NCBI RefSeq assembly: GCF_000222485.1
Contig: NC_015914.1
Span: 992,001-1,056,000 of the forward strand
Length of the DNA stretch: 64,000 bases
Reading direction: 5' to 3'
Origin: Cyclobacterium marinum DSM 745
Lineage (GTDB): Bacteria > Bacteroidota > Bacteroidia > Cytophagales > Cyclobacteriaceae
Of this stretch, positions 1 to 64,000 are shown piece after piece. The position numbers were made by a program, and so were the translations under genes. The notes under the pieces were generated by a model that worked only from the letters and a program-made list of their open reading frames with translations, did not search any database and was not told where the DNA came from. Within the stretch, counting starts at the first letter, position 1; each line of letters begins with the position of its first letter.

Positions 1-783
1 AAAAGAGGAAAAGTTTCAGCATCCAACTTAAAAAAAGCTTTGGTTGAAGTCTTGTGTTTGCCGGAAAAATTTGAAGTAACAGACTACCGGATTTATAGAG
101 GAAGAAAAGAAACTTTATTCCCTCGCCCTTATGTCACTGACATGTTTGTAGAAACGGAGCCGGGTATTCACAATGCGGTCTACCGACTTACAGAAGAAAA
201 CATCTACTCCAGACCACATGGCAGTCCAAAAAAAGCCATACTCTATGTATCTCACTTGGAAATGGATGATGAGCTGATCAATGATGAAAAGATAAGGGGC
301 ATTCTCTCCGACCATGCTGATCAAGCGATATACACCTGTGACTTAAGAGGAATTGGACAAACCCAGCCTAACACCCATGTGAGCTATTCTATTCCTTACA
401 ATAGAGAGTATTTTTATGGTATGCTTTCAAATATGATGGATGAACCTCTTATAGGGAAACGAACCTATGATTTACTTTGTATTTTAAATTGGCTAGAAAA
501 AATAGACCATACTGAAATTACAATTCTTGGCAATGGTTGGGGCTGTCAGCCCGCTACTTTTGCCTCTGTACTGAATAAGAATGTCAAAAAAGTTATCCTG
601 AAAAATGCATTGAGTAGTTACAGTGATATAGCTGAATCTACTTTCTACAACTGGCCTGTTTCAGCCTTTCCGATGAATGTGTTGCATCATTTTGACTTGC
701 CGGATTGTTACCGCGAACTCGAGCGAAAAAACCTTGAAATACTTGGGTTTTGGGGGGCAGAAGCAGATCAGGACAAAAAATAA
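1..783 (+). CDS. alpha/beta hydrolase, C-terminal part (acetylxylan esterase-like), truncated by window edge
   Basis: The frame is open from base 1 with no stop, so this is the C-terminal part of a longer protein; the TTG at 40 is not a credible start. The sequence resembles the C-terminal half of alpha/beta hydrolases annotated in Bacteroidota as acetylxylan-esterase-like. A segment near residue 170 (counting from the TTG) reads G-N-G-W-G followed by a small-residue helix, which is where a nucleophile elbow G-x-S-x-G would lie, but there is no serine. It ends with a FDLPDCYREL-type segment. Substrate unknown. The missing serine may be normal for this subfamily or mean this domain is non-catalytic. 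Family call moderately sure, function unsure. Confidence 0.6.
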   Translation, partial: KRGKVSASNLKKALVEVLCLPEKFEVTDYRIYRGRKETLFPRPYVTDMFVETEPGIHNAVYRLTEENIYSRPHGSPKKAILYVSHLEMDDELINDEKIRGILSDHADQAIYTCDLRGIGQTQPNTHVSYSIPYNREYFYGMLSNMMDEPLIGKRTYDLLCILNWLEKIDHTEITILGNGWGCQPATFASVLNKNVKKVILKNALSSYSDIAESTFYNWPVSAFPMNVLHHFDLPDCYRELERKNLEILGFWGAEADQDKK

Positions 784-933
784 ACTAGTGATAACCTTTA
801 AATCCTTTTCGAAAAAAATGCCTGCCAATCTGTTCGGTAGGTATTTTCTTATTGACAAGCCTTATAATGGGGTTCGCATTAAAAGCTGATATTTATAGCC
901 TACATCAATTCACGTTTTAAATCTAAGAAAGGC

Positions 934-1398
934 TTAAACTACTTTTCCTCGTTTTTTGGTTTCAGCATCCTTCTTGGCCCCATAAAGTATCCCAAATAGC
1001 ATTCCCATACTTGTTCCCATAGACAATCCCACACTTGATCCTAAATTGGAATCCATCCCCATCCCATACACTACCCCTATGAATGTACCAAACATCAAAC
1101 CATAGGCCATCCCTATTTCAGTATAATGCTTTTCGGTGGTGAAATCTAACTCATCTTTTAAAAAGGCTTTAAATTCAGTCAATTTTTGTTTATAGTATTT
1201 TTTCGAATTGTCCGATGATGTGTCTAGATGAATTGAGCTTAATTCTTTTTGTAACACTGGTGACTCTCTTTCTGACAGATCTTTGTTTTTCAAGTTTTTC
1301 AGAATTTTAAGAAAAGATTCATAAATCCTTCTTTCCCGTTTATTATTCGTTGTTTTCAATAATTTATTGAAAACTGCTATTGCTTCTGAAATGCTCAT
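934..1398 (-). CDS. hypothetical glycine-rich membrane protein, last gene of sigma-factor operon
   Basis: A 154-residue protein I do not recognise. The first ~90 residues are charged and helical. Residues ~93-140 form a hydrophobic glycine-rich stretch with repeated G-x3-G spacing (AYGLMFGTFIGVVYGMG, then GLSMGTSMGMLFG), typical of a glycine zipper that packs helices in a membrane. It ends with a short basic tail. It lies 54 bases downstream of the 219-residue membrane protein on the same strand, so it is probably the third gene of the sigma-factor transcript. A role in membrane or envelope sensing is inference from position only. Confidence 0.6.
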   Translation of the reverse strand: MSISEAIAVFNKLLKTTNNKRERRIYESFLKILKNLKNKDLSERESPVLQKELSSIHLDTSSDNSKKYYKQKLTEFKAFLKDELDFTTEKHYTEIGMAYGLMFGTFIGVVYGMGMDSNLGSSVGLSMGTSMGMLFGILYGAKKDAETKKRGKVV

Positions 1399-1452
1399 GC
1401 TATTTATTTTTTTTCGTTTGTATTCAAAATACTCCGTTGCAATACTTAAATT

Positions 1453-2112
1453 TTACTCAGCCCTTAAGTCTTCCATATCTGAAATCAACTCGTCAAGTTT
1501 TCTAATTACCCTTCCATACACAATATTTAAATCCCAATGGTAAATCTTCCCTCCAAAAAGTGCCAAAACAGCCAGAATGAGCACCATGGCAAATAGTCCG
1601 ATTAATGGCATTCCAAAAACCACAGTAAGGTCAGGATATTTCACCATCAATTCATTCATTACCGTTTCGCTTAGTTGTTGGCCATTTTTACTTGAAAACC
1701 AAAAACCCATTATGGTCGATAGAAATATTAAAGGGTAATAAAACCTGGCCATTTTTGTATTGACCGATATTTGATCATCCAGCCAGCTTCTGAATGATTT
1801 GAGATATTGATAGCTGTTAACATTTTCATCAATGCAATCCAAGCCCTTTGAAAGCCTTTTATTCACAATAAATACTCCGGCTGAAACCAGAAATAAACCT
1901 ACTCCCATAATGGGGATTCCTAAAAAAAAAGAAGCTACTAAAACCACTACAGAACCAATCGCAATGGCATTCAAATTAGTTTTAAACATCCTTTTATATT
2001 TATCGATGAAATGAATCGATTTTTGATTGTATAGGTTGGTAACCTTTGGGCCTACCAATGCTTCATTTTTCATAAACCCTTCTTTCCAAATTGTTTCAAT
2101 TGACTTTTCCAT
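1453..2112 (-). CDS. hypothetical multi-pass membrane protein, possible anti-sigma partner
   Basis: A 219-residue protein with about four hydrophobic segments (roughly residues 46-66, 68-84, 122-142 and 165-187) and a basic N-terminal region. No enzymatic motif is visible. Its ATG lies inside the end of the sigma-factor gene with a 17-base overlap, so the two are translationally coupled. In Bacteroidota the gene directly after an ECF sigma factor is often its membrane-bound antagonist, so an anti-sigma role is a reasonable inference, but I see no recognised anti-sigma domain and do not claim it. Confidence 0.65.
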   Translation of the reverse strand: MEKSIETIWKEGFMKNEALVGPKVTNLYNQKSIHFIDKYKRMFKTNLNAIAIGSVVVLVASFFLGIPIMGVGLFLVSAGVFIVNKRLSKGLDCIDENVNSYQYLKSFRSWLDDQISVNTKMARFYYPLIFLSTIMGFWFSSKNGQQLSETVMNELMVKYPDLTVVFGMPLIGLFAMVLILAVLALFGGKIYHWDLNIVYGRVIRKLDELISDMEDLRAE

Positions 2113-2587
2113 TTAATCGTTTTTTTAACCGTTCTTTAATTCTTTTAATGCGTACCCCAATATTATTTGGAGTGGTACCAATGATGTCAGCTATTTCTTG
2201 GTATGATTTTTCCTCCAAATAAAGTAAAATCACCCCTCTGTCTACTTCCGATAGTTTTTTTATGGCTCCATACAAATGATTGAGTGCCTCATCCGAAAAT
2301 GCATGACTATCTTCAACCAGTTCTTCAGGCAGGGCATCGGAAGCAAAATATTGATAGTTATTTTTCTTCTTTTTCAACAAGGTCATGCATACATTCAAAG
2401 ACAATCTATAAACCCATGTAGACCACTCAGACTTTTGCCGAAAGCTGTCTCTGCTCTTCCAAATTTGTAAACAGACTTCTTGGTAATAATCTTCAAAGTC
2501 CTCTTGCGTATTGGTATATGCCCGACATATCTTAATTACGATGGCTGCATAAGGTAAAATTGAAGATTTGTAGAAGTCGCTGCTCAC
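2096..2587 (-). CDS. RNA polymerase sigma factor, sigma-70 family, ECF subfamily
   Basis: A 163-residue ECF-type sigma factor that directs RNA polymerase to a specific promoter set. Region 2 is at about residues 22-75 (FEDYYQEVCLQIWK, then FRQKSEWSTWVYRLSLN). Region 4 is at about 112-158 (LSEVDRGVILLYLEEKSYQEIADIIG followed by the recognition helix NNIGVRIKRIKERL). There is no region 1.1 or 3, and the length is normal for the subfamily. It is the first gene of a three-gene minus-strand operon and overlaps the next gene by 17 bases. An inverted repeat lies just upstream (2608-2632). Confidence 0.9.
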   Translation of the reverse strand: MSSDFYKSSILPYAAIVIKICRAYTNTQEDFEDYYQEVCLQIWKSRDSFRQKSEWSTWVYRLSLNVCMTLLKKKKNNYQYFASDALPEELVEDSHAFSDEALNHLYGAIKKLSEVDRGVILLYLEEKSYQEIADIIGTTPNNIGVRIKRIKERLKKRLNGKVN

Positions 2588-2607
2588 TGCTTTTTTTCTT
2601 GGTTAGT

Positions 2608-2632
2608 GGTGTAAATCAAAAATTATTACACC
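2608..2632. promoter_or_regulatory. inverted repeat upstream of ECF sigma gene
   Basis: GGTGTAA (2608-2614) and TTACACC (2626-2632) form perfect 7-bp arms around an 11-base AT-rich spacer, 20 bases before the sigma-factor start. The position fits an operator or an autoregulatory site. There is no direct evidence for a binding protein. Confidence 0.35.
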
Positions 2633-2814
2633 CTAATTGAAATTTTTATAAAAAAAATACGATTAAAGTAGATTGGGCTTTTCTCCTAAATAGAAATTTT
2701 GTTGCCTTTTTATAAAACTGAAACATTCAGAAGACCATCTATTAGTCGATGGAATTGTTATTCGGAAATCAAGTGAGATAGCCTATGAAAAAGGTAACAT
2801 ATGTAGATTAAACC

Positions 2815-3963
2815 TTAATCCATAACCGAGGGCATTTCTCCAATATTGTATTTTATTTCTGTTATTTCCAGCTTTAGCCAAGTCCAATTGCCACGCTCTA
2901 ACTTCCATTCTGCTTTGGAAGAAACAGGGATTCTAATACCATTACGTTTCTCTGTTTTTATGGCACTAACTGTCCATTCTGTAGGAATGGAATCCTTGGA
3001 GTCTTTATAACGCATGGCTACAAACTTTTTAAACTCCCCTCTTTCGTCAAAGTAAAAAACACCGGATCCTTTTGTTCCCTTATACTCCATGGTAGCTTTC
3101 ACAGAATTTTTATCAACCCTCTCCCAAGTTAAATACGGGCTTACAGCAAAAGAAGGAAACCAAACCATCTCAGCCAAATAGCGCTGTAAGGAGGCTTGAT
3201 TTATTTTATTCTCTACTTTAGTATTCACTATTGGAAGGAGGGAAAAAAGCTTAATCGTCATTTCTCCTTCCCCATTCTCAAATTTATCTCTTCCCACCAC
3301 CGGCAAAAATGGACTCATTTGTAAATCTACTGACCAATTAAATGCGGGTGGTTCTAAAGTGAAATATTGATGGGCCTGAGCATTCATCCATTGCTTTTGC
3401 TCCGGTTTCATCCGCATTTGTAATTCTTGCTTCAAATAAACGTTGTAGACCAAAGCCTTGCCAATTGATCCATTGTTTATCAACCATCTTTGAACAATTT
3501 CAGGCAATCCTACTAGCATCTCCTCAGATAAAATGGCTTGGCCATTGATCTTTGAATTGGCAGACATTATATCAACTTCTTCCTTCACCATTTCCTTAAA
3601 GTTAAAGGTGAAATAGGCGAGAATAATGTAAACTAAAACAATTAAATTTATAATTGTACCAAATTTGGCATCAGCCCAATAATTTAAGATTAAAAATTGG
3701 GATAGAATTATTCCTGCTAAACCTGTCAGCTGCCAATAATGAAACCTTGCTGCCAAAAAAAAAGCGGTAATAGCAAATAAGGCGAAGGCTACCAACCACA
3801 GTATTCCCATTAACCGGGTAATTGGCTGAGAAATGGCATTTAACGCTGACAAGTCAAATGCTTTTAAAAATCCAAAAAGGTGGATTACCCCATGTATGAC
3901 AATAATTACAATAAATACTGTTCGCATCATTCTTTTTTTATAATGAAAAAAGTTCGAAAACAC
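2815..3963 (-). CDS. DUF6544-like membrane protein
   Basis: A 382-residue protein. The N-terminal ~125 residues hold about four membrane segments starting at residue ~12. The rest is a soluble domain with the pattern Q-R-Y-L-A-E-M-V-W-F-P at about residues 258-268 and a later GSGVFYFDERGEFKKF segment, which I associate with the DUF6544 family (function unknown). It stands alone, divergent from the sulfatase at 4206, with a 242-base spacer between their starts. Family call from memory of the motif pattern, moderately sure. Confidence 0.65.
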   Translation of the reverse strand: MFSNFFHYKKRMMRTVFIVIIVIHGVIHLFGFLKAFDLSALNAISQPITRLMGILWLVAFALFAITAFFLAARFHYWQLTGLAGIILSQFLILNYWADAKFGTIINLIVLVYIILAYFTFNFKEMVKEEVDIMSANSKINGQAILSEEMLVGLPEIVQRWLINNGSIGKALVYNVYLKQELQMRMKPEQKQWMNAQAHQYFTLEPPAFNWSVDLQMSPFLPVVGRDKFENGEGEMTIKLFSLLPIVNTKVENKINQASLQRYLAEMVWFPSFAVSPYLTWERVDKNSVKATMEYKGTKGSGVFYFDERGEFKKFVAMRYKDSKDSIPTEWTVSAIKTEKRNGIRIPVSSKAEWKLERGNWTWLKLEITEIKYNIGEMPSVMD

Positions 3964-4205
3964 CTTAATATAGCAGCTCTAAATTAATAAAAATACCAAC
4001 CTCCTTCCTTATAACCTTTTAAAATCTAAGTATTTGCAACATACATCTTCCTTCAAATCAATTTTGCGGGGAAATTACTAAAAGCTTAATAACTGTTTTA
4101 AAACTTGAAAAATTGTAAATTAGAGGAAACAACCTTGTTGAGGATATCAATGGCATCTCCCACCATAAAATAGGCTTGACAAAACATCAGCTAAAAAAAT
4201 TATTA

Positions 4206-5720
4206 ATGACATATTTTACTCACGAATACCAGATAGTAAACTTGGCCATCCGCAAGGCCAATAATAATATAATACTTCTTTTTTCGACTCTTTTATTCTT
4301 GTTGGCTACACCCACACAAGCCCAAGACAAGGGGAAATTGAATGTACTGTTTATGATCTCCGACGACCTTACAACCACTGCAATATCCAGCTATGAGAAC
4401 AGAGCAAGTCAAACCCCTAATATAGACCAACTGGCAGCTAAAGGCACCCAATTCACAAAAGCTTATTGTCAATATCCTGTTTGTGGCCCATCGAGAGCCT
4501 CAATGATGTTTGGTTACTACCCTAATGCAACCACTACCTATGGCTATGTTAGTGGACGTGAAAATGTGGGAGAAAAGCGTCAATCTTGGGCCCAATTATT
4601 CAAAGACAATGGCTATTATACCGCAAGAGTAGGAAAGATTTTCCATATGGGATCAGTTGATATTATGAAAGGGAGAGATGGCAAAGATGACCCGGCTTCC
4701 TGGACTGAAAGGTACAATAGTCCTGCCCCGGAGGTCCATGCAAAAGGCAGTAGAGAATTGGTACAAAACAATCCTTATGGTTTGCTTGAAGTTTCCAATG
4801 ACACCAATTGGAATGGTGGAAATCAGATCAATATCGTCAAAACTATTGAAAATGAAATTCACACTGATGCAGAAACAGCCAATAAGGTTTCAGAATTATT
4901 AAGGCTCCATAAAAACGAACCATTTTTTATTGCCGCAGGATTTTTTCGTCCCCATGTCCCTTTTGTAGCTCCTAAATCTTCATTTGAAGACTACCCCTAC
5001 GAACAAGTGGTCTTACCTCCTAGGGTCGCCAATGACTGGGATGACATTCCTGAACAAGGGATCAATTATGTAAACAGCCTTAACGGTGAAATGACCGAGG
5101 TGCAGGAGAAAAAAGCTATTGCTGCTTATTATGCCTCCACTTCCTTTTTAGATGAGCAGGTAGGCAAAGTTTTGCAAACATTGAAAGATGAAGGGCTTGA
5201 AGACAATACCATTGTCATTTTCACCTCAGATCATGGGTTCTTTTTAGGAGAACACCGTTTTTGGATGAAGGTGGGATTGATGGAAGAATCTGTAAGGGTG
5301 CCACTTATTATTAAAGTTCCCGGACAAAAACCAGCCGTTTGCCATTCTTTTGCAGAATTAATTGATCTATATCCTACCATTTCAGAATTGGCAGGCTTAA
5401 AGGCTCCGGCTACCCTTCAAGGCCAAAGCTTAGCCGAGCTGATCGAAAATCCCGAAAAAGAGGTAAGGGATTTTGCTTTTTCAGTCTCTCAAAGAAACGG
5501 TAGAATGGGACATTTAATCCGCACCAAAGACTGGGCTTTTATTCAATACGGAGAAAAGGCTGAAGGAGGCATGGAATTGTATGACATGAATTATGATAAG
5601 GGGCAATACAACAATCTGGCAAACTACCCCCAATACTCAAATGTGATCTCTGAAATGCAATACCTCTTAAAAGGTAAATTAGCTGAAATCCGCAACAATG
5701 ATCTGGGCATAATTTATTGA
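4206..5720 (+). CDS. sulfatase, iduronate-2-sulfatase-like (type I, formylglycine)
   Basis: An exported type I sulfatase that would hydrolyse sulfate esters, probably on a polysaccharide. The metal-binding ISDDL comes soon after the signal peptide, and the sulfatase signature C-G-P-S-R has the cysteine that is oxidised to formylglycine (residue 93 from this start). GKIFHMG and TSDHGFFLGEH are typical of iduronate-2-sulfatase-like members. I chose the ATG at 4206, which gives 504 residues and a signal peptide ending in TPTQAQ; an in-frame TTG at 4176 has no better support. The natural substrate cannot be told from sequence. No formylglycine-generating enzyme is in the window. Confidence 0.9.
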   Translation: MTYFTHEYQIVNLAIRKANNNIILLFSTLLFLLATPTQAQDKGKLNVLFMISDDLTTTAISSYENRASQTPNIDQLAAKGTQFTKAYCQYPVCGPSRASMMFGYYPNATTTYGYVSGRENVGEKRQSWAQLFKDNGYYTARVGKIFHMGSVDIMKGRDGKDDPASWTERYNSPAPEVHAKGSRELVQNNPYGLLEVSNDTNWNGGNQINIVKTIENEIHTDAETANKVSELLRLHKNEPFFIAAGFFRPHVPFVAPKSSFEDYPYEQVVLPPRVANDWDDIPEQGINYVNSLNGEMTEVQEKKAIAAYYASTSFLDEQVGKVLQTLKDEGLEDNTIVIFTSDHGFFLGEHRFWMKVGLMEESVRVPLIIKVPGQKPAVCHSFAELIDLYPTISELAGLKAPATLQGQSLAELIENPEKEVRDFAFSVSQRNGRMGHLIRTKDWAFIQYGEKAEGGMELYDMNYDKGQYNNLANYPQYSNVISEMQYLLKGKLAEIRNNDLGIIY

Positions 5721-5783
5721 GATAAAATCGGCTAAACTCCACAAATACAAATCAGTTATTGCTTATCATAGAAATAGAAAAAA

Positions 5784-6974
5784 ATGACTGAAACCCTTAC
5801 TCTTCAGCAAGCACAAAAACTAGTCTTTGCCTCTCAAGGGATCTTCACCACTAGAAAAAATGGGCCTGCCATAGAGCAAACCCTTTTGACCATAGAAAAG
5901 CTTGGCTATATTCAAATAGATACAATTTCGGCGGTTCAGCGTGCCCACCATCATGTCCTATGGAGTAGAAACCCAAAGTATCAAAATGCTCACCTAGATG
6001 AATTGTTGGCCGAGAGAAAAATTTTCGAATATTGGTCTCATGCAGCAGCTTATTTACCCATGAAGAATTATAGGTTTAGTCTTCTCCGGAAAAATGCACT
6101 ATTAAAGGGTGAGCAAAAACATTGGTTCAAAAAAGACCTGCAATTGATGGAACTGGTCCTAAACAGGATCAAAAATGAAGGACCTCTGATGGCAAAAGAC
6201 TTTGATTCAGAGAAAAAAACAAAAGCCTGGGGAAGTAAGCCTGCCAAACAAGCCTTGGAAAATTTATTCATGCAAGGTGAATTGATGATTTCTTCGCGTA
6301 AAAACTTTCACAAGGTTTATGATCTGACAGAAAGGGTATTGCCAAAGGACATTGACCTAAGGACGCCTTCTATGAAAGAATATCATCGATTTTTAATCAA
6401 CAATTACCTTAAGGCCAATGGGATTGGACAAGCTTCTGAAATCTCCTACCTGCAAAAAAACACCAAAACAAAAATTGTTGCCGAACTGAAGGAAATGCAT
6501 TATTCAGGGGAATTAATTAAAGTTAAAGTAAATGAGATTGAGTATTGTGCTTTGCCGGAATCTTTGACATTGCTTGACAAACCATTGAAACGCAAGCAAC
6601 TAAAAATTCTTTCCCCTTTTGACAATTTGCTCATTCAACGGAAACGCATGCTCAATTTGTTTAATTTTGATTACCAGATTGAATGTTATCTCCCGGAAGC
6701 CAAACGTAAATACGGCTATTTTTCATTGCCAATATTATGGAACGGCACATTTGCAGCAAGAATGGATTGCAAAGCGGATAGAAAAACGTCGGTTTTGCAT
6801 ATCCATCATTTGGCGTTAGAAGAAGTTCTGGGAGACAAGGACGCTTTTGTCTTGGCCCTCTGCAAAGAGCTGGAAGCCTTTAAAGAGTTCAATAATTGCG
6901 CGGAAATCCAACTTCACAAAACTAGCCCTTCTGACGCCAAAATATTAATAAACAAGTTTTTAATAACTAACTAG
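5784..6974 (+). CDS. winged-helix DNA glycosylase, YcaQ/AlkZ family
   Basis: A 396-residue member of the HTH_42 family that includes E. coli YcaQ, a DNA glycosylase acting on alkylated bases and interstrand cross-links. The catalytic Q-hydrophobic-D motif is present as Q44-I45-D46, followed by the characteristic VQRAHHHVLWSR and EYWSHAAAYLPM segments (residues ~51-62 and ~87-98). The length matches the family. It begins 63 bases after the sulfatase stop but is functionally unrelated, and co-transcription is possible. The cytoplasmic DNA-repair role follows from the family. Confidence 0.88.
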   Translation: MTETLTLQQAQKLVFASQGIFTTRKNGPAIEQTLLTIEKLGYIQIDTISAVQRAHHHVLWSRNPKYQNAHLDELLAERKIFEYWSHAAAYLPMKNYRFSLLRKNALLKGEQKHWFKKDLQLMELVLNRIKNEGPLMAKDFDSEKKTKAWGSKPAKQALENLFMQGELMISSRKNFHKVYDLTERVLPKDIDLRTPSMKEYHRFLINNYLKANGIGQASEISYLQKNTKTKIVAELKEMHYSGELIKVKVNEIEYCALPESLTLLDKPLKRKQLKILSPFDNLLIQRKRMLNLFNFDYQIECYLPEAKRKYGYFSLPILWNGTFAARMDCKADRKTSVLHIHHLALEEVLGDKDAFVLALCKELEAFKEFNNCAEIQLHKTSPSDAKILINKFLITN

Positions 6975-7138
6975 TAAAGGCTAACTATATCCCCCAACCT
7001 CCTTTATTCTTCCGATGACACAAATTAAAAAAATCAACCCCTATTATTAACCAATGGCTTATATCTACAATTGGCACTTGGGGTTGATCAATTTTAATTT
7101 CTTTGGAGTAATAGTTCGGAATAATCAGGCATTATCGG

Positions 7139-7314
7139 TTATTGCTTTTTCCCTTCTTTTTTTACCGGAATATTACCAAAACTGATACAATAATAGAAGC
7201 AGAAAACTAAGGCAAAAAAGAAGATGATTGTGGGCCAGAAATAGATCCCGAGGATCCGAAAACATAATGGACTCCTTTAATGGCCATTAGCAAAACGATT
7301 AAACCTGCATCCAT
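7139..7314 (-). pseudogene. small two-segment membrane protein gene with a one-base frameshift
   Basis: This starts 13 bases after the M56 protease stop, with a good ribosome-binding sequence (AAGAGGTG) before its ATG. As read, the frame stops after 35 codons (7207-7209). Adding one T to the T4 run at 7259-7262 (A4 on the plus strand) joins residues 1-19 to a further 39 residues. This gives a 58-residue protein with a hydrophobic N-terminal helix, then ILGIYFWPTIIFFFALVF and a basic KKEGKKQ tail. The restored protein looks far more natural than the truncated one. It could be a true mutation, a slippage site or a sequencing error. I do not recognise the family. Confidence 0.5.
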
Positions 7315-7327
7315 TAAGACACCTCTT

Positions 7328-8743
7328 TTATTTATTAACACGAAAATTCATATAATATTTGTGTCGATCTACTATTGCCTTTTTATAATAGGCCGCATAA
7401 TAATCATTGGTCATTAAGTTTACTTGATAATAATGTTTGCCATAATTTTTGGCATTTTTTTCAAGTTTGCTTACAAATAAACTCCCAAAATCCGTATTGG
7501 TGTAGTTATCCAATGCTGCATTATTGATTCGTTTTCCGTCTATCCAAACCCCATATATTTCAGGATCCTTCCAAGACGCAATTTGCTGTTCAGTAGGCAC
7601 CCTTTTTTTCATCGGAGGAGGTGAGGGCCAAAACACTATCATTTGTTGGGACTGTTGATCTTTACTCATTATTAAAAACAAGGCTAGTAACCTTTCCCTG
7701 TCTTCACTCGAAATTTTGTATTCCACAGGACGCCCTTTATCATTTTTAGCTTTATTAACAATTTCCCTGTACTCCGCAAGTTGTGCAGGAGTCGCCCCTT
7801 CCGTAGTTGACGGAACGACAATTTGTTTTGACTGCACATTTTTAGTTTTCTCTTGTGCAATTGTTATTGTGCTGAAGAAAAACAAGGCAAGCCCCAATAA
7901 TGGAACTACAGACACTTGCCTACACAAGGCATTTCGGAATGATTTAGTTTTGGTCATCATAAGTAAACGTTTTTTAGTAATAGAATAATTAAATCGACTT
8001 GTAATAAATGAGCTTGCCTGTTCATTGACTTTTTCAAACAATAGGTATCGATAGAATTTAATATCAGAGATTTGATTGATCACTGCCTCATCGGCAAGAA
8101 ACTCATGGTTGAGCGATATGGCTTTCCGGAAAAGAAAAAGAAATGGATTAAACCAGAAAAAAATTTGGAGGACTTCTACGAACAAAATATCCCATGAATG
8201 CTTTTGGGATACATGCGCAAATTCGTGAACTAGAATCTCACCTTCAATATTTCCACTTGTGTACGCATCCTTATTGAGAAATATATATTCTAAAAAACTA
8301 TAAGGAACTAACTTTTGATTGGAAAGAACAATTTTGCTCCCTCTATAGGGAATAATATCACTTTCTCTTGCGCTTTGTAATATATATTTAATATTTATTA
8401 AAAACCTTGATAAAAACGCTAGGGTAATGGAAAAATAGGCAATCCAAAAGCCCCAAAACATATAATTAATACTTTTCACAAATGATTTATCATTGACCGA
8501 TTCGGCATTAATAGAAAATGTAGATTCAAAAAAAACAGCATCAACAATCTCCGTTGGTAACACCTGCTGTTTAAAGGAAATAAACGGAATTATAAACGAC
8601 AACATCAAACTTATTAACAAGAAAAACCTTTTAAATTTGTGCATGGGTTCATTTTCTAAAATAAGCTTGTAGAAAATAATAAATAAACCAGAACTACCGA
8701 TTATTTTAATTAGGTAAAAGACCATTATTCTATAATTAAGCAC
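7328..8743 (-). CDS. M56-family metallopeptidase, BlaR1/MecR1-like sensor
   Basis: A 471-residue membrane protein with helices near residues 1-28, 40-56, 95-118 and ~269-290. It carries the zinc protease motif H173-E174-F-A-H177, and the NHEFLADEAV segment at ~212-221 supplies the third ligand. The C-terminal domain lies outside the membrane and lacks a penicillin-binding domain, as is usual for Bacteroidota M56 proteins. Family members cut a MecI/BlaI-like repressor after sensing a signal. No BlaI-like gene is adjacent: upstream is a 466-base spacer, downstream the broken small membrane protein. The signal and target are unknown. Confidence 0.85.
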   Translation of the reverse strand: MLNYRIMVFYLIKIIGSSGLFIIFYKLILENEPMHKFKRFFLLISLMLSFIIPFISFKQQVLPTEIVDAVFFESTFSINAESVNDKSFVKSINYMFWGFWIAYFSITLAFLSRFLINIKYILQSARESDIIPYRGSKIVLSNQKLVPYSFLEYIFLNKDAYTSGNIEGEILVHEFAHVSQKHSWDILFVEVLQIFFWFNPFLFLFRKAISLNHEFLADEAVINQISDIKFYRYLLFEKVNEQASSFITSRFNYSITKKRLLMMTKTKSFRNALCRQVSVVPLLGLALFFFSTITIAQEKTKNVQSKQIVVPSTTEGATPAQLAEYREIVNKAKNDKGRPVEYKISSEDRERLLALFLIMSKDQQSQQMIVFWPSPPPMKKRVPTEQQIASWKDPEIYGVWIDGKRINNAALDNYTNTDFGSLFVSKLEKNAKNYGKHYYQVNLMTNDYYAAYYKKAIVDRHKYYMNFRVNK

Positions 8744-9209
8744 CTTATTCTACAAATGTAGATTAAAAATTTAATAATTCCTATAGTTCAACTAATTTTT
8801 TATTCTAGCTGAATTTTAATACATTACCTTTTAAAAGTTCCAAATGGAATAAATTATCAAAAAGCAGATCAATCCAAAAAAACAGGAAACAGCCTCATTT
8901 AAGCATATTTATTAAACTGATCAACCATATATATAATTTTGATAATAATAAAAATTGAGCTAAAACAAATCAATAACAATTGGAATTGACCATTAAAAAA
9001 GCCTAACTCATTAAATATTCTAAAAAACATTAAAACAATAAATAACCATTTTTGTTTAGAATAAAACAACCTGATAGTATTTTATCAAATTGAGATTTAG
9101 AAATTTTGGAACTGTTTTTGTAGGCAATACTTTTTCTATCCTTAATTTTTTTATAACAAATTATTCAGGTTAGAATTTATTTATCAATTATCACTTAAAT
9201 GATAAAGCT
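8744..9209. other. AT-rich spacer between M56 gene and first SusC gene
   Basis: 466 bases without a gene, very AT-rich and rich in A and T runs. It must hold the divergent promoters of the M56 gene and of the SusC/SusD pair. I cannot assign a specific promoter with confidence and see no RNA gene. Confidence 0.5.
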
Positions 9210-12200
9210 ATGAAGAATATTTTACTCTGTTTTGTACTTATCGCATGCACAACAATTTCTGCTTTTGCTCAGAACAGGACAGTGACAGGGAGGGTAACCT
9301 CAGAAGATGAACCGGAGGGAATTCCGGGCGTAAACGTTCTAGTTAAAGGTTCTATGGTAGGATCTATAACAGATATTGACGGCAACTATTCTGTAGCTGT
9401 ACCTGATGGATCAAGCACACTGGTATTTAGTTTTGTTGGCTATATGAGTCAAGAAGTAAATGTCGGCAATCGGACAACGATTGATATTGTATTACAACAA
9501 GATGTCAATGAACTTTCAGAAGTTGTAATTACCGCCTTAGGGGTAGAGAGGAATAGGAATGAATTGGCCTATTCTGCACAGGAAGTAGACGGGGACCTAA
9601 TCACCCGAACGAGAAGTCCGGATTTTGTTAATTCCCTATCCGGTAAGGTGGCAGGTCTAGACATCAGGAGCAATAATACCATGGGGGGATCTACCAATGT
9701 TATTATTAGGGGCTACTCCTCTATAACAGGCAACAACCAAGCCCTTTTCGTAATTGATGGAGTTCCCATCAGCAATGCGAATAACAACACCAGCACCAAA
9801 GCTTATGAAGCCAATGAAAGCTTTGGTAGCCAACAAACTGGACGCGTTGGAACTGACTTCGGAAATGCAGCTGCGGATTTAAACCCCGACAATATAGAAT
9901 CAGTTAACGTATTGAAAGGAGCAGCAGCAACAGCGCTTTATGGTTCTCGTGCAGCCAACGGTGTGATCATGATTACCACCAAGAAAGGCAAGGAAAACAG
10001 CATGGATATCACCATTAACTCCGGTGTCATTTGGAGCTCAATTGACAAAAGCACATTTGTAAGGTACCAGAAAGACTATGGTGCAGGTTATATAGATGCT
10101 TTCAGAACACCCCAAGACCTTGGAGGTGGAGTTGGTCCGGTGGTCAGATTTCAAGATGACGCCTCTTACGGACCTGCATTTGATCCCAGCCTAATGGTTT
10201 ACCAATGGGATGCATTGGATCCATTTTCTCCCACTTACGGGCAAATGACACCATGGGTGGCTGCACAAAATGATCCAAGTACTTTTTATGAAACCGGCCT
10301 GAACTCCAACCAAAGCATCATTATCAGCGGTGGTGGAAATGATGCTACTTTTAGCTTAGGATATACCAGAAATGATATCAAAGGCAATCTTCCAAACAGT
10401 ACCATTGACAAAGACCAATTCAATTTCAACGGATCCTACAAGGCTTCGGATAAATTGACAATTTCAGCTTCCGGAAACTATGCAAGAACTGTAGGTATGG
10501 GTAGATATGGCACAGGTTATAACGGTAGAAATCCCAATCAGCAATTTAGGCAATGGTGGCAAACCAATGTCGATATAAGAGATCAGGAAGCAGCCTACTG
10601 GAGAAATGAACAAAACATAACTTGGAACTGGAACAGTTCTAACACTGGCCCCATTTACTCAGACAACTTGTACTGGACAAGGTATCAAAATTACTCCAAT
10701 GACAGTAGAGACAATTTTTATGGATACGCCTCTGTAAATTATGAAATAAATGATTGGCTTAGTGTTATGGGTCGGGCTTCTTTTAACACCACCATTGACT
10801 TACAAGAAGAGCGGGTCGCTATTGGAAGTGCAGATGTCAGCCAATACACCAGGTTCAATAGAGATTTCAATGAGTCCAACTTTGACCTACTATTAAATTT
10901 CAATAAGGACATATCCGAAGACATCAGCTTTACCGGGTTATTAGGCTCCAATATCAGAAGAAGTAGAATGAGCTCTATAAGAGCAAGTACTAATGGAGGG
11001 TTAGTAGTCCCGGGATTGTATAGTTTATCAAATTCACGCAATCCTATTCAGCCGCCGTTTGAGGAAGTCGAAAATATCGGCGTAGATGGAGTTTTTGCCA
11101 ATGCCAACTTTGGCTACAAAGAAACATTGTTTGTGGAGATTTCGGCAAGACAGGATAAATCAACCACCTTGCCAGAAGATAACAACACCTATTTTTACCC
11201 GGCTGCTGCAGCCAATTTGGTGTTCTCAAACTTAATAGATGTACCATGGATTACCCACGGGAAAATCAGGGCAAATTATGCTGAAGTAGGAAATGATGCC
11301 CCGGCACTGAGTTTATACAATGTCTATGCTTCACAGACCGGATACGGTTCTATTCCAATCTTTTCATTGCCCAGTACCAGAAATAACAATTCCTTATTGC
11401 CTGAAAGACAAAAAAGTTTTGAAGCAGGCATGGAGTTAGACTTTTTCAGTAGCCTTTTTGGTTTCGATGTAACCTATTATAAGTCCAATACCATTAATCA
11501 AATTCTTCCTGTAAATACCTCCGCTGCCAGTGGCTATACCAAAAGGTTTGTCAACGCTGGAGAGGTTCAAAACCAAGGAATTGAGGTTTCTGCTTTTGTG
11601 ACCCCTATACAAACAAGGGATTTTTCTTGGACCATGAACCTGAATTTTGCCAGGAATAGAAATGAGGTCATTAGTCTATTTGGAGAAGGGGAAAACAAAG
11701 TACTCAACGTACCAATTGCTTCTTTCCAAGGCGGCGTTTCAGTAAATGCAGCAGTGGGTGAACCCTATGGAATTATTAAGGGTAGAGATTTTATCTATAC
11801 CAATGGACAACCTACAGTTAATGAAGACGGATATTACATGGTTTCGGAAAACTCGGACGAAGTCATAGGAGACCCAAATCCTGACTGGATAGGTGGAATT
11901 AACAACACACTGGCCTACAAAGGAATTTCTTTGGGCTTCCTAATTGATATTCGAAGTGGTGGAGACGTTTTCTCCTTGGATCAGTACTACGGTGAAGGAA
12001 CCGGCTTATACCCTAAAACAGCAGCAATTAATCAAAAAGGGTTTCCATCCCGTCTACCTGTAGAAGATGGTGGAGGAGTTTTGCTTCCCGGAGTGAAAGA
12101 AGATGGCAGCCCCAATGATATTTATGCTGAAAACCTAAATGGTGACGGCGTCACTCCTTTTGGATACGCTGCAAATAATTATGGCGAGTCCCCCCGCTCA

Positions 12201-12464
12201 CTCTATACTTTTGACGGTAGCTTTGTAAAACTAAGAGAAGTAGCCCTTACCTACACATTGCCTGCTTCTTTGATGCAAAAAATTGGAGTTTTTGAAAGTG
12301 TAGACCTTCAATTTATCGGTCGAAACTTATGGATCATTCATAAGAACATGGAATTCTCTGACCCGGAAGAAGGATTAAGCTCAGGGAATGCCGGTAGAGG
12401 TTATCAAAGCGGAGCTTATCCTGCTTTAAAGAATTATGGTTTTAATGTTCGGTTAAATTTCTAA
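9210..12464 (+). CDS. SusC/RagA-family TonB-linked outer membrane protein
   Basis: A 1084-residue TonB-dependent transporter of the outer membrane. There is a signal peptide ending SAFAQ, a carboxypeptidase-regulatory-like domain at ~22-110 (VTGRVTSEDEPEGIPGVNVLVKG), and then the EVVITALG segment leading into the plug domain (~110-250, with VIIRGYSSITGNNQALFVIDGVPI). A long beta barrel follows, ending in the aromatic NVRLNF terminus. It works with the SusD lipoprotein 10 bases downstream to import an oligosaccharide or other large nutrient. There is no sugar-cleaving enzyme next to this pair, so the substrate cannot be guessed. Confidence 0.95.
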   Translation: MKNILLCFVLIACTTISAFAQNRTVTGRVTSEDEPEGIPGVNVLVKGSMVGSITDIDGNYSVAVPDGSSTLVFSFVGYMSQEVNVGNRTTIDIVLQQDVNELSEVVITALGVERNRNELAYSAQEVDGDLITRTRSPDFVNSLSGKVAGLDIRSNNTMGGSTNVIIRGYSSITGNNQALFVIDGVPISNANNNTSTKAYEANESFGSQQTGRVGTDFGNAAADLNPDNIESVNVLKGAAATALYGSRAANGVIMITTKKGKENSMDITINSGVIWSSIDKSTFVRYQKDYGAGYIDAFRTPQDLGGGVGPVVRFQDDASYGPAFDPSLMVYQWDALDPFSPTYGQMTPWVAAQNDPSTFYETGLNSNQSIIISGGGNDATFSLGYTRNDIKGNLPNSTIDKDQFNFNGSYKASDKLTISASGNYARTVGMGRYGTGYNGRNPNQQFRQWWQTNVDIRDQEAAYWRNEQNITWNWNSSNTGPIYSDNLYWTRYQNYSNDSRDNFYGYASVNYEINDWLSVMGRASFNTTIDLQEERVAIGSADVSQYTRFNRDFNESNFDLLLNFNKDISEDISFTGLLGSNIRRSRMSSIRASTNGGLVVPGLYSLSNSRNPIQPPFEEVENIGVDGVFANANFGYKETLFVEISARQDKSTTLPEDNNTYFYPAAAANLVFSNLIDVPWITHGKIRANYAEVGNDAPALSLYNVYASQTGYGSIPIFSLPSTRNNNSLLPERQKSFEAGMELDFFSSLFGFDVTYYKSNTINQILPVNTSAASGYTKRFVNAGEVQNQGIEVSAFVTPIQTRDFSWTMNLNFARNRNEVISLFGEGENKVLNVPIASFQGGVSVNAAVGEPYGIIKGRDFIYTNGQPTVNEDGYYMVSENSDEVIGDPNPDWIGGINNTLAYKGISLGFLIDIRSGGDVFSLDQYYGEGTGLYPKTAAINQKGFPSRLPVEDGGGVLLPGVKEDGSPNDIYAENLNGDGVTPFGYAANNYGESPRSLYTFDGSFVKLREVALTYTLPASLMQKIGVFESVDLQFIGRNLWIIHKNMEFSDPEEGLSSGNAGRGYQSGAYPALKNYGFNVRLNF

Positions 12465-12474
12465 ACCTGAGAAG

Positions 12475-13911
12475 ATGAAAAAGATATTTATAAGTATATT
12501 CTCCATGATACTAATGGCATCATGTGTAGAAAATTTAGAGGATTATAATGTGGACCAAAAGAGTGCTGCAAATGTGCCACCTGCCACACTATATACCGGA
12601 GCAGTAAAAGAGCTTTCGGATGTAATTACGACGCCGGATGTGAACATAAATAATTACAGGTTTTATGTTCAGCAATGGACGACTACTCAATATTTGGATG
12701 AGCCCAGGTACAATATGACCACTCGGCTCATTCCTCAAAATGTATGGCAAGCTTTGTATAGAGATGTTTTGGCAGATTTAGGAGAATCTAAAAGGCTGGT
12801 CGAAGAAGATGCATTCACTACAGATGCCATAAAAGGGAATCAAATGGCCCAGATAGAAATCATGGAAGTTTTTGCCTGGTCTGTGTTACTAAACACCTTT
12901 GGAAATGTACCTTATTCGGAAGCTTTGAATCCGGATAATTCACTTCCTGCTTATGACGATGCAGCTACTGTGTATGAAGAAATCCTTAGCCGTCTGGATG
13001 CAGCTCTTAACCGCATAGATCCGGATGAAACCGGTTTTGATGAAGGAGATATCATCTATGAAGGAGATATGGAATTGTGGTGGAAGTTTGGAAATACCCT
13101 TAAATTAAAACTAGGAATGGTCATTGCTGATGTCAATAGCAGCTTGGCACAAAGCGCTGTAGAAGCTGCTGCTCCCAATGTATTTATGGACAATTCAGAC
13201 AATGGCGCTTTCCCCTATTTAAGTGCTCCTCCAAATAACAATCCGGTTTCGGAAGAGATGAATCCTTTGTTTACCTCCAGACAGGATTACGTGGTTGCAA
13301 ACACCCTCGTGGACGCCATGAACGAACTAAATGATCCAAGAAGGGCTTTCTATTTTACTCAGGTGGATGGAGAATACAAAGGGGGTATTTACGGGTTTTC
13401 AAACTCCTATTCAGATTTCTCCACAATTAATCCAACCATAACAGACCCTACCTTTGAGGCCTTATTATTGGACTATTCAGAGGTGAAATTCCTGCTTGCA
13501 GAAGCTGTTGAGCGAGGCTATAATGTTGAAGGTACTGCTGAAGAGCACTATAACGAAGCTATTGCTGCTTCTATAGCCTATTGGGGTGGAACCGAGGAAC
13601 AGACCAATACTTATCTCGCACAACCTCAAGTTGATTATTCATCTGCTCCCGGTGATTGGAAGGATAAAATTGGCAACCAAAAATGGATTGCCCTATACAA
13701 TCGAGGTTATGATGCTTGGCTTGAATGGAGAAGACTGGACGCCCCGGACTTACAACCACCATCTGTGGAAGGAGCAAGTGAGCTAGTAATACCTAAAAGG
13801 GTAATATACCCTATTAATGAACAAACACTCAATGGCACTAACAGGTCAGCTGCCGGACAAGCCATTGGAGGTGACAACAGTGAAACCTACCTTTGGTGGG
13901 ACATAGAATAG
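12475..13911 (+). CDS. SusD/RagB-like nutrient-binding outer membrane lipoprotein
   Basis: A 478-residue surface lipoprotein that binds the substrate delivered to the SusC channel. The lipobox is LMASC with the cysteine at residue 17. The tetratricopeptide-like helical fold is indicated by segments such as QIEIMEVFAWSVLLNTFGNVPYSEAL and LLLDYSEVKFLLAEAVERGY. The pattern matches the SusD-like_2 branch. It forms an operon with the SusC gene (10-base gap) and is followed by a strong terminator at 13958-13992. Confidence 0.92.
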   Translation: MKKIFISIFSMILMASCVENLEDYNVDQKSAANVPPATLYTGAVKELSDVITTPDVNINNYRFYVQQWTTTQYLDEPRYNMTTRLIPQNVWQALYRDVLADLGESKRLVEEDAFTTDAIKGNQMAQIEIMEVFAWSVLLNTFGNVPYSEALNPDNSLPAYDDAATVYEEILSRLDAALNRIDPDETGFDEGDIIYEGDMELWWKFGNTLKLKLGMVIADVNSSLAQSAVEAAAPNVFMDNSDNGAFPYLSAPPNNNPVSEEMNPLFTSRQDYVVANTLVDAMNELNDPRRAFYFTQVDGEYKGGIYGFSNSYSDFSTINPTITDPTFEALLLDYSEVKFLLAEAVERGYNVEGTAEEHYNEAIAASIAYWGGTEEQTNTYLAQPQVDYSSAPGDWKDKIGNQKWIALYNRGYDAWLEWRRLDAPDLQPPSVEGASELVIPKRVIYPINEQTLNGTNRSAAGQAIGGDNSETYLWWDIE

Positions 13912-13957
13912 GAGTCTTAAATCTTATCAACACCTCCTTTCAACCTGTAAGAGGATT

Positions 13958-13992
13958 AAAAAAAGCGATTCTTAGATAGAATCGCTTTTTTT
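13958..13992 (+). terminator. intrinsic terminator after first SusC/SusD pair
   Basis: An 8-bp stem GCGATTCT/AGAATCGC (13965-13972 and 13978-13985) with a 5-base loop, preceded by an A run and followed by a T7 run. The flanking A and T runs can pair as well, so it could act in both directions. Confidence 0.85.
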
Positions 13993-14141
13993 ACCTATTA
14001 AAGAATTTAACCGAAATTGTATTAGGCTTTGTAATGCGTATTGTAATCTCTCCAAACTATAACCAAGTGGCTATTCTTGAAGCCATTTAAGCACATAATA
14101 GATAGGCTATTGTGTACTTATAGTTTAACGAACTTATCCTA

Positions 14142-15494
14142 TTAATCTTCTAATAGGATTCCTGCCAATTGTTTTAGCTTAAGCTCTTCAAATTTGGCAT
14201 TGTATTTTGCTATGCTGAAATTATTTTGTGCATTTCTCAAATTCAATTGTGCTTGCCTGAATTCTATCGAGTTAATTTGACCTTGTTTGTACAAATCATC
14301 ACTGCGCTCAAAATTCTTAACCGCCGTTTCTAGGTTTGCTTTCTCAGCATTGAATACAAACAATGCATTTTGATAAGAAGAATGAGCATTGAGCACATCT
14401 CGCTTTATCGAATATTCAGTTTGCTCTTTTAATACTTGCTGACGTTCAATTTCTACTCTTGCATTTTTATTTCTTACCCGAGTTGTACCTCCATCAAAAA
14501 TATTCCAGCTCAAAGTGAATCCGGCTTGCGGGCCATAATTATAGCTTCCAGTTACAAATGCACCCGCAGGGTTTTTATTTCCTGCATAATTATACCCGGC
14601 ATTTAATGATACAGCAGGAAACCAACCGGATTGACTGGCCTTTAAAGCAAACTCACTGTTTCTCAATTGACTATTGGTTTGCTCAATCATTACATTTCTC
14701 TGATAAGCCTGACTTACCAGCTCATCTTTACTTCCCGGCATGGAGAAGGAAACGGTGGTATCTACCACAAAATCGGTTTCAATTTCTCGACCCATGATCA
14801 AGTTTAGATTCCTTCTTGCATTTTCTAATTCTTGCGTAGTGTTGAGCAAATTAATACTGTCATTGTTCACATCAACCTGTGCATTCAACAGGTCAATCTG
14901 CGTAGTCTGTCCATATTCAAAACTATAAGCAGCACGTTGCATTCTGGATGTGGAAATACTCAAAGCATTTTTTAAAATACTTACACTCTCCGTTAATTGC
15001 GCCATCAAAAAATAAGCATTAGATAATTCTAAAACTGTATTCTCGATGATTTGTCTCGCCTGCAATTCTGAAATGTTGTACAACTCTCTCAGCTGTTTGT
15101 AATTGTACATCCTTCCAAATCCGTCGAACAACACGTAATTTAAAGCGACAGAGCCACTGTAGTTATAGGCATCAGTTGGGTCATAACTAAAATCACCATT
15201 GGCAGTTTGATTTTCCCCTTGATAACCTGAAACCCCTACACTCCCATTGGCCACAACTGAAGGCAAATAACCACTATTTAAAATGCTTTGATTATTATTG
15301 GCAACCTCTACATCTTTTTCAGCAACTTTAATATCATAATTGTATTTCAACGTAAGATTCATTGCGTCTTCACGCGTGAGCTTCTCTTGACCATTTGCCA
15401 TCAAGCCAGTGGCAAAAAAAACCACCACAACAATCAATGTAAATAACTGAGACTGATACAACTCCCCTAGGATATTTTTTATTTTTGCACTCAT
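14142..15494 (-). CDS. TolC-family outer membrane efflux protein
   Basis: The outer membrane channel of a tripartite pump. The sequence shows the paired coiled-coil repeats of the family (LTREDAMNLTLKYNYDIKVAEKDV early, and FERSDDLYKQGQINSIEFRQAQLNLRNAQ near the end). I prefer the ATG at 15494, four bases after the RND pump stop, because it gives a normal signal peptide with a hydrophobic core (FTLIVVVVFFATGLMANGQ). The longest frame starts at 15578 and would overlap the pump gene by 80 bases. It is the last gene of the marR-adaptor-pump-channel operon. Confidence 0.9.
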   Translation of the reverse strand: MSAKIKNILGELYQSQLFTLIVVVVFFATGLMANGQEKLTREDAMNLTLKYNYDIKVAEKDVEVANNNQSILNSGYLPSVVANGSVGVSGYQGENQTANGDFSYDPTDAYNYSGSVALNYVLFDGFGRMYNYKQLRELYNISELQARQIIENTVLELSNAYFLMAQLTESVSILKNALSISTSRMQRAAYSFEYGQTTQIDLLNAQVDVNNDSINLLNTTQELENARRNLNLIMGREIETDFVVDTTVSFSMPGSKDELVSQAYQRNVMIEQTNSQLRNSEFALKASQSGWFPAVSLNAGYNYAGNKNPAGAFVTGSYNYGPQAGFTLSWNIFDGGTTRVRNKNARVEIERQQVLKEQTEYSIKRDVLNAHSSYQNALFVFNAEKANLETAVKNFERSDDLYKQGQINSIEFRQAQLNLRNAQNNFSIAKYNAKFEELKLKQLAGILLED

Positions 15495-15498
15495 TTTT

Positions 15499-18400
15499 TT
15501 AAGCATTCTGCGTTGATTCTTCATTTTCATGCAGTTCCTCCACTGCAGGCTCCACTGATTCTTTTGATGGCTTGACACCTTCCCATAGCCAAATTGTATA
15601 CACTTTTAAAGCATTGCCAACAGACAACAACATCGGTAGCATAATTAGGGTTAGCACTGTAGCGATGGCAATTCCGTAAGCAATGGCAATTGCCATTGGA
15701 ATTAGAAATTGAGCCTGCCGGCTTTTCTCCAATATCAGCGGTGAGAGGCCGGCTATTGTCGTCACAGATGTTAAGAATATGGCACGAAATCTGGATTTTC
15801 CGGCCTGAATTAAAGCTTCATCAAAGTCAAGACCTTCTTGCAAGAAATTGTTAAACTTACTAATTAGTACCAAACCGTCATTGACCACTATACCAATTAG
15901 GGCAATGATACCCAGTAGGGACAACATATTAATAGGAAAATCATGCAACCAATGTCCCCAAGCCACACCAATCAAACTGAAGGGTATCATAACCAAGAGC
16001 AATATTGGCTGCAAATAAGAACGAAAAGTAAAGGCGATGATGACTAATATTAAAAAGATGATAATCGGGAAAACCTTACTGGCAGAAGCAGTCACCTTTC
16101 CGGCCTCACGATTTTGTCCTTCATACAAAGCTGAAACAGTCGGGTATTTGGCCATGATCTCAGGCATTACATTGTCCCTTATATCTGCTATAATATCTGA
16201 AGAGCTATCCTTTGGATCTTTTAAATCGGCCTCCACTTTTATCTCTCGTTTTCCATCCAAGTGATTGATAGTAATCTCTCCACGAGCAATATAATAAGTT
16301 GCAATTTCACTTAATGGAACACGATTCCCTGAGGCACTTACAATGTGCATATTGTCCAGGTTCAAAATAGAGGAACGCCCTTCTCTTTCATAGCGGACCC
16401 AAACAATTATTTCATCTTGTCCACGCTGAAACCTTTGCACCTGTAAACCATTAAAACCAGCCCGTACCTGCCCTATTACATCATTTAAAGTGAAACCCAA
16501 AACATAAGCTTTGTCCTTTAACTCAATATTAATCTCATTGATCCCTGCGGGATCATTATCACTTATGTCACGCAATAGGCTGTTTTCCTTTATCTTTTCC
16601 TTAAGTTCTAATTTGGCTGCTTTTAACTCTTCTATATTATAACTTAATAAAGATACAGAAACAGGTTTTCCTCCAAAACTAGACCCTGCATCAAACGTTA
16701 AACTCTCCGCAGAAGGGTGCTCCCCGGCAGCTTGAGCAATTGACCCTGCTATTTCAGAAGCCGTAAAGTCCCGATTCTCACCGGGTAGTAAATTTATTTT
16801 TAATGAAGCATTGGCTGTTCCGGGGCCAATTCTTTTGATGATGCTTTGAAATACTTCAACACCCCCCGTCTGCTTTGCGGTGTATTCTTTATTGACCTCT
16901 AAGGCTACCTTTTCTATTTGTGTAATTATGGAATCTGTCACGTCAGGATTAATCCCTTGTGGCATTTTTAAGGTAACATTGACCTGGTCTGAAGCAATTA
17001 CGGGAAAAAAGGTAGTTCTTATAATCCCCCCTTGGATGGCTCCGGTAGTGATCACAAACAAGGCGATAAGGATGGAAAAACCCAAAACCTTATTCTCCAT
17101 AAAAAAATGAAGCACCGGGCTATAGAACTTATCCCTCAAATAATTCAAAAATGTCGTGGCCTTTGTATTAAACCAATATTCTTTCTGATCACTGGAAAGC
17201 GCCTTGGAATGCGCCACATGAGCAGGTAGAATTACCAAGGCTTCAAATAGTGAAAAGGTTAGCGTTAAAATCACCACTATGGATACCTCTCCAAAAAACT
17301 CTCCTAACCGGCCATCCAGATAAAAGAACGTTGAAAAGGCGACTAGTGTGGTAATAATGGCCGAAGTAATGGCCGGTAAAACTTCCGTGGTCCCATCTAT
17401 GGCTGCCTGCACTCGAGATTTCCCCTGTTCATAGTGATGGAAAATATTTTCAGCTATCACGATGCCATCATCAACCAAAATCCCAATCACAATAATCATC
17501 CCAAATAGAGAAAGTACATTTATCGTAATATCAAAATATGATGCAACCATAAACATCCCCATAAAAGAAATAGGAATACCAAAAGCCACCCAAGCGGCCA
17601 ATCTGGGACGCAAAAACAAGGAAAGAAAAAACAATACCAATGCAATCCCTTGAATGCCATTGACCAATAAAAGCTCCGTACGTTCTACAACTATTTGAGA
17701 TCTGTCATTGGTAATATTCAGCTGAATGTTGTTGTGCGTTTCATTGAATTCATTGGCATAGATAGTTGCCTTCTCTGCTGCTTCAATTAAATCTTCGTTG
17801 TTTGTTGTGCTTATGGTAAATGATATGGAAGGTTGATTATCGAAATAACTTCTATCTGGGGTTTCAGACCAAGCATCTTCCGTAACTGCCACATCACCTA
17901 ATGTGACAATGGCCCCATTCTCTTCGGTTTTTAAAATGATGTTATTGAGCTCTTTCCCATAATAAGATCGATTATTTACACGTATCAAGTAATCCTCCGC
18001 CTCAGTTTTAATGGCACCACCTGTAACCAATATGTTATTATTGGCCACTGCACTGGCAACATCACTAAAAGTCAAATTATAAGACCGCAAAACTTCCTCA
18101 TTTACAGAAACGGTAATTTCTTCATCGGGATAGCCGGCAATTGTCAACTGAGAAATTCCATCAATACCACGCAAGTCATTCTCTATTTCTCTTCCTATTG
18201 TTTTAAGGGTTTTTAAAGGGATATTTTCTCCACTTAAAGCCAACTCTATGGAAACATTTAGATTTTCATTTTTGGCTACTACCGGTGGCTCCATTTCTGC
18301 AGGAAAAGAAGGCACTTTATCTACGGCATTCTTTACATCAGCTAGTAATATATCTATATCATAACCTTTGATAGCCTCAATAGAAATGCTTGCGGTATTT

Positions 18401-18660
18401 TCTGAGGAGGCCGACGTAAAACGGTCTATCCCCACGATTCCACGTAAATTGTCTTCGATTTTAAGAACAACTCCTTCTTCCATTTCTTGTGGAGATGCAC
18501 CGGGATAATTGATTGTAATGTCAATAAATTTAGAATCCTGTAAGGGGAAAAAACTGGATTTCAAGGACAACATCCCAAAGACTCCAAGCACCACTACCGC
18601 CAGGATAATGACATTTACAGCCACAGGGAATTTAATAAAATGTGTGATAATCGACTTCAT
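15499..18660 (-). CDS. RND-family efflux pump, inner membrane permease (AcrB-like)
   Basis: A 1053-residue resistance-nodulation-division permease that exports substrates using the proton gradient. It starts with a membrane helix and FPLQDSKFIDITINYPGASPQEMEE, has two sets of membrane helices split by large periplasmic loops, and carries the helix GILVDDGIVIAENIFHHYEQ (paired aspartates, proton relay) with its second-half counterpart GIVVNDGLVLISKFN. Length normal. The order adaptor-pump-TolC and the MarR regulator suggest drug or toxic-compound export rather than metal export. The substrate is not deducible. Confidence 0.93.
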   Translation of the reverse strand: MKSIITHFIKFPVAVNVIILAVVVLGVFGMLSLKSSFFPLQDSKFIDITINYPGASPQEMEEGVVLKIEDNLRGIVGIDRFTSASSENTASISIEAIKGYDIDILLADVKNAVDKVPSFPAEMEPPVVAKNENLNVSIELALSGENIPLKTLKTIGREIENDLRGIDGISQLTIAGYPDEEITVSVNEEVLRSYNLTFSDVASAVANNNILVTGGAIKTEAEDYLIRVNNRSYYGKELNNIILKTEENGAIVTLGDVAVTEDAWSETPDRSYFDNQPSISFTISTTNNEDLIEAAEKATIYANEFNETHNNIQLNITNDRSQIVVERTELLLVNGIQGIALVLFFLSLFLRPRLAAWVAFGIPISFMGMFMVASYFDITINVLSLFGMIIVIGILVDDGIVIAENIFHHYEQGKSRVQAAIDGTTEVLPAITSAIITTLVAFSTFFYLDGRLGEFFGEVSIVVILTLTFSLFEALVILPAHVAHSKALSSDQKEYWFNTKATTFLNYLRDKFYSPVLHFFMENKVLGFSILIALFVITTGAIQGGIIRTTFFPVIASDQVNVTLKMPQGINPDVTDSIITQIEKVALEVNKEYTAKQTGGVEVFQSIIKRIGPGTANASLKINLLPGENRDFTASEIAGSIAQAAGEHPSAESLTFDAGSSFGGKPVSVSLLSYNIEELKAAKLELKEKIKENSLLRDISDNDPAGINEINIELKDKAYVLGFTLNDVIGQVRAGFNGLQVQRFQRGQDEIIVWVRYEREGRSSILNLDNMHIVSASGNRVPLSEIATYYIARGEITINHLDGKREIKVEADLKDPKDSSSDIIADIRDNVMPEIMAKYPTVSALYEGQNREAGKVTASASKVFPIIIFLILVIIAFTFRSYLQPILLLVMIPFSLIGVAWGHWLHDFPINMLSLLGIIALIGIVVNDGLVLISKFNNFLQEGLDFDEALIQAGKSRFRAIFLTSVTTIAGLSPLILEKSRQAQFLIPMAIAIAYGIAIATVLTLIMLPMLLSVGNALKVYTIWLWEGVKPSKESVEPAVEELHENEESTQNA

Positions 18661-18716
18661 TATTTATCTAGTCATGGGTGAAAAACTGTAAGAAAAATGC
18701 AAAACAGAAATCACCG

Positions 18717-19841
18717 TTATTGCTCCGTGTAGATAGTAACTTTCATGCCCGGGTAAGCTCCTGTAGGTAACTTGGAAAGCACATGCTCACCATCCTTTAA
18801 GCCGCTTATCACCACCGATTTTTCCTTATAAAACAATGGTTCAATTGTTTTTTGGACAAGTATTGAATCCTCAACTACAAAGACCTGATTCTTATCAAAA
18901 ATCACGCTTCTGCTTAATTCATATGCGTTTTCAACCTCTGTAGCCATTATATTTGTCTTCACATACATGCCTTCTTCCAAGCCATCACCTTTCACCTGCA
19001 CATAGACATTTGTAGTTTGAGTTTCACTATTGACTAGTCTGTTGATTCGGACAATTTCTCCAATCCATTTTTTGGAATCATTATTCGTGGAAGTCACCGT
19101 TACCTTTTGACCAATCTTTAAAAAACCAATCATACTAGCACTAACCGGTGCTTCAATTTCAAAAACTGTAGGCTGAATAAATTCTCCCAACTTTTGTCCG
19201 GGTCTAATCAATGATCCCGGAGTCACCAAAGCCTCCACTAATACCCCATCAAATGGCGCCGTAATATTGTATTTGGCCAATGTCAACTCCATATTCCTAA
19301 CATTGTAATAGGTAGAGTAAATGTTTCGCCCCGTAATGAACATTTTTTCCTTATTGGATTCATATTCCGGAAGAGGGGGCAATGGGTTATTCACATCAAT
19401 TTGTTTTAGGAAATCATTCCATTTATCAAATGATGAAGCGTAATCTAATCGAAGGTCAGCAAGGGCAGAAGTTACCAAATTCTGAAGACTGCTTTTCTGG
19501 GACATTAAGCTTGCTCGGTAAACATCGGATTCTATAGCAACTAAAGGTTTACCTTTTTTGTAGCTGGCTCCCTCCTTAAAACTTCCTATAGGAGATATCA
19601 TCACACCTTGCACTTCTGCGTAAATCTCAACTCTATTTTTGGCCTCCAAACTTCCTGTAGCAGTAAAATCCAAAGGTATGGTGGAATTTTTTATGGTTTC
19701 TGCAAATACTGTAGCGGTGAAAACACCTTTGTTTTTTAAAGGTGGCTTTTTGCTTTCTTTCAGAATATTAGACAAGGTAAACCCTCCAAACAAAACCGCA
19801 ATACTTACGCCAATAATGATTAGTTTTCTTTTCATATACAC
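18717..19841 (-). CDS. RND efflux periplasmic adaptor subunit (HlyD/AcrA family)
   Basis: A 374-residue membrane fusion protein that links the RND pump to TolC. It has an N-terminal membrane anchor (residues ~5-25), a barrel-sandwich domain (TGSLEAKNRVEIYAEVQGVM, and later KYNITAPFDGVLVEALVTPGSLIRPGQKLGEF), a short helical hairpin between them and a C-terminal beta-barrel with GLKDGEHVLSKLPTGAYPGMKV. It lies between marR (1-base overlap) and the pump gene (56-base gap), consistent with one transcript. Confidence 0.92.
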   Translation of the reverse strand: MYMKRKLIIIGVSIAVLFGGFTLSNILKESKKPPLKNKGVFTATVFAETIKNSTIPLDFTATGSLEAKNRVEIYAEVQGVMISPIGSFKEGASYKKGKPLVAIESDVYRASLMSQKSSLQNLVTSALADLRLDYASSFDKWNDFLKQIDVNNPLPPLPEYESNKEKMFITGRNIYSTYYNVRNMELTLAKYNITAPFDGVLVEALVTPGSLIRPGQKLGEFIQPTVFEIEAPVSASMIGFLKIGQKVTVTSTNNDSKKWIGEIVRINRLVNSETQTTNVYVQVKGDGLEEGMYVKTNIMATEVENAYELSRSVIFDKNQVFVVEDSILVQKTIEPLFYKEKSVVISGLKDGEHVLSKLPTGAYPGMKVTIYTEQ

Positions 19842-20323
19842 TAGTTGCTATTGCAACCACTTTTTAGATTTTCTATATTTCCTTTAATTTTCTCTAAAGT
19901 TCTTGCAACCTGTTCGAGCTCCTCTTCAGGGATGTTTTCCTGGATCTGTAATACCAATTTTCTAAATATCGGAACAGTACTCTGAAACACCATCTCACCA
20001 TGTTTGGTAAGGTGAACCATGTTTATCCTCTTATCTGTAGTAGAAGGTATTCTCGCTACAAGATTCTTCTTTTCCAAGGTATTGACAAATCTAGCCAACG
20101 AAGCTTTGTCTCTTTCTGTAATAAAAGCCAAATCATTCTGAGGCAAAGGCCCCTTCATGGACAATGCTTTTAACACAAGCATCTGCTTTTTTGTCAAATC
20201 TACCCCTTCCTTTTTCAGACTTGTATTAATGTGAATATCTACCCATTTCATTGTTTTTCCTAACCACGGCAAAATGCCGTATTCAGTAATATAGGTCGTA
20301 CAATCCTTCTCCATTTTTATCAA
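19841..20323 (-). CDS. MarR-family transcriptional regulator of the efflux operon
   Basis: A 160-residue MarR-type dimeric winged-helix repressor. The DNA-binding core is at ~52-105 (LTKKQMLVLKALSMKGPLPQNDLAFITERDKASLARFVNTLEKKNLVARI, with the wing STTDKRINMVHLT). Its stop overlaps the start of the adaptor gene by one base. A 20-bp near-perfect palindrome sits 22 bases upstream of its start. Regulators in this position usually repress their own operon and release DNA on binding a pump substrate; that role here is inferred. Confidence 0.9.
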   Translation of the reverse strand: MIKMEKDCTTYITEYGILPWLGKTMKWVDIHINTSLKKEGVDLTKKQMLVLKALSMKGPLPQNDLAFITERDKASLARFVNTLEKKNLVARIPSTTDKRINMVHLTKHGEMVFQSTVPIFRKLVLQIQENIPEEELEQVARTLEKIKGNIENLKSGCNSN

Positions 20324-20345
20324 ATTTGCAGCAAATATAAATACG

Positions 20346-20365
20346 ATAATTGCATATGCAACTAT
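20346..20365. promoter_or_regulatory. candidate MarR operator
   Basis: The sequence ATAATTGCATATGCAACTAT is a palindrome of 20 bp with a single mismatched pair; its core TTGCATATGCAA is perfect. Size and position (just upstream of marR) match the usual MarR-dimer binding site. Confidence 0.55.
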
Positions 20366-20968
20366 TTAAATGTTAAAAAATTTAAATTTCTCCACGTGAA
20401 TTTTATGAAAACAGCAGACTTGCCGGAAAACTTTAACTATGCGTTAAAAGATAGTAGGAGATGACAATCAATTGAATTATTACTCAAATAAAAGCTTGTT
20501 TTTAAGCTTAATATGATAGCCCATCAAAAAATGTATAGGCACGAATTTATTGATCCCGGTGGCTTTTTTGCTTTGAAACCATATCAACTATTGAAGATTT
20601 ATGCCTCTGGTTCGCTTACTTTTTAATGGATTCCGGAACAGCACCTAACAAACGTTCAAATTAATCAGGCGTGAGCAATCCAGATGGGAGAGAATGCAAT
20701 GCGAAAATAACCAATACCTGATTTCTGCAACCATAAATCTATATTAAATCCGGGAATATAGATCAATGGGTTTCTTGGCTTTTAAATTCAAACAAGACTA
20801 GAGGCCCTGAGGCAATTCCAAAAAAGACGATTCAACTCTAGACCAAAGACTAAAAAATCAAGTAACTTCCCCAAACTATAATTGAAGTCGGATAAGGAAA
20901 TCCTTCAGTAAAAAATTGATCTACACGTTGTAAACCTTTATCACAATGTCAAGTTTTTCTTCAATGAA
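20366..20968. other. spacer without a recognisable gene
   Basis: About 600 bases between the marR operon promoter and the end of the mscS-like gene. On the minus strand around 20670-20785 there is a 38-codon protein-like stretch (including IDLWLQKSGIGYF) with a stop before it and no start, possibly a relic of a lost gene. Nothing else is supported. Confidence 0.4.
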
Positions 20969-21904
20969 TTAACCTTCTTTTGGCTTTTCCTTGCTTTGAT
21001 CGCTAAAATTTACTTGCATCTTTTCTTGAGGAAAAACCTCATTCAATTTTTCACCACCTTTGATTCCGAAGTCCAATGTACGGATTGGGAAAGGAATCAT
21101 AATATCTTCCTTATCAAATGCTTTTTTTATCGCAATAATTGCTTCACTTTGACTTTTTAAAAACTCCAGTTGACTTTTAAATGCAACCCAAATCATTATT
21201 CTAAAGTCAATAGAACTACTCCCAAAGGCCAAATAAACAAGATCAATGTCTTTCCTTTTATTAATATTTGGAATGTTTTCTACAGAAGCTATGGCAATAG
21301 CTCTCACCCGCTCCAAATCTTCGCCGTAAGATACCCCAACATTTAAATCTATTCTTTTATAGGTATTCTCGGAGTCATTAACCAAAGGATTCTGAAACAA
21401 CATTTTGTTAGGAATAATAACCTCTTGCCCTTGGAATGAAGTTAATTCTGTGGTGCGTATCCCGATATGTTTTATAATACCACTATACCCTTCACAATGT
21501 ATCACCTGTCCAATCTTAAATGGGCGTTTAATGGCCATAAAAAACCCGGCAATAAAATTGGTAGCAATATCTTGAAAGGCAAAACCCAATGCCAAACCAA
21601 TAATACCTGCACCGGCAAGCAATGAAGAAACAGTCTTGTCAAGATTAAGGAAACTCAAAGCTGTAAAAACTCCTATCGTGATGACGATAATATAGATGAC
21701 TTTTGAAATTATAGAAGAAAGTGAATTATTCTTTATTGCCTTGTCAAGAAATCTATCACTTATATTTTTGACTAACCTAGCGACAAACACAAATGCAATA
21801 AGTACCAATACTGCCACCACAAAGTTGGGAAGCATTTTAACCAGAAGCTCTAACCATCCAATTAATTTTTGAGTAAGGATTTCGTAATATTTATTAATTT
21901 CCAT
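20969..21904 (-). CDS. mechanosensitive ion channel, MscS family
   Basis: A 311-residue small-conductance mechanosensitive channel that opens under membrane tension to release solutes. Three membrane helices lie at about residues 15-45, 65-87 and 90-112. The signature AGAGIIGLALGFAFQDIATN forms the pore-lining helix and the start of the beta domain (RPFKIGQVIHCEGYSGIIKHIGIRTTEL, then VIIPNKMLFQNPLVN). The C-terminal part is the usual cytoplasmic cage. It stands alone, with spacers of several hundred bases on both sides. Confidence 0.93.
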   Translation of the reverse strand: MEINKYYEILTQKLIGWLELLVKMLPNFVVAVLVLIAFVFVARLVKNISDRFLDKAIKNNSLSSIISKVIYIIVITIGVFTALSFLNLDKTVSSLLAGAGIIGLALGFAFQDIATNFIAGFFMAIKRPFKIGQVIHCEGYSGIIKHIGIRTTELTSFQGQEVIIPNKMLFQNPLVNDSENTYKRIDLNVGVSYGEDLERVRAIAIASVENIPNINKRKDIDLVYLAFGSSSIDFRIMIWVAFKSQLEFLKSQSEAIIAIKKAFDKEDIMIPFPIRTLDFGIKGGEKLNEVFPQEKMQVNFSDQSKEKPKEG

Positions 21905-22292
21905 GTTCTTCCTAATTCAGTTATTTAAATAATATAAATCTTCATGCTTCAAATTCAGCCTATTTCCATTTGGCTATTCCTTCAAGAAGCCTAACAATAA
22001 ACCTATGGCACAAAAAATTGTTTCCAACTATTTGACAAAACATCAAGTGGACCCATCAGAAAAAATCGATATTTTATTTTAGCCAAAAATTAAATCGCCC
22101 CCTTTATAATAAATAATCATCGTGCCTTTTACATCCATACTTTATTATGGACCAAAAAAGTCTATTAAACTTTCAGGTGTATTGTATTATTATCAGTGTA
22201 ATTCGAAACATGCAATAATTCTTCTATTGGTGAGAAAATTACTTCCTACAAACTCTTTTACAAAAACTTGTTTAAAAGCACAAAAAGTAGAT
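21905..22292. other. spacer, nothing recognised
   Basis: About 390 bases between two minus-strand genes. It presumably holds the mscS promoter and the end of the lipocalin transcript. I see no gene or repeat. Confidence 0.4.
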
Positions 22293-22832
22293 TTATTTTA
22301 TTTTGTCATGCTCAACCCAAAGGAGGTCTGAGGTCTCATAGCCAATATCTTCAGCAATCTTTAGGTACTTTTCTTTGGTATCAGCTGGTATTTCCTTCTC
22401 CCGAGAAAGGATCCATAAATACTTTAGACTTTTTCCGGCAACCAAAGCATATTGGTAACCTTTGTCTATTGCAATTACATTATAACCGGAATAAAAAGGC
22501 TCGAAAAAAGAAACCTTAAGTTTTGCTACATTCTCATTCTCAACAAATTTCGCCTTACCAGTTGCTTGAACCCATTCCTCTTTTTTGGTATTGTAACCTC
22601 GGTTATCCACTTTAATCGTCCCATTGTCATTGACAGAATAGGTAGCTGTGGTATTATTTAGATTCTTTTCAAATTTGAAATCCATTCTGGCTATTTCAAA
22701 CCATTTACCTAAATACTTTTCCTTTTCAAAAGGTTGGACCGCTACAGCACCTTTAGGAATCGTAGCACAAGATAAAAGTCCCATCATAAACATTATTGTC
22801 AATAGTGAGAAAATTAAGGATTTGGTTTTCAT
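22293..22832 (-). CDS. blc: lipocalin-family lipoprotein (Blc-like)
   Basis: A 179-residue outer membrane lipocalin. The lipobox is GLLSC with the cysteine at residue 22. The lipocalin signature YLGKWFEIARMDFKFEKNL is at ~40-58, followed by an eight-stranded barrel pattern (ATYSVNDNGTIKVDNRGY, then YNVIAIDKGYQYALVAGKSLKYLWILSR), which closely matches bacterial Blc. The family binds fatty acids or lysophospholipids and is linked to membrane maintenance and stress. Monocistronic. Confidence 0.9.
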   Translation of the reverse strand: MKTKSLIFSLLTIMFMMGLLSCATIPKGAVAVQPFEKEKYLGKWFEIARMDFKFEKNLNNTTATYSVNDNGTIKVDNRGYNTKKEEWVQATGKAKFVENENVAKLKVSFFEPFYSGYNVIAIDKGYQYALVAGKSLKYLWILSREKEIPADTKEKYLKIAEDIGYETSDLLWVEHDKIK

Positions 22833-23365
22833 GAAATGAATAAGTATTAGCGGATTTTTTTAATTTTAAAACAAATCTTGTGCCTGAATACCAATACTTT
22901 CATAAAAAAATTAAGGCAAAACAAATAATCAACTTTTATAACCCATTGAATTTCAATAAACATCCAACAAGCTTCACACTTTATTTGACATAAAATTCAA
23001 CTAAAAAAATCAACTGTATTAAACGCCTTAAAGGGGAGTTTTATTAATAATTGAATACCTAATAATTTCAACATGAAATAGGAAATAGTCAAAGGAAAAC
23101 ATGCTGAAATCTCCTCAAAACTAGCTATTTAAACACTGCTTTCATTTTCACCATAGCTGTGCTAGGCTGCTCCCCCAATCAGCCTTAATTCCTTACGATT
23201 GCAAAACTCAACCCGAATCTTTTTACATAATCCGCGTTTAATTATTATTGTGTGAAGTTTCCCGGTATAGTTTTTAACATCATTTTTTTGAATATAAAAT
23301 CCCGAGCATGAATAATTTTTCAAGAAACTTTATATATTCGCACAAACTTTTGAAAGCCAGGTTTT
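22833..23365. other. spacer with a possible lipoprotein remnant
   Basis: About 530 AT-rich bases between two divergent genes. At about 23110-23190 on the plus strand a short frame reads through a lipobox-like AVLGCSPN and stops at once; it has no start codon and is best seen as chance or a relic. No gene is supported. Confidence 0.35.
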
Positions 23366-24331
23366 ATGAAAAAAAAGGCGGCAGTCATCGACATGGGTAC
23401 CAATACCTTTCATTTGCTAATGATAGCATTTGACAACAATGGGTTTGAGGTAATTTACCAAGAAAAGGTTCCTGTGAAAATTGGGCAGGGAGGCATCAAT
23501 CAAAACATCATCCTTCCCGAAGCAGAAAAACGTGGACTGCACACCCTAAGCCATTTTAAAAACCTAATAAATGGCGAAGGCATTTCCCGAATTTTTGCAT
23601 TTGCTACAAGTGCGGTAAGAAACGCAGACAATGGCTACGCTTTCATCCAGAAAATTAAACAGCAGACCGGAATAAAAGCCCAAGTTATAGATGGCGAAAG
23701 GGAGGCTGAACTAATCTACAAAGGTATCCGACTTAGTGCTTGTCTTAATTCAGACAATGCTTTAATGATGGATATCGGAGGAGGTTCTGTTGAATTCATT
23801 ATTGGGAATGCACATGAAATCCATTGGAAAGGCAGTTTTGAAATAGGTGGCCAGAGGTTATTGGACATGTTTCATTACCATGACCCTATCCTTCCCGAAG
23901 AAGTGGAAAAACTATCCTCCTACCTTTCAGAAAAGTTAGCTCCACTGATAGAAGCCATCAAAAGATATTCCCCTCAACAACTGATAGGAGCTTCCGGTAC
24001 CTTCGATACTCTAACGGACATGTATTTGGCATCTGAAGGGAAGAAAAAAGACAGAAAAATAATTCGCCATATATTGCCGGTTGCTGCATTTGAAACCATT
24101 GCGTCAGACCTGCTATTGCTTGACAAAGCTCATCGACTTAAAATCCCCGGAATGATTCCCATGAGAGTTGACATGATTGTGGTAGCTTCCTGTTTGATTC
24201 GCTTTATCACACAATTCATTCCTACGCATCAGTTGATTTGTTCAACTTACTCCTTGAAAGAAGGGGCTGTTTCAGAAGCCATGGCCAAAGCGGAAGAAAT
24301 CAAAAACACCAGCCTTACACCCACACAATAA
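23366..24331 (+). CDS. exopolyphosphatase, Ppx/GppA family (short form)
   Basis: A 321-residue member of the Ppx/GppA phosphatase family (actin-like ATPase fold), which hydrolyses polyphosphate or pppGpp. The two phosphate-binding loops are visible: DMGTNTFHLLM at residues 9-19 and MDIGGGSVEFII near 135, with AFATSAVRNADNG between. It lacks the C-terminal HD-like domain of long Ppx enzymes. It precedes the Ldh-family gene by 75 bases on the same strand. Confidence 0.87.
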   Translation: MKKKAAVIDMGTNTFHLLMIAFDNNGFEVIYQEKVPVKIGQGGINQNIILPEAEKRGLHTLSHFKNLINGEGISRIFAFATSAVRNADNGYAFIQKIKQQTGIKAQVIDGEREAELIYKGIRLSACLNSDNALMMDIGGGSVEFIIGNAHEIHWKGSFEIGGQRLLDMFHYHDPILPEEVEKLSSYLSEKLAPLIEAIKRYSPQQLIGASGTFDTLTDMYLASEGKKKDRKIIRHILPVAAFETIASDLLLLDKAHRLKIPGMIPMRVDMIVVASCLIRFITQFIPTHQLICSTYSLKEGAVSEAMAKAEEIKNTSLTPTQ

Positions 24332-24406
24332 ATCAAGGAAATCCTTCCGTTAAGCTTTAACTTTTTGCATTTTTGCACCATCGATCACCCAATTCCTCGA
24401 ACAATA

Positions 24407-25477
24407 ATGAATTTTCCCCACCAACAATTAGAAAAATTTACCATTGCTGTATTACAAAAAATAGGATGTCCTGAGGCAGATGCCAAAACCGCCGCAAAAG
24501 TTTTGCTATCTGCAGATCTAAGGGGGGTGGATTCCCATGGCGTAGCCCGATTGTCAGGATATGTTAGACTTTGGGAAGCAGGACGGATCAACCCTACACC
24601 TAATATTAGAGTAGTCCACGAAACCCCCAGTACAGCTGTGATTGATGGGGATGCGGGTTTAGGTCTAGTGGTCGCTCCTTTTGCCATGAAAGTAGCTATC
24701 GAAAAAGCTAAAACAGCAGGAACCGGATGGGTATCCGTAAAAAACTCCAACCATTATGGGATAGCAGGTATTCATGCCATGGAGGCTTTAAAACACGATA
24801 TGGTTGGCATTTCACTAACGAATGCAAGCCCATTAGTAAGCCCTACATTCTCTAAAGAACGTCTTTTAGGAACCAATCCTATATCGGTAGCCATTCCCGC
24901 AAATGAGCAGCCCCCATTTGTTTTGGACATGGCAACAACTACCGCCGCCAATGGTAAACTGGAAATCCTACAAAGAAAAAAAGAACAAGCCCCTGAAGGA
25001 TGGATTCAAGACAAAGATGGACAATCGACAAGAGATCCATTAGGAGTAAAAGATGGTGGTGCACTTTTGCCCCTTGGAGGGGATAGAGAACATGGTTCCC
25101 AGAAGGGGTATGGTTTGGGAGCTGTAGTTGACATCTTTTCCGCAGTTCTCTCAGGAGCCAATTACGGCCCTTGGGTTCCTCCATTCGTTGCGTTTTTGGA
25201 CCCTCACCCCAACCCTGTGGGAGAAGGCTTGGGGCATTTCTTTGGTGCAATGCGCGTAGATGCTTTCAGGCCTGCAGATGATTTCAAAAACCATATGGAC
25301 AATTGGATTAGCCGATTTAGAAATGCCACTCCTGTGGAAGGTCAAGAAAAGGTATTAATCCCGGGGGACCCAGAAAGAGAATTAGAACAAGAAAGAAAAG
25401 TCAATGGCATCCCATTGTTAAATGCAGTTGTAGAGGATTTACAGGCATTGGGAGACAAACTGGACGTGAACTTATAA
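24407..25477 (+). CDS. Ldh-family oxidoreductase (malate/L-lactate dehydrogenase type)
   Basis: A 356-residue NAD(P)-dependent dehydrogenase of the YbiC/malate-lactate dehydrogenase family, which reduces or oxidises 2-keto/2-hydroxy acids. DLRGVDSHGVARL near residue 38 carries the catalytic histidine, and VKNSNHYGIAG and GYGLGAVVDIFSAVLSGA are family hallmarks. I chose the ATG at 24407; the longer frame from a TTG at 24365 adds an unlikely cysteine- and proline-containing leader. The next gene, an Nramp-like transporter, starts 16 bases after its stop, so the two are probably one transcript. Confidence 0.88.
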   Translation: MNFPHQQLEKFTIAVLQKIGCPEADAKTAAKVLLSADLRGVDSHGVARLSGYVRLWEAGRINPTPNIRVVHETPSTAVIDGDAGLGLVVAPFAMKVAIEKAKTAGTGWVSVKNSNHYGIAGIHAMEALKHDMVGISLTNASPLVSPTFSKERLLGTNPISVAIPANEQPPFVLDMATTTAANGKLEILQRKKEQAPEGWIQDKDGQSTRDPLGVKDGGALLPLGGDREHGSQKGYGLGAVVDIFSAVLSGANYGPWVPPFVAFLDPHPNPVGEGLGHFFGAMRVDAFRPADDFKNHMDNWISRFRNATPVEGQEKVLIPGDPERELEQERKVNGIPLLNAVVEDLQALGDKLDVNL

Positions 25478-25492
25478 GCCAATTACCTTCCA

Positions 25493-26743
25493 TTGAAGCT
25501 CAACAAATTTTTAAAAACACTAGGTCCGGGAATTCTCTTTGCCAGCACAGCTATTGGCGTTTCTCACTTGGTGCAAAGCACCCGAGCGGGGGCAGAATAT
25601 GGCTTTGGCTTGGTGGGATTTATTATTGCAGCAAACCTATTTAAGTGGCCTTTCTTCGAATTTGGCTCCAGGTATGCAGCAGCCACCGGAGAATCCTTAA
25701 TAGACGGATATCAAAAAATCAGCCCTTGGTTTTCTCGCTTGTTCCTAGGAATAAACTTGCTTTCCATGTTTTTTGTTAATGCTGCTGTTACTTTTGTAGC
25801 CGCAGGTTTTTTACAAAATTTATTGAACATAGAGCTGTCACCAAGCTATTTCTACCTCCCTTCAATCCTATTGTTGCTGATCTCTTTTCTTTTCCTTGCT
25901 TTGGGAAGGTATTCTCTGCTCGATTCAGGCATCAAAGTCATTGGCAGCTTTATGTTTTTGAGCACACTGTTGGCATTCTTTATAGCACTATATAATGGTC
26001 CCAAAGTCCCTATAAAAGATTTTTCAATTTTCACCGAATTGACACCGCAATCCTTTCCTTTTGTAATTGGATTAATGGGCTGGATGCCCACAGCTATAGA
26101 TGCTTCCACATGGAATAGCCTTTGGACAATCGCTCGGAGAAAACAAAGTGGCTACGCCCCGACCGTTAAAGAATCTGTTTTTGAATTCAATTTTAGCTAT
26201 TGGATTTCTTCTGCGCTCTCCATTTGCTTTGTGGTATTGGGAGCCTTTTTGCTTTTCAATACCGGAGAAATACTACCGGACAATAATGTTTCTTTTGCCA
26301 CAGGAGTAGTAAATTTATACGCAACTCAATTGGGCTCATGGGCATTTATGATAATCGCAGCCGCAGGTTTTTCCATAATGCTAGGCACCTGCATTGGAGC
26401 CATGGATGGCTACGCCCGTTCCACAGCCAGGGTAATCGCAGTAATGAATAAAAGGCAAGAAAAAAGCGCTGACTACCTAGTGTGGTTAACATTGATAACC
26501 CTTGGTGCAATGCTGGTGATCGGCTTTTTCATGGCCTCATTTAATCAGCTTATAGGTTTGGCCACAACCATATCTTTCCTTATTGCACCTATCATTGCCA
26601 TTCTTAATTACAAATTGATATTTAGCCAACACCTAACTAAGACCCAACAACCGGGAAATTGGATGCGTTGGCTCTCCCTTGCCGGTATTGGCTTTCTGTT
26701 TCTGTTTTCTTTGGTGTTTATTTATTTCAATTGGTTCAAATAG
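25493..26743 (+). CDS. divergent Nramp-family transporter
   Basis: A 416-residue, 11-helix transporter of the Nramp fold starting at a TTG (GPGILFASTAIGVSHLVQSTRAG at the start). The family takes up divalent metals with protons, but here the metal site is not conserved: the usual D-P-G-N in helix 1 is replaced by a GVSHLVQST-type stretch, and the helix 6 M-P-H is M-P-T (GWMPTAIDAST). The substrate may therefore not be Mn or Fe. It follows the Ldh-family gene by 15 bases and ends before a shared terminator at 26851-26893. Confidence 0.85.
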   Translation: MKLNKFLKTLGPGILFASTAIGVSHLVQSTRAGAEYGFGLVGFIIAANLFKWPFFEFGSRYAAATGESLIDGYQKISPWFSRLFLGINLLSMFFVNAAVTFVAAGFLQNLLNIELSPSYFYLPSILLLLISFLFLALGRYSLLDSGIKVIGSFMFLSTLLAFFIALYNGPKVPIKDFSIFTELTPQSFPFVIGLMGWMPTAIDASTWNSLWTIARRKQSGYAPTVKESVFEFNFSYWISSALSICFVVLGAFLLFNTGEILPDNNVSFATGVVNLYATQLGSWAFMIIAAAGFSIMLGTCIGAMDGYARSTARVIAVMNKRQEKSADYLVWLTLITLGAMLVIGFFMASFNQLIGLATTISFLIAPIIAILNYKLIFSQHLTKTQQPGNWMRWLSLAGIGFLFLFSLVFIYFNWFK

Positions 26744-26850
26744 CCCTGCTAGCACCAATTCTCAATCACTAAATTGAAAATACAATACCTAATTGGTAGA
26801 ATTGAAACCGGTAAATTAATGCAAATTCAGTTACAAACAGGTCAAACCTG

Positions 26851-26893
26851 AAATCACCCCCCTTATTTCAAGGAGTAGAAAGGGGGATTTATT
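26851..26893 (+). terminator. hairpin terminator between convergent genes
   Basis: A C-rich arm (AAATCACCCCCCTT, 26851-26864) pairs with AAAGGGGGATTT (26879-26890) and is followed by a T-rich run. It lies between the convergent Nramp-like and SLC12-like genes and can serve the plus-strand gene; the A-rich left side could serve the other. Confidence 0.65.
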
Positions 26894-26912
26894 TTGTAAT
26901 ATCTTAGAACAA

Positions 26913-29105
26913 CTAAATCAATACTTTATCAAACTCCACCTCCTGGGCAGCCAGCACAAAGACCTTTGTAGGCAAAGATTTGGTTCTATCCTTCAACCTG
27001 ACATAATAATCTTCAAAAGCCCCCTCCTGTTCAGGCACAGCCAATCCCATCATGATCATGTCACTATTTTTCGATTCTTCGGTCATGATATCCCAAAAAT
27101 TCCTGCCCTCTGCGGTTAATATCTGATAGTCGAAGCCGGTACGCATGCCTTCAAAAATCTTATCCAAATTGTCTTTAGCCCCCGCATAGGCCTCCTTGTT
27201 GGGCACTACCATTTTCACATTGACAGCGGCCTGTTGCCATTCCCTACTGTTTTTCAATAGGTAAGCCAAGATGATCATCAAACTACCATTTCGCTTTAAT
27301 CCTCCCCACCATATGTCGATAACCTTCTTTTCTTTAAAGCCGATATTACCTTCATCTTGAACGATGATTACATTTTTTCTGGATTTATAGAAATGCCTTA
27401 TCATCTCTGAATAGGGTACTAAACTTCTATTTTCTCTGGTATCTCCCAACAAGATGGTATTGGGAACCAGTTGTCCCAAGCCATAGGAATTGACCATATG
27501 CATGGCCCCTGAAAAGGGATCAGGAGCCCTTACTACCCTTACCAAGGCTTGCACATTTTTATTGGCCAAGTAGTCCATAATTCTTCCCTCAAAATCTTTG
27601 ACTTTCTCTTGAGGAACATTGGATTCAGATACGATGGTGGTCACTGTAAACAGTGCGTTACCGTTGGTTATGTCATCAGCAAGCTCTATCAACCGCCACC
27701 TCTTCCCGGGAGAGCCCGATAATACAAGGATATTGGGGCGCCAACTTTTGGCATTTGCCTCTTTCTCTAATCTGAACAATGCATACCTGATTATTGAGGA
27801 AAATACCCCTCTCCCCAAACCTCCCCAGGTCGCCTCAATTTTTCTTCTTTCCAGCCAAACAAAAATGATCCCTATCACCAAAAAAGCCATAAGTGTCGCC
27901 AAAGCATTAATCAGAATCATTACTCCCGCACAACCAAGCGCACCCAATAGTGAAAACACCCAATGTACCTTAAACTTAGGCCTGAAAGAAGCGCTACCTA
28001 AAAACCGTTCAGTGGCTGCCGTAATATTTAAAACCGCATAAGTGGTAAGAAAAAACATGGTAAGCACTGGAGCAATAAGATTTAAATTACCAAAATACAC
28101 CGTGAATAGCGTGATGGCTATGGTAAAGAGTGTTGCCGCTCTTGGGATCTTTTCCTTCCCGCCTACTTTACTAAATACACCGGCCCATTTGGGTAATATT
28201 TTGTCATTGGCCAAGGCCTGCAAAACCCGTGGAGCGCCTAATAAACTACCGGTGGCACTCGATAAGGTTGCTCCCCATATTCCTAAAACAATAGCGCCAC
28301 CCCAAATGGCAATCTCCTGCATTATAAGTGGATTATCGATCAGAGTAGAGGCATCTGCTCTGCTGGCCAATATCACCGGCAAAATCATATAAATCAAATA
28401 ACCTACACCAATGGCCATAAAAGTACCTTTAGGAATGGATTTGGAAGGGTTCTTTAAATCTCCCGACATATTCACCCCTGCCATAATCCCGGTAACCGCC
28501 GGAAAGAAAATAGCAAACACTTGCCAAAAATCTACTGACTGAGCAGCAGGCACTCCCCATAGCTCCACATTCGAGTCTTCCAAAGGACTTCCTAAAACCA
28601 AGGACACTAATGAAAGCGCGATTAAGCCCATGATAAAGAATTGGCTTTTTATCGTCGCCGTGGTGGAAAACAAGGCCAGCCCACCCAATACAAGGGTAGT
28701 AACTATTCCTACCCATCTCATGTCCAATGCTGGAAAGATAGCGACAACCGATTCTGAAAAACCAATGACATACAAAGAAACTGAAAAAGCCTGAGCGAGA
28801 TACAAGGGTATCCCAACAGCTCCTCCAATCTCTGCTCCCAAAGACCTGCTAATTAAAAAATAAGCACCCCCTCCTTTGACTGGAGCATTGGTGGCAATGG
28901 CTGATATGGACAGGGACGTCAGAAAAGTAATGGTGGTGGAAAGAGTTACTATAAGTAAGGTACCTATTAACCCTACATTTCCCACAACCCAACCAAACCT
29001 TAGGTACATAATAACTCCTAAGATGGTCAATAAAGAGGGAGTAAAGACCCCACCAAATGTACCAAGTTTGGCCGAACTGGCTTTTTTAATATTCTTTATA
29101 TTCAT
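26913..29105 (-). CDS. APC-superfamily permease, SLC12 (Na-K-Cl cotransporter-like) type
   Basis: A 730-residue transporter. The first ~440 residues form about 12 membrane helices beginning LGTFGGVFTPSLLTILGVIMYLRFGWVVG, with the SLC12-type GGAYFLISRSLG in helix 3. The last ~270 residues are a soluble domain like the C-terminal domain of cation-chloride cotransporters (NILVLSGSPGKRWRLIELADDI, then NIIIV-type and DIWWGGLKRNGSLMIILAYLL). Bacterial members are thought to move K+, Cl- or amino acids; the substrate here is open. Confidence 0.88.
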   Translation of the reverse strand: MNIKNIKKASSAKLGTFGGVFTPSLLTILGVIMYLRFGWVVGNVGLIGTLLIVTLSTTITFLTSLSISAIATNAPVKGGGAYFLISRSLGAEIGGAVGIPLYLAQAFSVSLYVIGFSESVVAIFPALDMRWVGIVTTLVLGGLALFSTTATIKSQFFIMGLIALSLVSLVLGSPLEDSNVELWGVPAAQSVDFWQVFAIFFPAVTGIMAGVNMSGDLKNPSKSIPKGTFMAIGVGYLIYMILPVILASRADASTLIDNPLIMQEIAIWGGAIVLGIWGATLSSATGSLLGAPRVLQALANDKILPKWAGVFSKVGGKEKIPRAATLFTIAITLFTVYFGNLNLIAPVLTMFFLTTYAVLNITAATERFLGSASFRPKFKVHWVFSLLGALGCAGVMILINALATLMAFLVIGIIFVWLERRKIEATWGGLGRGVFSSIIRYALFRLEKEANAKSWRPNILVLSGSPGKRWRLIELADDITNGNALFTVTTIVSESNVPQEKVKDFEGRIMDYLANKNVQALVRVVRAPDPFSGAMHMVNSYGLGQLVPNTILLGDTRENRSLVPYSEMIRHFYKSRKNVIIVQDEGNIGFKEKKVIDIWWGGLKRNGSLMIILAYLLKNSREWQQAAVNVKMVVPNKEAYAGAKDNLDKIFEGMRTGFDYQILTAEGRNFWDIMTEESKNSDMIMMGLAVPEQEGAFEDYYVRLKDRTKSLPTKVFVLAAQEVEFDKVLI

Positions 29106-29213
29106 AGGAATGCGCTACAGTCTAAATTTCAGCTAATCGTATAAGCCAAGTTATCACCGGGTTAAATGCTCGCATCTCTTCATTTTAGAAGAAATGCAAG
29201 CCCTTTAGGGTTT

Positions 29214-29246
29214 GGTTTTTTGCAGCATTGACTTTAGCAAAAAACC
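29214..29246 (-). terminator. hairpin after the DUF5060 gene
   Basis: GGTTTTTTGC (29214-29223) and GCAAAAAACC (29237-29246) are perfect 10-bp arms around a 13-base loop, 54 bases past the stop of the minus-strand DUF5060 gene. It is a plausible terminator, though no long T run follows the stem. Confidence 0.45.
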
Positions 29247-29300
29247 GGACCTATTTCAATAGTCTTTGTAAAATAGGAGATTTTGGATGGAATGCGTTAT

Positions 29301-31058
29301 TTAATCCTTCTTCTTTTTCACTAAGAGCACCCAGTCTAAATCAATTTCTCCGGGAGCTTTTCCCAGTAAGGTAATTTGTCCACCCGACACCTGCTTTAAG
29401 GCATCATTCTGAGACCAGGCACCGGTCCTCGGGTTAAACCAATGAATTTCAAACACCCCTTCGGGCAATGTGAGTTCCCCTTCCCCACCATCTCTGAGGT
29501 ATAAAACAAATACTTCATCATTGGCGGCTAGTTGCCAGGCATTTGCTTTTTCATTTACTATAGGGCTCAATTCTTGAAAAGGGATTTCACTTTTGGTGAA
29601 AAAGTTTTTGGCATGATTCATCACCTCATAATAGGCCTGGTATTTCCGGTAATCTTCTATCCTTAGATCTTCACCTTTACCAATATATACTTCTGTGCCT
29701 GCAGCACCGGCCATGAGTGAAGCCCAAAGGGAATTTTTTCTCCACACCTCCAAATCAGGGAATTCAGGACTTGTATACGGTTCATCATAAGCAACCACCC
29801 AAGGGTGTCCTGAAGCAGCCGAGGCTTTTCTCCAATGTAAAATCCGATCATAACCATGCGTTACGTCTTGGAAATTACCCTGAAAACTTATTCCAGTATA
29901 GGATGGATCTCCCACCAAGTCTTCGAAAATCGCATCTGTTGTAGACGGACCATTGTGTACAACGATTAATTCCTCATAAGGGAGTAAATTTTTTAGATAA
30001 GCTGCAAATAATTTTCTCTGCTCGCTGGTTATTAATTTTCCATAGCCTTCATCTTTTTGCCAACCATTTTCTTCTCCTATATTCCACGTTACGGCATTAA
30101 GGTAGCCAAACCTAGCCGCTAATTCCCTATAAAAAAGCTTTCTGCTGTTGGCAAAATCACCTCCTTCTTTGTGTTCAAAATAAGATTGATTTTCCTGCTC
30201 AGACAATACAAACTGAACCATCATTCCTTCCTGCATCATATAATCAAATAGCAATTGCCATTGATCAAGCTTGGAAACATCATAATGATAATACTCATCT
30301 TGACCTACCCATGGAAAAGCAGTCTGTCCATCGCCATAGGCATTCATAAGCAGAAAGTAATGGGAGTTGATCCCTTGCTTCTTCAGGTAATTGATCACTC
30401 CTATGATCCCTTTGCCTTTATCTTCCTGCCAAAGCAAGTCCCCCTCTTCCCAATCAGCAATGTGTTGATTATATGCCCTATCTGAATCAGTTCCGTCAAA
30501 TTCTTTGTATTGGAGTAGAACTTCCGGCGCATTGGCACCCATTTTAAAAAAATATTCTCCATTGGTAAATTGAAGAAAATGCTCACCGATGTATTGTAAT
30601 TTCCCCTTTCCCAAAAAGCCACCTTGGCTAGGATCTTCAGGGCTTACAGTGAAGGTTCCTTGCTCGCCATCAAAGGCCAAACTGCGTCCTTCAGCATTTC
30701 CCGGGGCTATGGCCATATTTTCACCTTCCAAAAAGCTGACAGTATAAGACCATTTCCCTGGTTTTAGGGGCAATAAATGGGCCCTCCACACCCTGCCCTT
30801 TTCAGCTCCGCTTTCACCTGCATTACCATCTGCGGCAAAATACCCCGGTACTACTATATTTTCACCATCTGGATCGGTAAAACTTACTTCCATTTTATAA
30901 TTTAAAAATGTCGCTTCTTCTTCCGCTAACTCAGGACCATTCCAAGAAAATGTCATTTTTTGGTAGGCAATGGAACTTCCTTGAATCGTAGGTTGCTTAC
31001 CGCAGGCGATTAATACAAAGCCCATTAAGGAAAAGCAAATCAAAAATATAAGGCGCAT
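29301..31058 (-). CDS. DUF5060-domain lipoprotein with glycoside-hydrolase-like TIM barrel
   Basis: A 585-residue lipoprotein (lipobox LIAC, cysteine 19). Residues ~27-110 match the DUF5060 beta-sandwich (FSWNGPELAEEEATFLNYKMEVSFTDPDG, then GRVWRAHLLPLKPGKWSYTVSF). The middle (~150-480) looks like the TIM barrel of DUF4038/GH140-like enzymes, with a candidate acid in VTWNIGEENGWQ and WVVAYDEPYTSPEFP. The end (VFEIHWFNPRTGAWSQ) resembles the C-terminal collagen-binding-like domain of these proteins. Likely a sugar-cleaving enzyme at the cell surface; linkage unknown. Confidence 0.82.
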   Translation of the reverse strand: MRLIFLICFSLMGFVLIACGKQPTIQGSSIAYQKMTFSWNGPELAEEEATFLNYKMEVSFTDPDGENIVVPGYFAADGNAGESGAEKGRVWRAHLLPLKPGKWSYTVSFLEGENMAIAPGNAEGRSLAFDGEQGTFTVSPEDPSQGGFLGKGKLQYIGEHFLQFTNGEYFFKMGANAPEVLLQYKEFDGTDSDRAYNQHIADWEEGDLLWQEDKGKGIIGVINYLKKQGINSHYFLLMNAYGDGQTAFPWVGQDEYYHYDVSKLDQWQLLFDYMMQEGMMVQFVLSEQENQSYFEHKEGGDFANSRKLFYRELAARFGYLNAVTWNIGEENGWQKDEGYGKLITSEQRKLFAAYLKNLLPYEELIVVHNGPSTTDAIFEDLVGDPSYTGISFQGNFQDVTHGYDRILHWRKASAASGHPWVVAYDEPYTSPEFPDLEVWRKNSLWASLMAGAAGTEVYIGKGEDLRIEDYRKYQAYYEVMNHAKNFFTKSEIPFQELSPIVNEKANAWQLAANDEVFVLYLRDGGEGELTLPEGVFEIHWFNPRTGAWSQNDALKQVSGGQITLLGKAPGEIDLDWVLLVKKKKD

Positions 31059-31324
31059 ATAATTTTAGGTTTAATGGTTGGATTAATGGCTAAATATAGG
31101 AAATGCATCGACCAATTCATAAAGTACTTATTGAATAGAATCCAAAGGCAGCAAGCTCCTTTTTGTCTTTAAAACCGAGTGGAATTGTATATTTTTAAAG
31201 AGATTGTTTAGAAATAATATAGCCATTGATGAGACCAATTTTTAACTCTCAATAAATTCAAACGTGTATTGAACAATTTTTTCCGGATTTTTGTACATTA
31301 TATAATTACAAACCTGATGATCCT

Positions 31325-33391
31325 ATGAAAAAATTTAATCAAACAAGTATCCTTCCTGTTTTCGTTTTATTGACAGCCTTCTCCTGCGCTCCAAAGCAGG
31401 TAGAGACCGAGGAAGAAGTGGAAGCCATTAACTTAAGCTATATGGACACCTCCACTCGTGCACAGGATGATTTTTTTCAGTATGTCAATGGCTCTTGGTT
31501 AGCAGAGGCCGAAATACCTGCTGATCAGGGGAGATGGGGTAGTTTTCTGGAGCTAAGGGATCAAAGTATAGCCGGAGTAAAGCAGGTCATGGAATCCGCC
31601 AAGGAAAATATATCTGAGTTCCCAAAAGGAACTGACCAATACAAGGCGGTTACATTTTATACCATTGGAATGGATTCCTTATTGGCTGAAAAAAGAGGAC
31701 ATAAGGTACTACTCCCCTGGTTTGAAGAGATCGAACAGATTAAAAACATGGCAGACCTTCAGGCTTTCATAGGCAAAATTCACCCCGCCGGAGTAAGTGC
31801 TTTTTTCAATATTTATGTAAGTTCAGATGCCAAGGACTCAGATCAAAACGCCTTGTACCTAAGTCAAGGAGGTCTAGGTTTGCCTGACAGGGATTATTAT
31901 GTGGATGAGAGCAACGAAAAATTCAAAGAAATAAAGAAAAAATATGAAGCCCATATTTCCAAGGTATTTCAACTATTGGGCAGTTCAGAGGACGAAGCCC
32001 GTGAGGTGGCAGAAGATGTTTTGGCGATAGAAACACAACTCGCTGCAGCCAGCAAGACCAGAATAGAAATGCGTGATGCTGAAGGCAGGTACAATAAATA
32101 TTCAATAGAAAAGCTTCAAGAAACCACTCCTTCACTTGATTGGTCTTCCTTGTTTGAAACCTTTGGCGCAGCCGCAGATGAAGTAATTGTCAGCAGCCCT
32201 GATTTTATGCTTGCCTTGGAAAATATTTTTAGTGAATCTAAACCTAAAAGGTGGCAAAACTACTTAAAATGGCACCTGGTGCGCAAGTCATCTCCCTATA
32301 TGAACCATGCACTGGTGCAGGCAAATTTTGATTTTTACGGAAAAGAATTGCAGGGAACAGAAGCATTGCGAGCCCGCTGGAAGAGGGTGTTGAGCAGTGC
32401 GGAAGGAGCTGTGGGAGAGGCCATCGGTAAGTTATATACAGAAGAGTTTTTTCCCGAGGAGGCCAAAGAAAAAGCCAATGAAATGGTCAATAATATTTTG
32501 GAAGCCATGGGGGACAGGATTCAAAACCTGGACTGGATGAGCGAGGAGACCAAAGCCAAAGCCATGGACAAGCTGGCTACATTCACAGTAAAGATCGGTT
32601 ATCCTGACAAATGGGAAAGCTATGCTGCCCTAGAGCTGGATGACAATATGGAGACCACCTCCTACCTATCCAATATTATTGCTGCCGACCAATTTCAGTT
32701 CAGGAAAAATATGGACAAACTGGGCAAGGAAGTGGATCGATCCGAATGGTTTATGACCCCTCAAACGGTAAATGCCTACTATAACCCTACATATAACGAA
32801 ATAGTATTCCCTGCAGCTATTCTTCAGCCGCCCTTTTATAATTACAAAGCAGATGCGGCGGTAAATTATGGAGGAATAGGAGCTGTAATTGGCCATGAGA
32901 TATCCCACGGATTTGATGATCAAGGCAGTCGCTACAGTCCGGATGGCAACCTTGAAAATTGGTGGAAAGAAGAAGATCTAGAACGTTTTAAAGAGAGGAC
33001 CGGAGCGCTTGTGGCCCAATATGATCAATATGAGCCTATTGAAGGGCTGAATGTAAAAGGCCAACTTACTTTGGGAGAAAACATTGGTGACTTGGGCGGT
33101 GTATTGGTAGCCTATGATGGACTTCAGAAACATTTGGAAGAACATGGTAATCCTGGAGAGATTGATGGATTTACTCCTTCACAGCGTTTCTTCCTTTCAT
33201 GGGCTACAGTCTGGCGCACCAAAAGCAGAGAAGAGGCCTTGCGTACCCAAATCCAAACTGACCCTCATTCACCCGCTCAATACCGTGCCAATGGCCCATT
33301 GGTCAATGTTGACGCTTTTTATCAGGCCTTTGATGTCAAAGAAGGGGATCAAATGTATGTCGCACCGGAGGAAAGGGTTAGGATCTGGTAA
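31325..33391 (+). CDS. M13-family zinc metallopeptidase (neprilysin/PepO-like) lipoprotein
   Basis: A 688-residue peptidase that cleaves small to medium peptides outside the cytoplasm. The lipobox is LLTAFSC (cysteine 21). The zinc motif H524-E-I-S-H528 is followed by the family E-N-x-x-D element in LGENIGDLGG, with NAYYNPTYNEIVFPAAILQPPFY upstream; the C terminus is VRIW, close to the family's usual x-x-x-W end. Length typical. Followed by a terminator at 33476-33512, after which the repeat-rich region begins. Confidence 0.93.
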   Translation: MKKFNQTSILPVFVLLTAFSCAPKQVETEEEVEAINLSYMDTSTRAQDDFFQYVNGSWLAEAEIPADQGRWGSFLELRDQSIAGVKQVMESAKENISEFPKGTDQYKAVTFYTIGMDSLLAEKRGHKVLLPWFEEIEQIKNMADLQAFIGKIHPAGVSAFFNIYVSSDAKDSDQNALYLSQGGLGLPDRDYYVDESNEKFKEIKKKYEAHISKVFQLLGSSEDEAREVAEDVLAIETQLAAASKTRIEMRDAEGRYNKYSIEKLQETTPSLDWSSLFETFGAAADEVIVSSPDFMLALENIFSESKPKRWQNYLKWHLVRKSSPYMNHALVQANFDFYGKELQGTEALRARWKRVLSSAEGAVGEAIGKLYTEEFFPEEAKEKANEMVNNILEAMGDRIQNLDWMSEETKAKAMDKLATFTVKIGYPDKWESYAALELDDNMETTSYLSNIIAADQFQFRKNMDKLGKEVDRSEWFMTPQTVNAYYNPTYNEIVFPAAILQPPFYNYKADAAVNYGGIGAVIGHEISHGFDDQGSRYSPDGNLENWWKEEDLERFKERTGALVAQYDQYEPIEGLNVKGQLTLGENIGDLGGVLVAYDGLQKHLEEHGNPGEIDGFTPSQRFFLSWATVWRTKSREEALRTQIQTDPHSPAQYRANGPLVNVDAFYQAFDVKEGDQMYVAPEERVRIW

Positions 33392-33475
33392 TTTGAATTT
33401 CAATAATAGTTATCGATAAATTATTATGTTGGATCAAGCTTTTTTTTATCAAAGAGAGCAAGGAATTTTAAGGTT

Positions 33476-33512
33476 TAAAAAGGGTTCTCGATTTCGGGAA
33501 CTCTTTTTTTCT
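33476..33512 (+). terminator. intrinsic terminator after M13 peptidase gene
   Basis: An imperfect stem AAAAAGGGTTCTCG / CGGGAACTCTTTTT with a short ATTT loop and a T run, about 90 bases after the peptidase stop. Two pairs are G-T wobbles. Confidence 0.7.
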
Positions 33513-33648
33513 TACCTTCTATCCTGAAGGAAATTCCTTTATTTACGGATTTATAAGTTTTATGCATTAATGGTATTGGTATTCCATTTCCATTGTTATT
33601 GCTCGACATTAGTCAGTATGCCAATCTTGAAGGTCAAAACTTAACCAA

Positions 33649-34286
33649 CCCAAAAACCCCATAGGGGTGTCACTTTTGTAGCCAAGGCTGTAAAGCCTTG
33701 GTTAAAAACATGGAGAGCAATCTGATTTTGGCGGTATTGTTGCTATTTTTCTGCAATAATGTTGACAAAATCACTTTCGCCTATAGTTATCCTAATTTCT
33801 ACCTGTTCATTTTTGCCCCTGAGTTGCTGTGCTTCAGGGCAGGCCCTGAGCGAGTTATAAATCAGGGCAGGCTTGATCCAAAAACGAACCAAAAAAATCA
33901 AGGCTGTATGTAAATCTTAACGCAAAATGAATCACTCCCTGGCTAAACAAAAAAAACTCGGCCGAAAAGGCCTCAAACAGTTTTTTGTTTTTAACGCCAT
34001 TGAGCAATCCATTTTACTAATTTCCATAAGGCCGAAAACAGTAAATAGAATTGAATAATATTACGCAGCTAAAGCTATACAGGCTAGATATTTAACCTAC
34101 CCTAGAATTCATTTTCGCTTGACATTACTCCCTATGGTAATATTGACGGCAAAGCCTAACAAATCCCAAAACCCCATAGGGGTGTCACTTTTGTAGCCAA
34201 GGCTGTGAAGCCTTGGTAAAACAAGGAGGAGAATACGATTTTGGCGGTATTGTGGCTATTTTTCTGCAACAATGCTGACAAAATCA
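33649..34286 (+). repeat. modular repeat block 1a (A1-E1-C1-A2)
   Basis: First block of a repeat family. Modules are named here: A (~125 bp core with three hairpins), B, C, D and E linkers. Core A1 is 33649-33775 and A2 34165-34286. E1 (33815-33873) holds CCCTGA/TCAGGG hairpins, and C1 (33884-34157) starts with the GAACC box and contains a GGCCGAAAAGGCC-type hairpin. Both A copies carry the stem CCAAGGCT/AGCCTTGG, with loop GTAA in A1 and GTGA in A2. Short frames here are by-products of the repeat, not genes. Confidence 0.85.
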
Positions 34287-34363
34287 CAACCTAAGTTAAG
34301 AGGATAAGAGAAGCTGGGACGAAAGATCTCCTGATTCTCCATTGTAATATAGCCCACTTTTAT

Positions 34364-34654
34364 TCATCCTATTCTATTCGGAATATCCATTCTTTCATGT
34401 ACGATTCGGTCAACTTTCAGAAGTTCCCCATCTACTTGATAGACGATGAAATGAGCATTAATTTTAATCATTCTGTGGTTAGGTTTTATGCTAATAATTT
34501 GCCTTCCCAGTTCCGGGTTAATACAAATATTGTCGATTTGAGTCATTATTTGCTTGACATAATTATCCGCTTGTTTTAAAGACCAGTTTGTATAGGTATA
34601 TTCCCAAATGTTTTCTAAATCATTAATTGCTAACCTACTTAATTGGAATTTCAT
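34364..34654 (-). CDS. parE: RelE/ParE-family toxin
   Basis: A 96-residue type II toxin. The ParE pattern is clear: MKFQLSRLAINDLENIWEYT at the start, then QADNYVKQIMTQIDNICINPELGR and a C-terminal RIVHERMDI. ParE toxins poison DNA gyrase, while RelE relatives cut mRNA on the ribosome; this one groups with ParE by motif. Its ATG overlaps the antitoxin stop (ATGA), so the two are coupled. The module sits inside repeat cluster 1. Confidence 0.9.
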   Translation of the reverse strand: MKFQLSRLAINDLENIWEYTYTNWSLKQADNYVKQIMTQIDNICINPELGRQIISIKPNHRMIKINAHFIVYQVDGELLKVDRIVHERMDIPNRIG

Positions 34655-34896
34655 TTCGAATGTTTTGCATGCATTCTTTCTAAAAATTCTTTGGGATCAA
34701 AATCAGTGATATAGCCACTGTTTTCTCCCGCTTCAATTGCTTCTTTTAAAGCCGTTATTTTTTGTTCTTCTTCTTCAATTTTTCGCAACCCTGCTCTAAT
34801 CACCTCACTTGCTGAAGCATACCTTCCGGAAGCAATGCTTTTTTCTATGATGGATTCAAAGTGCTCTCCTAAAGTAATTGAAGTATTTTTTGCCAT
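34651..34896 (-). CDS. parD: ParD-family ribbon-helix-helix antitoxin
   Basis: An antitoxin of about 81 residues with an N-terminal ribbon-helix-helix (NTSITLGEHFESIIEKSIASGRYASASEVIRAGLRKIEEEE) that binds DNA and a flexible C-terminal tail (FDPKEFLERMHAKHSK) that would wrap the toxin. I chose the ATG at 34896 over a TTG at 34902. A perfect palindrome lies 23 bases upstream (34920-34934), which probably serves as its own operator. It is clearly homologous to the antitoxin at 45426. Confidence 0.92.
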   Translation of the reverse strand: MAKNTSITLGEHFESIIEKSIASGRYASASEVIRAGLRKIEEEEQKITALKEAIEAGENSGYITDFDPKEFLERMHAKHSK

Positions 34897-34919
34897 TTCC
34901 AATTATTTTATTTTCAATA

Positions 34920-34934
34920 TACCAATTATTGGTA
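34920..34934. promoter_or_regulatory. candidate ParD operator palindrome (copy 1)
   Basis: TACCAATTATTGGTA, symmetric about its central T, 23 bases upstream of the parD ATG. The same 15 bases at the same distance precede the second parD gene (45701-45715). Confidence 0.6.
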
Positions 34935-35004
34935 TTGATGTCAACACTGTCCTTTCATTTTTCAATGATAGGCATATAGGTAAGAGTTCTTGAATTTCTA
35001 GATT

Positions 35005-35930
35005 CCAAAAACACCGTAGGTGTGGTATTTTTGTAGCCAAGGCTGTGAAGCCTTGGTCAAAGCATGAAGCACAATCTGATTTTGGCGGTATTGTTGCTTT
35101 TTTTCTGCAACAATACTGACAAAATCACTTTTATCGGGATCATAAAATATAATTCATAGGGGAATTTAACCTTTTGAGATGGTTTGTTGACTTTTTCTAA
35201 TGGTTACCCTTTTCTTTTCCTGTTCATTTTTTCCTTGATGAAAAAACGAACCAAAAAAATCAAGGCTGTATGTAAATCTTAACGCAAAATGAATCACTCC
35301 TTGGCTAAACAAAAAAAACTCGGCCGAAAAGGCCTCAAACAGTTTTTTGTTTTTAACGCCATTGAGCAATCCATTTTACTAATTTCCATAAGGCCAAAAT
35401 AAAAAATAGAATTGAACAAACTTAGGCAACTTAAGCCATATAAGCTAGATATTTAACTTACCCTAGAATTCATTTTCGCTTGACATTACTCCCTATGATA
35501 ATATTGACGGAAAATCTTAACCAACCCAAAAACCCCATAGGGGTGTCACTTTTGTAGCCAAGGCTGTAAAGCCTTGGTTAAAACGATCTGCACGATACGA
35601 TTTTGGCGGTATTGTTGCTTTTTTTCTGCAATAATGCTGACAAAATCACTTTCGCCCGTAGTTATCCAAATTTCTACCTGTTCATTTTTTCCCCTGAGTT
35701 GCTGTGCTTCAGGGCAGGCCCTGAGAAGAAATCAGGGCAGGCTTAATTCAAAAACGAACCAAAAAAATCAAGGCTGTCAAATCTTATTTCAAATGATGGG
35801 TAATTGTTTAATGAACAAATATTTTTTACGTAGCCAACATTTGAAGGCCGGTAAAGCCTAATACATTGTGCTTTCAAAAAGAAACGTAATTACCGATATA
35901 AGAATTTCCATCCAAGGACGTAGGCTACAT
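35005..35930 (+). repeat. modular repeat block 1b (A3-B1-C2-A4-E2-D0)
   Basis: Core A3 (35005-35127) belongs to the subfamily with CACCGTAGGTG, core A4 (35525-35649) to the subfamily with CCCCATAGGGG. B1 spans 35130-35275, C2 35246-35518, E2 35693-35743. D0 (35777-35930) is a D module that lacks the internal long hairpin found in the other D copies. Hairpin loops are GTGA (A3) and GTAA (A4). All modules run in the plus direction. Confidence 0.85.
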
Positions 35931-36058
35931 TGTCCAATGCAATCCTGTACTGCTCTAAAATTCCAGCTTCTGAAAATTTGGGTTTACTGGCCATACAAAT
36001 TGAATTTAAAGGTTTATAAAAACATCATGAAAATTCCCATTCATAACCAAACCCTCAC

Positions 36059-36114
36059 CCGATCACCACATCACCCCATCATTACATCACAGCATCACTA
36101 CATCACCCCATCTC
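36059..36114 (+). repeat. 8-bp tandem array, NNNATCAC type (7 units)
   Basis: Seven consecutive 8-bp units: CCGATCAC, CACATCAC, CCCATCAT, TACATCAC, AGCATCAC, TACATCAC, CCCATCTC. The last five positions are nearly constant and the first three vary. It abuts the 21-bp array that begins at 36117. A second array with the same 8-bp period is at 61550-61633. Confidence 0.85.
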
Positions 36115-36116
36115 CC

Positions 36117-36277
36117 TTCCTACAATTGCATTCCTCCTGCTTACAACTCCCTTCCTACGACTTACATTTGTATTCCTACCACTTACATGGCTGTTCCTAC
36201 GACCTGCATTTGTGTTCCTACCGCTTACATTTCCATCCCTACAGGCTACAATTCAATCCCTACCGCTTACAAGCCTA
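36117..36277 (+). repeat. 21-bp tandem array (7 full units plus a partial one)
   Basis: Units start at 36131, 36152, 36173, 36194, 36215, 36236 and 36257, each 21 bp with the theme TTCCTACSRCTTACATTTNN; a 14-bp partial unit is at 36117-36130. Units differ by several bases, so the array is not a recent expansion. Because 21 is a multiple of three, a plus-strand frame (35868-36323) reads as a 7-residue repeat (S-Y-D-L-H-L-x), but there is no sign that it is a real gene. Confidence 0.85.
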
Positions 36278-36492
36278 CCCCTTCCCATCACAAATCGCTA
36301 AGTCATTGACCCTATGGCTATAACTATGAATATAATAAATTTCTATGAAATCAAAAAATTGGGAAAACTATGCTCAATAACAACACTAATTCTCCTCACC
36401 TTTTCAATATTTATTTTAGGGTAACTTGACCTATTTAATGGTCATACCAGGGTTTTCCAGTAGCGAAAATGTTTGTTAATTGGACATAATTT

Positions 36493-37341
36493 TTATTGTC
36501 CCAATCCAAAATATCTTTGAACTATAGGTTCGGTTGCTGCACCGAGAACATAGAACAGAATCGTCCAAATTGAAAATAGAATCCAATTGTTCTTTACAAT
36601 CTCAATTATTCCAGGAATAGTAAGTCCATAAATCTTCACTTTTGTCAAATTAACTTTTAGTTTGTCTTGTTCGGTTCGATGAATAATATTATCCATTATA
36701 TCAACTTTTCTAAGAGTTGATCTATGTAATTTCAAATATTCTTTGTCGTCATAAGCAGCAGCTTCTTGTTTACCCGTTAATGTGTCTCTTGTACTTATTT
36801 CATTACGAATCGCTAGGTTTAAGAGTCTTCCATCAGGTTTATTTTTTTCATAAGCATATGAATAAATTTTACCTAGAATTCTTGGAAAGTCATATTTACG
36901 GTCATCATCTAAATGAAAAGGATTACCCCCTAAAATCTTATATCTATTTGCAATTGCTTCGAAACCATAATTTGAGTCTCGCATATTCCAATGGATCCAT
37001 TTTTTATCTTTATTACTTTTCATGTACTTGTAAAATTCGAAAAGCATTTTCTTTTCTAAGGTATCATAGTCTTCAGGGTTAAGATTATTAAAATTTTTAC
37101 CGTCAAATTGAGCTTGTATATGTATGGAAAAAGACTTCATTTGGGCAGTTTCCATTGATCGTACACTAATAGAAGTAACCCTTGGAGTTCGCCCATGTGA
37201 AGTGACAAATGATTCACAGGAGTAATGAATAATCAGCGCCTTACCTTTATCTTTTAAAATTTCTTTCAACTGGTCAAGTCCTTCTTTTCTCTCGATTAGT
37301 CTTTTTGACTTTAGAAACATTTTTTTGTGATTTTTATGCAC
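36493..37341 (-). CDS. conserved protein of unknown function with C-terminal membrane anchor
   Basis: A 282-residue protein. Residues ~34-225 form a soluble domain with the hallmarks IIHYSCESF (38-45), RVTSISVRS (54-62), WIHWNMRDSNYGFEA (115-129), a DDDRKYDFPRIL element (145-156) and AYDDKEYLKLHRSTLRKVDIMDNI (196-219). A single membrane helix follows at ~252-271. I recall similar proteins in diverse bacteria, always as uncharacterised. The spread of conserved acids and histidines (E43, D122, D151, D214, H206) is loosely reminiscent of an RNase H-like nuclease, but the DxE motif is not intact, so I do not call a function. It lies in an accessory segment between repeats. Confidence 0.6.
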   Translation of the reverse strand: MHKNHKKMFLKSKRLIERKEGLDQLKEILKDKGKALIIHYSCESFVTSHGRTPRVTSISVRSMETAQMKSFSIHIQAQFDGKNFNNLNPEDYDTLEKKMLFEFYKYMKSNKDKKWIHWNMRDSNYGFEAIANRYKILGGNPFHLDDDRKYDFPRILGKIYSYAYEKNKPDGRLLNLAIRNEISTRDTLTGKQEAAAYDDKEYLKLHRSTLRKVDIMDNIIHRTEQDKLKVNLTKVKIYGLTIPGIIEIVKNNWILFSIWTILFYVLGAATEPIVQRYFGLGQ

Positions 37342-37399
37342 TACAACATTGAAAATAAAAGTAATAGTGCTTCCATGTTAGATCCTGTCTATAAAATTC

Positions 37400-37411
37400 A
37401 TTAACGTTAAT
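37400..37411. promoter_or_regulatory. perfect 12-bp palindrome between two accessory genes
   Basis: ATTAACGTTAAT lies in the 131-base spacer upstream of the 282-residue protein gene. It could be an operator; the AT-rich context makes chance possible. Confidence 0.25.
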
Positions 37412-37472
37412 AATATCCCGACTTTTACGATCTGATTTAAACACTTAATTAGTAATAAAATATGAAATGTTA

Positions 37473-38204
37473 TTACCAATCAAAAGGTCTATCATATTTA
37501 ATATTTTTTTTATCAAACTCTTTTTCTAATCCCATTAGAACTTCTTTGAAAGAATTTACAATTTCATGAAAATATTCGAGATCCACATTTTTAAATTCTG
37601 ATTCATGAACTATAATATTTCTTTTATTCTGTAACCCCTTAAAGAACCCAATAATATTTGTTGAATATTTTAATTTAATTAAATTCTCAAATCTAATAAA
37701 AGATTTATCTATTTTCCCATAAATAATATATGCACTAGCCCTTTTGCAAACAGATTTGATAATATCTCTTGTTAATTCTGTACTAGTTAAATTATCTAAA
37801 TTAAATGATGTATTAATTTGAAAATTTGAATTAATCTGTTCAACTCTTTTAAGTAAATTATTATTTGCTAATAAAAAAAGAAAAACACTTTTTTTTAATA
37901 TTTGCTCTAAAACCTCAAATAGATAAACAATTATATAATTTAAATACATTGAGCCAGCATGTTGAAATTCTGAATGAAGACTAGCACCAAACATATCTAT
38001 ATATACAGAACCAGAAATAATTAAAGAATCATTCTTAATACTGAATGATTTCAAGGAACGATTGTTCTTTAGATGGGCTAAAATTGAATCTTTATCATTT
38101 AAATACAACATCAAATCTTGATGTCCGTATGATGACGTAATAATTTTTCCCCACCATAAACCAAAATCAAAATATTCAGAATCAATTGTCATAATATTTT
38201 TCAT
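37473..38204 (-). CDS. AT-rich hypothetical protein with HEPN-like R-x4-H motif
   Basis: A 243-residue protein I cannot place in a named family. Its middle and end are predicted helical, and near the C terminus it has L-Q-N-K-R195-N-I-I-V-H200-E, which fits the R-x4-6-H motif of HEPN ribonucleases (typical of toxins and defence proteins). The gene is visibly more AT-rich than its neighbours (many AAT, ATA and TTT codons), which suggests transfer. It lies between the 152-residue and 282-residue protein genes on the same strand, with spacers of 108 and 131 bases, so co-transcription is uncertain. The HEPN assignment rests on one motif plus helical content. Confidence 0.5.
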   Translation of the reverse strand: MKNIMTIDSEYFDFGLWWGKIITSSYGHQDLMLYLNDKDSILAHLKNNRSLKSFSIKNDSLIISGSVYIDMFGASLHSEFQHAGSMYLNYIIVYLFEVLEQILKKSVFLFLLANNNLLKRVEQINSNFQINTSFNLDNLTSTELTRDIIKSVCKRASAYIIYGKIDKSFIRFENLIKLKYSTNIIGFFKGLQNKRNIIVHESEFKNVDLEYFHEIVNSFKEVLMGLEKEFDKKNIKYDRPFDW

Positions 38205-38244
38205 CTATTAAAAATTAGTTCAATTATAAAGTAGCAAAACAATG

Positions 38245-38305
38245 TGGTTTAACGATTTAGCTATGTGCAGGGTCCCGAAGGGCATTGCGGATAGGTGTTA
38301 TTGTA
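38245..38305 (-). other. imperfect palindrome resembling an integron attC site
   Basis: Read on the minus strand, this spacer starts near TAACACCTATCCGC, has a central GCCCTTCGGGACCC hairpin and ends GCACATAGCTAAATC then GTTAAAC. The last seven bases fit the attC core GTTRRRY, and TAAC/GTTA plus an 8-base inner pair (6 of 8 matching) form nested arms. The left core fits RYYYAAC poorly, and no integron integrase is in the window. The site lies right after the 152-residue gene, where a cassette attC would be. Confidence 0.25.
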
Positions 38306-38312
38306 GCCAGTT

Positions 38313-38771
38313 TTATTTTCTTTCTTCAACAATAGTTTCGTAAGTGCCGTCATCATTGAATTTCATATATCTAATAGGCAGGTCAAGTACTTCCACTCCA
38401 ATGTCAAACGGATTTTTGTCTGTATATCCGCAGTCATTGAAGCCAAAGGGATTGTCTTCGTATTCATATGGAACTTCATTGAACTTACTGCCCATTATTC
38501 CCCAAGCGTGATTTGGAAGTTCAATCCAATTTTCTTTTTCTCTGTCTGGAGTTATATAATCGGATACCTTGAGAGTGTATTTGTCCAGTTTACACAATTG
38601 TCCGTCTTTAAGCTCTTTCATTCGGTAAAACTCCTTCGCAAATTTTGAGATTTCTTCCTTCTTTCCACGAAAGCGAACTTTATTCTCCAAATGTACTATT
38701 TCATCCCCTTTTGGAACCTGAATTTCAAGAGCGAAGTTTTTCCTGCCGAATATTTTATCGAAAAGTTTCAT
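38313..38771 (-). CDS. hypothetical protein
   Basis: A 152-residue acidic, soluble protein of unknown family. It begins MKLFDKIFGRKN and contains ELPNHAWGIMGSKFNEVPYEYEDNPFGFNDCGY. No signal peptide, membrane segment or catalytic motif is visible. Small acidic proteins of this kind in accessory DNA are often immunity proteins, but nothing here shows that. It is the first of three same-strand accessory genes (38771 down to 36493). Confidence 0.55.
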   Translation of the reverse strand: MKLFDKIFGRKNFALEIQVPKGDEIVHLENKVRFRGKKEEISKFAKEFYRMKELKDGQLCKLDKYTLKVSDYITPDREKENWIELPNHAWGIMGSKFNEVPYEYEDNPFGFNDCGYTDKNPFDIGVEVLDLPIRYMKFNDDGTYETIVEERK

Positions 38772-39179
38772 TTTTTAATTGGCTACAACATTCATATATA
38801 AACAATTCTACCAAAAAAGTTACATATATACCAACTATACCCCCAACTCCTTCAGCTTACCCCCCTTAAATTAACAATTCACACCAAGCAAACCATTGTA
38901 AATACTAAAATCTTAATGGAATTCATTAAAAACGGTTGGAAAAAAGATATAAATGGACATTTCTCTCCCTAAAACACAGCATATTCTTAGGCCTAGGCTT
39001 TTCCTCACTTCTATAATTTTTATGCAATAAGCTCTTAAGCTCCTTTCCCTGCCTTTATAAAAAATCCAATCCCCCGATTAAGCCAATTCTTCTCAGCCTT
39101 TAAAAAGAATCCTACGATCCTATTAGACACCCTTCGACAAGCTCAGGGGACAAGGTCTGAGTGTATATATTGTTTTTCT
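38772..39179. other. spacer with a CCCTTCGACAAGCTCAGGGG element
   Basis: About 400 bases between the accessory genes and dinB-like gene. At 39130-39149 lies a short hairpin-forming sequence (CCCT...AGGG arms) of a kind scattered through many bacterial genomes. The rest is AT-rich with no gene recognised. Confidence 0.4.
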
Positions 39180-39647
39180 TTAATCCCAGATATCAGGTCT
39201 CTTGATATTCATCGCTCGCAAATAGCATTGGAATTGTCCTGCATGAACGGATTCATGGTAGCCAATCCGCAATAAATATTTTCCGAGGATTTTCTTTTCT
39301 CCATTTCCGGGATGAATGATTTCAGTTTCATCTAATTCTTTATCAGAAAATTTGCCTACACTTTCTAAAAATGCTTGCCTATGAGGTTCTGCAAATTCAA
39401 GCTCTTCAGTAAGAATTTTCATGGGTTGGTTTTCCCAAGGGCTTTGATAATTGGCCATGCTCCCCCTATTGATAATAATGTTCCATCCATAGTCGGCTTC
39501 TAAAACGTGCCTAATCATCTCCATTGCCGACATTGCTTTTTCGTCAGGCTTCCAATGGTAATGGCTTTCAGGAAGTCCTTTCCACAGTTTTATACTTCTT
39601 CTCCTTATTTCTGTAAAGTTCAAAATTAACAGTTCGGAATGCCTCAT
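39180..39647 (-). CDS. DinB-family protein
   Basis: A 155-residue four-helix-bundle protein of the DinB/YfiT superfamily, whose members are metal-dependent thiol transferases or of unknown function. The three metal-binding histidines are likely those in EMIRHVLEADYGW (near residue 47) and in IGYHESVHAGQFQCYLRAM (near 130-134). It lies 32 bases after the stop of the hybrid kinase gene on the same strand, so both may be on one transcript. Confidence 0.85.
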   Translation of the reverse strand: MRHSELLILNFTEIRRRSIKLWKGLPESHYHWKPDEKAMSAMEMIRHVLEADYGWNIIINRGSMANYQSPWENQPMKILTEELEFAEPHRQAFLESVGKFSDKELDETEIIHPGNGEKKILGKYLLRIGYHESVHAGQFQCYLRAMNIKRPDIWD

Positions 39648-39679
39648 GTTTTCAATTTCAAGGATATCTGTTTAGCTGG

Positions 39680-42600
39680 CTATTCATCTATTTTTTCCAG
39701 CAGTAACTTCTTTACAAATCCCCATTCTTTCTTGAGCGCTGTTAACCGTTTTTCTAGCATCTCAAGAGAATTCTCTTCGGTGTCATTTTCGATTTTGGTA
39801 GCGATATCAGCTAAAATATTGCATCGAATGGCCAGCATGGATCCCTTTATTGAATGAGCAATTTGTCTAATGGTTTTGCTATCCTTTTCCTCATAGGCCA
39901 GGTTGAGTTGGTTTATTTTATCCGGCATGTCAGCCAATAACATTGAGATTAAATGTTGCGCACTCTTGATATCCCCACCAAGACTATTCAAAAGTTCGCT
40001 ATAACCGAAATGAACTTCATTTGTAGCAATTGCCTCATTTTTGTCCGCATCAGCTTCCTTATCTTGGCGAAAGAATTTCTTCAACACCGATTCAATTTTC
40101 TGAACCTCTAGGGGCTTTGTCAGGAATTCATCCATTCCTGCCGCCAAACACTTCTCTTTTTCCTCCTTTAATGCTCCCGCTGTAAGTGCAATAATTGGAA
40201 TATGTCTACCGGTACCCTTTTCTATAATCCTTATCTGCTTGGTGGCACCTATGCCATCCAGCTCGGGCATTTGAATGTCCATAAATACTATATCAGGGTT
40301 GAGCTTCTTGTATTGCGCTACAGCTACTAACCCATCCGCTGCTTCGCAAATTTCACTATTGGGCATTAGTTGGAGTAGCAAGGTTTTGCTAAGCACCATA
40401 TTTAAGGCATTGTCCTCGGCAATGAGGATTTTTATTTTTTCCTTTGAATCAAATGCAGGTTTTTTTGCTTCAGTTTCTTGCCTGGGCCCGGCTTTTAAGT
40501 CTTGATTTAAATTGGAGAGAAAAGTAAACAGGTCTTGGCTTTTGACGGGCTTGGTTAAGCGAAAACGAACCCCAATTTCCATACTTTTTTGGTGGATTAT
40601 TTCATCCTGAGCGGAGGAATAAAGTAGAATCACCGGATGTGTTTCCAGATTTAAATTCAGTTTTTCCTTCATGAGGCGAATGGTTTCCAGGCCATTAATA
40701 TAGGGCATATGATAATCGCAAATGATTACATCATAAGGCAAGGCCTTTTCCATCACTTGTAATGCCTGAAATCCATTCTCACAAGTATCTGAATCTATTT
40801 GCCACTGATCAAGCATCTGTTGCAATATTACTCGGTTGTAAGCATTGTCATCAATAATCAAACAGCGTTTCACACCTGTAATCTTTGTTGGATCCGGTTT
40901 TTCACCTTCTTCAAAATGAGTTATGATCTCAAAAAAGAAAGTAGTACCTACATTAGGTTTGCTATCAATTTGGATTTTGCTTCCCATTTTTTCAGCAATC
41001 ATTTGCGAAATGACCAGACCCAACCCGGTACCTCCAAATTTACGGGTAGTGGAACTGTCGGCTTGAGAAAATGATTTGAAAAGCTTGGCTTTTTGTTCTT
41101 CATTAATGCCAATACCGGTATCTCTTACAGCTATTTTAAGGGTACCTTGATCCTGACCTAATGGTAAAAACTCCACTTTAACGGTCACTTCCCCCTTTTG
41201 GGTAAACTTTACAGCATTGCCTAAAAGGTTTGCCAGAATCTGCTGGGTACGAATGGGATCTATATGAGCAAAACGAGGCATGCCTGGATCAATATCCATT
41301 AACAATTCAAGCCCTTTCTCTGCTGCAGAGAATTTAACGATATCAATGCAATTTTCGAAAAGTGCTATCATATCAGTTCTAATCTCTTCCAGCTCCAACA
41401 TGCCTGCTTCAATTTTAGAAAAATCAAGTATATCGTTGATAATGCCAAGAAGCGTATGACCGGAAACATTGGCACTGTTTACATATTGTTGCTGAACAGG
41501 GCTAAGTGGTGTCTTGGTGAGCAATTCGGTAAAACCAATTACGCCATTTAATGGCGTTCGAATTTCATGGCTCATGTTGGCCAAAAACTCAGATTTAGCT
41601 TTACTGGCAGTTTCGGCTTGTTCCTTAGCTTTTTTCTCTTCTTCTTCCGCATTTTTCTGCGCAGTAATGTCCACATTAGTACCTATCCATCGATAGGGTT
41701 TCCCTTCTTCATCTCGGAGCAATTTACCACGTGTCATGATCCAACGCCAACTGCCATCTTTGTGAAGACAACGGTGTACTATTTCATATTTTTTGGTGAT
41801 ACCATTCAGATGGTCTGCCACCGCTTTATTAATTGAATCGGCATCATCAGGATGCCATAGATTTTTCCACCCTTCAAAGGAGTTCTCTATTTCTGAATCT
41901 TCATATCCGAGCATGGTTTTCCATTGTTTCGAGAAAACCACCTTATTATTGATCATGTCCCAATCCCAGACCCCTGCTTCCGTACCTTCTATAGCCACTG
42001 CAAAACGCAGTTCACTTTCCTTTTTCTCTTCATCTACTTTTTTGCGTCCGGTAATGTTTTTATGAGTACCTACAACTCGTGTCGCTTCTCCATCTTCGTT
42101 TCTTTCAACTACTTTTGCAGTGTTCAATATCCACAGATACTCACCTTCCTTGTTCCTAAACCTGTATTCATGGCTAAAAGCGTCACCATTTTCCGGTGTT
42201 TGTGTAACTTTATTGATCGCTGCAAACACCCATTCAATATCATCAGGATGCAACCTGTCCGACCATTCGCTTGCTAAGGATGCAAGCTCGCCCACTTTAT
42301 ACCCCAGCATTTCCACCCATGCCTTTGAATAAACAGTAACACCATTCTTTGGCGTCCAGTCCCAGATCCCATCACCCGAAGCATCCATCGCATAATTCAA
42401 TCGCTTAGTAAGTGCTTCTTTTTCCAGTTCAATGTTTTTTCTTTCGGTTATATCCTGCGCTACTCCCCTCAGCCCTATAATCTCCTTGCTTTCACTATAA
42501 ATAGCTTCTCCACGCACCCACATCCATCCCCGACTTCCATCTTTTTGAATGGTTCTCAGTTCTAATTCGTAAGGAATTCCTTGCTCTCTGGTTAAGGCCA

Positions 42601-43234
42601 AGGAAGAAGTGAGTTGCTCCCAGCTTTCCGGAGTAAATAACTTCATGTGTTCGGTATAAGGAGGAGGGGGCTTCGTGGGGTCAAAACCATACATATTATA
42701 AAGCTCCTCTGTCCAAACTACCTCATTGGTTTTTAGGTCAAGCTCCCAACTTCCTAGCTTAGAAACTTGCTGGGCATTGCGAAGAAGGTCGGCACTTTTT
42801 TGAAACTGGGACTCACTATTTCTAAATGCTGTAATATTTTGGTGAGCTCCCAGCATCCTTAGAGGCTTGCCATGTTTATCTCTAATGGCCAAACCACGAC
42901 ACCTAATCCATACAGTTGAGCCGTTTTGATGTGTGTATCGTACCGTTTGGTCGTAAGGATAATTTGGGTTTTCGAGATGTTGGGTAATCTTTTCCGTAGC
43001 AATTTTTAAATCATCAGGGTGAATAATATCTTTCCAAGCCGAAGTCTTGTGTGGCATCTCACTAGGATTGTACCCTAAAACTTCCCAAAATTTAGGATTC
43101 ATCCATTCTTCTTCAGGATTTTCCAAATCCCAATACCACATGCCATCCAGACAAGATTCTTGAATGAAATCAAAAATTCGCTCATCTGATTTAATGAGTT
43201 CGTAAAGTTCTTTTTTGAGATAATTTGTTTCCAT
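39680..43234 (-). CDS. soluble multi-PAS hybrid histidine kinase with two receivers and an Hpt domain
   Basis: A 1184-residue phosphorelay protein. Domains in order: four PAS/PAC domains (about 25-140, 150-268, 275-400, 405-528), each closing with a NIT or DIT-type PAC end; HisKA with phosphoacceptor H556 ([12 protein letters not shown]); HATPase (~650-772, with [27 protein letters not shown]); a receiver with D840 (VIICDYHMP); a second receiver with D986 ([13 protein letters not shown]); and Hpt with H1127 ([10 protein letters not shown]). There is no membrane segment, so the signal is cytoplasmic. No response regulator with an output domain is adjacent. Confidence 0.93.
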
Positions 43235-43705
43235 CTCTAAGCTTTTTATTCTGTCTAAAAAATACGAATACCATTTGTATTTAGCTATTATTTAGATGGA
43301 AGGTTGCGTGTGTTTGAATTAATCTCTCAGCTCCTTCCAACTTGTTTCTTTGTTAAAATAAGGTATTCAGACAAAGATTACATTTGTAACATCAGAATAT
43401 CAATTGTAATTGTATAATATATGAAAATCATTGCAAAAATAGGATAATATTCTCTAAGATAACCTTTCTAGAAGGTTAATTCTGTATTTTTTTGGATATT
43501 TATAAGCGGTAGGTAGGAAAGTCTACCTTTTGACTCTGCTTTGGAGAAATTGTTTTTCGTTGCATCCAATTTGTACGTTCGCGTTCACTAAGGCAACCGG
43601 AATTATTGACATAATTACAGGCCCTATTGGTCAATTGATTTTTTAGGGAGGAATTTACCCCCGCTTTTTATCGTCCTCACAGGAATTGGTGCTCCCTATA
43701 CAATT
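43235..43705. other. promoter-side spacer upstream of the hybrid kinase
   Basis: About 470 bases with no gene. The right end (43677-43705, ACAGGAATTGG then CAATTGG) resembles a segment at 45875-45905, so the repeat-rich region begins here. Confidence 0.4.
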
Positions 43706-45115
43706 GGTTAAAACGATCTGCACGATACGATTTTGGCGGTATTGTTGCTTTTTTTCTGCAATAATGTTGACAAAATCACTTTTATCAGGATCATAAAATA
43801 TAATTCATAGGGGAATTTAACCTTTTGAGATGGTTTGTTGACTTTTTCTAATGGTTACCCTTTTCTTTTCCTGTTCATTTTTTCCTTGATGAAAAAACGA
43901 ACCAAAAAAATCAAGGCTGTCAAATCTTATTTCAAATGATGGGAAATCATTCAAAGAACAAATGTCTTTTACGTAGCCATCATTTGATTTTTGGATCAGG
44001 ATTCCAGGCTAAAAATGAGTGGATCTCCTTGTGGGAGCTAACTCATTTTCTTAACGCCCTCCATCCTGCTCCAAAAACCATAACCTTTGAAGGCCGATAA
44101 AGCCTAATACATTGTGCTTTCAAAAAGAAAAGTAATTACCGGTATAAGAATTTCCATACAAAGACGTATAGTTTACGAATCCCAAAACCCCATAGGGGTG
44201 TCACTTTTGTAGCCAAGGCTGTGAAGCCTTGGTTAAAACGATCAGCACGATACGATTTTGGCGGCATTGTTGCTCTTTTTTTCTGCAACAATGTTGACAA
44301 AATCACTTTCGCCCGTAGTTATCCAAATTTCTACCTGTTCATTTTTTCCCCTGAGTTGCTGTGCTTCAGGGCAGATCCTGAGCGAGTTGCAAATCAGGGC
44401 AGGCCCTGAGTGAGTTAAAAATCAGGGCAGGCTTTAATAATACAAACGGCAAGTCTTAACCAACCCAAAAACACCGTAGGTGTGGCATTTTTGTAGCCAA
44501 GGCCGTGAAGCCTTGGTCAATGCATGAAGCACAATCTGATTTTGGCGGTATTGTTGCTCTTTTTCTGCAACAATGCTGACAAAATCACTTTTATCAGGAT
44601 CATAAAATATAATTCATAGGGGAATTTAACCTTTTGAGATGGTTTATTGACTTTTTCTAATGGTTACCCTTTTCTTTTCCTGTTCATTTTTTCCTTGATG
44701 AAAAAACGAACCAAAAAAATCAAGGCTGTCAAATCTTATTTCAAATGATGAGAAATCATTCAAAGAACAAATGTCTTTTACGTAGCCATCATTTGATTTT
44801 TGGATCAGGATTCCAGGCTAAAAATGAGTGGATCTCCTTGTGGGAGCTAACTCATTTTCTTAACGCCCTCCATCCTGCTCCAAAAACCATAACCTTTGAA
44901 GGCCGATAAAGCCTATTACATTGTGCTTTCAAAAAGAAAAGTAATTACCGATATAAGTATTTCTATACAAAGACGTATAGTTTACAAATCCCAAAAACCC
45001 CATAGGGGTGGCACTTTTGTAGCCAAGGCTGTGAAGCCTTGGTTAAAACGATCAGCACGATACGATTTTGGCGGCATTGTTGCTCTTTTTTTCTGCAACA
45101 ATGCTGAAAAAATCA
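43706..45115 (+). repeat. modular repeat block 2a (A'-B2-D1-A5-E3-A6-B3-D2-A7)
   Basis: A 5'-truncated core A' (43706-43778) is followed by B2 (43780-43919), D1 (43920-44170), core A5 (44181-44306), E3 (44347-44434, two hairpin units), core A6 (44464-44588), B3 (44590-44728), D2 (44729-44980) and core A7 (44990-45115). Equivalent points are 525 bp apart from A' to A5 and 526 bp from A6 to A7. A5 and A7 have CCCCATAGGGG, A6 has CACCGTAGGTG. All three complete cores have the loop GTGA. Confidence 0.88.
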
Positions 45116-45133
45116 TTTATAGGTATTATTTTT

Positions 45134-45433
45134 TTACTCAGCTATTCTATTTTTCAGATCCATTCTTTCGTGTAAGATCCTGATAATTTCAATTCTTTCG
45201 GGTTTAATTATTTGATAGAAGATTATATGCTTTCCAGATTTTATTCCAAGAAGGTTTCTATTTATTCCATCATATTCTTTTCCAATGTTTGGATTATGAG
45301 CGATTCCATTGCACACCATTTGTATCGTTGCGTAATACTTGTCCGCTTGAGCTTCAGACTAGGTTTCAAAAGTGTATAACCAAATATTATTTAAATCTTC
45401 GATGGCTTCTTGTCTAAATACAACTTTAGCCAT
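45134..45433 (-). pseudogene. parE: parE toxin gene inactivated by a nonsense codon
   Basis: From the ATG at 45433 the frame reads MAKVVFRQEAIEDLNNIWLYTFET, then a TAG (45359-45361), then SEAQADKYYATIQMVCNGIAHNP and on to a ParE-like end RILHERMDLKNRI. The intact toxin at 34364 has a tryptophan exactly at the stop position (YTNWSLKQAD), so a single TGG to TAG change explains it. Everything else is in frame. The start overlaps the antitoxin stop by 8 bases. Without readthrough the toxin is dead while the antitoxin looks intact. Confidence 0.85.
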
Positions 45434-45677
45434 TTTTTCTTTTTTCGGCTTTTAGTTTTTTAAGATTCTCATCGAAATCAAAGTTTTCAACAATTGGGCT
45501 ATTTAGTCCTTGTTGAATTGCATTTCTTAAGGCAATTTCTTTGCTTTCCTCATTTTCCAATAATCGAAGTCCAGCTCTGATTACCTCGCTTACGTTTTTA
45601 TACCGTCCGGCAGCAACTTGGTTACTCACAAATTGGTCAAAATAATTTCCGAGTGATATAGAGGTGTTTTTACTCAT
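45426..45677 (-). CDS. parD: ParD-family ribbon-helix-helix antitoxin (partner toxin broken)
   Basis: An 83-residue antitoxin: ribbon-helix-helix NTSISLGNYFDQFVSNQVAAGRYKNVSEVIRAGLRLLENEE, then a tail FDFDENLKKLKAEKRKNG. It is clearly homologous to the antitoxin at 34651 (same NTSI-LG, GRY, SEVIRAGLR). A 15-bp palindrome identical to the one before the first parD lies 23 bases upstream. Because its toxin is broken, it may now act as a spare antitoxin or as a cross-regulator; that is inference. Confidence 0.9.
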   Translation of the reverse strand: MSKNTSISLGNYFDQFVSNQVAAGRYKNVSEVIRAGLRLLENEESKEIALRNAIQQGLNSPIVENFDFDENLKKLKAEKRKNG

Positions 45678-45700
45678 AATTTCTAATTTTCACACTAAAA

Positions 45701-45715
45701 TACCAATTATTGGTA
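45701..45715. promoter_or_regulatory. candidate ParD operator palindrome (copy 2)
   Basis: TACCAATTATTGGTA, identical to 34920-34934, and at the same 23-base distance from the parD ATG. Confidence 0.6.
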
Positions 45716-46019
45716 ATTTCCCCAAATCACTCCGCAATTGCATAAATACATGTTTAGCCGAGAATTTGCGCTTATACCATACATACACCCTTTCGGCTAG
45801 TGTTTTGATTTTATATTTTGAGTCCTGAAAAGGTGATGTCTAACAGCGATGGGTAAAGCCCATCGTTAAATGGCCTGACAGGAATTGGCCCTCTTCATAC
45901 AATTGTTATTACACGCCTCCAGGGCTTGGGTACTTTAAAATACCCAATAAACCCTCCTCCTATATTCAATATTCCCGTAGGAATTGAAAAAATCAAAGTC
46001 ATGGATGTAGGTCAATGGT
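45716..46019. other. spacer with a CGATGGG/CCCATCG hairpin
   Basis: About 300 bases with no gene. CGATGGG (45847-45853) and CCCATCG (45859-45865) pair around a 5-base loop. The following ACAGGAATTGG and CAATTG segment is also found near 43680-43705, so this is a further short dispersed repeat. Confidence 0.5.
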
Positions 46020-47868
46020 CAGAAAAAAGTAAAATACAATTGTGGCGTCTTGTTGCTTTCTTTTTTCTGAAATAATGTTGACAGAATCCCTTTTATCAAG
46101 ATCATAAAATATAATTCATAGGGGAATTTAACCTTTTGAGATGGTTTATTGACTTTTTCTAATGGTTACCCTTTTCTTTTCCTGTTCATTTTTTCCTTGA
46201 TGAAAAAACGAACCAAAAAAATCAAGGCTGTCAAATCTTATTTCAAATGATGGGAAATCATTCAAAGAACAAATGTCTTTTACGTAGCCATCATTTGATT
46301 TTTGGATCAGGATTCCAGGCTAAAAATGAGTGGATCTCCTTGTGGGAGCTAACTCATTTTCTTAACGCCCTCCATCCTGCTCCAAAAACCATAACCTTTG
46401 AAGGCCGATAAAGCCTAATACATTGTGCTTTCAAAAAGAAAAGTAATTACCGATATAAGTATTTCCATACAAAGACGTATAGTTTACAAATCCCAAAAAC
46501 CCCATAGGGGTGTCACTTTTGTAGCCAAGGCTGCAAAGCCTTGGTCAAAGCATGAAGCACAATCTGATTTTGGCGGTATTGTTGCTTTTTTTTCTGCAAC
46601 AATGCTGACAAAATCATTTTCGCCTATAGTTATCCAAATTTCTACCTGTTCATTTTTGCCCCTGAGTTGCTCCGCTTCAGGGCAGGTCCTGAGCGAGTTT
46701 CAAATCAGGGCAGGCTTTGATAATACAAACGGCAAGTCTTTACCAACCCAAAAACACCGTAGGTGTGGCATTTTTGTAGCCAAGGCTGCAAAGCCTTGGT
46801 CAAAGCATGAAGCACAATCTGATTTTGGCGGTATTGTTGCTTTTTTTTTGCAACAATGCTGACAAAATCATTTTCGCCTATAGTTATCCAAATTTCTACC
46901 TGTTCATTTTTGCCCCTGAGTTGCTCCGCTTCAGGGCAGGCCCTGAGCGAGTTTCAAATCAGGGCAGGCCCTGAGTGAGTTAAAAATCAGGGCAGGCTTT
47001 GATAATACAAACGGCAAGTCTTTACCAACCCAAAAACACCGTAGGTGTGGCATTTTTGTAGCCAAGGCTGTGAAGCCTTGGTCAATGCATGAAGCACAAT
47101 CTGATTTTGGCGGTATTGTTGCTTTTTTTTTGGCAACAATGCTGACAAAATCGCTTTCGCCTATAGTTATTCTAATTTCTACCTGTTCATTTTTGGCTTG
47201 ATCCAAAAACGAACCAAAAAAATCAAGGCTGTATGTAAATCTTAACGCAAAATGAATCACTCCCTGGCTAAACAAAAAAAACTCGGCCGAAAAAGGCCTC
47301 AAACAGTTTTTTGTTTTTAACGCCATTGAGCAATCCATTTTACTAATTTCCATAAGGCCGAAAAAAGTAAATGGAATTGAATACGGTTACGCAGCTAAAG
47401 CCATATAGGCTTAATATTTAACCTAGCCTAGACTCATTTTCGCTTAACATTACTCCCTATGGTAATATTGTCGGCAAAGCCTAACAAATCCCAAAACCCC
47501 ATAGGGGTGTCACTTTTGTAGCCAAGGCTGTGAAGCCTTGGTTAAAAACATGGAGAGCAATCTGATTTTGGCGGTATTGTTGCTCTTTTTCTGCAACAAT
47601 GCTGACAAAATCATTTTCGCCTATAGTTATCCTAATTTCTACCTGTTCATTTTTGCCCCTGAGTTGCTGTGCTTCAGGGCAGGCCCTGAGTGAGTTAAAA
47701 ATCAGGGCAGGTTTTGATAATACAAACGGCAAGTCTTTACCAACCCAAAAACACCGTAGGTGTGGCATTTTTGTAGCCAAGGCTGTGAAGCCTTGGTCAA
47801 AGCATGAAGAGCAATCTGATTTTGGCGGTATTGTTGCTCTTTTTCTGCAACAATGCTGACAAAATCAT
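46020..47868 (+). repeat. modular repeat block 2b (A''-B4-D3-A8-E4-A9-E5-A10-C3-A11-E6-A12)
   Basis: The longest block. A'' is a truncated core (to ~46095); B4 46096-46229; D3 46230-46480; A8 46492-46616; E4 46664-46713; A9 46747-46870; E5 46912-46997 (two units); A10 47029-47154; C3 47206-47482; A11 47490-47614; E6 47657-47712; A12 47744-47868. Loops of the 8-bp-stem hairpin: GCAA in A8 and A9, GTGA in A10-A12. A-to-A distance over one E unit is ~255 bp and over two units ~281 bp, in line with a ~28-bp E unit. Confidence 0.88.
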
Positions 47869-47931
47869 TATGCAGGATTGCTGTTTCATTTAACCTGAGC
47901 GCTTTCTTTTTGGAAAAATAAATACCCTCAT

Positions 47932-49176
47932 CTAATTTAACATAGAAGGATCTCCAAGTTTACCTGCAAATAATATCGACCCACTGCTATTCTCCTGAAT
48001 AAAAAAGACAAATGGCTTGTCCAGACTAAAAACCCTTGGTTGGGAAGGACCTGCACTGGTTAACTCGATTTCCACCACAGTGGCTGCTGCAGCTTCTGTA
48101 CCTTCTTCATTCACTTCAATAACCGCCTCGTGAATCACCCTACTGATCGCCATTGGTGCGGTTGGATTCACAAAGAGCTTACTGAAATTAATAGGACTGG
48201 GTAAAAATGGTTTTACCAAACCTAAATTCTGTAGCTGTTCTTTCAAATTGTCTATTCTATACCCCATCTTAAACTTGGGCATCTTTAGGAAAAAATTCGT
48301 GGTATCTGCATTGGCTCTAAAATGCTCCAGGTCTTCCAAAGTAAAAGCCTCCATTTTATTGTCCAATTCAAAATCCTTGTCAATGATCACTCCCATGGTA
48401 TACTGCCCGGTGCTATAAGGTATTTCCAAGTACTCCAATGCGCCATCAGCATAATACCTCAACCCTGCCGGAGAAGACAATTCCATCATATCGACGGTCA
48501 TTTCTGAACCCGAAGCCGTATAAAAAGGTGCTTTCTTTGTATGATCAGCATCAAAACGGTACTTCCAATCCGCTTTGAAATAGATGGCATTGACCAAGTA
48601 CATGGCTGCATCCGGAGAAACTGCGTCAAGCATATCTTTGATCATCCCATTGGTATTGTTTTCGATCCACTGATTAATTATATCCTTGGATTGTGGGTTG
48701 GACATGTCCAGGCTCGCAATCTCTGCACTGAAACTGTCCCTCAAATCCTCTGCAAATTCCTGATTCAATTCAAAACCCAGCTTGTACCAGATGGCATTGG
48801 CGATTGACAACCTCACCTTGGGATCAAGTTCCAATAAATAATTGGTCAGGGACTTTGCTGCTTGATTCGCTTCTTCCAATTCCATACCCTCAAAGCGCAA
48901 AACCCGCATAAATTCTGCTTCAATCTCATCTTCATTGCCATTCATGGCCATGGCGAGTGCCTGATGTACACTGTAAGGACTAAAAAACTGGTTGACATCT
49001 TCCTTCTTCTGAAGTTCATGAAACAAATCGAAGGCGAATTGAGAACTACTCAAAACCATCTCCTGCTCCTGAACCTGCAAAGGTCGGATATTGGCTGTAT
49101 GATCGATCTCCTCATCTTCACTCCAGTTACAAGCGGTAAATACCAATAAACAGAACAAACCAGTCGTTATTTTCAT
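47932..49176 (-). CDS. serpin-family protease inhibitor, lipoprotein
   Basis: A 414-residue serpin with a lipobox (VFTAC, cysteine 16), so it is probably anchored in the outer membrane. Landmarks: FAFDLFHEL then NQFFSPYSVHQALAMAMNG, NAIYFKADWKYRFD, and the hinge EEGTEAAAATVVEIE before the reactive loop; FSLDKPFVFFIQ and SILFAGKLGDP close the fold. The hinge with its run of alanines is that of an inhibitory serpin. Counting from the hinge glycine (P15), the P1-P1' bond falls near Thr-Ser, which gives no strong protease prediction. It lies between repeat cluster 2 and the DUF4221-like gene. Confidence 0.92.
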   Translation of the reverse strand: MKITTGLFCLLVFTACNWSEDEEIDHTANIRPLQVQEQEMVLSSSQFAFDLFHELQKKEDVNQFFSPYSVHQALAMAMNGNEDEIEAEFMRVLRFEGMELEEANQAAKSLTNYLLELDPKVRLSIANAIWYKLGFELNQEFAEDLRDSFSAEIASLDMSNPQSKDIINQWIENNTNGMIKDMLDAVSPDAAMYLVNAIYFKADWKYRFDADHTKKAPFYTASGSEMTVDMMELSSPAGLRYYADGALEYLEIPYSTGQYTMGVIIDKDFELDNKMEAFTLEDLEHFRANADTTNFFLKMPKFKMGYRIDNLKEQLQNLGLVKPFLPSPINFSKLFVNPTAPMAISRVIHEAVIEVNEEGTEAAAATVVEIELTSAGPSQPRVFSLDKPFVFFIQENSSGSILFAGKLGDPSMLN

Positions 49177-49480
49177 GATTTTCGGGATTTATTTATCACC
49201 TATACGGAAAGCTGTGAGGAAATGCTACAATGAAAATTGAAAAAATAAAATCGCATTCCATTTCCGGATTGGAATGGCATGTATTTTTGAATATTTGCAA
49301 AAGAATCCCCCTTGGTCCCATTTGGAAAAAAGGGGTATTATGTTTTTTTTTAGGATTTACGAGCACGTTCCTGATTTAACATTTCAACAGCACCTTTAAA
49401 TTCTAAAAATTCAGCGTTAAAAAACATTGGCAGATACTCCCCAGAGGGGGATTTAAACGGGCTTTAGCTAGATTTCACTT
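49177..49480. other. spacer, nothing recognised
   Basis: About 300 AT-rich bases between two minus-strand genes; presumably the serpin promoter. No gene or clear repeat seen. Confidence 0.4.
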
Positions 49481-50644
49481 TTACTCCTTTTCAAACCTGA
49501 CCACCAGAAACCTGAAAATTTCCTCATCATAATCAGAATGGAAAAGATTATTTCTAGAGAGGTACAAGCCTTCTTCCCTAACAAAAAAATTTCTTCCAAT
49601 ATAAACTTCAAAAGTGTCAAAAGTATGTTCCGCCAGTATATTCAGGTCTTTGTCTAAAACCATTATACCGGTATAGGGACGGTAATAATTCAAATGGTTT
49701 AAGTCTTCATCAGAGGCTTCCGGATCATATTCCACTGCAGGACTAGTGATTCTATAAAAAACATCCCTAAAAGGATCATAGATCAGGGCACCATATTGGT
49801 CATATTTTATCCTATCTTCCAAAGCCGCCCTGTGATTAGGTGCCAATTCCTCTACATAAAGAAAATTATTGACTTTTTCAGATTTAACCTCTTTTCTATG
49901 GACAACCTTACCCGATTGGGTATCAAAAACCTGAATTTCATGGTCATACAATGCCGCAATATAAATTTTATCTCCTCTTTTTGCCCAGGAATAGCCACTG
50001 CCTTTTTTGCCCTTGTCCCAATAGTCTTCCCGGTAAAAAACATCGTACCACTGCACGGTATCCTCCAAGATATCATAACTGTAAACCAACTGGTGCTTTT
50101 GAATGTCCGATTTATCCATGTCATGGTGCCCCATAAAAAGTGGTTGCGCACCATATACCTTATTACCTATTTGGTAAAGTGGGGTTTCCAAGGAAACACC
50201 TATATGAGAAATAGGGAAAAGCTCATTGTGAATGGGTTTTCGTAACTGGACCTCCCCTTCCAAGTTAATTAAAACGATTTTTTGAGGAGCATAATTGACC
50301 AGCCAGATAGAGTCTTCAGCCATAAGTACTCCACCTGAAAAAGGCTTGACACTATTAGGCCCATCCATATGCAAGGGGACTTCCTTCAGCAATTCCCCTT
50401 CAGGATAGGAATAAAACTGGTATATTTTTTTAAAATAATTGTATATAAATATTTGAGACCCTGAATCAGTTTCCAAAAACTGAATATGGCCCGGATTGAT
50501 AGGCACCAGGCTATCTGTTTCAAAAGTAATTTCATCCACCACTTTCAATGTCAGACTTCCTTTCTCTTGGCTATTCTGGCAGGCAAATAACAAGAAGGGG
50601 AGTACTAGACAATAGCACAACAGATTCCATTTCATAAAACACAT
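49481..50644 (-). CDS. DUF4221-like lipoprotein, probable beta-propeller
   Basis: A 387-residue lipoprotein (lipobox LLFAC; cysteine 22 from this ATG, or 19 from a second ATG at 50635). The body shows repeated beta-strand blocks with aromatic and glycine turns (IFIYNYFKKIYQFYSYPEGELLKEVPL, IWLVNYAPQKIVLINLEGEV, KIYIAALYDHEIQVFDTQSGKVVHRKEV), as in propeller-type DUF4221 or 6-bladed proteins common in Bacteroidota. No catalytic motif is evident; function unknown. Confidence 0.65.
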   Translation of the reverse strand: MCFMKWNLLCYCLVLPFLLFACQNSQEKGSLTLKVVDEITFETDSLVPINPGHIQFLETDSGSQIFIYNYFKKIYQFYSYPEGELLKEVPLHMDGPNSVKPFSGGVLMAEDSIWLVNYAPQKIVLINLEGEVQLRKPIHNELFPISHIGVSLETPLYQIGNKVYGAQPLFMGHHDMDKSDIQKHQLVYSYDILEDTVQWYDVFYREDYWDKGKKGSGYSWAKRGDKIYIAALYDHEIQVFDTQSGKVVHRKEVKSEKVNNFLYVEELAPNHRAALEDRIKYDQYGALIYDPFRDVFYRITSPAVEYDPEASDEDLNHLNYYRPYTGIMVLDKDLNILAEHTFDTFEVYIGRNFFVREEGLYLSRNNLFHSDYDEEIFRFLVVRFEKE

Positions 50645-50887
50645 TTGTTAACCTTCAATCTAAAACTAAAGAAACAATTAAACCTTTCCAAAATTCTCAT
50701 CCCATTCATCTCTCACAACGAAGCCTTTTTTGGACAAAAATGTGGTCTGGCATGTCATTACTCTATAGGACTTTCTGGAACGCTCAATCAAACCAAGTCA
50801 AAACTTAATTTAACCCGATAGTATTTGCATAATTAAGATTAAATTAGAAGATTAAGCCCTTCATTAGCATTAAACCCTACCTTAACC

Positions 50888-52126
50888 ATGGAAAGAAGAC
50901 AATTTTTAAAGATTGGTGGCCTGAGTTCCGTCGCCTTATTTTCCGGAATCCCTTTTTCAAGTCACGCACGTTCCGATTTCAAAATCAAAAAAATCCGTTA
51001 TTATGCCGCTCCCGGGTACAACAAGCCGCTTTTTAACCAGGCAAGAGGCATTGTGGAAATAGAAACCGATTCCGGATTGATTGGGATTGGTGAAGGGGGA
51101 ACTCCCGACATGGTGAAACAATGTGCGGAAATGCTTATCGGTGAAGACCCATTCAGAATCGAACACCTTTGGCAATACCTTTATAGAGGGATGTTTTATC
51201 CTCCGGGCCGTGAAAAGCTTCATGGAGTTGGTGCCATAGAAATGGCCCTATGGGACCTTAAAGGCAAAGCCCTAAATGTGCCCGTGTATGAATTACTGGG
51301 AGGAAAAACCCGAAATTATGTAGAATGCTATGCCACAGGTTTTCGCAAGAGCAATGCCTCCACCATGGAAGGAAAGGCCCAGGATTGCCTCGAAGCCGGT
51401 CTAAGGTGTTACAGAATAGGGCCTACAGGGGGAAATGGAGATTTGCCCTTTGATTTTTATGAAAACAGCAAGAAGACCATTGAAATGTGTCAAAAATTAG
51501 ACAAGGCCGTGGGCGGAAGTGGGAATTGGGCCATTGACCTCCACACCCGCTTTGACACTACGGAGGCCATAAAAATCTGTGATGCACTGGAAGAATTGGA
51601 ACCCTATTTTGTTGAGGACATCATTCGATCTGAAAACCCTGAAGTATACAAGACCATCAGAAACATGACCAAAGTGCCTATCGCCGTGGGAGAACAATTT
51701 GGGGATCGCTGGGATAGCAACGTATTGATGGAAAATCACCTGATCGATTACAGCAGGGTGACCCTTCCCAATACGGGAGGAATTAGTGAAATCAAGAAAA
51801 TAATAGCCATAGGAGAAACCCACTACATAGGCATCATTCCGCATTTTACCGGACCACTGTCTACAGCTGCACTTGTACATGTTTTGGGATCATCCAGCCC
51901 CACCCGCTGCATGATAGAGCTGGCAGGTGGCGAACCTGAGAAGCCTAGCTATTTTAATGAAGATTTTATTGATTTCAGGGAGGGTAAAGTTCATCTCAAT
52001 GACCGCCCGGGACTTGGTGTGATTTTCTCACCGGAAAAAGCATCGCTTTTGTTTGAGGTAACAAAGAACACTGAATTTACGCATCCTTATCTAAAAAGTC
52101 CGGATGGCGCTATTCACAATTGGTAG
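50888..52126 (+). CDS. enolase-superfamily acid-sugar dehydratase with Tat leader (galactonate dehydratase-like)
   Basis: A 412-residue mandelate racemase/muconate lactonising-type enzyme. A twin-arginine leader (MERRQFLKIGG, cleaved near SHARS) points to export folded to the periplasm. Metal ligands are D217 (IDLHTR), E243 (FVEDI) and E269 (VGEQF), with H219 and H319 (IPHF) as likely acid-base residues. The spacing of 26, 26 and 50 residues is that of D-galactonate dehydratase. It probably dehydrates an aldonate or related acid sugar, but the exact substrate is open. It lies upstream of repeat cluster 3 and the second SusC/SusD pair. Confidence 0.87.
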   Translation: MERRQFLKIGGLSSVALFSGIPFSSHARSDFKIKKIRYYAAPGYNKPLFNQARGIVEIETDSGLIGIGEGGTPDMVKQCAEMLIGEDPFRIEHLWQYLYRGMFYPPGREKLHGVGAIEMALWDLKGKALNVPVYELLGGKTRNYVECYATGFRKSNASTMEGKAQDCLEAGLRCYRIGPTGGNGDLPFDFYENSKKTIEMCQKLDKAVGGSGNWAIDLHTRFDTTEAIKICDALEELEPYFVEDIIRSENPEVYKTIRNMTKVPIAVGEQFGDRWDSNVLMENHLIDYSRVTLPNTGGISEIKKIIAIGETHYIGIIPHFTGPLSTAALVHVLGSSSPTRCMIELAGGEPEKPSYFNEDFIDFREGKVHLNDRPGLGVIFSPEKASLLFEVTKNTEFTHPYLKSPDGAIHNW

Positions 52127-52180
52127 TAGAGGTTTTAAGTAAGATCCTATGGAAATTATAACGTTAAAATTTAATGATTA

Positions 52181-53356
52181 CAAAAACCCCAGAGGGATGA
52201 CATTTTTGTAGCCAAGGCTGTGAAGCCTTGGTCAAAACGATCTGCACGATACGATTGTGGCGTCTTGTTGCTTTTTTTCTGCAATAATGTTGACAAAATC
52301 ACTTTTATCAGGATCATAAAATATAATTCATAGGGGAATTTAACCTTTTGAGATGGTTTGTTGACTTTTTCTAATGGTTACCCTTTTCTTTTCCTGTTCA
52401 TTTTTTCCTTGATGAAAAAACGAACCAAAAAAATCAAGGCTGTCAAATCTTATTTCAAATGATGGGTTATCGTTCTAAGAACAAATGTCTTTTACGTAGC
52501 CATCATTTGATTTTTGGATCAGGATTCCAGGCTAAAAATGAGTGGATCTCCTTGTGGGAGCTAACTCATTTTCTTAACGCCCTCCATCCTGCTCCAAAAA
52601 CCTTAACCTTTGAAGGCCGATAAAGCCTAATACATTGTGCTTTCAAAAAGAAAAGTAATTACCGGTATAAGAATTTCCATACAAAGACGTATAGTTTACA
52701 AATCCCAAAAACCCCATAGGGGTGTCACTTTTGTAGCCAAGGCTGCAAAGCCTTGGTTAAAACGATCAGCACGATACGATTGTGGCGGTATTGTTGCATT
52801 TTTTTTGGCAATAATGTTGACAGAATCGCTTTTATCAAGATCATAAAATATAATTCATAGGGGAATTTAACCTTTTGAGATGGTTTGTTGATTTTTTCTA
52901 ATGGTTACCCTTTTCTTTTCCTGTTCATTTTTTCCTTGATGAAAAAACGAACCAAAAAAATCAAGGCTGTCAAATCTTATTTCAAATGATGGGAAATCAT
53001 TCAAAGAACAAATGTCTTTTACGTAGCCATCATTTGATTTTTGGATCAGGATTCCAGGCTAAAAATGAGTGGATCTCCTTGTGGGAGCTAACTCATTTTC
53101 TTAACGCCCTCCATCCTGCTCCAAAAACCATAACCTTTGAAGGCCGATAATGCCTAATACATTGTGCTTTCGAAAAGAAAAGTAATTACCGATATAAGTA
53201 TTTCCATACAAAGACGGATAGTTTACGAATCCCAAAACCCCATAGGGGTGTCACTTTTGTAGCCAAGGCTGTAAAGCCTTGGTTAAAACGATCTGCACGA
53301 TACGATTTTGGCGGTATTGTTGCATTTTTTTTTGGCAACAATGCTGACAAAATCAT
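52181..53356 (+). repeat. modular repeat block 3 (A13-B5-D4-A14-B6-D5-A15)
   Basis: Two complete composite units in tandem: core A13 (52181-52302), B5 (52305-52441), D4 (52442-52694), core A14 (52704-52828), B6 (52831-52968), D5 (52969-53225), core A15 (53231-53356). Matching points are 525 and 526 bp apart. Loops: GTGA (A13), GCAA (A14), GTAA (A15). A13 has a degenerate first hairpin (CCCCAGAGGGA). D4 has its 15-bp outer stem at 52511-52525 and 52586-52600. Confidence 0.9.
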
Positions 53357-53838
53357 TTTCGCCCGTAGTTATCCTAATTCCTACCTATATTGAATATTTT
53401 CTTAGGACCTATACAAAAGAACCCTTACCAGGCAGGACTTAAACCCTAGTCATTTATTAAAATTTTTTGGTCAATAAAAGCAATCGTATGAAAGTGATTC
53501 CATAAAATATTTTCATAATTCTTTGACCTAAAACCCATTCCATTTCATTTATTTTTTACCCTTTTAACAAAATTTTTATACCATATTTAAAATTTAAACA
53601 ATATGAAATTGATATATAAAATGATTAATAATATATTGAGTAAACAATAAATAAAGTATTAAAGTCAATAATGGTTTAATTTGAAAAATTTAATAACCTT
53701 TAGTCTTATTTAACTCAATTAATAATCATTTAAAATCCTTTTAAATCAATTTAATCGTATTTTATTACTATTGGTTATAATCAGATCAATTGTTTGGCTT
53801 AATTACTTTATATCACTAAACCCAAAATAACCTTAGTT
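53357..53838. other. very AT-rich promoter region of the second SusC gene
   Basis: About 480 bases, nearly all A and T with many AATAAT and TTTAA runs. It must carry the SusC/SusD promoter, but I cannot mark it with confidence. No gene seen. Confidence 0.45.
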
Positions 53839-56800
53839 ATGAAAAACAAAGTAATTTTGCTTTTTCTCACCATGATTTGGTATGGCCAAATCTACGCACA
53901 AAACAACAGTATCAGTGGCACTGTGAGAGATGCCAGCGACGCACCCCTCCCCGGGGTAAGTATCATCATTAGCGGAACATCGCAAGGAACCGTCACAGAC
54001 ATAGACGGGAAGTACAGTTTAAGCGCTCCTCCAAACGCTACCCTTATTTTTTCTTACATCGGTCATCAAACCCAAACCATCGAAATCCAAAACAGAAGCC
54101 AAATTGATGTGATGCTTAATGCCAGTGACATTGGTTTGGAGGAAGTGGTGGTGACAGCCCTGGGAATCAAAAGAGAAGCCAAAACTCTCGGTTTCTCAAT
54201 CACTACAGTAGATGGTGAACTGATTTCAGACAACCGAACTCCCAATTTTGCAGATGCCCTTCAGGGCAAAGTTGCAGGGGTAAACATTTCCTCCATGTCT
54301 ACAGGCCCCGGAGGCACAAGTAAAATCCGGATAAGGGGGCAATCTTCCTTTAGTGGGCAAAACAATCCACTGGTAGTCATCAATGGCGTACCCATGGACA
54401 ATTCAAATTACTCCTTGGGAGGAAATTACGGTAATCGACAAATGAATAATTCAGATGGCGGCGATGGACTTTTGAGCATCAACCCGGATGACATCGAAAC
54501 CTTGACCGTACTCAAAGGAGCAACCGCCGGTGCCTTGTACGGATCTCGGGCAAAAGACGGGGTGATCATGATCACCACCAAAAGCAAAAACTCAAGCAAA
54601 GGCCTAGGTGTGGAAATCAACTCCAATTTCACTACAGATACCCCCCTTGATTTTACTGATTTCCAATACGAATACGGCCAGGGGGAAGGAGGCGTCCGAC
54701 CAACCAGCGCATACCCTACTTCCGGTGTTTGGAGTTTTGGTGAGAAATTTGAACCTGGAATGACGCAGATTTTATTCGACAACGAGGAATGGCCGTACGA
54801 GCCAGTTCACGATCGGATTAGCCAATTTTACAATGTGGGCACCAACTGGACCAATACGGTAACTGTAGCCAACAGTGGAGAAAATGGCGGCTTTAGCCTT
54901 TCATTTGCCAATACCGACAATAAAAGCATTGTACCCAACTCAGAGTTAAATAGAAAAACGATCAATTTAGGCTTTTCTCAAAACATAACAGACAAGCTAG
55001 TGGCCTCTGGTAACGCCAATTACTCCCATGAAGCCAACCAAAATCCGCCTCAGGTAAATGCCCAAGATTTTTCTACCGCCACCGTTATCATGACCCTCGC
55101 CAATTCAATGCCTTTTGAAGCTTTGAGAAACAATATCACCCATCCCAATGGCGATGAGGTGGTAATGGCCAGGTTTCTGGTAAGAAACAACCCCTACTAT
55201 TCCACCTCCAAGCGGTTTGACAATGTTAAAAGAGATCGCCTAATCGGTAATGTGTCTCTAAATTATCAGTTCACACCTTGGCTTTATGCCATGGGGCGCC
55301 TTTCCATGGATTTTTACGTCAGAGACAATGATTACAACACGCCCAATGGCTATGCCCCCATTCCTCCTGCTCCTGCAGGCTTTGTAAACGGAAGTTTTAC
55401 CCAAGACACCAGAAGATTTCGGGAAACCAACCATGACTTCTTAATTGGCGCCAACCGCACCTTTGGCAACTTCAATATAGACCTGACCATGGGAGGAAAC
55501 CAACGCTTTGTGAGAATGGATTACAATAGCGTCGCTGTCAAGGATTTTGTAATCCCCGGCCTATACACGGTCATGAATGGCCGTGTAAAAGACCCATTGT
55601 ACAGTCTTTCTGAAAGAAAAATCAACTCACTATACGGTCTGGGAGAATTTTCATACAAAGAGTGGCTTTTTCTAAACCTAACCGCCAGAAATGATTGGTT
55701 TTCCACTTTGGCCCCGGCCAATAGAAGCATTATGTACCCATCCGTGGCGACCAGCTTTGTGTTTTCCCAAGCCTTCCAAAACCTTCCGGAATGGTTGTAT
55801 TTCGGTAAATTCAGAATGGCCTATGCAGAAGTGGGCGATGACAACGTCTCCCCTTATTCCAACGCCTTATTTTATGCAGTAGACAACAATCTTTTCCCAA
55901 ACCCCGACGGGCTACCTTCCCCACTTGGAAGAGTCAATGCCAGCACGGTTCCCAACACCAACTTAAAACCATTGAGAGTTCAAGAAACTGAGATTGGTAT
56001 GGAACTTAGGTTATTTGACGAAAAGCTAAATCTGGATTTTGCTTATTACCACAAAATCACCAATGACCAGATCCTTGCTACACAGATCTCAGATGCATCC
56101 AGCTTTACCAATCAATTGGTTAACATTGGCCGAAGCATGAACAAAGGATTGGAAGTTTTGGTCTCAGGTGCTCCCATTCGATCAGAAAAATTCCGTTGGG
56201 ACGTAAGTGTAAATGCCACTTACAATACTTCTGAAGTTTTGCAACTCGGACTAACTGAAGCCGACACCATGATTACAGTAAGTTCAGGCGGAGGCAGAAT
56301 ACTCAGACAAGTAGTAGGTCAACCCATTGGTCAAATTTACACCTTTACCTATCTCCGGGATGACCAAGGAAGAATGGTCTTTGATGAAAACAGCGGCCGT
56401 CCGCTTAGAAATGACGAGCCTCAAAACATGGGTTCTGTTTTACCGAAGTATTACGGCGGCATCTCAAACACTTTCACTTATAAGGGATTAAGCCTATACA
56501 CACTTATTGATTTTAAATTAGGCCATAAAATGATTGCCGGGAGAAATCAAAACTACTTACGCCATGGCCTCCATAAAAACACTCTCAATGGCAGAGATCA
56601 AGGTTTTGTGGTAGGTGATGGTGTCAATCCAAATGGAGAAATCAACACCACCCAATCATTGATTCAGCCTTTCTACGAAACTACCAATGTACTGGGAATC
56701 AATGAAGATTGGGTGAGCAATGCAGGGTTTTGGAAACTTCGGCAGGTATCCCTAAGCTATGACTTTAGCAAACACTTGCCAGAAAAACTGTTTATCAAAC

Positions 56801-56970
56801 AACTCCGCTTAAGTGGTGTTGCCAACAATGTATTGATCCTAAAGAAATGGACTCAAAACATGGATCCTGAAAACATATCAGTTACTTCAGACAATGCCAA
56901 TGGCATGGATTTCTGGCCGGCATTACCACCAACCAGAAGTTTAGGATTTAATCTAAACGTAAAATTTTAA
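53839..56970 (+). CDS. SusC/RagA-family TonB-linked outer membrane protein
   Basis: A 1043-residue TonB-dependent importer. Signal peptide ending IYAQ, carboxypeptidase-regulatory-like domain at ~25-105 (ISGTVRDASDAPLPGVSIIISG), EVVVTALGIKRE, plug with IRIRGQSSFSGQNNPLVVINGVPMDN and GSRAKDGVIMITTK, and a barrel ending FNLNVKF. Four bases separate it from the SusD gene. The downstream acid-sugar dehydratases suggest that the cargo is an acidic sugar or an oligosaccharide containing one. Confidence 0.95.
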   Translation: MKNKVILLFLTMIWYGQIYAQNNSISGTVRDASDAPLPGVSIIISGTSQGTVTDIDGKYSLSAPPNATLIFSYIGHQTQTIEIQNRSQIDVMLNASDIGLEEVVVTALGIKREAKTLGFSITTVDGELISDNRTPNFADALQGKVAGVNISSMSTGPGGTSKIRIRGQSSFSGQNNPLVVINGVPMDNSNYSLGGNYGNRQMNNSDGGDGLLSINPDDIETLTVLKGATAGALYGSRAKDGVIMITTKSKNSSKGLGVEINSNFTTDTPLDFTDFQYEYGQGEGGVRPTSAYPTSGVWSFGEKFEPGMTQILFDNEEWPYEPVHDRISQFYNVGTNWTNTVTVANSGENGGFSLSFANTDNKSIVPNSELNRKTINLGFSQNITDKLVASGNANYSHEANQNPPQVNAQDFSTATVIMTLANSMPFEALRNNITHPNGDEVVMARFLVRNNPYYSTSKRFDNVKRDRLIGNVSLNYQFTPWLYAMGRLSMDFYVRDNDYNTPNGYAPIPPAPAGFVNGSFTQDTRRFRETNHDFLIGANRTFGNFNIDLTMGGNQRFVRMDYNSVAVKDFVIPGLYTVMNGRVKDPLYSLSERKINSLYGLGEFSYKEWLFLNLTARNDWFSTLAPANRSIMYPSVATSFVFSQAFQNLPEWLYFGKFRMAYAEVGDDNVSPYSNALFYAVDNNLFPNPDGLPSPLGRVNASTVPNTNLKPLRVQETEIGMELRLFDEKLNLDFAYYHKITNDQILATQISDASSFTNQLVNIGRSMNKGLEVLVSGAPIRSEKFRWDVSVNATYNTSEVLQLGLTEADTMITVSSGGGRILRQVVGQPIGQIYTFTYLRDDQGRMVFDENSGRPLRNDEPQNMGSVLPKYYGGISNTFTYKGLSLYTLIDFKLGHKMIAGRNQNYLRHGLHKNTLNGRDQGFVVGDGVNPNGEINTTQSLIQPFYETTNVLGINEDWVSNAGFWKLRQVSLSYDFSKHLPEKLFIKQLRLSGVANNVLILKKWTQNMDPENISVTSDNANGMDFWPALPPTRSLGFNLNVKF

Positions 56971-56974
56971 AACC

Positions 56975-58513
56975 ATGAAAAAGCTAACAAAATATATTTT
57001 GAGCCTGATAATGGCTGTAGGATTTTTCAGTTGTGATGAGAAATTTGATGAAATCAACACCAATCTGGTAGATCCAACTTCTTTAAACCCTGTATTTCTA
57101 TTGAATCAGGGGATACTTGACATGCGCTATAGAGATGGGGTAAGTTCTTTGCAGGACCTATCCTACAATTTTGGAATTGTACAACAAATCATTACACCTT
57201 TTGGAAGCTCTCTTGCCGGCGCTAATTACAACCAGTTAAACCTGGATCGAGCAGCGCACATCTGGCAAAACACCTACAGAAACGTATTGAAAAATACGGT
57301 GGATGCCGTAGAGAAAAGCAAGGAAAATCCGGACGAGTCCAACCTCTACCATTCTGCCAGGATATGGAAAGCCTATGCTTATATGGTGTTGACCGATACC
57401 TATGGAGACATTCCATATTTTGAAGGGGCAAAAGGGTTTATTGAGCAAATAGTTACTCCAAAATACGATAGCCAAGAAACTATCTATATGGACATTTTAA
57501 ATGAATTGGAAGAAGCTACAGCCGGATTAAACCCCAACAACCCGACTTCTTCCAGTGAAATCCTCTATGGAGGGGATCCCTTGAAATGGAAAAAATTTGG
57601 TTACTCGCTGATGTTACGTGCAGCCATGCGCTTGACTAAAGTTGATCCTTCTACTGCACAAACCTATGTTTCCAAGGCCGTGGCCGGAGGTTTGATTGCC
57701 TCCAATGAGGAAAACGCGACCCTTAGAAACACATCAGTATTCAATAACTATATAGGGGTTCATTTAGGCGCAAGGGAAAAAGCAAACTATTACCTCACAG
57801 AACCCTTCGTTGAACATTTAAAAAACAATGAAGACCCCAGACTGGAATCCATTGCCATCAGACATGTGGGCGCCACCAATGGCCCCAGCCAAACCATTGA
57901 CCGGATAACCCGAGACCCCGACTTACAGATCGGCATGCCCATGGGACATGATGACGTTTCTATCAATAGTGTACTTGCAGAAAATGGAGTGGTGAGCCTG
58001 TGGGACTTCTCTCAGGCAAATATTTATACTGTTTTGAAAGTGGACTCTCCACAGTTTTTTCTCACCTATGCCCAAACACAATTACTATTGGCAGAGGGTG
58101 CCATTAGGGGCTGGGTACAAGGGGATGCTGCATCCTATTATGAAGCAGGAATCAGGGCCAATATGGAACAAATGGCCATCTACGATGCAGCTGCTTCAAT
58201 TCCGGAATCCGCCATCAGCAGCTATATTTCCAACCACCCTTTGGTGACCGAAATGGCCCTGGAGCAAATTAACACTGAGTATTGGATAGCTTCTTTTCTC
58301 GATGGCTCTGAATTATTCGCTAATTTCAGACGGAGTGGCTACCCTACTTTAGAACCTAACCCTTATGCAGGCTCTGAAATTACTGGAGATTTTATCCGAA
58401 GCATGCCCTACCCTGATTCAGAAACTGTCGTTAACCGATCTAATTTACAGGAAGCCATCAGCAGGCAAGGCCCTAATAATTTAGACAGAAGAGTTTGGTG
58501 GGATCAACCTTAA
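56975..58513 (+). CDS. SusD/RagB-like nutrient-binding outer membrane lipoprotein
   Basis: A 512-residue lipoprotein, lipobox GFFSC with cysteine 20. SusD-like_2 features: LSYNFGIVQQIITPFG, RIWKAYAYMVLTDTYGDIPYFEGA, YAQTQLLLAEGAIRGW and a C-terminal RRVWWDQP. It captures substrate for the SusC protein directly upstream. The gap to the next gene (293 bases) is longer than inside the pair, so the dehydratase genes may have their own promoter. Confidence 0.93.
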   Translation: MKKLTKYILSLIMAVGFFSCDEKFDEINTNLVDPTSLNPVFLLNQGILDMRYRDGVSSLQDLSYNFGIVQQIITPFGSSLAGANYNQLNLDRAAHIWQNTYRNVLKNTVDAVEKSKENPDESNLYHSARIWKAYAYMVLTDTYGDIPYFEGAKGFIEQIVTPKYDSQETIYMDILNELEEATAGLNPNNPTSSSEILYGGDPLKWKKFGYSLMLRAAMRLTKVDPSTAQTYVSKAVAGGLIASNEENATLRNTSVFNNYIGVHLGAREKANYYLTEPFVEHLKNNEDPRLESIAIRHVGATNGPSQTIDRITRDPDLQIGMPMGHDDVSINSVLAENGVVSLWDFSQANIYTVLKVDSPQFFLTYAQTQLLLAEGAIRGWVQGDAASYYEAGIRANMEQMAIYDAAASIPESAISSYISNHPLVTEMALEQINTEYWIASFLDGSELFANFRRSGYPTLEPNPYAGSEITGDFIRSMPYPDSETVVNRSNLQEAISRQGPNNLDRRVWWDQP

Positions 58514-58806
58514 TCATAGCGGCGTACTTGCCAATAAAAGGCAGGTGCGCCTAACTTATTTTGGTGAAAACTAAATTTATTCCACAGAAGGCTTTTAATA
58601 GTTTAAATTGTACACTAAATTCTAGCTTTCATTTTTTGCTTTAAATCTCATCAATAAAAGAAGATTACATAGGTATTCAACTCAACCGCAAAACGCATAA
58701 ATTAGACATGATTTACTTTTCTAATTTCGACTTACCTAAGCAATCCCCTGATGAAACAATTGCAATAAACCAAGACATAAAAACTCAAACAATAACCCAA
58801 TAATCG

Positions 58807-60075
58807 ATGAAAAAAACTAAAAAAAAGGTGACTCAACAACCTGTCGGAGGAAAAGTGAGCAGAAGAAATGCCATACAGTCTGTATTAGGGCTGGCCGGAA
58901 CAGGCCTTCTTCTCCCACTTTCTTCTTACGCAGAAAAACCAAGTCCAACCCACTTTAAGGAAGGAGAAGTAAGAATCACCAAACTGGAAACATTTTTAGT
59001 AAAACCTCGCTGGATATTTCTGAAAATCCACACCGATGCCGGTGTAGTAGGATTAGGAGAGCCACTACTGGAAGGCCGTGCCCTCACCATCCAAACAGCC
59101 ATAAAGGAGCTGGAACCATACTTGATCGGTAAAGACCCGAGACGTGTGGTGCATCATTGGCAGGCGATTTACCGCCATGCTTTTTATAGAGGAGGCCCAA
59201 TTTTAACCTCAGCACTGAGTGGCATAGACCACGCATTATGGGACATCAAAGGTAAACTCCTAGGAGTACCGGTTTATGAACTTTTTGGGGGACCTACCCG
59301 AGACAGGGTCAGGATTTACGGTAGGGCATCTAATGCTGAAGATATGAAAAAACGAAAGCAGGAAGGCTACACCGTCATCAAGACAGGGGTTGCTAAAAAG
59401 CAGCCAGCAAGGATAGTTGAGAACCCGGCATTTATACAATATGCAGCTGATAATTTCGCGTCACTCAGGGAAGCTGGTGGACCTGAAATGGACATTGGAA
59501 TAGATTTTCACGGAGCTATTTCCCCACAAACTGCCAAGGTACTTATCAAAGAACTGGAACAATACCAACCCATGTTTGTAGAAGAGCCCTGCCAAGCACA
59601 AAATGTGGATGTGATGGCAGAAATTGCTAGAGGAACACATCTTCCAATCGCCACGGGAGAAAGGATATTCACCAAGTGGGGTTTCCGGGAAATTTTAGAA
59701 AAAGGGGCGGCAGCCATTGTTCAGCCGGATCTCTGCCACGCAGGAGGACTTACCGAAGGCAAGTTAATTGCAGGTATGGCAGAGGCTTATTATGCCGCCA
59801 TTGCTCCCCACAATCCAATGGGCCCAATTTCCTTAGCTTGCGGATTGCATTTAGCAGCTAGTGTACCCAATTTCCTTGTACAGGAGCAAGTAACTTTGGG
59901 TGAGGGATATTTAAAAAACCCATTTAAACTTGAATCAGATGGAACCGTCCTTATTCCAAAAGGCCCCGGCTTAGGCATTGAACTAGACGAAGACGCTTTG
60001 GCAGATAAAATAGGTCACGATTGGACCAACCCACAATCTTATGATCCTAGGGACGGATCAGTAGTGGATTGGTAA
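58807..60075 (+). CDS. dgoD: D-galactonate dehydratase-like enzyme with Tat leader
   Basis: A 422-residue enolase-superfamily enzyme very similar to E. coli DgoD along its whole length after the leader. The ligands D233, E259 and E285 and the catalytic H235 and H335 (APHNPMGP) sit exactly 50 residues after their DgoD counterparts (183, 209, 235; 185, 285). DgoD converts D-galactonate to 2-keto-3-deoxygalactonate. The extra N terminus holds SRRNAIQSVLGLAGTGLLLPL, a twin-arginine signal, so unlike DgoD it is probably periplasmic. The substrate may differ; the reaction type is secure. Confidence 0.88.
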   Translation: MKKTKKKVTQQPVGGKVSRRNAIQSVLGLAGTGLLLPLSSYAEKPSPTHFKEGEVRITKLETFLVKPRWIFLKIHTDAGVVGLGEPLLEGRALTIQTAIKELEPYLIGKDPRRVVHHWQAIYRHAFYRGGPILTSALSGIDHALWDIKGKLLGVPVYELFGGPTRDRVRIYGRASNAEDMKKRKQEGYTVIKTGVAKKQPARIVENPAFIQYAADNFASLREAGGPEMDIGIDFHGAISPQTAKVLIKELEQYQPMFVEEPCQAQNVDVMAEIARGTHLPIATGERIFTKWGFREILEKGAAAIVQPDLCHAGGLTEGKLIAGMAEAYYAAIAPHNPMGPISLACGLHLAASVPNFLVQEQVTLGEGYLKNPFKLESDGTVLIPKGPGLGIELDEDALADKIGHDWTNPQSYDPRDGSVVDW

Positions 60076-60131
60076 TCAATCATTACTCAAAAAAAAAATT
60101 AAACAAACTCAAATCAGACCATCAGTATATA

Positions 60132-61478
60132 ATGAAAGAACAGAAAAATAACACCAGAAGGAATTTACTTAAAGGATTGGGAATTGGAACCATGGCGGGA
60201 ATGCTTGGCATGTACCCAAATGCCAAAGCTGCCACTGAAAAAGAAAAACCATCCTACCTCAATGGTTTACCTCCACTTAAAATCACAAATGTAAAAGCCA
60301 TTGGCCTTGCGCCCAGCGGTTCTAATTTAATTGTTATAAAAGTAGAAACCTCTGAGCCGGGTCTTTACGGTTTGGGTTGTGCCACATTTACACAAAGGGC
60401 ATTTGCAGTGATCACTGCCATTGAGAAATACCTCAAAGAGTTTTGTGTAGGCAAGGATGTTGACAATATTGAAGACATGTGGCAAGCTGCCTTCGTAAGT
60501 TCTTACTGGCGCAATGGGCCGGTACTCAACAATGCCATCAGTGGGCTTGACCAGGCCTTATGGGACATAAAGGGCAAACGTGCCAATATGCCTGTTTACC
60601 AATTGCTGGGAGGCAAATGTAGATTTGCCATTCCATGTTATACGCATGCCAGCGGGAACACCCCCGAAGAAGCGGCCAATCAGGTTTCTTCCTATATGGA
60701 AGAAGGGTACCGCTATGTAAGAATTCAGCAGGGAGGCTATGGCGGTGCAGGCATATCCGGAGAACCCGACTTCAAAAAGCAAGGCTTTGCAAGGGATACC
60801 GATCAATACATGGACCAAGGAAAATACAGAAAAGACGTTCCAAAGCTGTTTGAAACTGTGAGAAGACAATGTGGAGAGGAGGTAGAATTACTACATGACA
60901 TTCATGAACGGTTAGACCCCATAGATGCTATTAATGTAGTCAAGAGCGTAGAACCGTATCATCCGTTTTTTATCGAGGACCCCTTCTCCCCAGAACAAAT
61001 GGAATGGTTTAAACAATTGAGAAATGCTACTACTGTTCCTTTGGCAATGGGCGAACTTTTTAACAATATCAACGAGTTTAAGGAGCCCATGACCAACCGC
61101 TTATTTGACTATATACGAATTCATATTTCACAGATAGGGGGTATTTCTCCGGCAATGAAAGTGGCCAGGCTGGGTGAGTTTTATGGTATCAAAACAGCTT
61201 GGCATGGACCTGGGGATGTATCACCGGTAGGTCATGCAGCCAATGCCCATATTGATTTGGCAATTTGGAACTTTGGAATTCAGGAAGCAGCCAGAATTTC
61301 AGATTTATCCAGAGAGATATTCCCGGGTTCACCTACGATGAAAGATGGCTATATGTGGGTAAACGAAGTGCCAGGCTTAGGCGTGGACATCAATGAAAAA
61401 CTTGCCGCCAAATACCCGATGCATACCAATTCAAGGTGGACAGTCAGAAAATTTGATGGAACGATTATTAGGCCTTAA
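60132..61478 (+). CDS. mannonate dehydratase/RspA-like enolase-superfamily enzyme with Tat leader
   Basis: A 448-residue enzyme of the ManD/RspA branch: YTHASGNTPEEAANQVSSYMEEGYRYVRIQ, HDIHERLDP, FIEDPFSPEQMEWF, MGELFNNINEF and AWHGPGDVSPVGHAANAHIDLA. Likely metal ligands D256, E282, E308 and catalytic H358. I chose the ATG at 60132 because it begins a twin-arginine leader (NTRRNLLKGLG); the longest frame from 60069 overlaps the dgoD-like gene and adds a lysine-rich stretch. It follows that gene by 56 bases, so the two are likely co-transcribed. The exact acid sugar is unknown. Confidence 0.85.
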   Translation: MKEQKNNTRRNLLKGLGIGTMAGMLGMYPNAKAATEKEKPSYLNGLPPLKITNVKAIGLAPSGSNLIVIKVETSEPGLYGLGCATFTQRAFAVITAIEKYLKEFCVGKDVDNIEDMWQAAFVSSYWRNGPVLNNAISGLDQALWDIKGKRANMPVYQLLGGKCRFAIPCYTHASGNTPEEAANQVSSYMEEGYRYVRIQQGGYGGAGISGEPDFKKQGFARDTDQYMDQGKYRKDVPKLFETVRRQCGEEVELLHDIHERLDPIDAINVVKSVEPYHPFFIEDPFSPEQMEWFKQLRNATTVPLAMGELFNNINEFKEPMTNRLFDYIRIHISQIGGISPAMKVARLGEFYGIKTAWHGPGDVSPVGHAANAHIDLAIWNFGIQEAARISDLSREIFPGSPTMKDGYMWVNEVPGLGVDINEKLAAKYPMHTNSRWTVRKFDGTIIRP

Positions 61479-61549
61479 AGAAAGAAGATAGAGTAATCAG
61501 TGATCTGGTGAGCGGGAGATCAGTGATGGAATGATAGAGTTAGAACTAA

Positions 61550-61633
61550 ATCATCACATCACTAGATCACCAAATCACTAGATCACCACATCACCACATC
61601 ACTAGATCACTAGATCACCACATCACTTCACCA
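61550..61633 (+). repeat. 8-bp tandem array, (TAG/CAC/CAA)ATCAC
   Basis: About ten 8-bp units alternating TAGATCAC, CACATCAC and CAAATCAC, just upstream of the four-helix-bundle gene. A stretch in inverse orientation (CAGTGATCTGGTGA, near 61498-61512) lies to its left, and a related AGTGATCAGAG to GTGATCTGG stretch lies downstream near 62050-62080, so the gene is flanked by the same motif. Confidence 0.8.
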
Positions 61634-61643
61634 CAAAATTAAG

Positions 61644-62012
61644 ATGGTCATGAAACAGGATGAATTCAATGAATTATTCCGGAACCGCACAAAAATCTTG
61701 GCATTACAGATAATAAGCTTATTAAGTGAACTTAAGTACAATGATGCATTAGGGACAATAAGAAAGCAATTGATCAGGTCAATCACCTCTACAGCTGCCA
61801 ATTTTAGAGCTGTCTGCAGAGCGCGATCCGAAAGAGAACGCTTTGCCAAACTCTGCATAGTAGTTGAAGAAGCCGATGAAACTATATTCTGGATAGAGAT
61901 GATTACAGAAGCAGGATTTATTTCTAAAGAAGAGATGGCAGATTGCTATAAAGAAGCCACAGAAATCCTCAAAGTAATGGCATCATACAGAAAAAGGTTA
62001 ATGACAAGATGA
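61644..62012 (+). CDS. four-helix-bundle protein (S23/bAvd-like)
   Basis: A 122-residue protein of the four-helix-bundle family first seen in 23S rRNA intervening sequences and related to the accessory Avd protein of diversity-generating retroelements. The pattern NRTKILALQIISLLSELKYNDALGTIRKQLIRSITSTAANFRAVCRARSERE, then CIVVEEADETIFWIEM, matches it well. No reverse transcriptase or rRNA is nearby. It is bracketed by ATCAC-type short repeats, which hints that gene and repeats move together. The molecular role of free-standing members is unknown. Confidence 0.85.
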   Translation: MVMKQDEFNELFRNRTKILALQIISLLSELKYNDALGTIRKQLIRSITSTAANFRAVCRARSERERFAKLCIVVEEADETIFWIEMITEAGFISKEEMADCYKEATEILKVMASYRKRLMTR

Positions 62013-62160
62013 TAAAGGGCTTAGAAAAGGGTCTGTATCCTGACGATGGAGTGATCAGAGAACGGGAAGATCTGTGATCTGGCAAACTGGTAGGCAAAAA
62101 AATCTTTATCAGCGAAAATTAAAGCTCCACCCCATCAACAAAAAACATCACAACCCCATC

Positions 62161-63669
62161 TCACCTAAAATACTCCTTATTTACCGATACCTCTTCCAGC
62201 AACGGATCGTTTATTTCTTTCATTTTATCCAATATTTTTTGATGTAAAACAGCAACTATCTCCCTCACCTCTTCCCTATTATCATGAATAAGATTGATAT
62301 TTTCTTCAGGATCAATCGCAATATGATACAATTCATCTCTGCTAGGATCCATAAAATCTCTTACCAACTTCCAGTCCGGAGTTCTGTAACTTCTTAAAAA
62401 AGAAGTAGCATAGTTTACCATACTGTATTCTGCATAAAAATCATTGTCCCAATCAGAAGCCTCTTCTCCTTTAATCAAAGACACAAGACTTCGCCCCCTA
62501 AGTATTTGCTTGGAAGAAGACGGAAGCTCCACACCGGCCATCTCAAGTAATGTAGGGTAAATATCCAAAACAGAGACAGTCTGATCAACCTTTCTACCGG
62601 CTTGGGCAACTCCTTTCCAATAAACAATTGCCGGAATTTTTAAGGAATTATCAAAAAGATTAGGTCTATATCCGGCATTGATATTTTCAGTTTCTTTGGG
62701 AATTGTTTTGGTAATCCATTTACCATTGCCTTTATGCTTAATGCCATTGTGCCCCATATTATAACCATGGTCAGACATAAAGATAACAATGGTATTGTCC
62801 ATAACCCCTTTTTCCTCTAGCGCTCCCAACACCCTTCCTACATTCCTGTCCATTCCGGCGGTGCTGGCAAGGTACTCTTTCATCTGTTTTTTGGCTTTTT
62901 CAATATCTAAGTCCGGATAGTTTGGATTTGGAAGAATTGGATCCATACCTTCAAATGGCGCCCAGTCCTCTTCTGCAACAGGTAACCATTGACTATGAGG
63001 TGCCCTTGTGTTAAAACACAATAGAAAAGGAGCTTCTGTTTGATTTTTTATAAAAGAAATGGCATGGTCAGCCAAAATATCAGTGGTTAGCCCTTGAACA
63101 GTCTGCAAATTGCCTTCAATCTCAAGCTCGGGATTTACAGGGCTGGCACCACCACCGGCTAGCCCCATAAAAAAATCAAAACCATGATTTTTTGGGTGAT
63201 ATTTTCTCCCTTCTTCCGAAGCCCAATCTCCAAGATGCCATTTCCCAACCAAACCGGTATGATACCCGGCATTTTGTAACATTTCAGCAAAAGTAATGCT
63301 ACCGGGATCCAATCCGGCATTTACATTGGGATCATATTTTAGCTTGCTATGATTAGGACTAACAATAAAGTCCAAAATATTGTATTCACTTGCATAGCGA
63401 CCTGTCATAATGCTTGTCCGCGAAGGACTACAAACCGGCGTGGTCGTAAATGCATTTTGAAAAGTCACTCCTTTTGCTGCCAATTTATCAATATTGGGAG
63501 TATAAGCATTAGGATCTCCTGAGGCACCAAAAGCCCAAGGGGCTTGGTCATCCGTTAATATGAACAAAATATTTGGCCGCTCATCTTTGTTTTGGAAGGG
63601 ATAAACCTCCTGAACAATCATTAATAAATAAAACGCAGCTCCGACAAACTTGATAATTTTGGAATTCAT
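62161..63669 (-). CDS. sulfatase, type I (formylglycine), exported
   Basis: A 502-residue arylsulfatase-like enzyme. After a hydrophobic leader comes NILFILTDDQAPW (metal ligands), then the signature C80-S-P-S-R with TSIMTGRYASEYNILDF, GKWHLGDW, and the second metal site SDHGYNMGHNG. It is convergent to the acid-sugar dehydratase genes. It would remove sulfate esters from a polysaccharide, which fits a marine polysaccharide-degrading locus. Different subfamily from the sulfatase at 4206. Confidence 0.9.
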   Translation of the reverse strand: MNSKIIKFVGAAFYLLMIVQEVYPFQNKDERPNILFILTDDQAPWAFGASGDPNAYTPNIDKLAAKGVTFQNAFTTTPVCSPSRTSIMTGRYASEYNILDFIVSPNHSKLKYDPNVNAGLDPGSITFAEMLQNAGYHTGLVGKWHLGDWASEEGRKYHPKNHGFDFFMGLAGGGASPVNPELEIEGNLQTVQGLTTDILADHAISFIKNQTEAPFLLCFNTRAPHSQWLPVAEEDWAPFEGMDPILPNPNYPDLDIEKAKKQMKEYLASTAGMDRNVGRVLGALEEKGVMDNTIVIFMSDHGYNMGHNGIKHKGNGKWITKTIPKETENINAGYRPNLFDNSLKIPAIVYWKGVAQAGRKVDQTVSVLDIYPTLLEMAGVELPSSSKQILRGRSLVSLIKGEEASDWDNDFYAEYSMVNYATSFLRSYRTPDWKLVRDFMDPSRDELYHIAIDPEENINLIHDNREEVREIVAVLHQKILDKMKEINDPLLEEVSVNKEYFR

Positions 63670-63844
63670 TGTTAATTAATAATTTTAATCCTCACCCACC
63701 CACCAAAAAGGATTAGTGCCTTTTAATTTTCTAAAAAAGGCTCATTTTAGTAAATGAATAGAGAAATCCCTCAAGAGCATCTACTTGAGAAAAACCTTTC
63801 TTTGCCATCTTGGCATTTTCTCCTTCAATTTATAGCTTTGCAGC

Positions 63845-64000
63845 ATGCAGACCAAGCCTTTTAAATACTTATTTAGAATTCAATACTTAGGCCTTCGTTA
63901 TCATGGGTGGCAGGTACAGAAAGGGGTTAAGACCATTCAGGGTACTTTAGAGAAAACATTCCGCTATGTACTGCAACATGAAAACTTTAAAATTCTGGGA
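63845..64000 (+). CDS. truA: tRNA pseudouridine synthase A, N-terminal part, cut by window end
   Basis: The first 52 codons, open to the last base. The sequence FRIQYLGLRYHGWQVQ followed by TIQGTLEKTF matches the N-terminal strand, Y/F-x-G-x-x-Y-x-G-W-Q loop and first helix of TruA, which makes pseudouridine at positions 38-40 of tRNAs. The catalytic aspartate lies beyond the window, so activity cannot be judged. Confidence 0.8.
   Translation, partial: MQTKPFKYLFRIQYLGLRYHGWQVQKGVKTIQGTLEKTFRYVLQHENFKILG

Follow-up and report, generated by a model that had tools for sequence, protein, structure and literature searches.

What kind of element recurs, always in the same orientation, in a 64-kb stretch of the Cyclobacterium marinum genome (the whole of this stretch is called the window here), and is it as RNA or as DNA that its folded form matters? 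The initial annotation had described fifteen copies of a hairpin-bearing core, suggested selection on a folded RNA or on a single strand during mobilisation, and placed emphasis on a loop that was always of the GNRA type. We analysed the copies in the window together with those elsewhere in the genome and in related species.

A three-hairpin unit repeated in the window

The hairpin CCAAGGC(T/C)-NNNN-AGCCTTGG (hp2) was found in all fifteen annotated copies, whose annotated starts lie 31–33 nt 5' of each hp2 stem. Found by pattern and parsed, these core units are all on the plus strand. Three have the hp2 loop GTAA (33654–33775, which reads hp1 ACCCC-ATA-GGGGT, GTAG, hp2, hp3; 35530–35650; 53235–53357) and three GCAA (46497–46618, 46752–46872, 52709–52830). 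The other nine, at 34169–34288, 35009–35129, 44185–44307, 44469–44589 (stem CCAAGGCC), 44995–45117, 47034–47155, 47494–47615, 47749–47869 and 52184–52303 (hp1 degenerate), have GTGA, the copy with its stem at 44497 being the one with stem C; the loop tally agrees with that given before. The third hairpin (hp3) is likewise present in the window copies, with C/T changes that keep pairing through G-T. Two further plus-strand copies add to the fifteen: a partial unit with hp3 and neither hp1 nor hp2 (43693–43780, 71.6 bits) and a degenerate unit (45969–46091, 39.6 bits). The exact hp2 stem pattern occurs at 18 sites in the 6.22-Mb genome and a reversed control pattern at none, which excludes chance; three of these sites lie outside the window, one with loop GTTA.

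Genes are interspersed with the units. A parDE toxin–antitoxin pair on the minus strand (34364–34902; ParE PF05016 and ParD PF03693, both above cut-offs) lies between two core units, and a second parDE-like pair, also on the minus strand (45134–45677), lies between units and has a ParE frame covering only profile positions 36–88. The window cores overlap none of the ten larger proteins scanned and none of the parDE frames; two frames of 145 and 140 aa, outside the protein scan, do overlap cores and are considered spurious. Longer repeated modules surround the cores.

Across C. marinum and three relatives, the three hairpins form one block of ~120 nt at many sites: hp1, a linker of ~9 nt with [G/A/C]TAG at its end in most copies, hp2 (in parsed cores an 8-bp stem with a loop of 3–5 nt), a spacer of 20–25 nt, and hp3. 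A single strand is predicted to fold into all three. Of 70 cores collected, 59 were parsed (15 in the window and 44 outside), three of these being degenerate with an hp2 that may be spurious; parsing failed for 10, and one had hp3 only. The tetranucleotide before hp2 in the 59 was GTAG in 35, ATAG in 11, CTAG in 3 and another sequence in 10, as counted by a parser with a preference for AG next to the stem; among 47 aligned copies, T stands at the hp2 foot in 41, and the A and the G after it each occur in 46. Doublets of hp1 and hp2 were followed by hp3 in 43/45 cases, a fraction biased because the regions were chosen for holding cores.

The GNRA loop is a local trait; the hp1 and hp2 stems covary

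The rule that the hairpin is always capped by a GNRA loop did not extend beyond the window. All 15 parsed window copies have such a loop but only 6/44 parsed copies outside do, the others including GCCA, GTCA, CTCA, GAA, ATTA and ACCA; two unparsed copies (L079:3317 and L088:909) show GTGA by eye. Non-GNRA loops elsewhere had been named beforehand as the outcome that would count against the idea, and the 38/44 observed come close to it. GNRA as a conserved RNA feature is therefore ruled out by the 44 parsed copies beyond the window: the window's loops are inherited by one sub-family, a local family resemblance and not a rule. A loop motif in one local cluster should accordingly not be taken as functional.

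The stems gave a different result. In the 47 of the 70 cores that made up the covariation alignment, all divergent, 79 cells in hp1 and hp2 had changed on both sides, compared with 19.2 in shuffles (0/500 reached the observed value), and both-side changes affected 4/5 pairs of hp1 and 6/8 of hp2. Of the five covariation measures, two exceeded the shuffles only slightly (23/500 and 71/500). In the same copies hp3 was nearly invariant, indicating conservation of its sequence and not of structure alone. The proposal of selection on a folded strand is thus supported by the compensatory changes in hp1 and hp2, with single-strand mobilisation as one option; the GNRA rule is not supported.

These changes, the predicted fold of the single strand into three hairpins and the pairing-preserving G-T pairs of hp3 would also be expected of a transcribed core acting as a regulatory or stabilising RNA, with the GNRA loop as a docking element. 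We consider such an RNA quite improbable. In addition to the loops outside the window, no Rfam family matched in the window at gathering thresholds, and wobble pairs, examined for which strand folds, showed no strand bias (25 G-T vs 27 A-C once the three pairs with G-T as their commonest state are set aside).

Ends and genomic distribution of the unit

We compared 22 copies from different places to locate the ends of the unit. Column conservation begins at the AA before hp1 and drops at the AAAATC that closes hp3, and as a set the copies are similar only within this ~120-nt block; conservation of hp3 is understated in this alignment because three rows are mis-anchored (L081:1173 and L076:13720 at the 3' side, L092 by one base). 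The sequence 3' of hp3 is little conserved. Some copies have a longer upstream sequence in common (35530 in the window with L078:2263; L085 with L092 and L093:6557), and for these duplication or a longer unit is therefore indicated. No target duplication was detected in flank comparisons of the 22 copies: the mean longest match was 1.32 vs 1.59 in re-paired flanks, and 441/500 shuffles equalled or exceeded the observed value. Eight of the 22, compared for terminal inverted repeats, had none. A DDE-type MITE was ruled out on these two results.

At a score of 44.9 bits or more, the C. marinum genome has 72 matches, some of them partial, distributed over 23 places. Match numbers are similar in three other species and fall to 0–2 in eight further congeners, all of these numbers being lower bounds, as scoring in the core searches was limited to the 92 to 150 best candidates of each genome. 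For the hp3 arm, eleven single candidate matches turned up outside Cyclobacterium and two in viral contigs. Orientation is uniform in 10/13 multi-copy clusters, and ten copies in C. marinum are solitary. One array of five (L076) consists of head-to-tail units of 169–172 bp with at least two hp2 types; L076 also contains tandem units of 555–556 bp that are alike by eye. A unit at L089 is missing from the orthologous spacer of genomes G009 and G007, where the entire spacer is other sequence; no clean empty site was obtained there, since replacement of the whole spacer leaves no clean join.

The window cluster and arrays of this kind could stem mainly from passive duplication, tandem or segmental, of ancient intergenic sequence, in which quasi-palindrome correction or gene conversion would have kept hp3 uniform. 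The longer modules around cores, the 555–556-bp units and the upstream modules common to some distant copies are in keeping with this, as is the L094 site, where the sister genome G009 has tandem units, one with an hp3 whose arms were made complementary. Segmental duplication would not readily yield 22 copies that as a set share the 120-nt block only, and different hp2 types occur within one array, making a passive satellite distinctly unlikely as the full account.

The arrays also resemble the attC arrays of integrons, being head to tail and in one orientation with a palindromic site per unit and occasional gene cargo, so that each unit could be read as a cassette of cargo with a 3' palindromic recombination site. 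Uniform orientation, the 169–172-bp units with their mixed hp2 types, and reading frames in intervals (parDE in the window, and a SnoaL-like frame recognised by eye in L077) fit such a scheme. An integron was nonetheless rejected, as the genome has no integrase above cut-off: the best match to the integrase model NCBIfam TIGR02249 in C. marinum scored 124.5 bits vs a cut-off of 265, and matches below cut-off were also present in 14/14 control genomes. The ten solitary copies are a further difference. The attC sites of integrons, with their conserved outer R boxes, seem to differ both from a hairpin such as hp3, which is conserved in sequence, and from the stretch 3' of it, which the 22 copies show to be little conserved. 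An integron-like cassette array is, in our estimate, very improbable.

Hairpin doublets accompany some Y1 transposase genes

Doublets resembling hp1-NNAG-hp2 are associated with genes for Y1 transposases (HUH, IS200-like). The scan covered 31 loci of the genus, out of its 52 PF01797 matches, and 28 loci of other genera of the family, out of 30 retrieved in the family search (two of the 30 were from Cyclobacterium and were omitted). Doublets were present at 21/59 of these loci and at 0/40 controls (11/31 vs 0/20 in the genus, 10/28 vs 0/20 in the family; Fisher p = 5.6e-6 for both combined), the controls being arbitrary stretches with unmatched intergenic content, and those for the genus coming from two of 12 genomes. 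The genus figure is from a relaxed scan, run after a first one, in which hp1 could contain one G-T and have a loop of up to 5 nt, and AG could be preceded by any base; it yielded 26 doublets. The first scan (no G-T in hp1, T/C before AG, hp1 loop of 3–4 nt) gave 11 doublets at 5/31 genus loci and again none at 20 controls. Scan shuffles preserved base content and not dinucleotides. The distance to the matched Y1 stretch was no more than 500 nt for 32 of 41 measured doublets; at 38/59 loci the scan detected no doublet. Related Y1 proteins carry similar doublets. This association with transposase genes argues against a structured RNA.

The Y1 gene of C. marinum at L019 is adjoined by the doublet AAGCCTGAAGGGCTTC..ATAGCCACGGGTGAAACCCGTGG, a close match to the type of hp1 and hp2 seen, for example, in the cores at L094 and L085 (the CCACGGGT type). 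At none of the 31 genus loci was a Y1 gene found to be flanked by the CCAAGGCT type that the window itself carries. Of the 31, L115 alone has a strong core match; its gene is truncated, and it belongs to the 11 doublet-bearing loci solely by virtue of a full core at a distance of over 1.3 kb. At the 59 loci scanned, no Y1 gene had a recognisable hp3 next to it except through L115. Five genus Y1 proteins could not be parsed, and 21 of the remaining 26 have the motif Y..Q..HH, characteristic of subclass 1.2, and not the Y...NP of the RAYT subclasses. This motif is found at 10/11 doublet-bearing genus loci, the eleventh being L115.

A REP-like element with an additional hairpin

Palindrome-associated non-autonomous derivatives of IS200/IS605 (PATEs) are presumed substrates of a Y1 transposase acting in trans. 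The Cyclobacterium unit is, like these, short, non-coding and hairpin-bearing, with no target duplication; unlike for PATEs, no autonomous IS200/IS605 parent with such ends was found.

Another parallel modifies the initial view that no named element fits, which was too strong: published descriptions give, as the hallmark of GTAG-type REPs, a hairpin with GTAG at its 5' base (PMC3733652 and PMC6006769). As described in PMC3733652, PMC6006769 and PMC8266576, REPs and REPtrons (a REP with its TnpAREP/RAYT, as in Escherichia coli and Stenotrophomonas) share several traits with our units: a short GC-rich hairpin with [G]TAG at the base of its 5' arm, variable compensated stems with small variable loops, and many copies, in clusters, of a hairpin type associated with Y1 genes. 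The genome holds many copies (72 matches in 23 places), and those checked against genes, the copies of the window, appear extragenic, as GTAG-type REPs are.

The two differ in architecture. A GTAG-type REP is a simple unit of 21–65 nt, single or in dimers, whereas the Cyclobacterium unit adds hp1 upstream of the tetranucleotide and the near-invariant hp3 downstream in one block of ~120 nt, and most of its arrays run head to tail in one orientation. Because the unit is this hp1-TAG-hp2-hp3 block, we regard it as a REP-like variant and not as a standard REP. The transposases differ as well. By their Y---Q--HH motif, their length of ~150 aa and their phylum, most parsed Cyclobacterium Y1 proteins resemble subclass 1.2 TnpAY1; this subclass reportedly occurs for the most part in Bacteroidetes and Cyanobacteria. 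Table 1 of Quentin et al. 2018 (PMC6006769) gives REP as 'no' for subclass 1.2, in contrast to the doublet-bearing genus loci with the 1.2 motif, and its text reports 'atypical secondary structures' for subclass 2.6 TnpAY1 of Bacteroidetes.

Together, these data suggest that the core is probably a non-autonomous palindromic DNA element of REP type, ~120 nt long, putatively recognised by a Y1 transposase as folded single-stranded DNA, and that it has been joined to an extra hairpin and arrayed. The transposase would recognise the folded strand, guided by the tetranucleotide next to the hp2 stem, and would scatter units in trans; local duplication and turnover of spacers may then build arrays of one orientation that include bystander sequence such as parDE. 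A related reading, conceivable if unlikely, takes the 120-nt unit for a minimal but complete single-strand transposon with hp1-TAG-hp2 as its left recognition end and hp3 as its right. A subclass 1.2 Y1 transposase would move it in trans, and by inserting beside itself, always in the same orientation, it would produce cassette-like arrays that gain genes such as parDE.

On the probable reading as a REP-type element, the unit is a candidate substrate for subclass 1.2 Y1 transposases, which the survey lists without REPs, and the function of these transposases thereby becomes open to direct testing in vitro. It illustrates that, in a few related species, a REP-like doublet together with a further hairpin can become an array-forming unit.

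Anatomy of the repeat unit

Pattern search recovered all 15 copies of CCAAGGC(T/C)-NNNN-AGCCTTGG reported in the initial annotation, every one on the plus strand, with nine GTGA, three GTAA and three GCAA loops. Each of these hairpins sits inside a unit of around 120 nt, the core, which runs in the window from a first hairpin (hp1, mostly ACCCC-ATA-GGGGT or ACACC-GTA-GGTGT) through a linker ending GTAG, the hairpin described initially (hp2) and 21–23 nt to a long third hairpin with a T-rich loop (hp3). Two partial or degenerate copies, absent from the initial annotation, are also present, and no Rfam family matched the window.

The claim that a GNRA loop always caps hp2 did not extend beyond the window. 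Among the 59 of 70 C. marinum cores that could be parsed, the loop was GNRA in 15/15 window copies but in 6/44 elsewhere, where GCCA, GTCA, CTCA, GAA, ATTA and ACCA also occur; by eye, two of ten unparsed cores have a GTGA loop. Of the six outside GNRA copies, five have the window stem type, either unchanged or altered at one base, and one copy elsewhere combines the window stem with a GTTA loop. The initial annotation's own warning, that a single lineage could account for the loop variation, proved right.

Folding and covariation

Selection on a folded strand, as first proposed, is supported by compensatory change for hp1 and hp2. In a sequence-aligned set of 47 divergent cores, 94.2% of cells paired (hp1 86.4%, hp2 93.6%, hp3 96.5%), compared with 32 to 49% when the structures were slid along the alignment. 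Changes on both sides of a pair affected 79 cells, versus 19.2 in shuffled data (0/500). The covariation score reached 0.205 versus 0.098 (0/500), and for two further, weaker measures the shuffle results were 23/500 and 71/500. hp3 differs in this respect: 0/19 of its pairs changed on both sides because there is so little sequence variation (a mean of 1.79 to 1.85 bits of information per column versus 1.14 for the hp2 5' stem). One hp3 in a sister species (L199, around 2733–2784) has nearly fully complementary arms, resembling a corrected quasi-palindrome.

Boundaries, arrays and spread

Across 22 copies from different places, conservation starts at the AA before hp1 and drops at the AAAATC closing hp3, and the flanks are unrelated as a set. 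No target duplication beyond chance was found in these flanks, and no inverted repeats were found at the ends of the 8 copies compared. The core thus occurs as a 120-nt block at many sites, in a manner that differs from DDE elements and fits single-strand (HUH) transposition.

Longer stretches around the units are also duplicated. By eye, upstream sequence is common to the copies at window 35530 and L078:2263, and to those in L085, L092 and L093:6557. In locus L076, five units of 169–171 bp follow one another head to tail and include at least two types of hp2. Units of greater length contain additional sequence, such as a reading frame in L077, SnoaL-like on visual inspection, and, on the minus strand of the window, two parDE-like toxin–antitoxin pairs between core units (34364–34902 and 45134–45677), the second ParE frame spanning only the later part of the ParE profile. 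Two other modules recur between core units at 33780–47730: a CCTGAG...CAGGGCAGGC hairpin, often in tandem (for example, 33815–33872), and a longer one with AACGAACCAAAAAAATCAAGGCTGT. A different repeat family, in pieces of around 200 nt, adjoins the single core at 4288317 of the C. marinum contig (L087, around 2100–2900) and recurs in this genome and sister genomes, with matches in both G009 and G007. Between conserved genes, orthologous spacers differ in sequence among sister species (L089, L260 and L258), suggesting that intergenic spacers turn over fast.

Distribution in Cyclobacterium

A covariance model made from 19 copies, 15 of window origin, was run against 39 genomes, including C. marinum itself (a single contig of 6,221,273 bases); because 92 candidates per genome were scored, match numbers are lower bounds. 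The core was abundant in 4/12 Cyclobacterium genomes, with at least 76 matches in C. marinum, 89 in G007, 84 in G009 and 84 in G010 (contig of 6,158,829 bases) at E up to 0.001, and 0 to 2 in each of the other eight congeners. No match at this threshold was found among the best 92 candidates per genome in the 27 genomes from other genera. Exact copies of the hp3 upper stem followed the same pattern (54 in C. marinum, 62 in G010, 64 each in G007 and G009, and between 0 and 2 in each of the remaining eight congeners). Among named genomes, 63/74 stretches with the hp3 arm were from Cyclobacterium, C. qasimii among them; the remaining 11 were single candidate matches outside it. In passages of a published study, a single branch of the genus unites C. 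marinum, C. qasimii, C. caenipelagi and C. amurskyense (PMC7232363); the four core-rich genomes likely form one branch.

Within C. marinum, at least 104 matches were obtained at E up to 1, of which 72, some partial, reached at least 44.9 bits. These 72 are spread over 23 places, of which 10 have one match each; orientation was uniform in 10/13 multi-copy clusters, and the remaining three are pairs.

Like doublets near some Y1 transposase genes

C. marinum has four matches to PF01797, the Y1 (HUH, IS200-like) transposase family. Y1 loci were scanned for doublets built like hp1 and hp2 (hairpin, short linker, AG, second hairpin). The genus yielded 26 doublets in 11/31 Y1 loci, with 0 in 20 control stretches from C. 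marinum and G010 and 2 in 2.0 Mb of Y1 loci shuffled over 20 rounds; other genera of the family yielded 16 in 10/28, with 0 in 20 control stretches of the same genomes and 7 in 1.85 Mb of shuffled loci. Combined, doublets occurred in 21/59 Y1 loci versus 0/40 controls, which were not matched for intergenic content (p = 5.6e-6), and 32/41 measured doublets lay within 500 nt of the matched Y1 stretch (L115 core excluded).

Related Y1 proteins have like doublets: a CGATGGGT type is common to L099, L108, L111 and L117, a CCATGGGT type to L120 and L121, and a CCACGGGT type to L019, L105 and L114. Several C. marinum cores (L094, L085 and L093:6557) have an hp1/hp2 of this CCACGGGT type too. A Y..Q..HH motif was encoded at 10/11 doublet-bearing genus loci (the eleventh, L115, is truncated) and in 21/26 parsed genus Y1 proteins overall, and thus does not mark out doublet loci. 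In L020, around 600–1300, tandem repeats whose arms contain GACCTTCGGGGTTT and AAACCCCAAAGGTC adjoin a Y1 gene carrying the motif YIHLNP; these repeats are probably a separate REP system. Four tyrosine recombinase genes (C. marinum contig 1648126, 1857586, 4255966 and 4260981) match an integron integrase model, with the middle part missing; they have equal scores of 124.5 bits and 284-aa frames, and probably belong to a mobile element.

A composite REP-like element

Passages on GTAG-tagged REPs describe variable stems and loops, and name Bacteroidetes only for another, CGTC, REP group (PMC3733652). In the corresponding parts of a Y1 survey, subclass 1.2, mostly from Cyanobacteria and Bacteroidetes, has the REP entry 'no', and atypical structures are noted for subclass 2.6 (PMC6006769). 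Elsewhere, sections of one report describe cleavage of single-stranded REP, a role for GTAG and, in some systems, the importance of loop sequence (PMC8266576). Among the matches listed for literature on Cyclobacterium palindromic repeats or RAYT/REPtron, no description of the core was found. The core is a palindromic, REP-like element linked to Y1 genes, and its composite layout is new in including a third hairpin that is almost invariant. It would be recognized as folded single-stranded DNA and may move in trans, and we infer a role for hp3.
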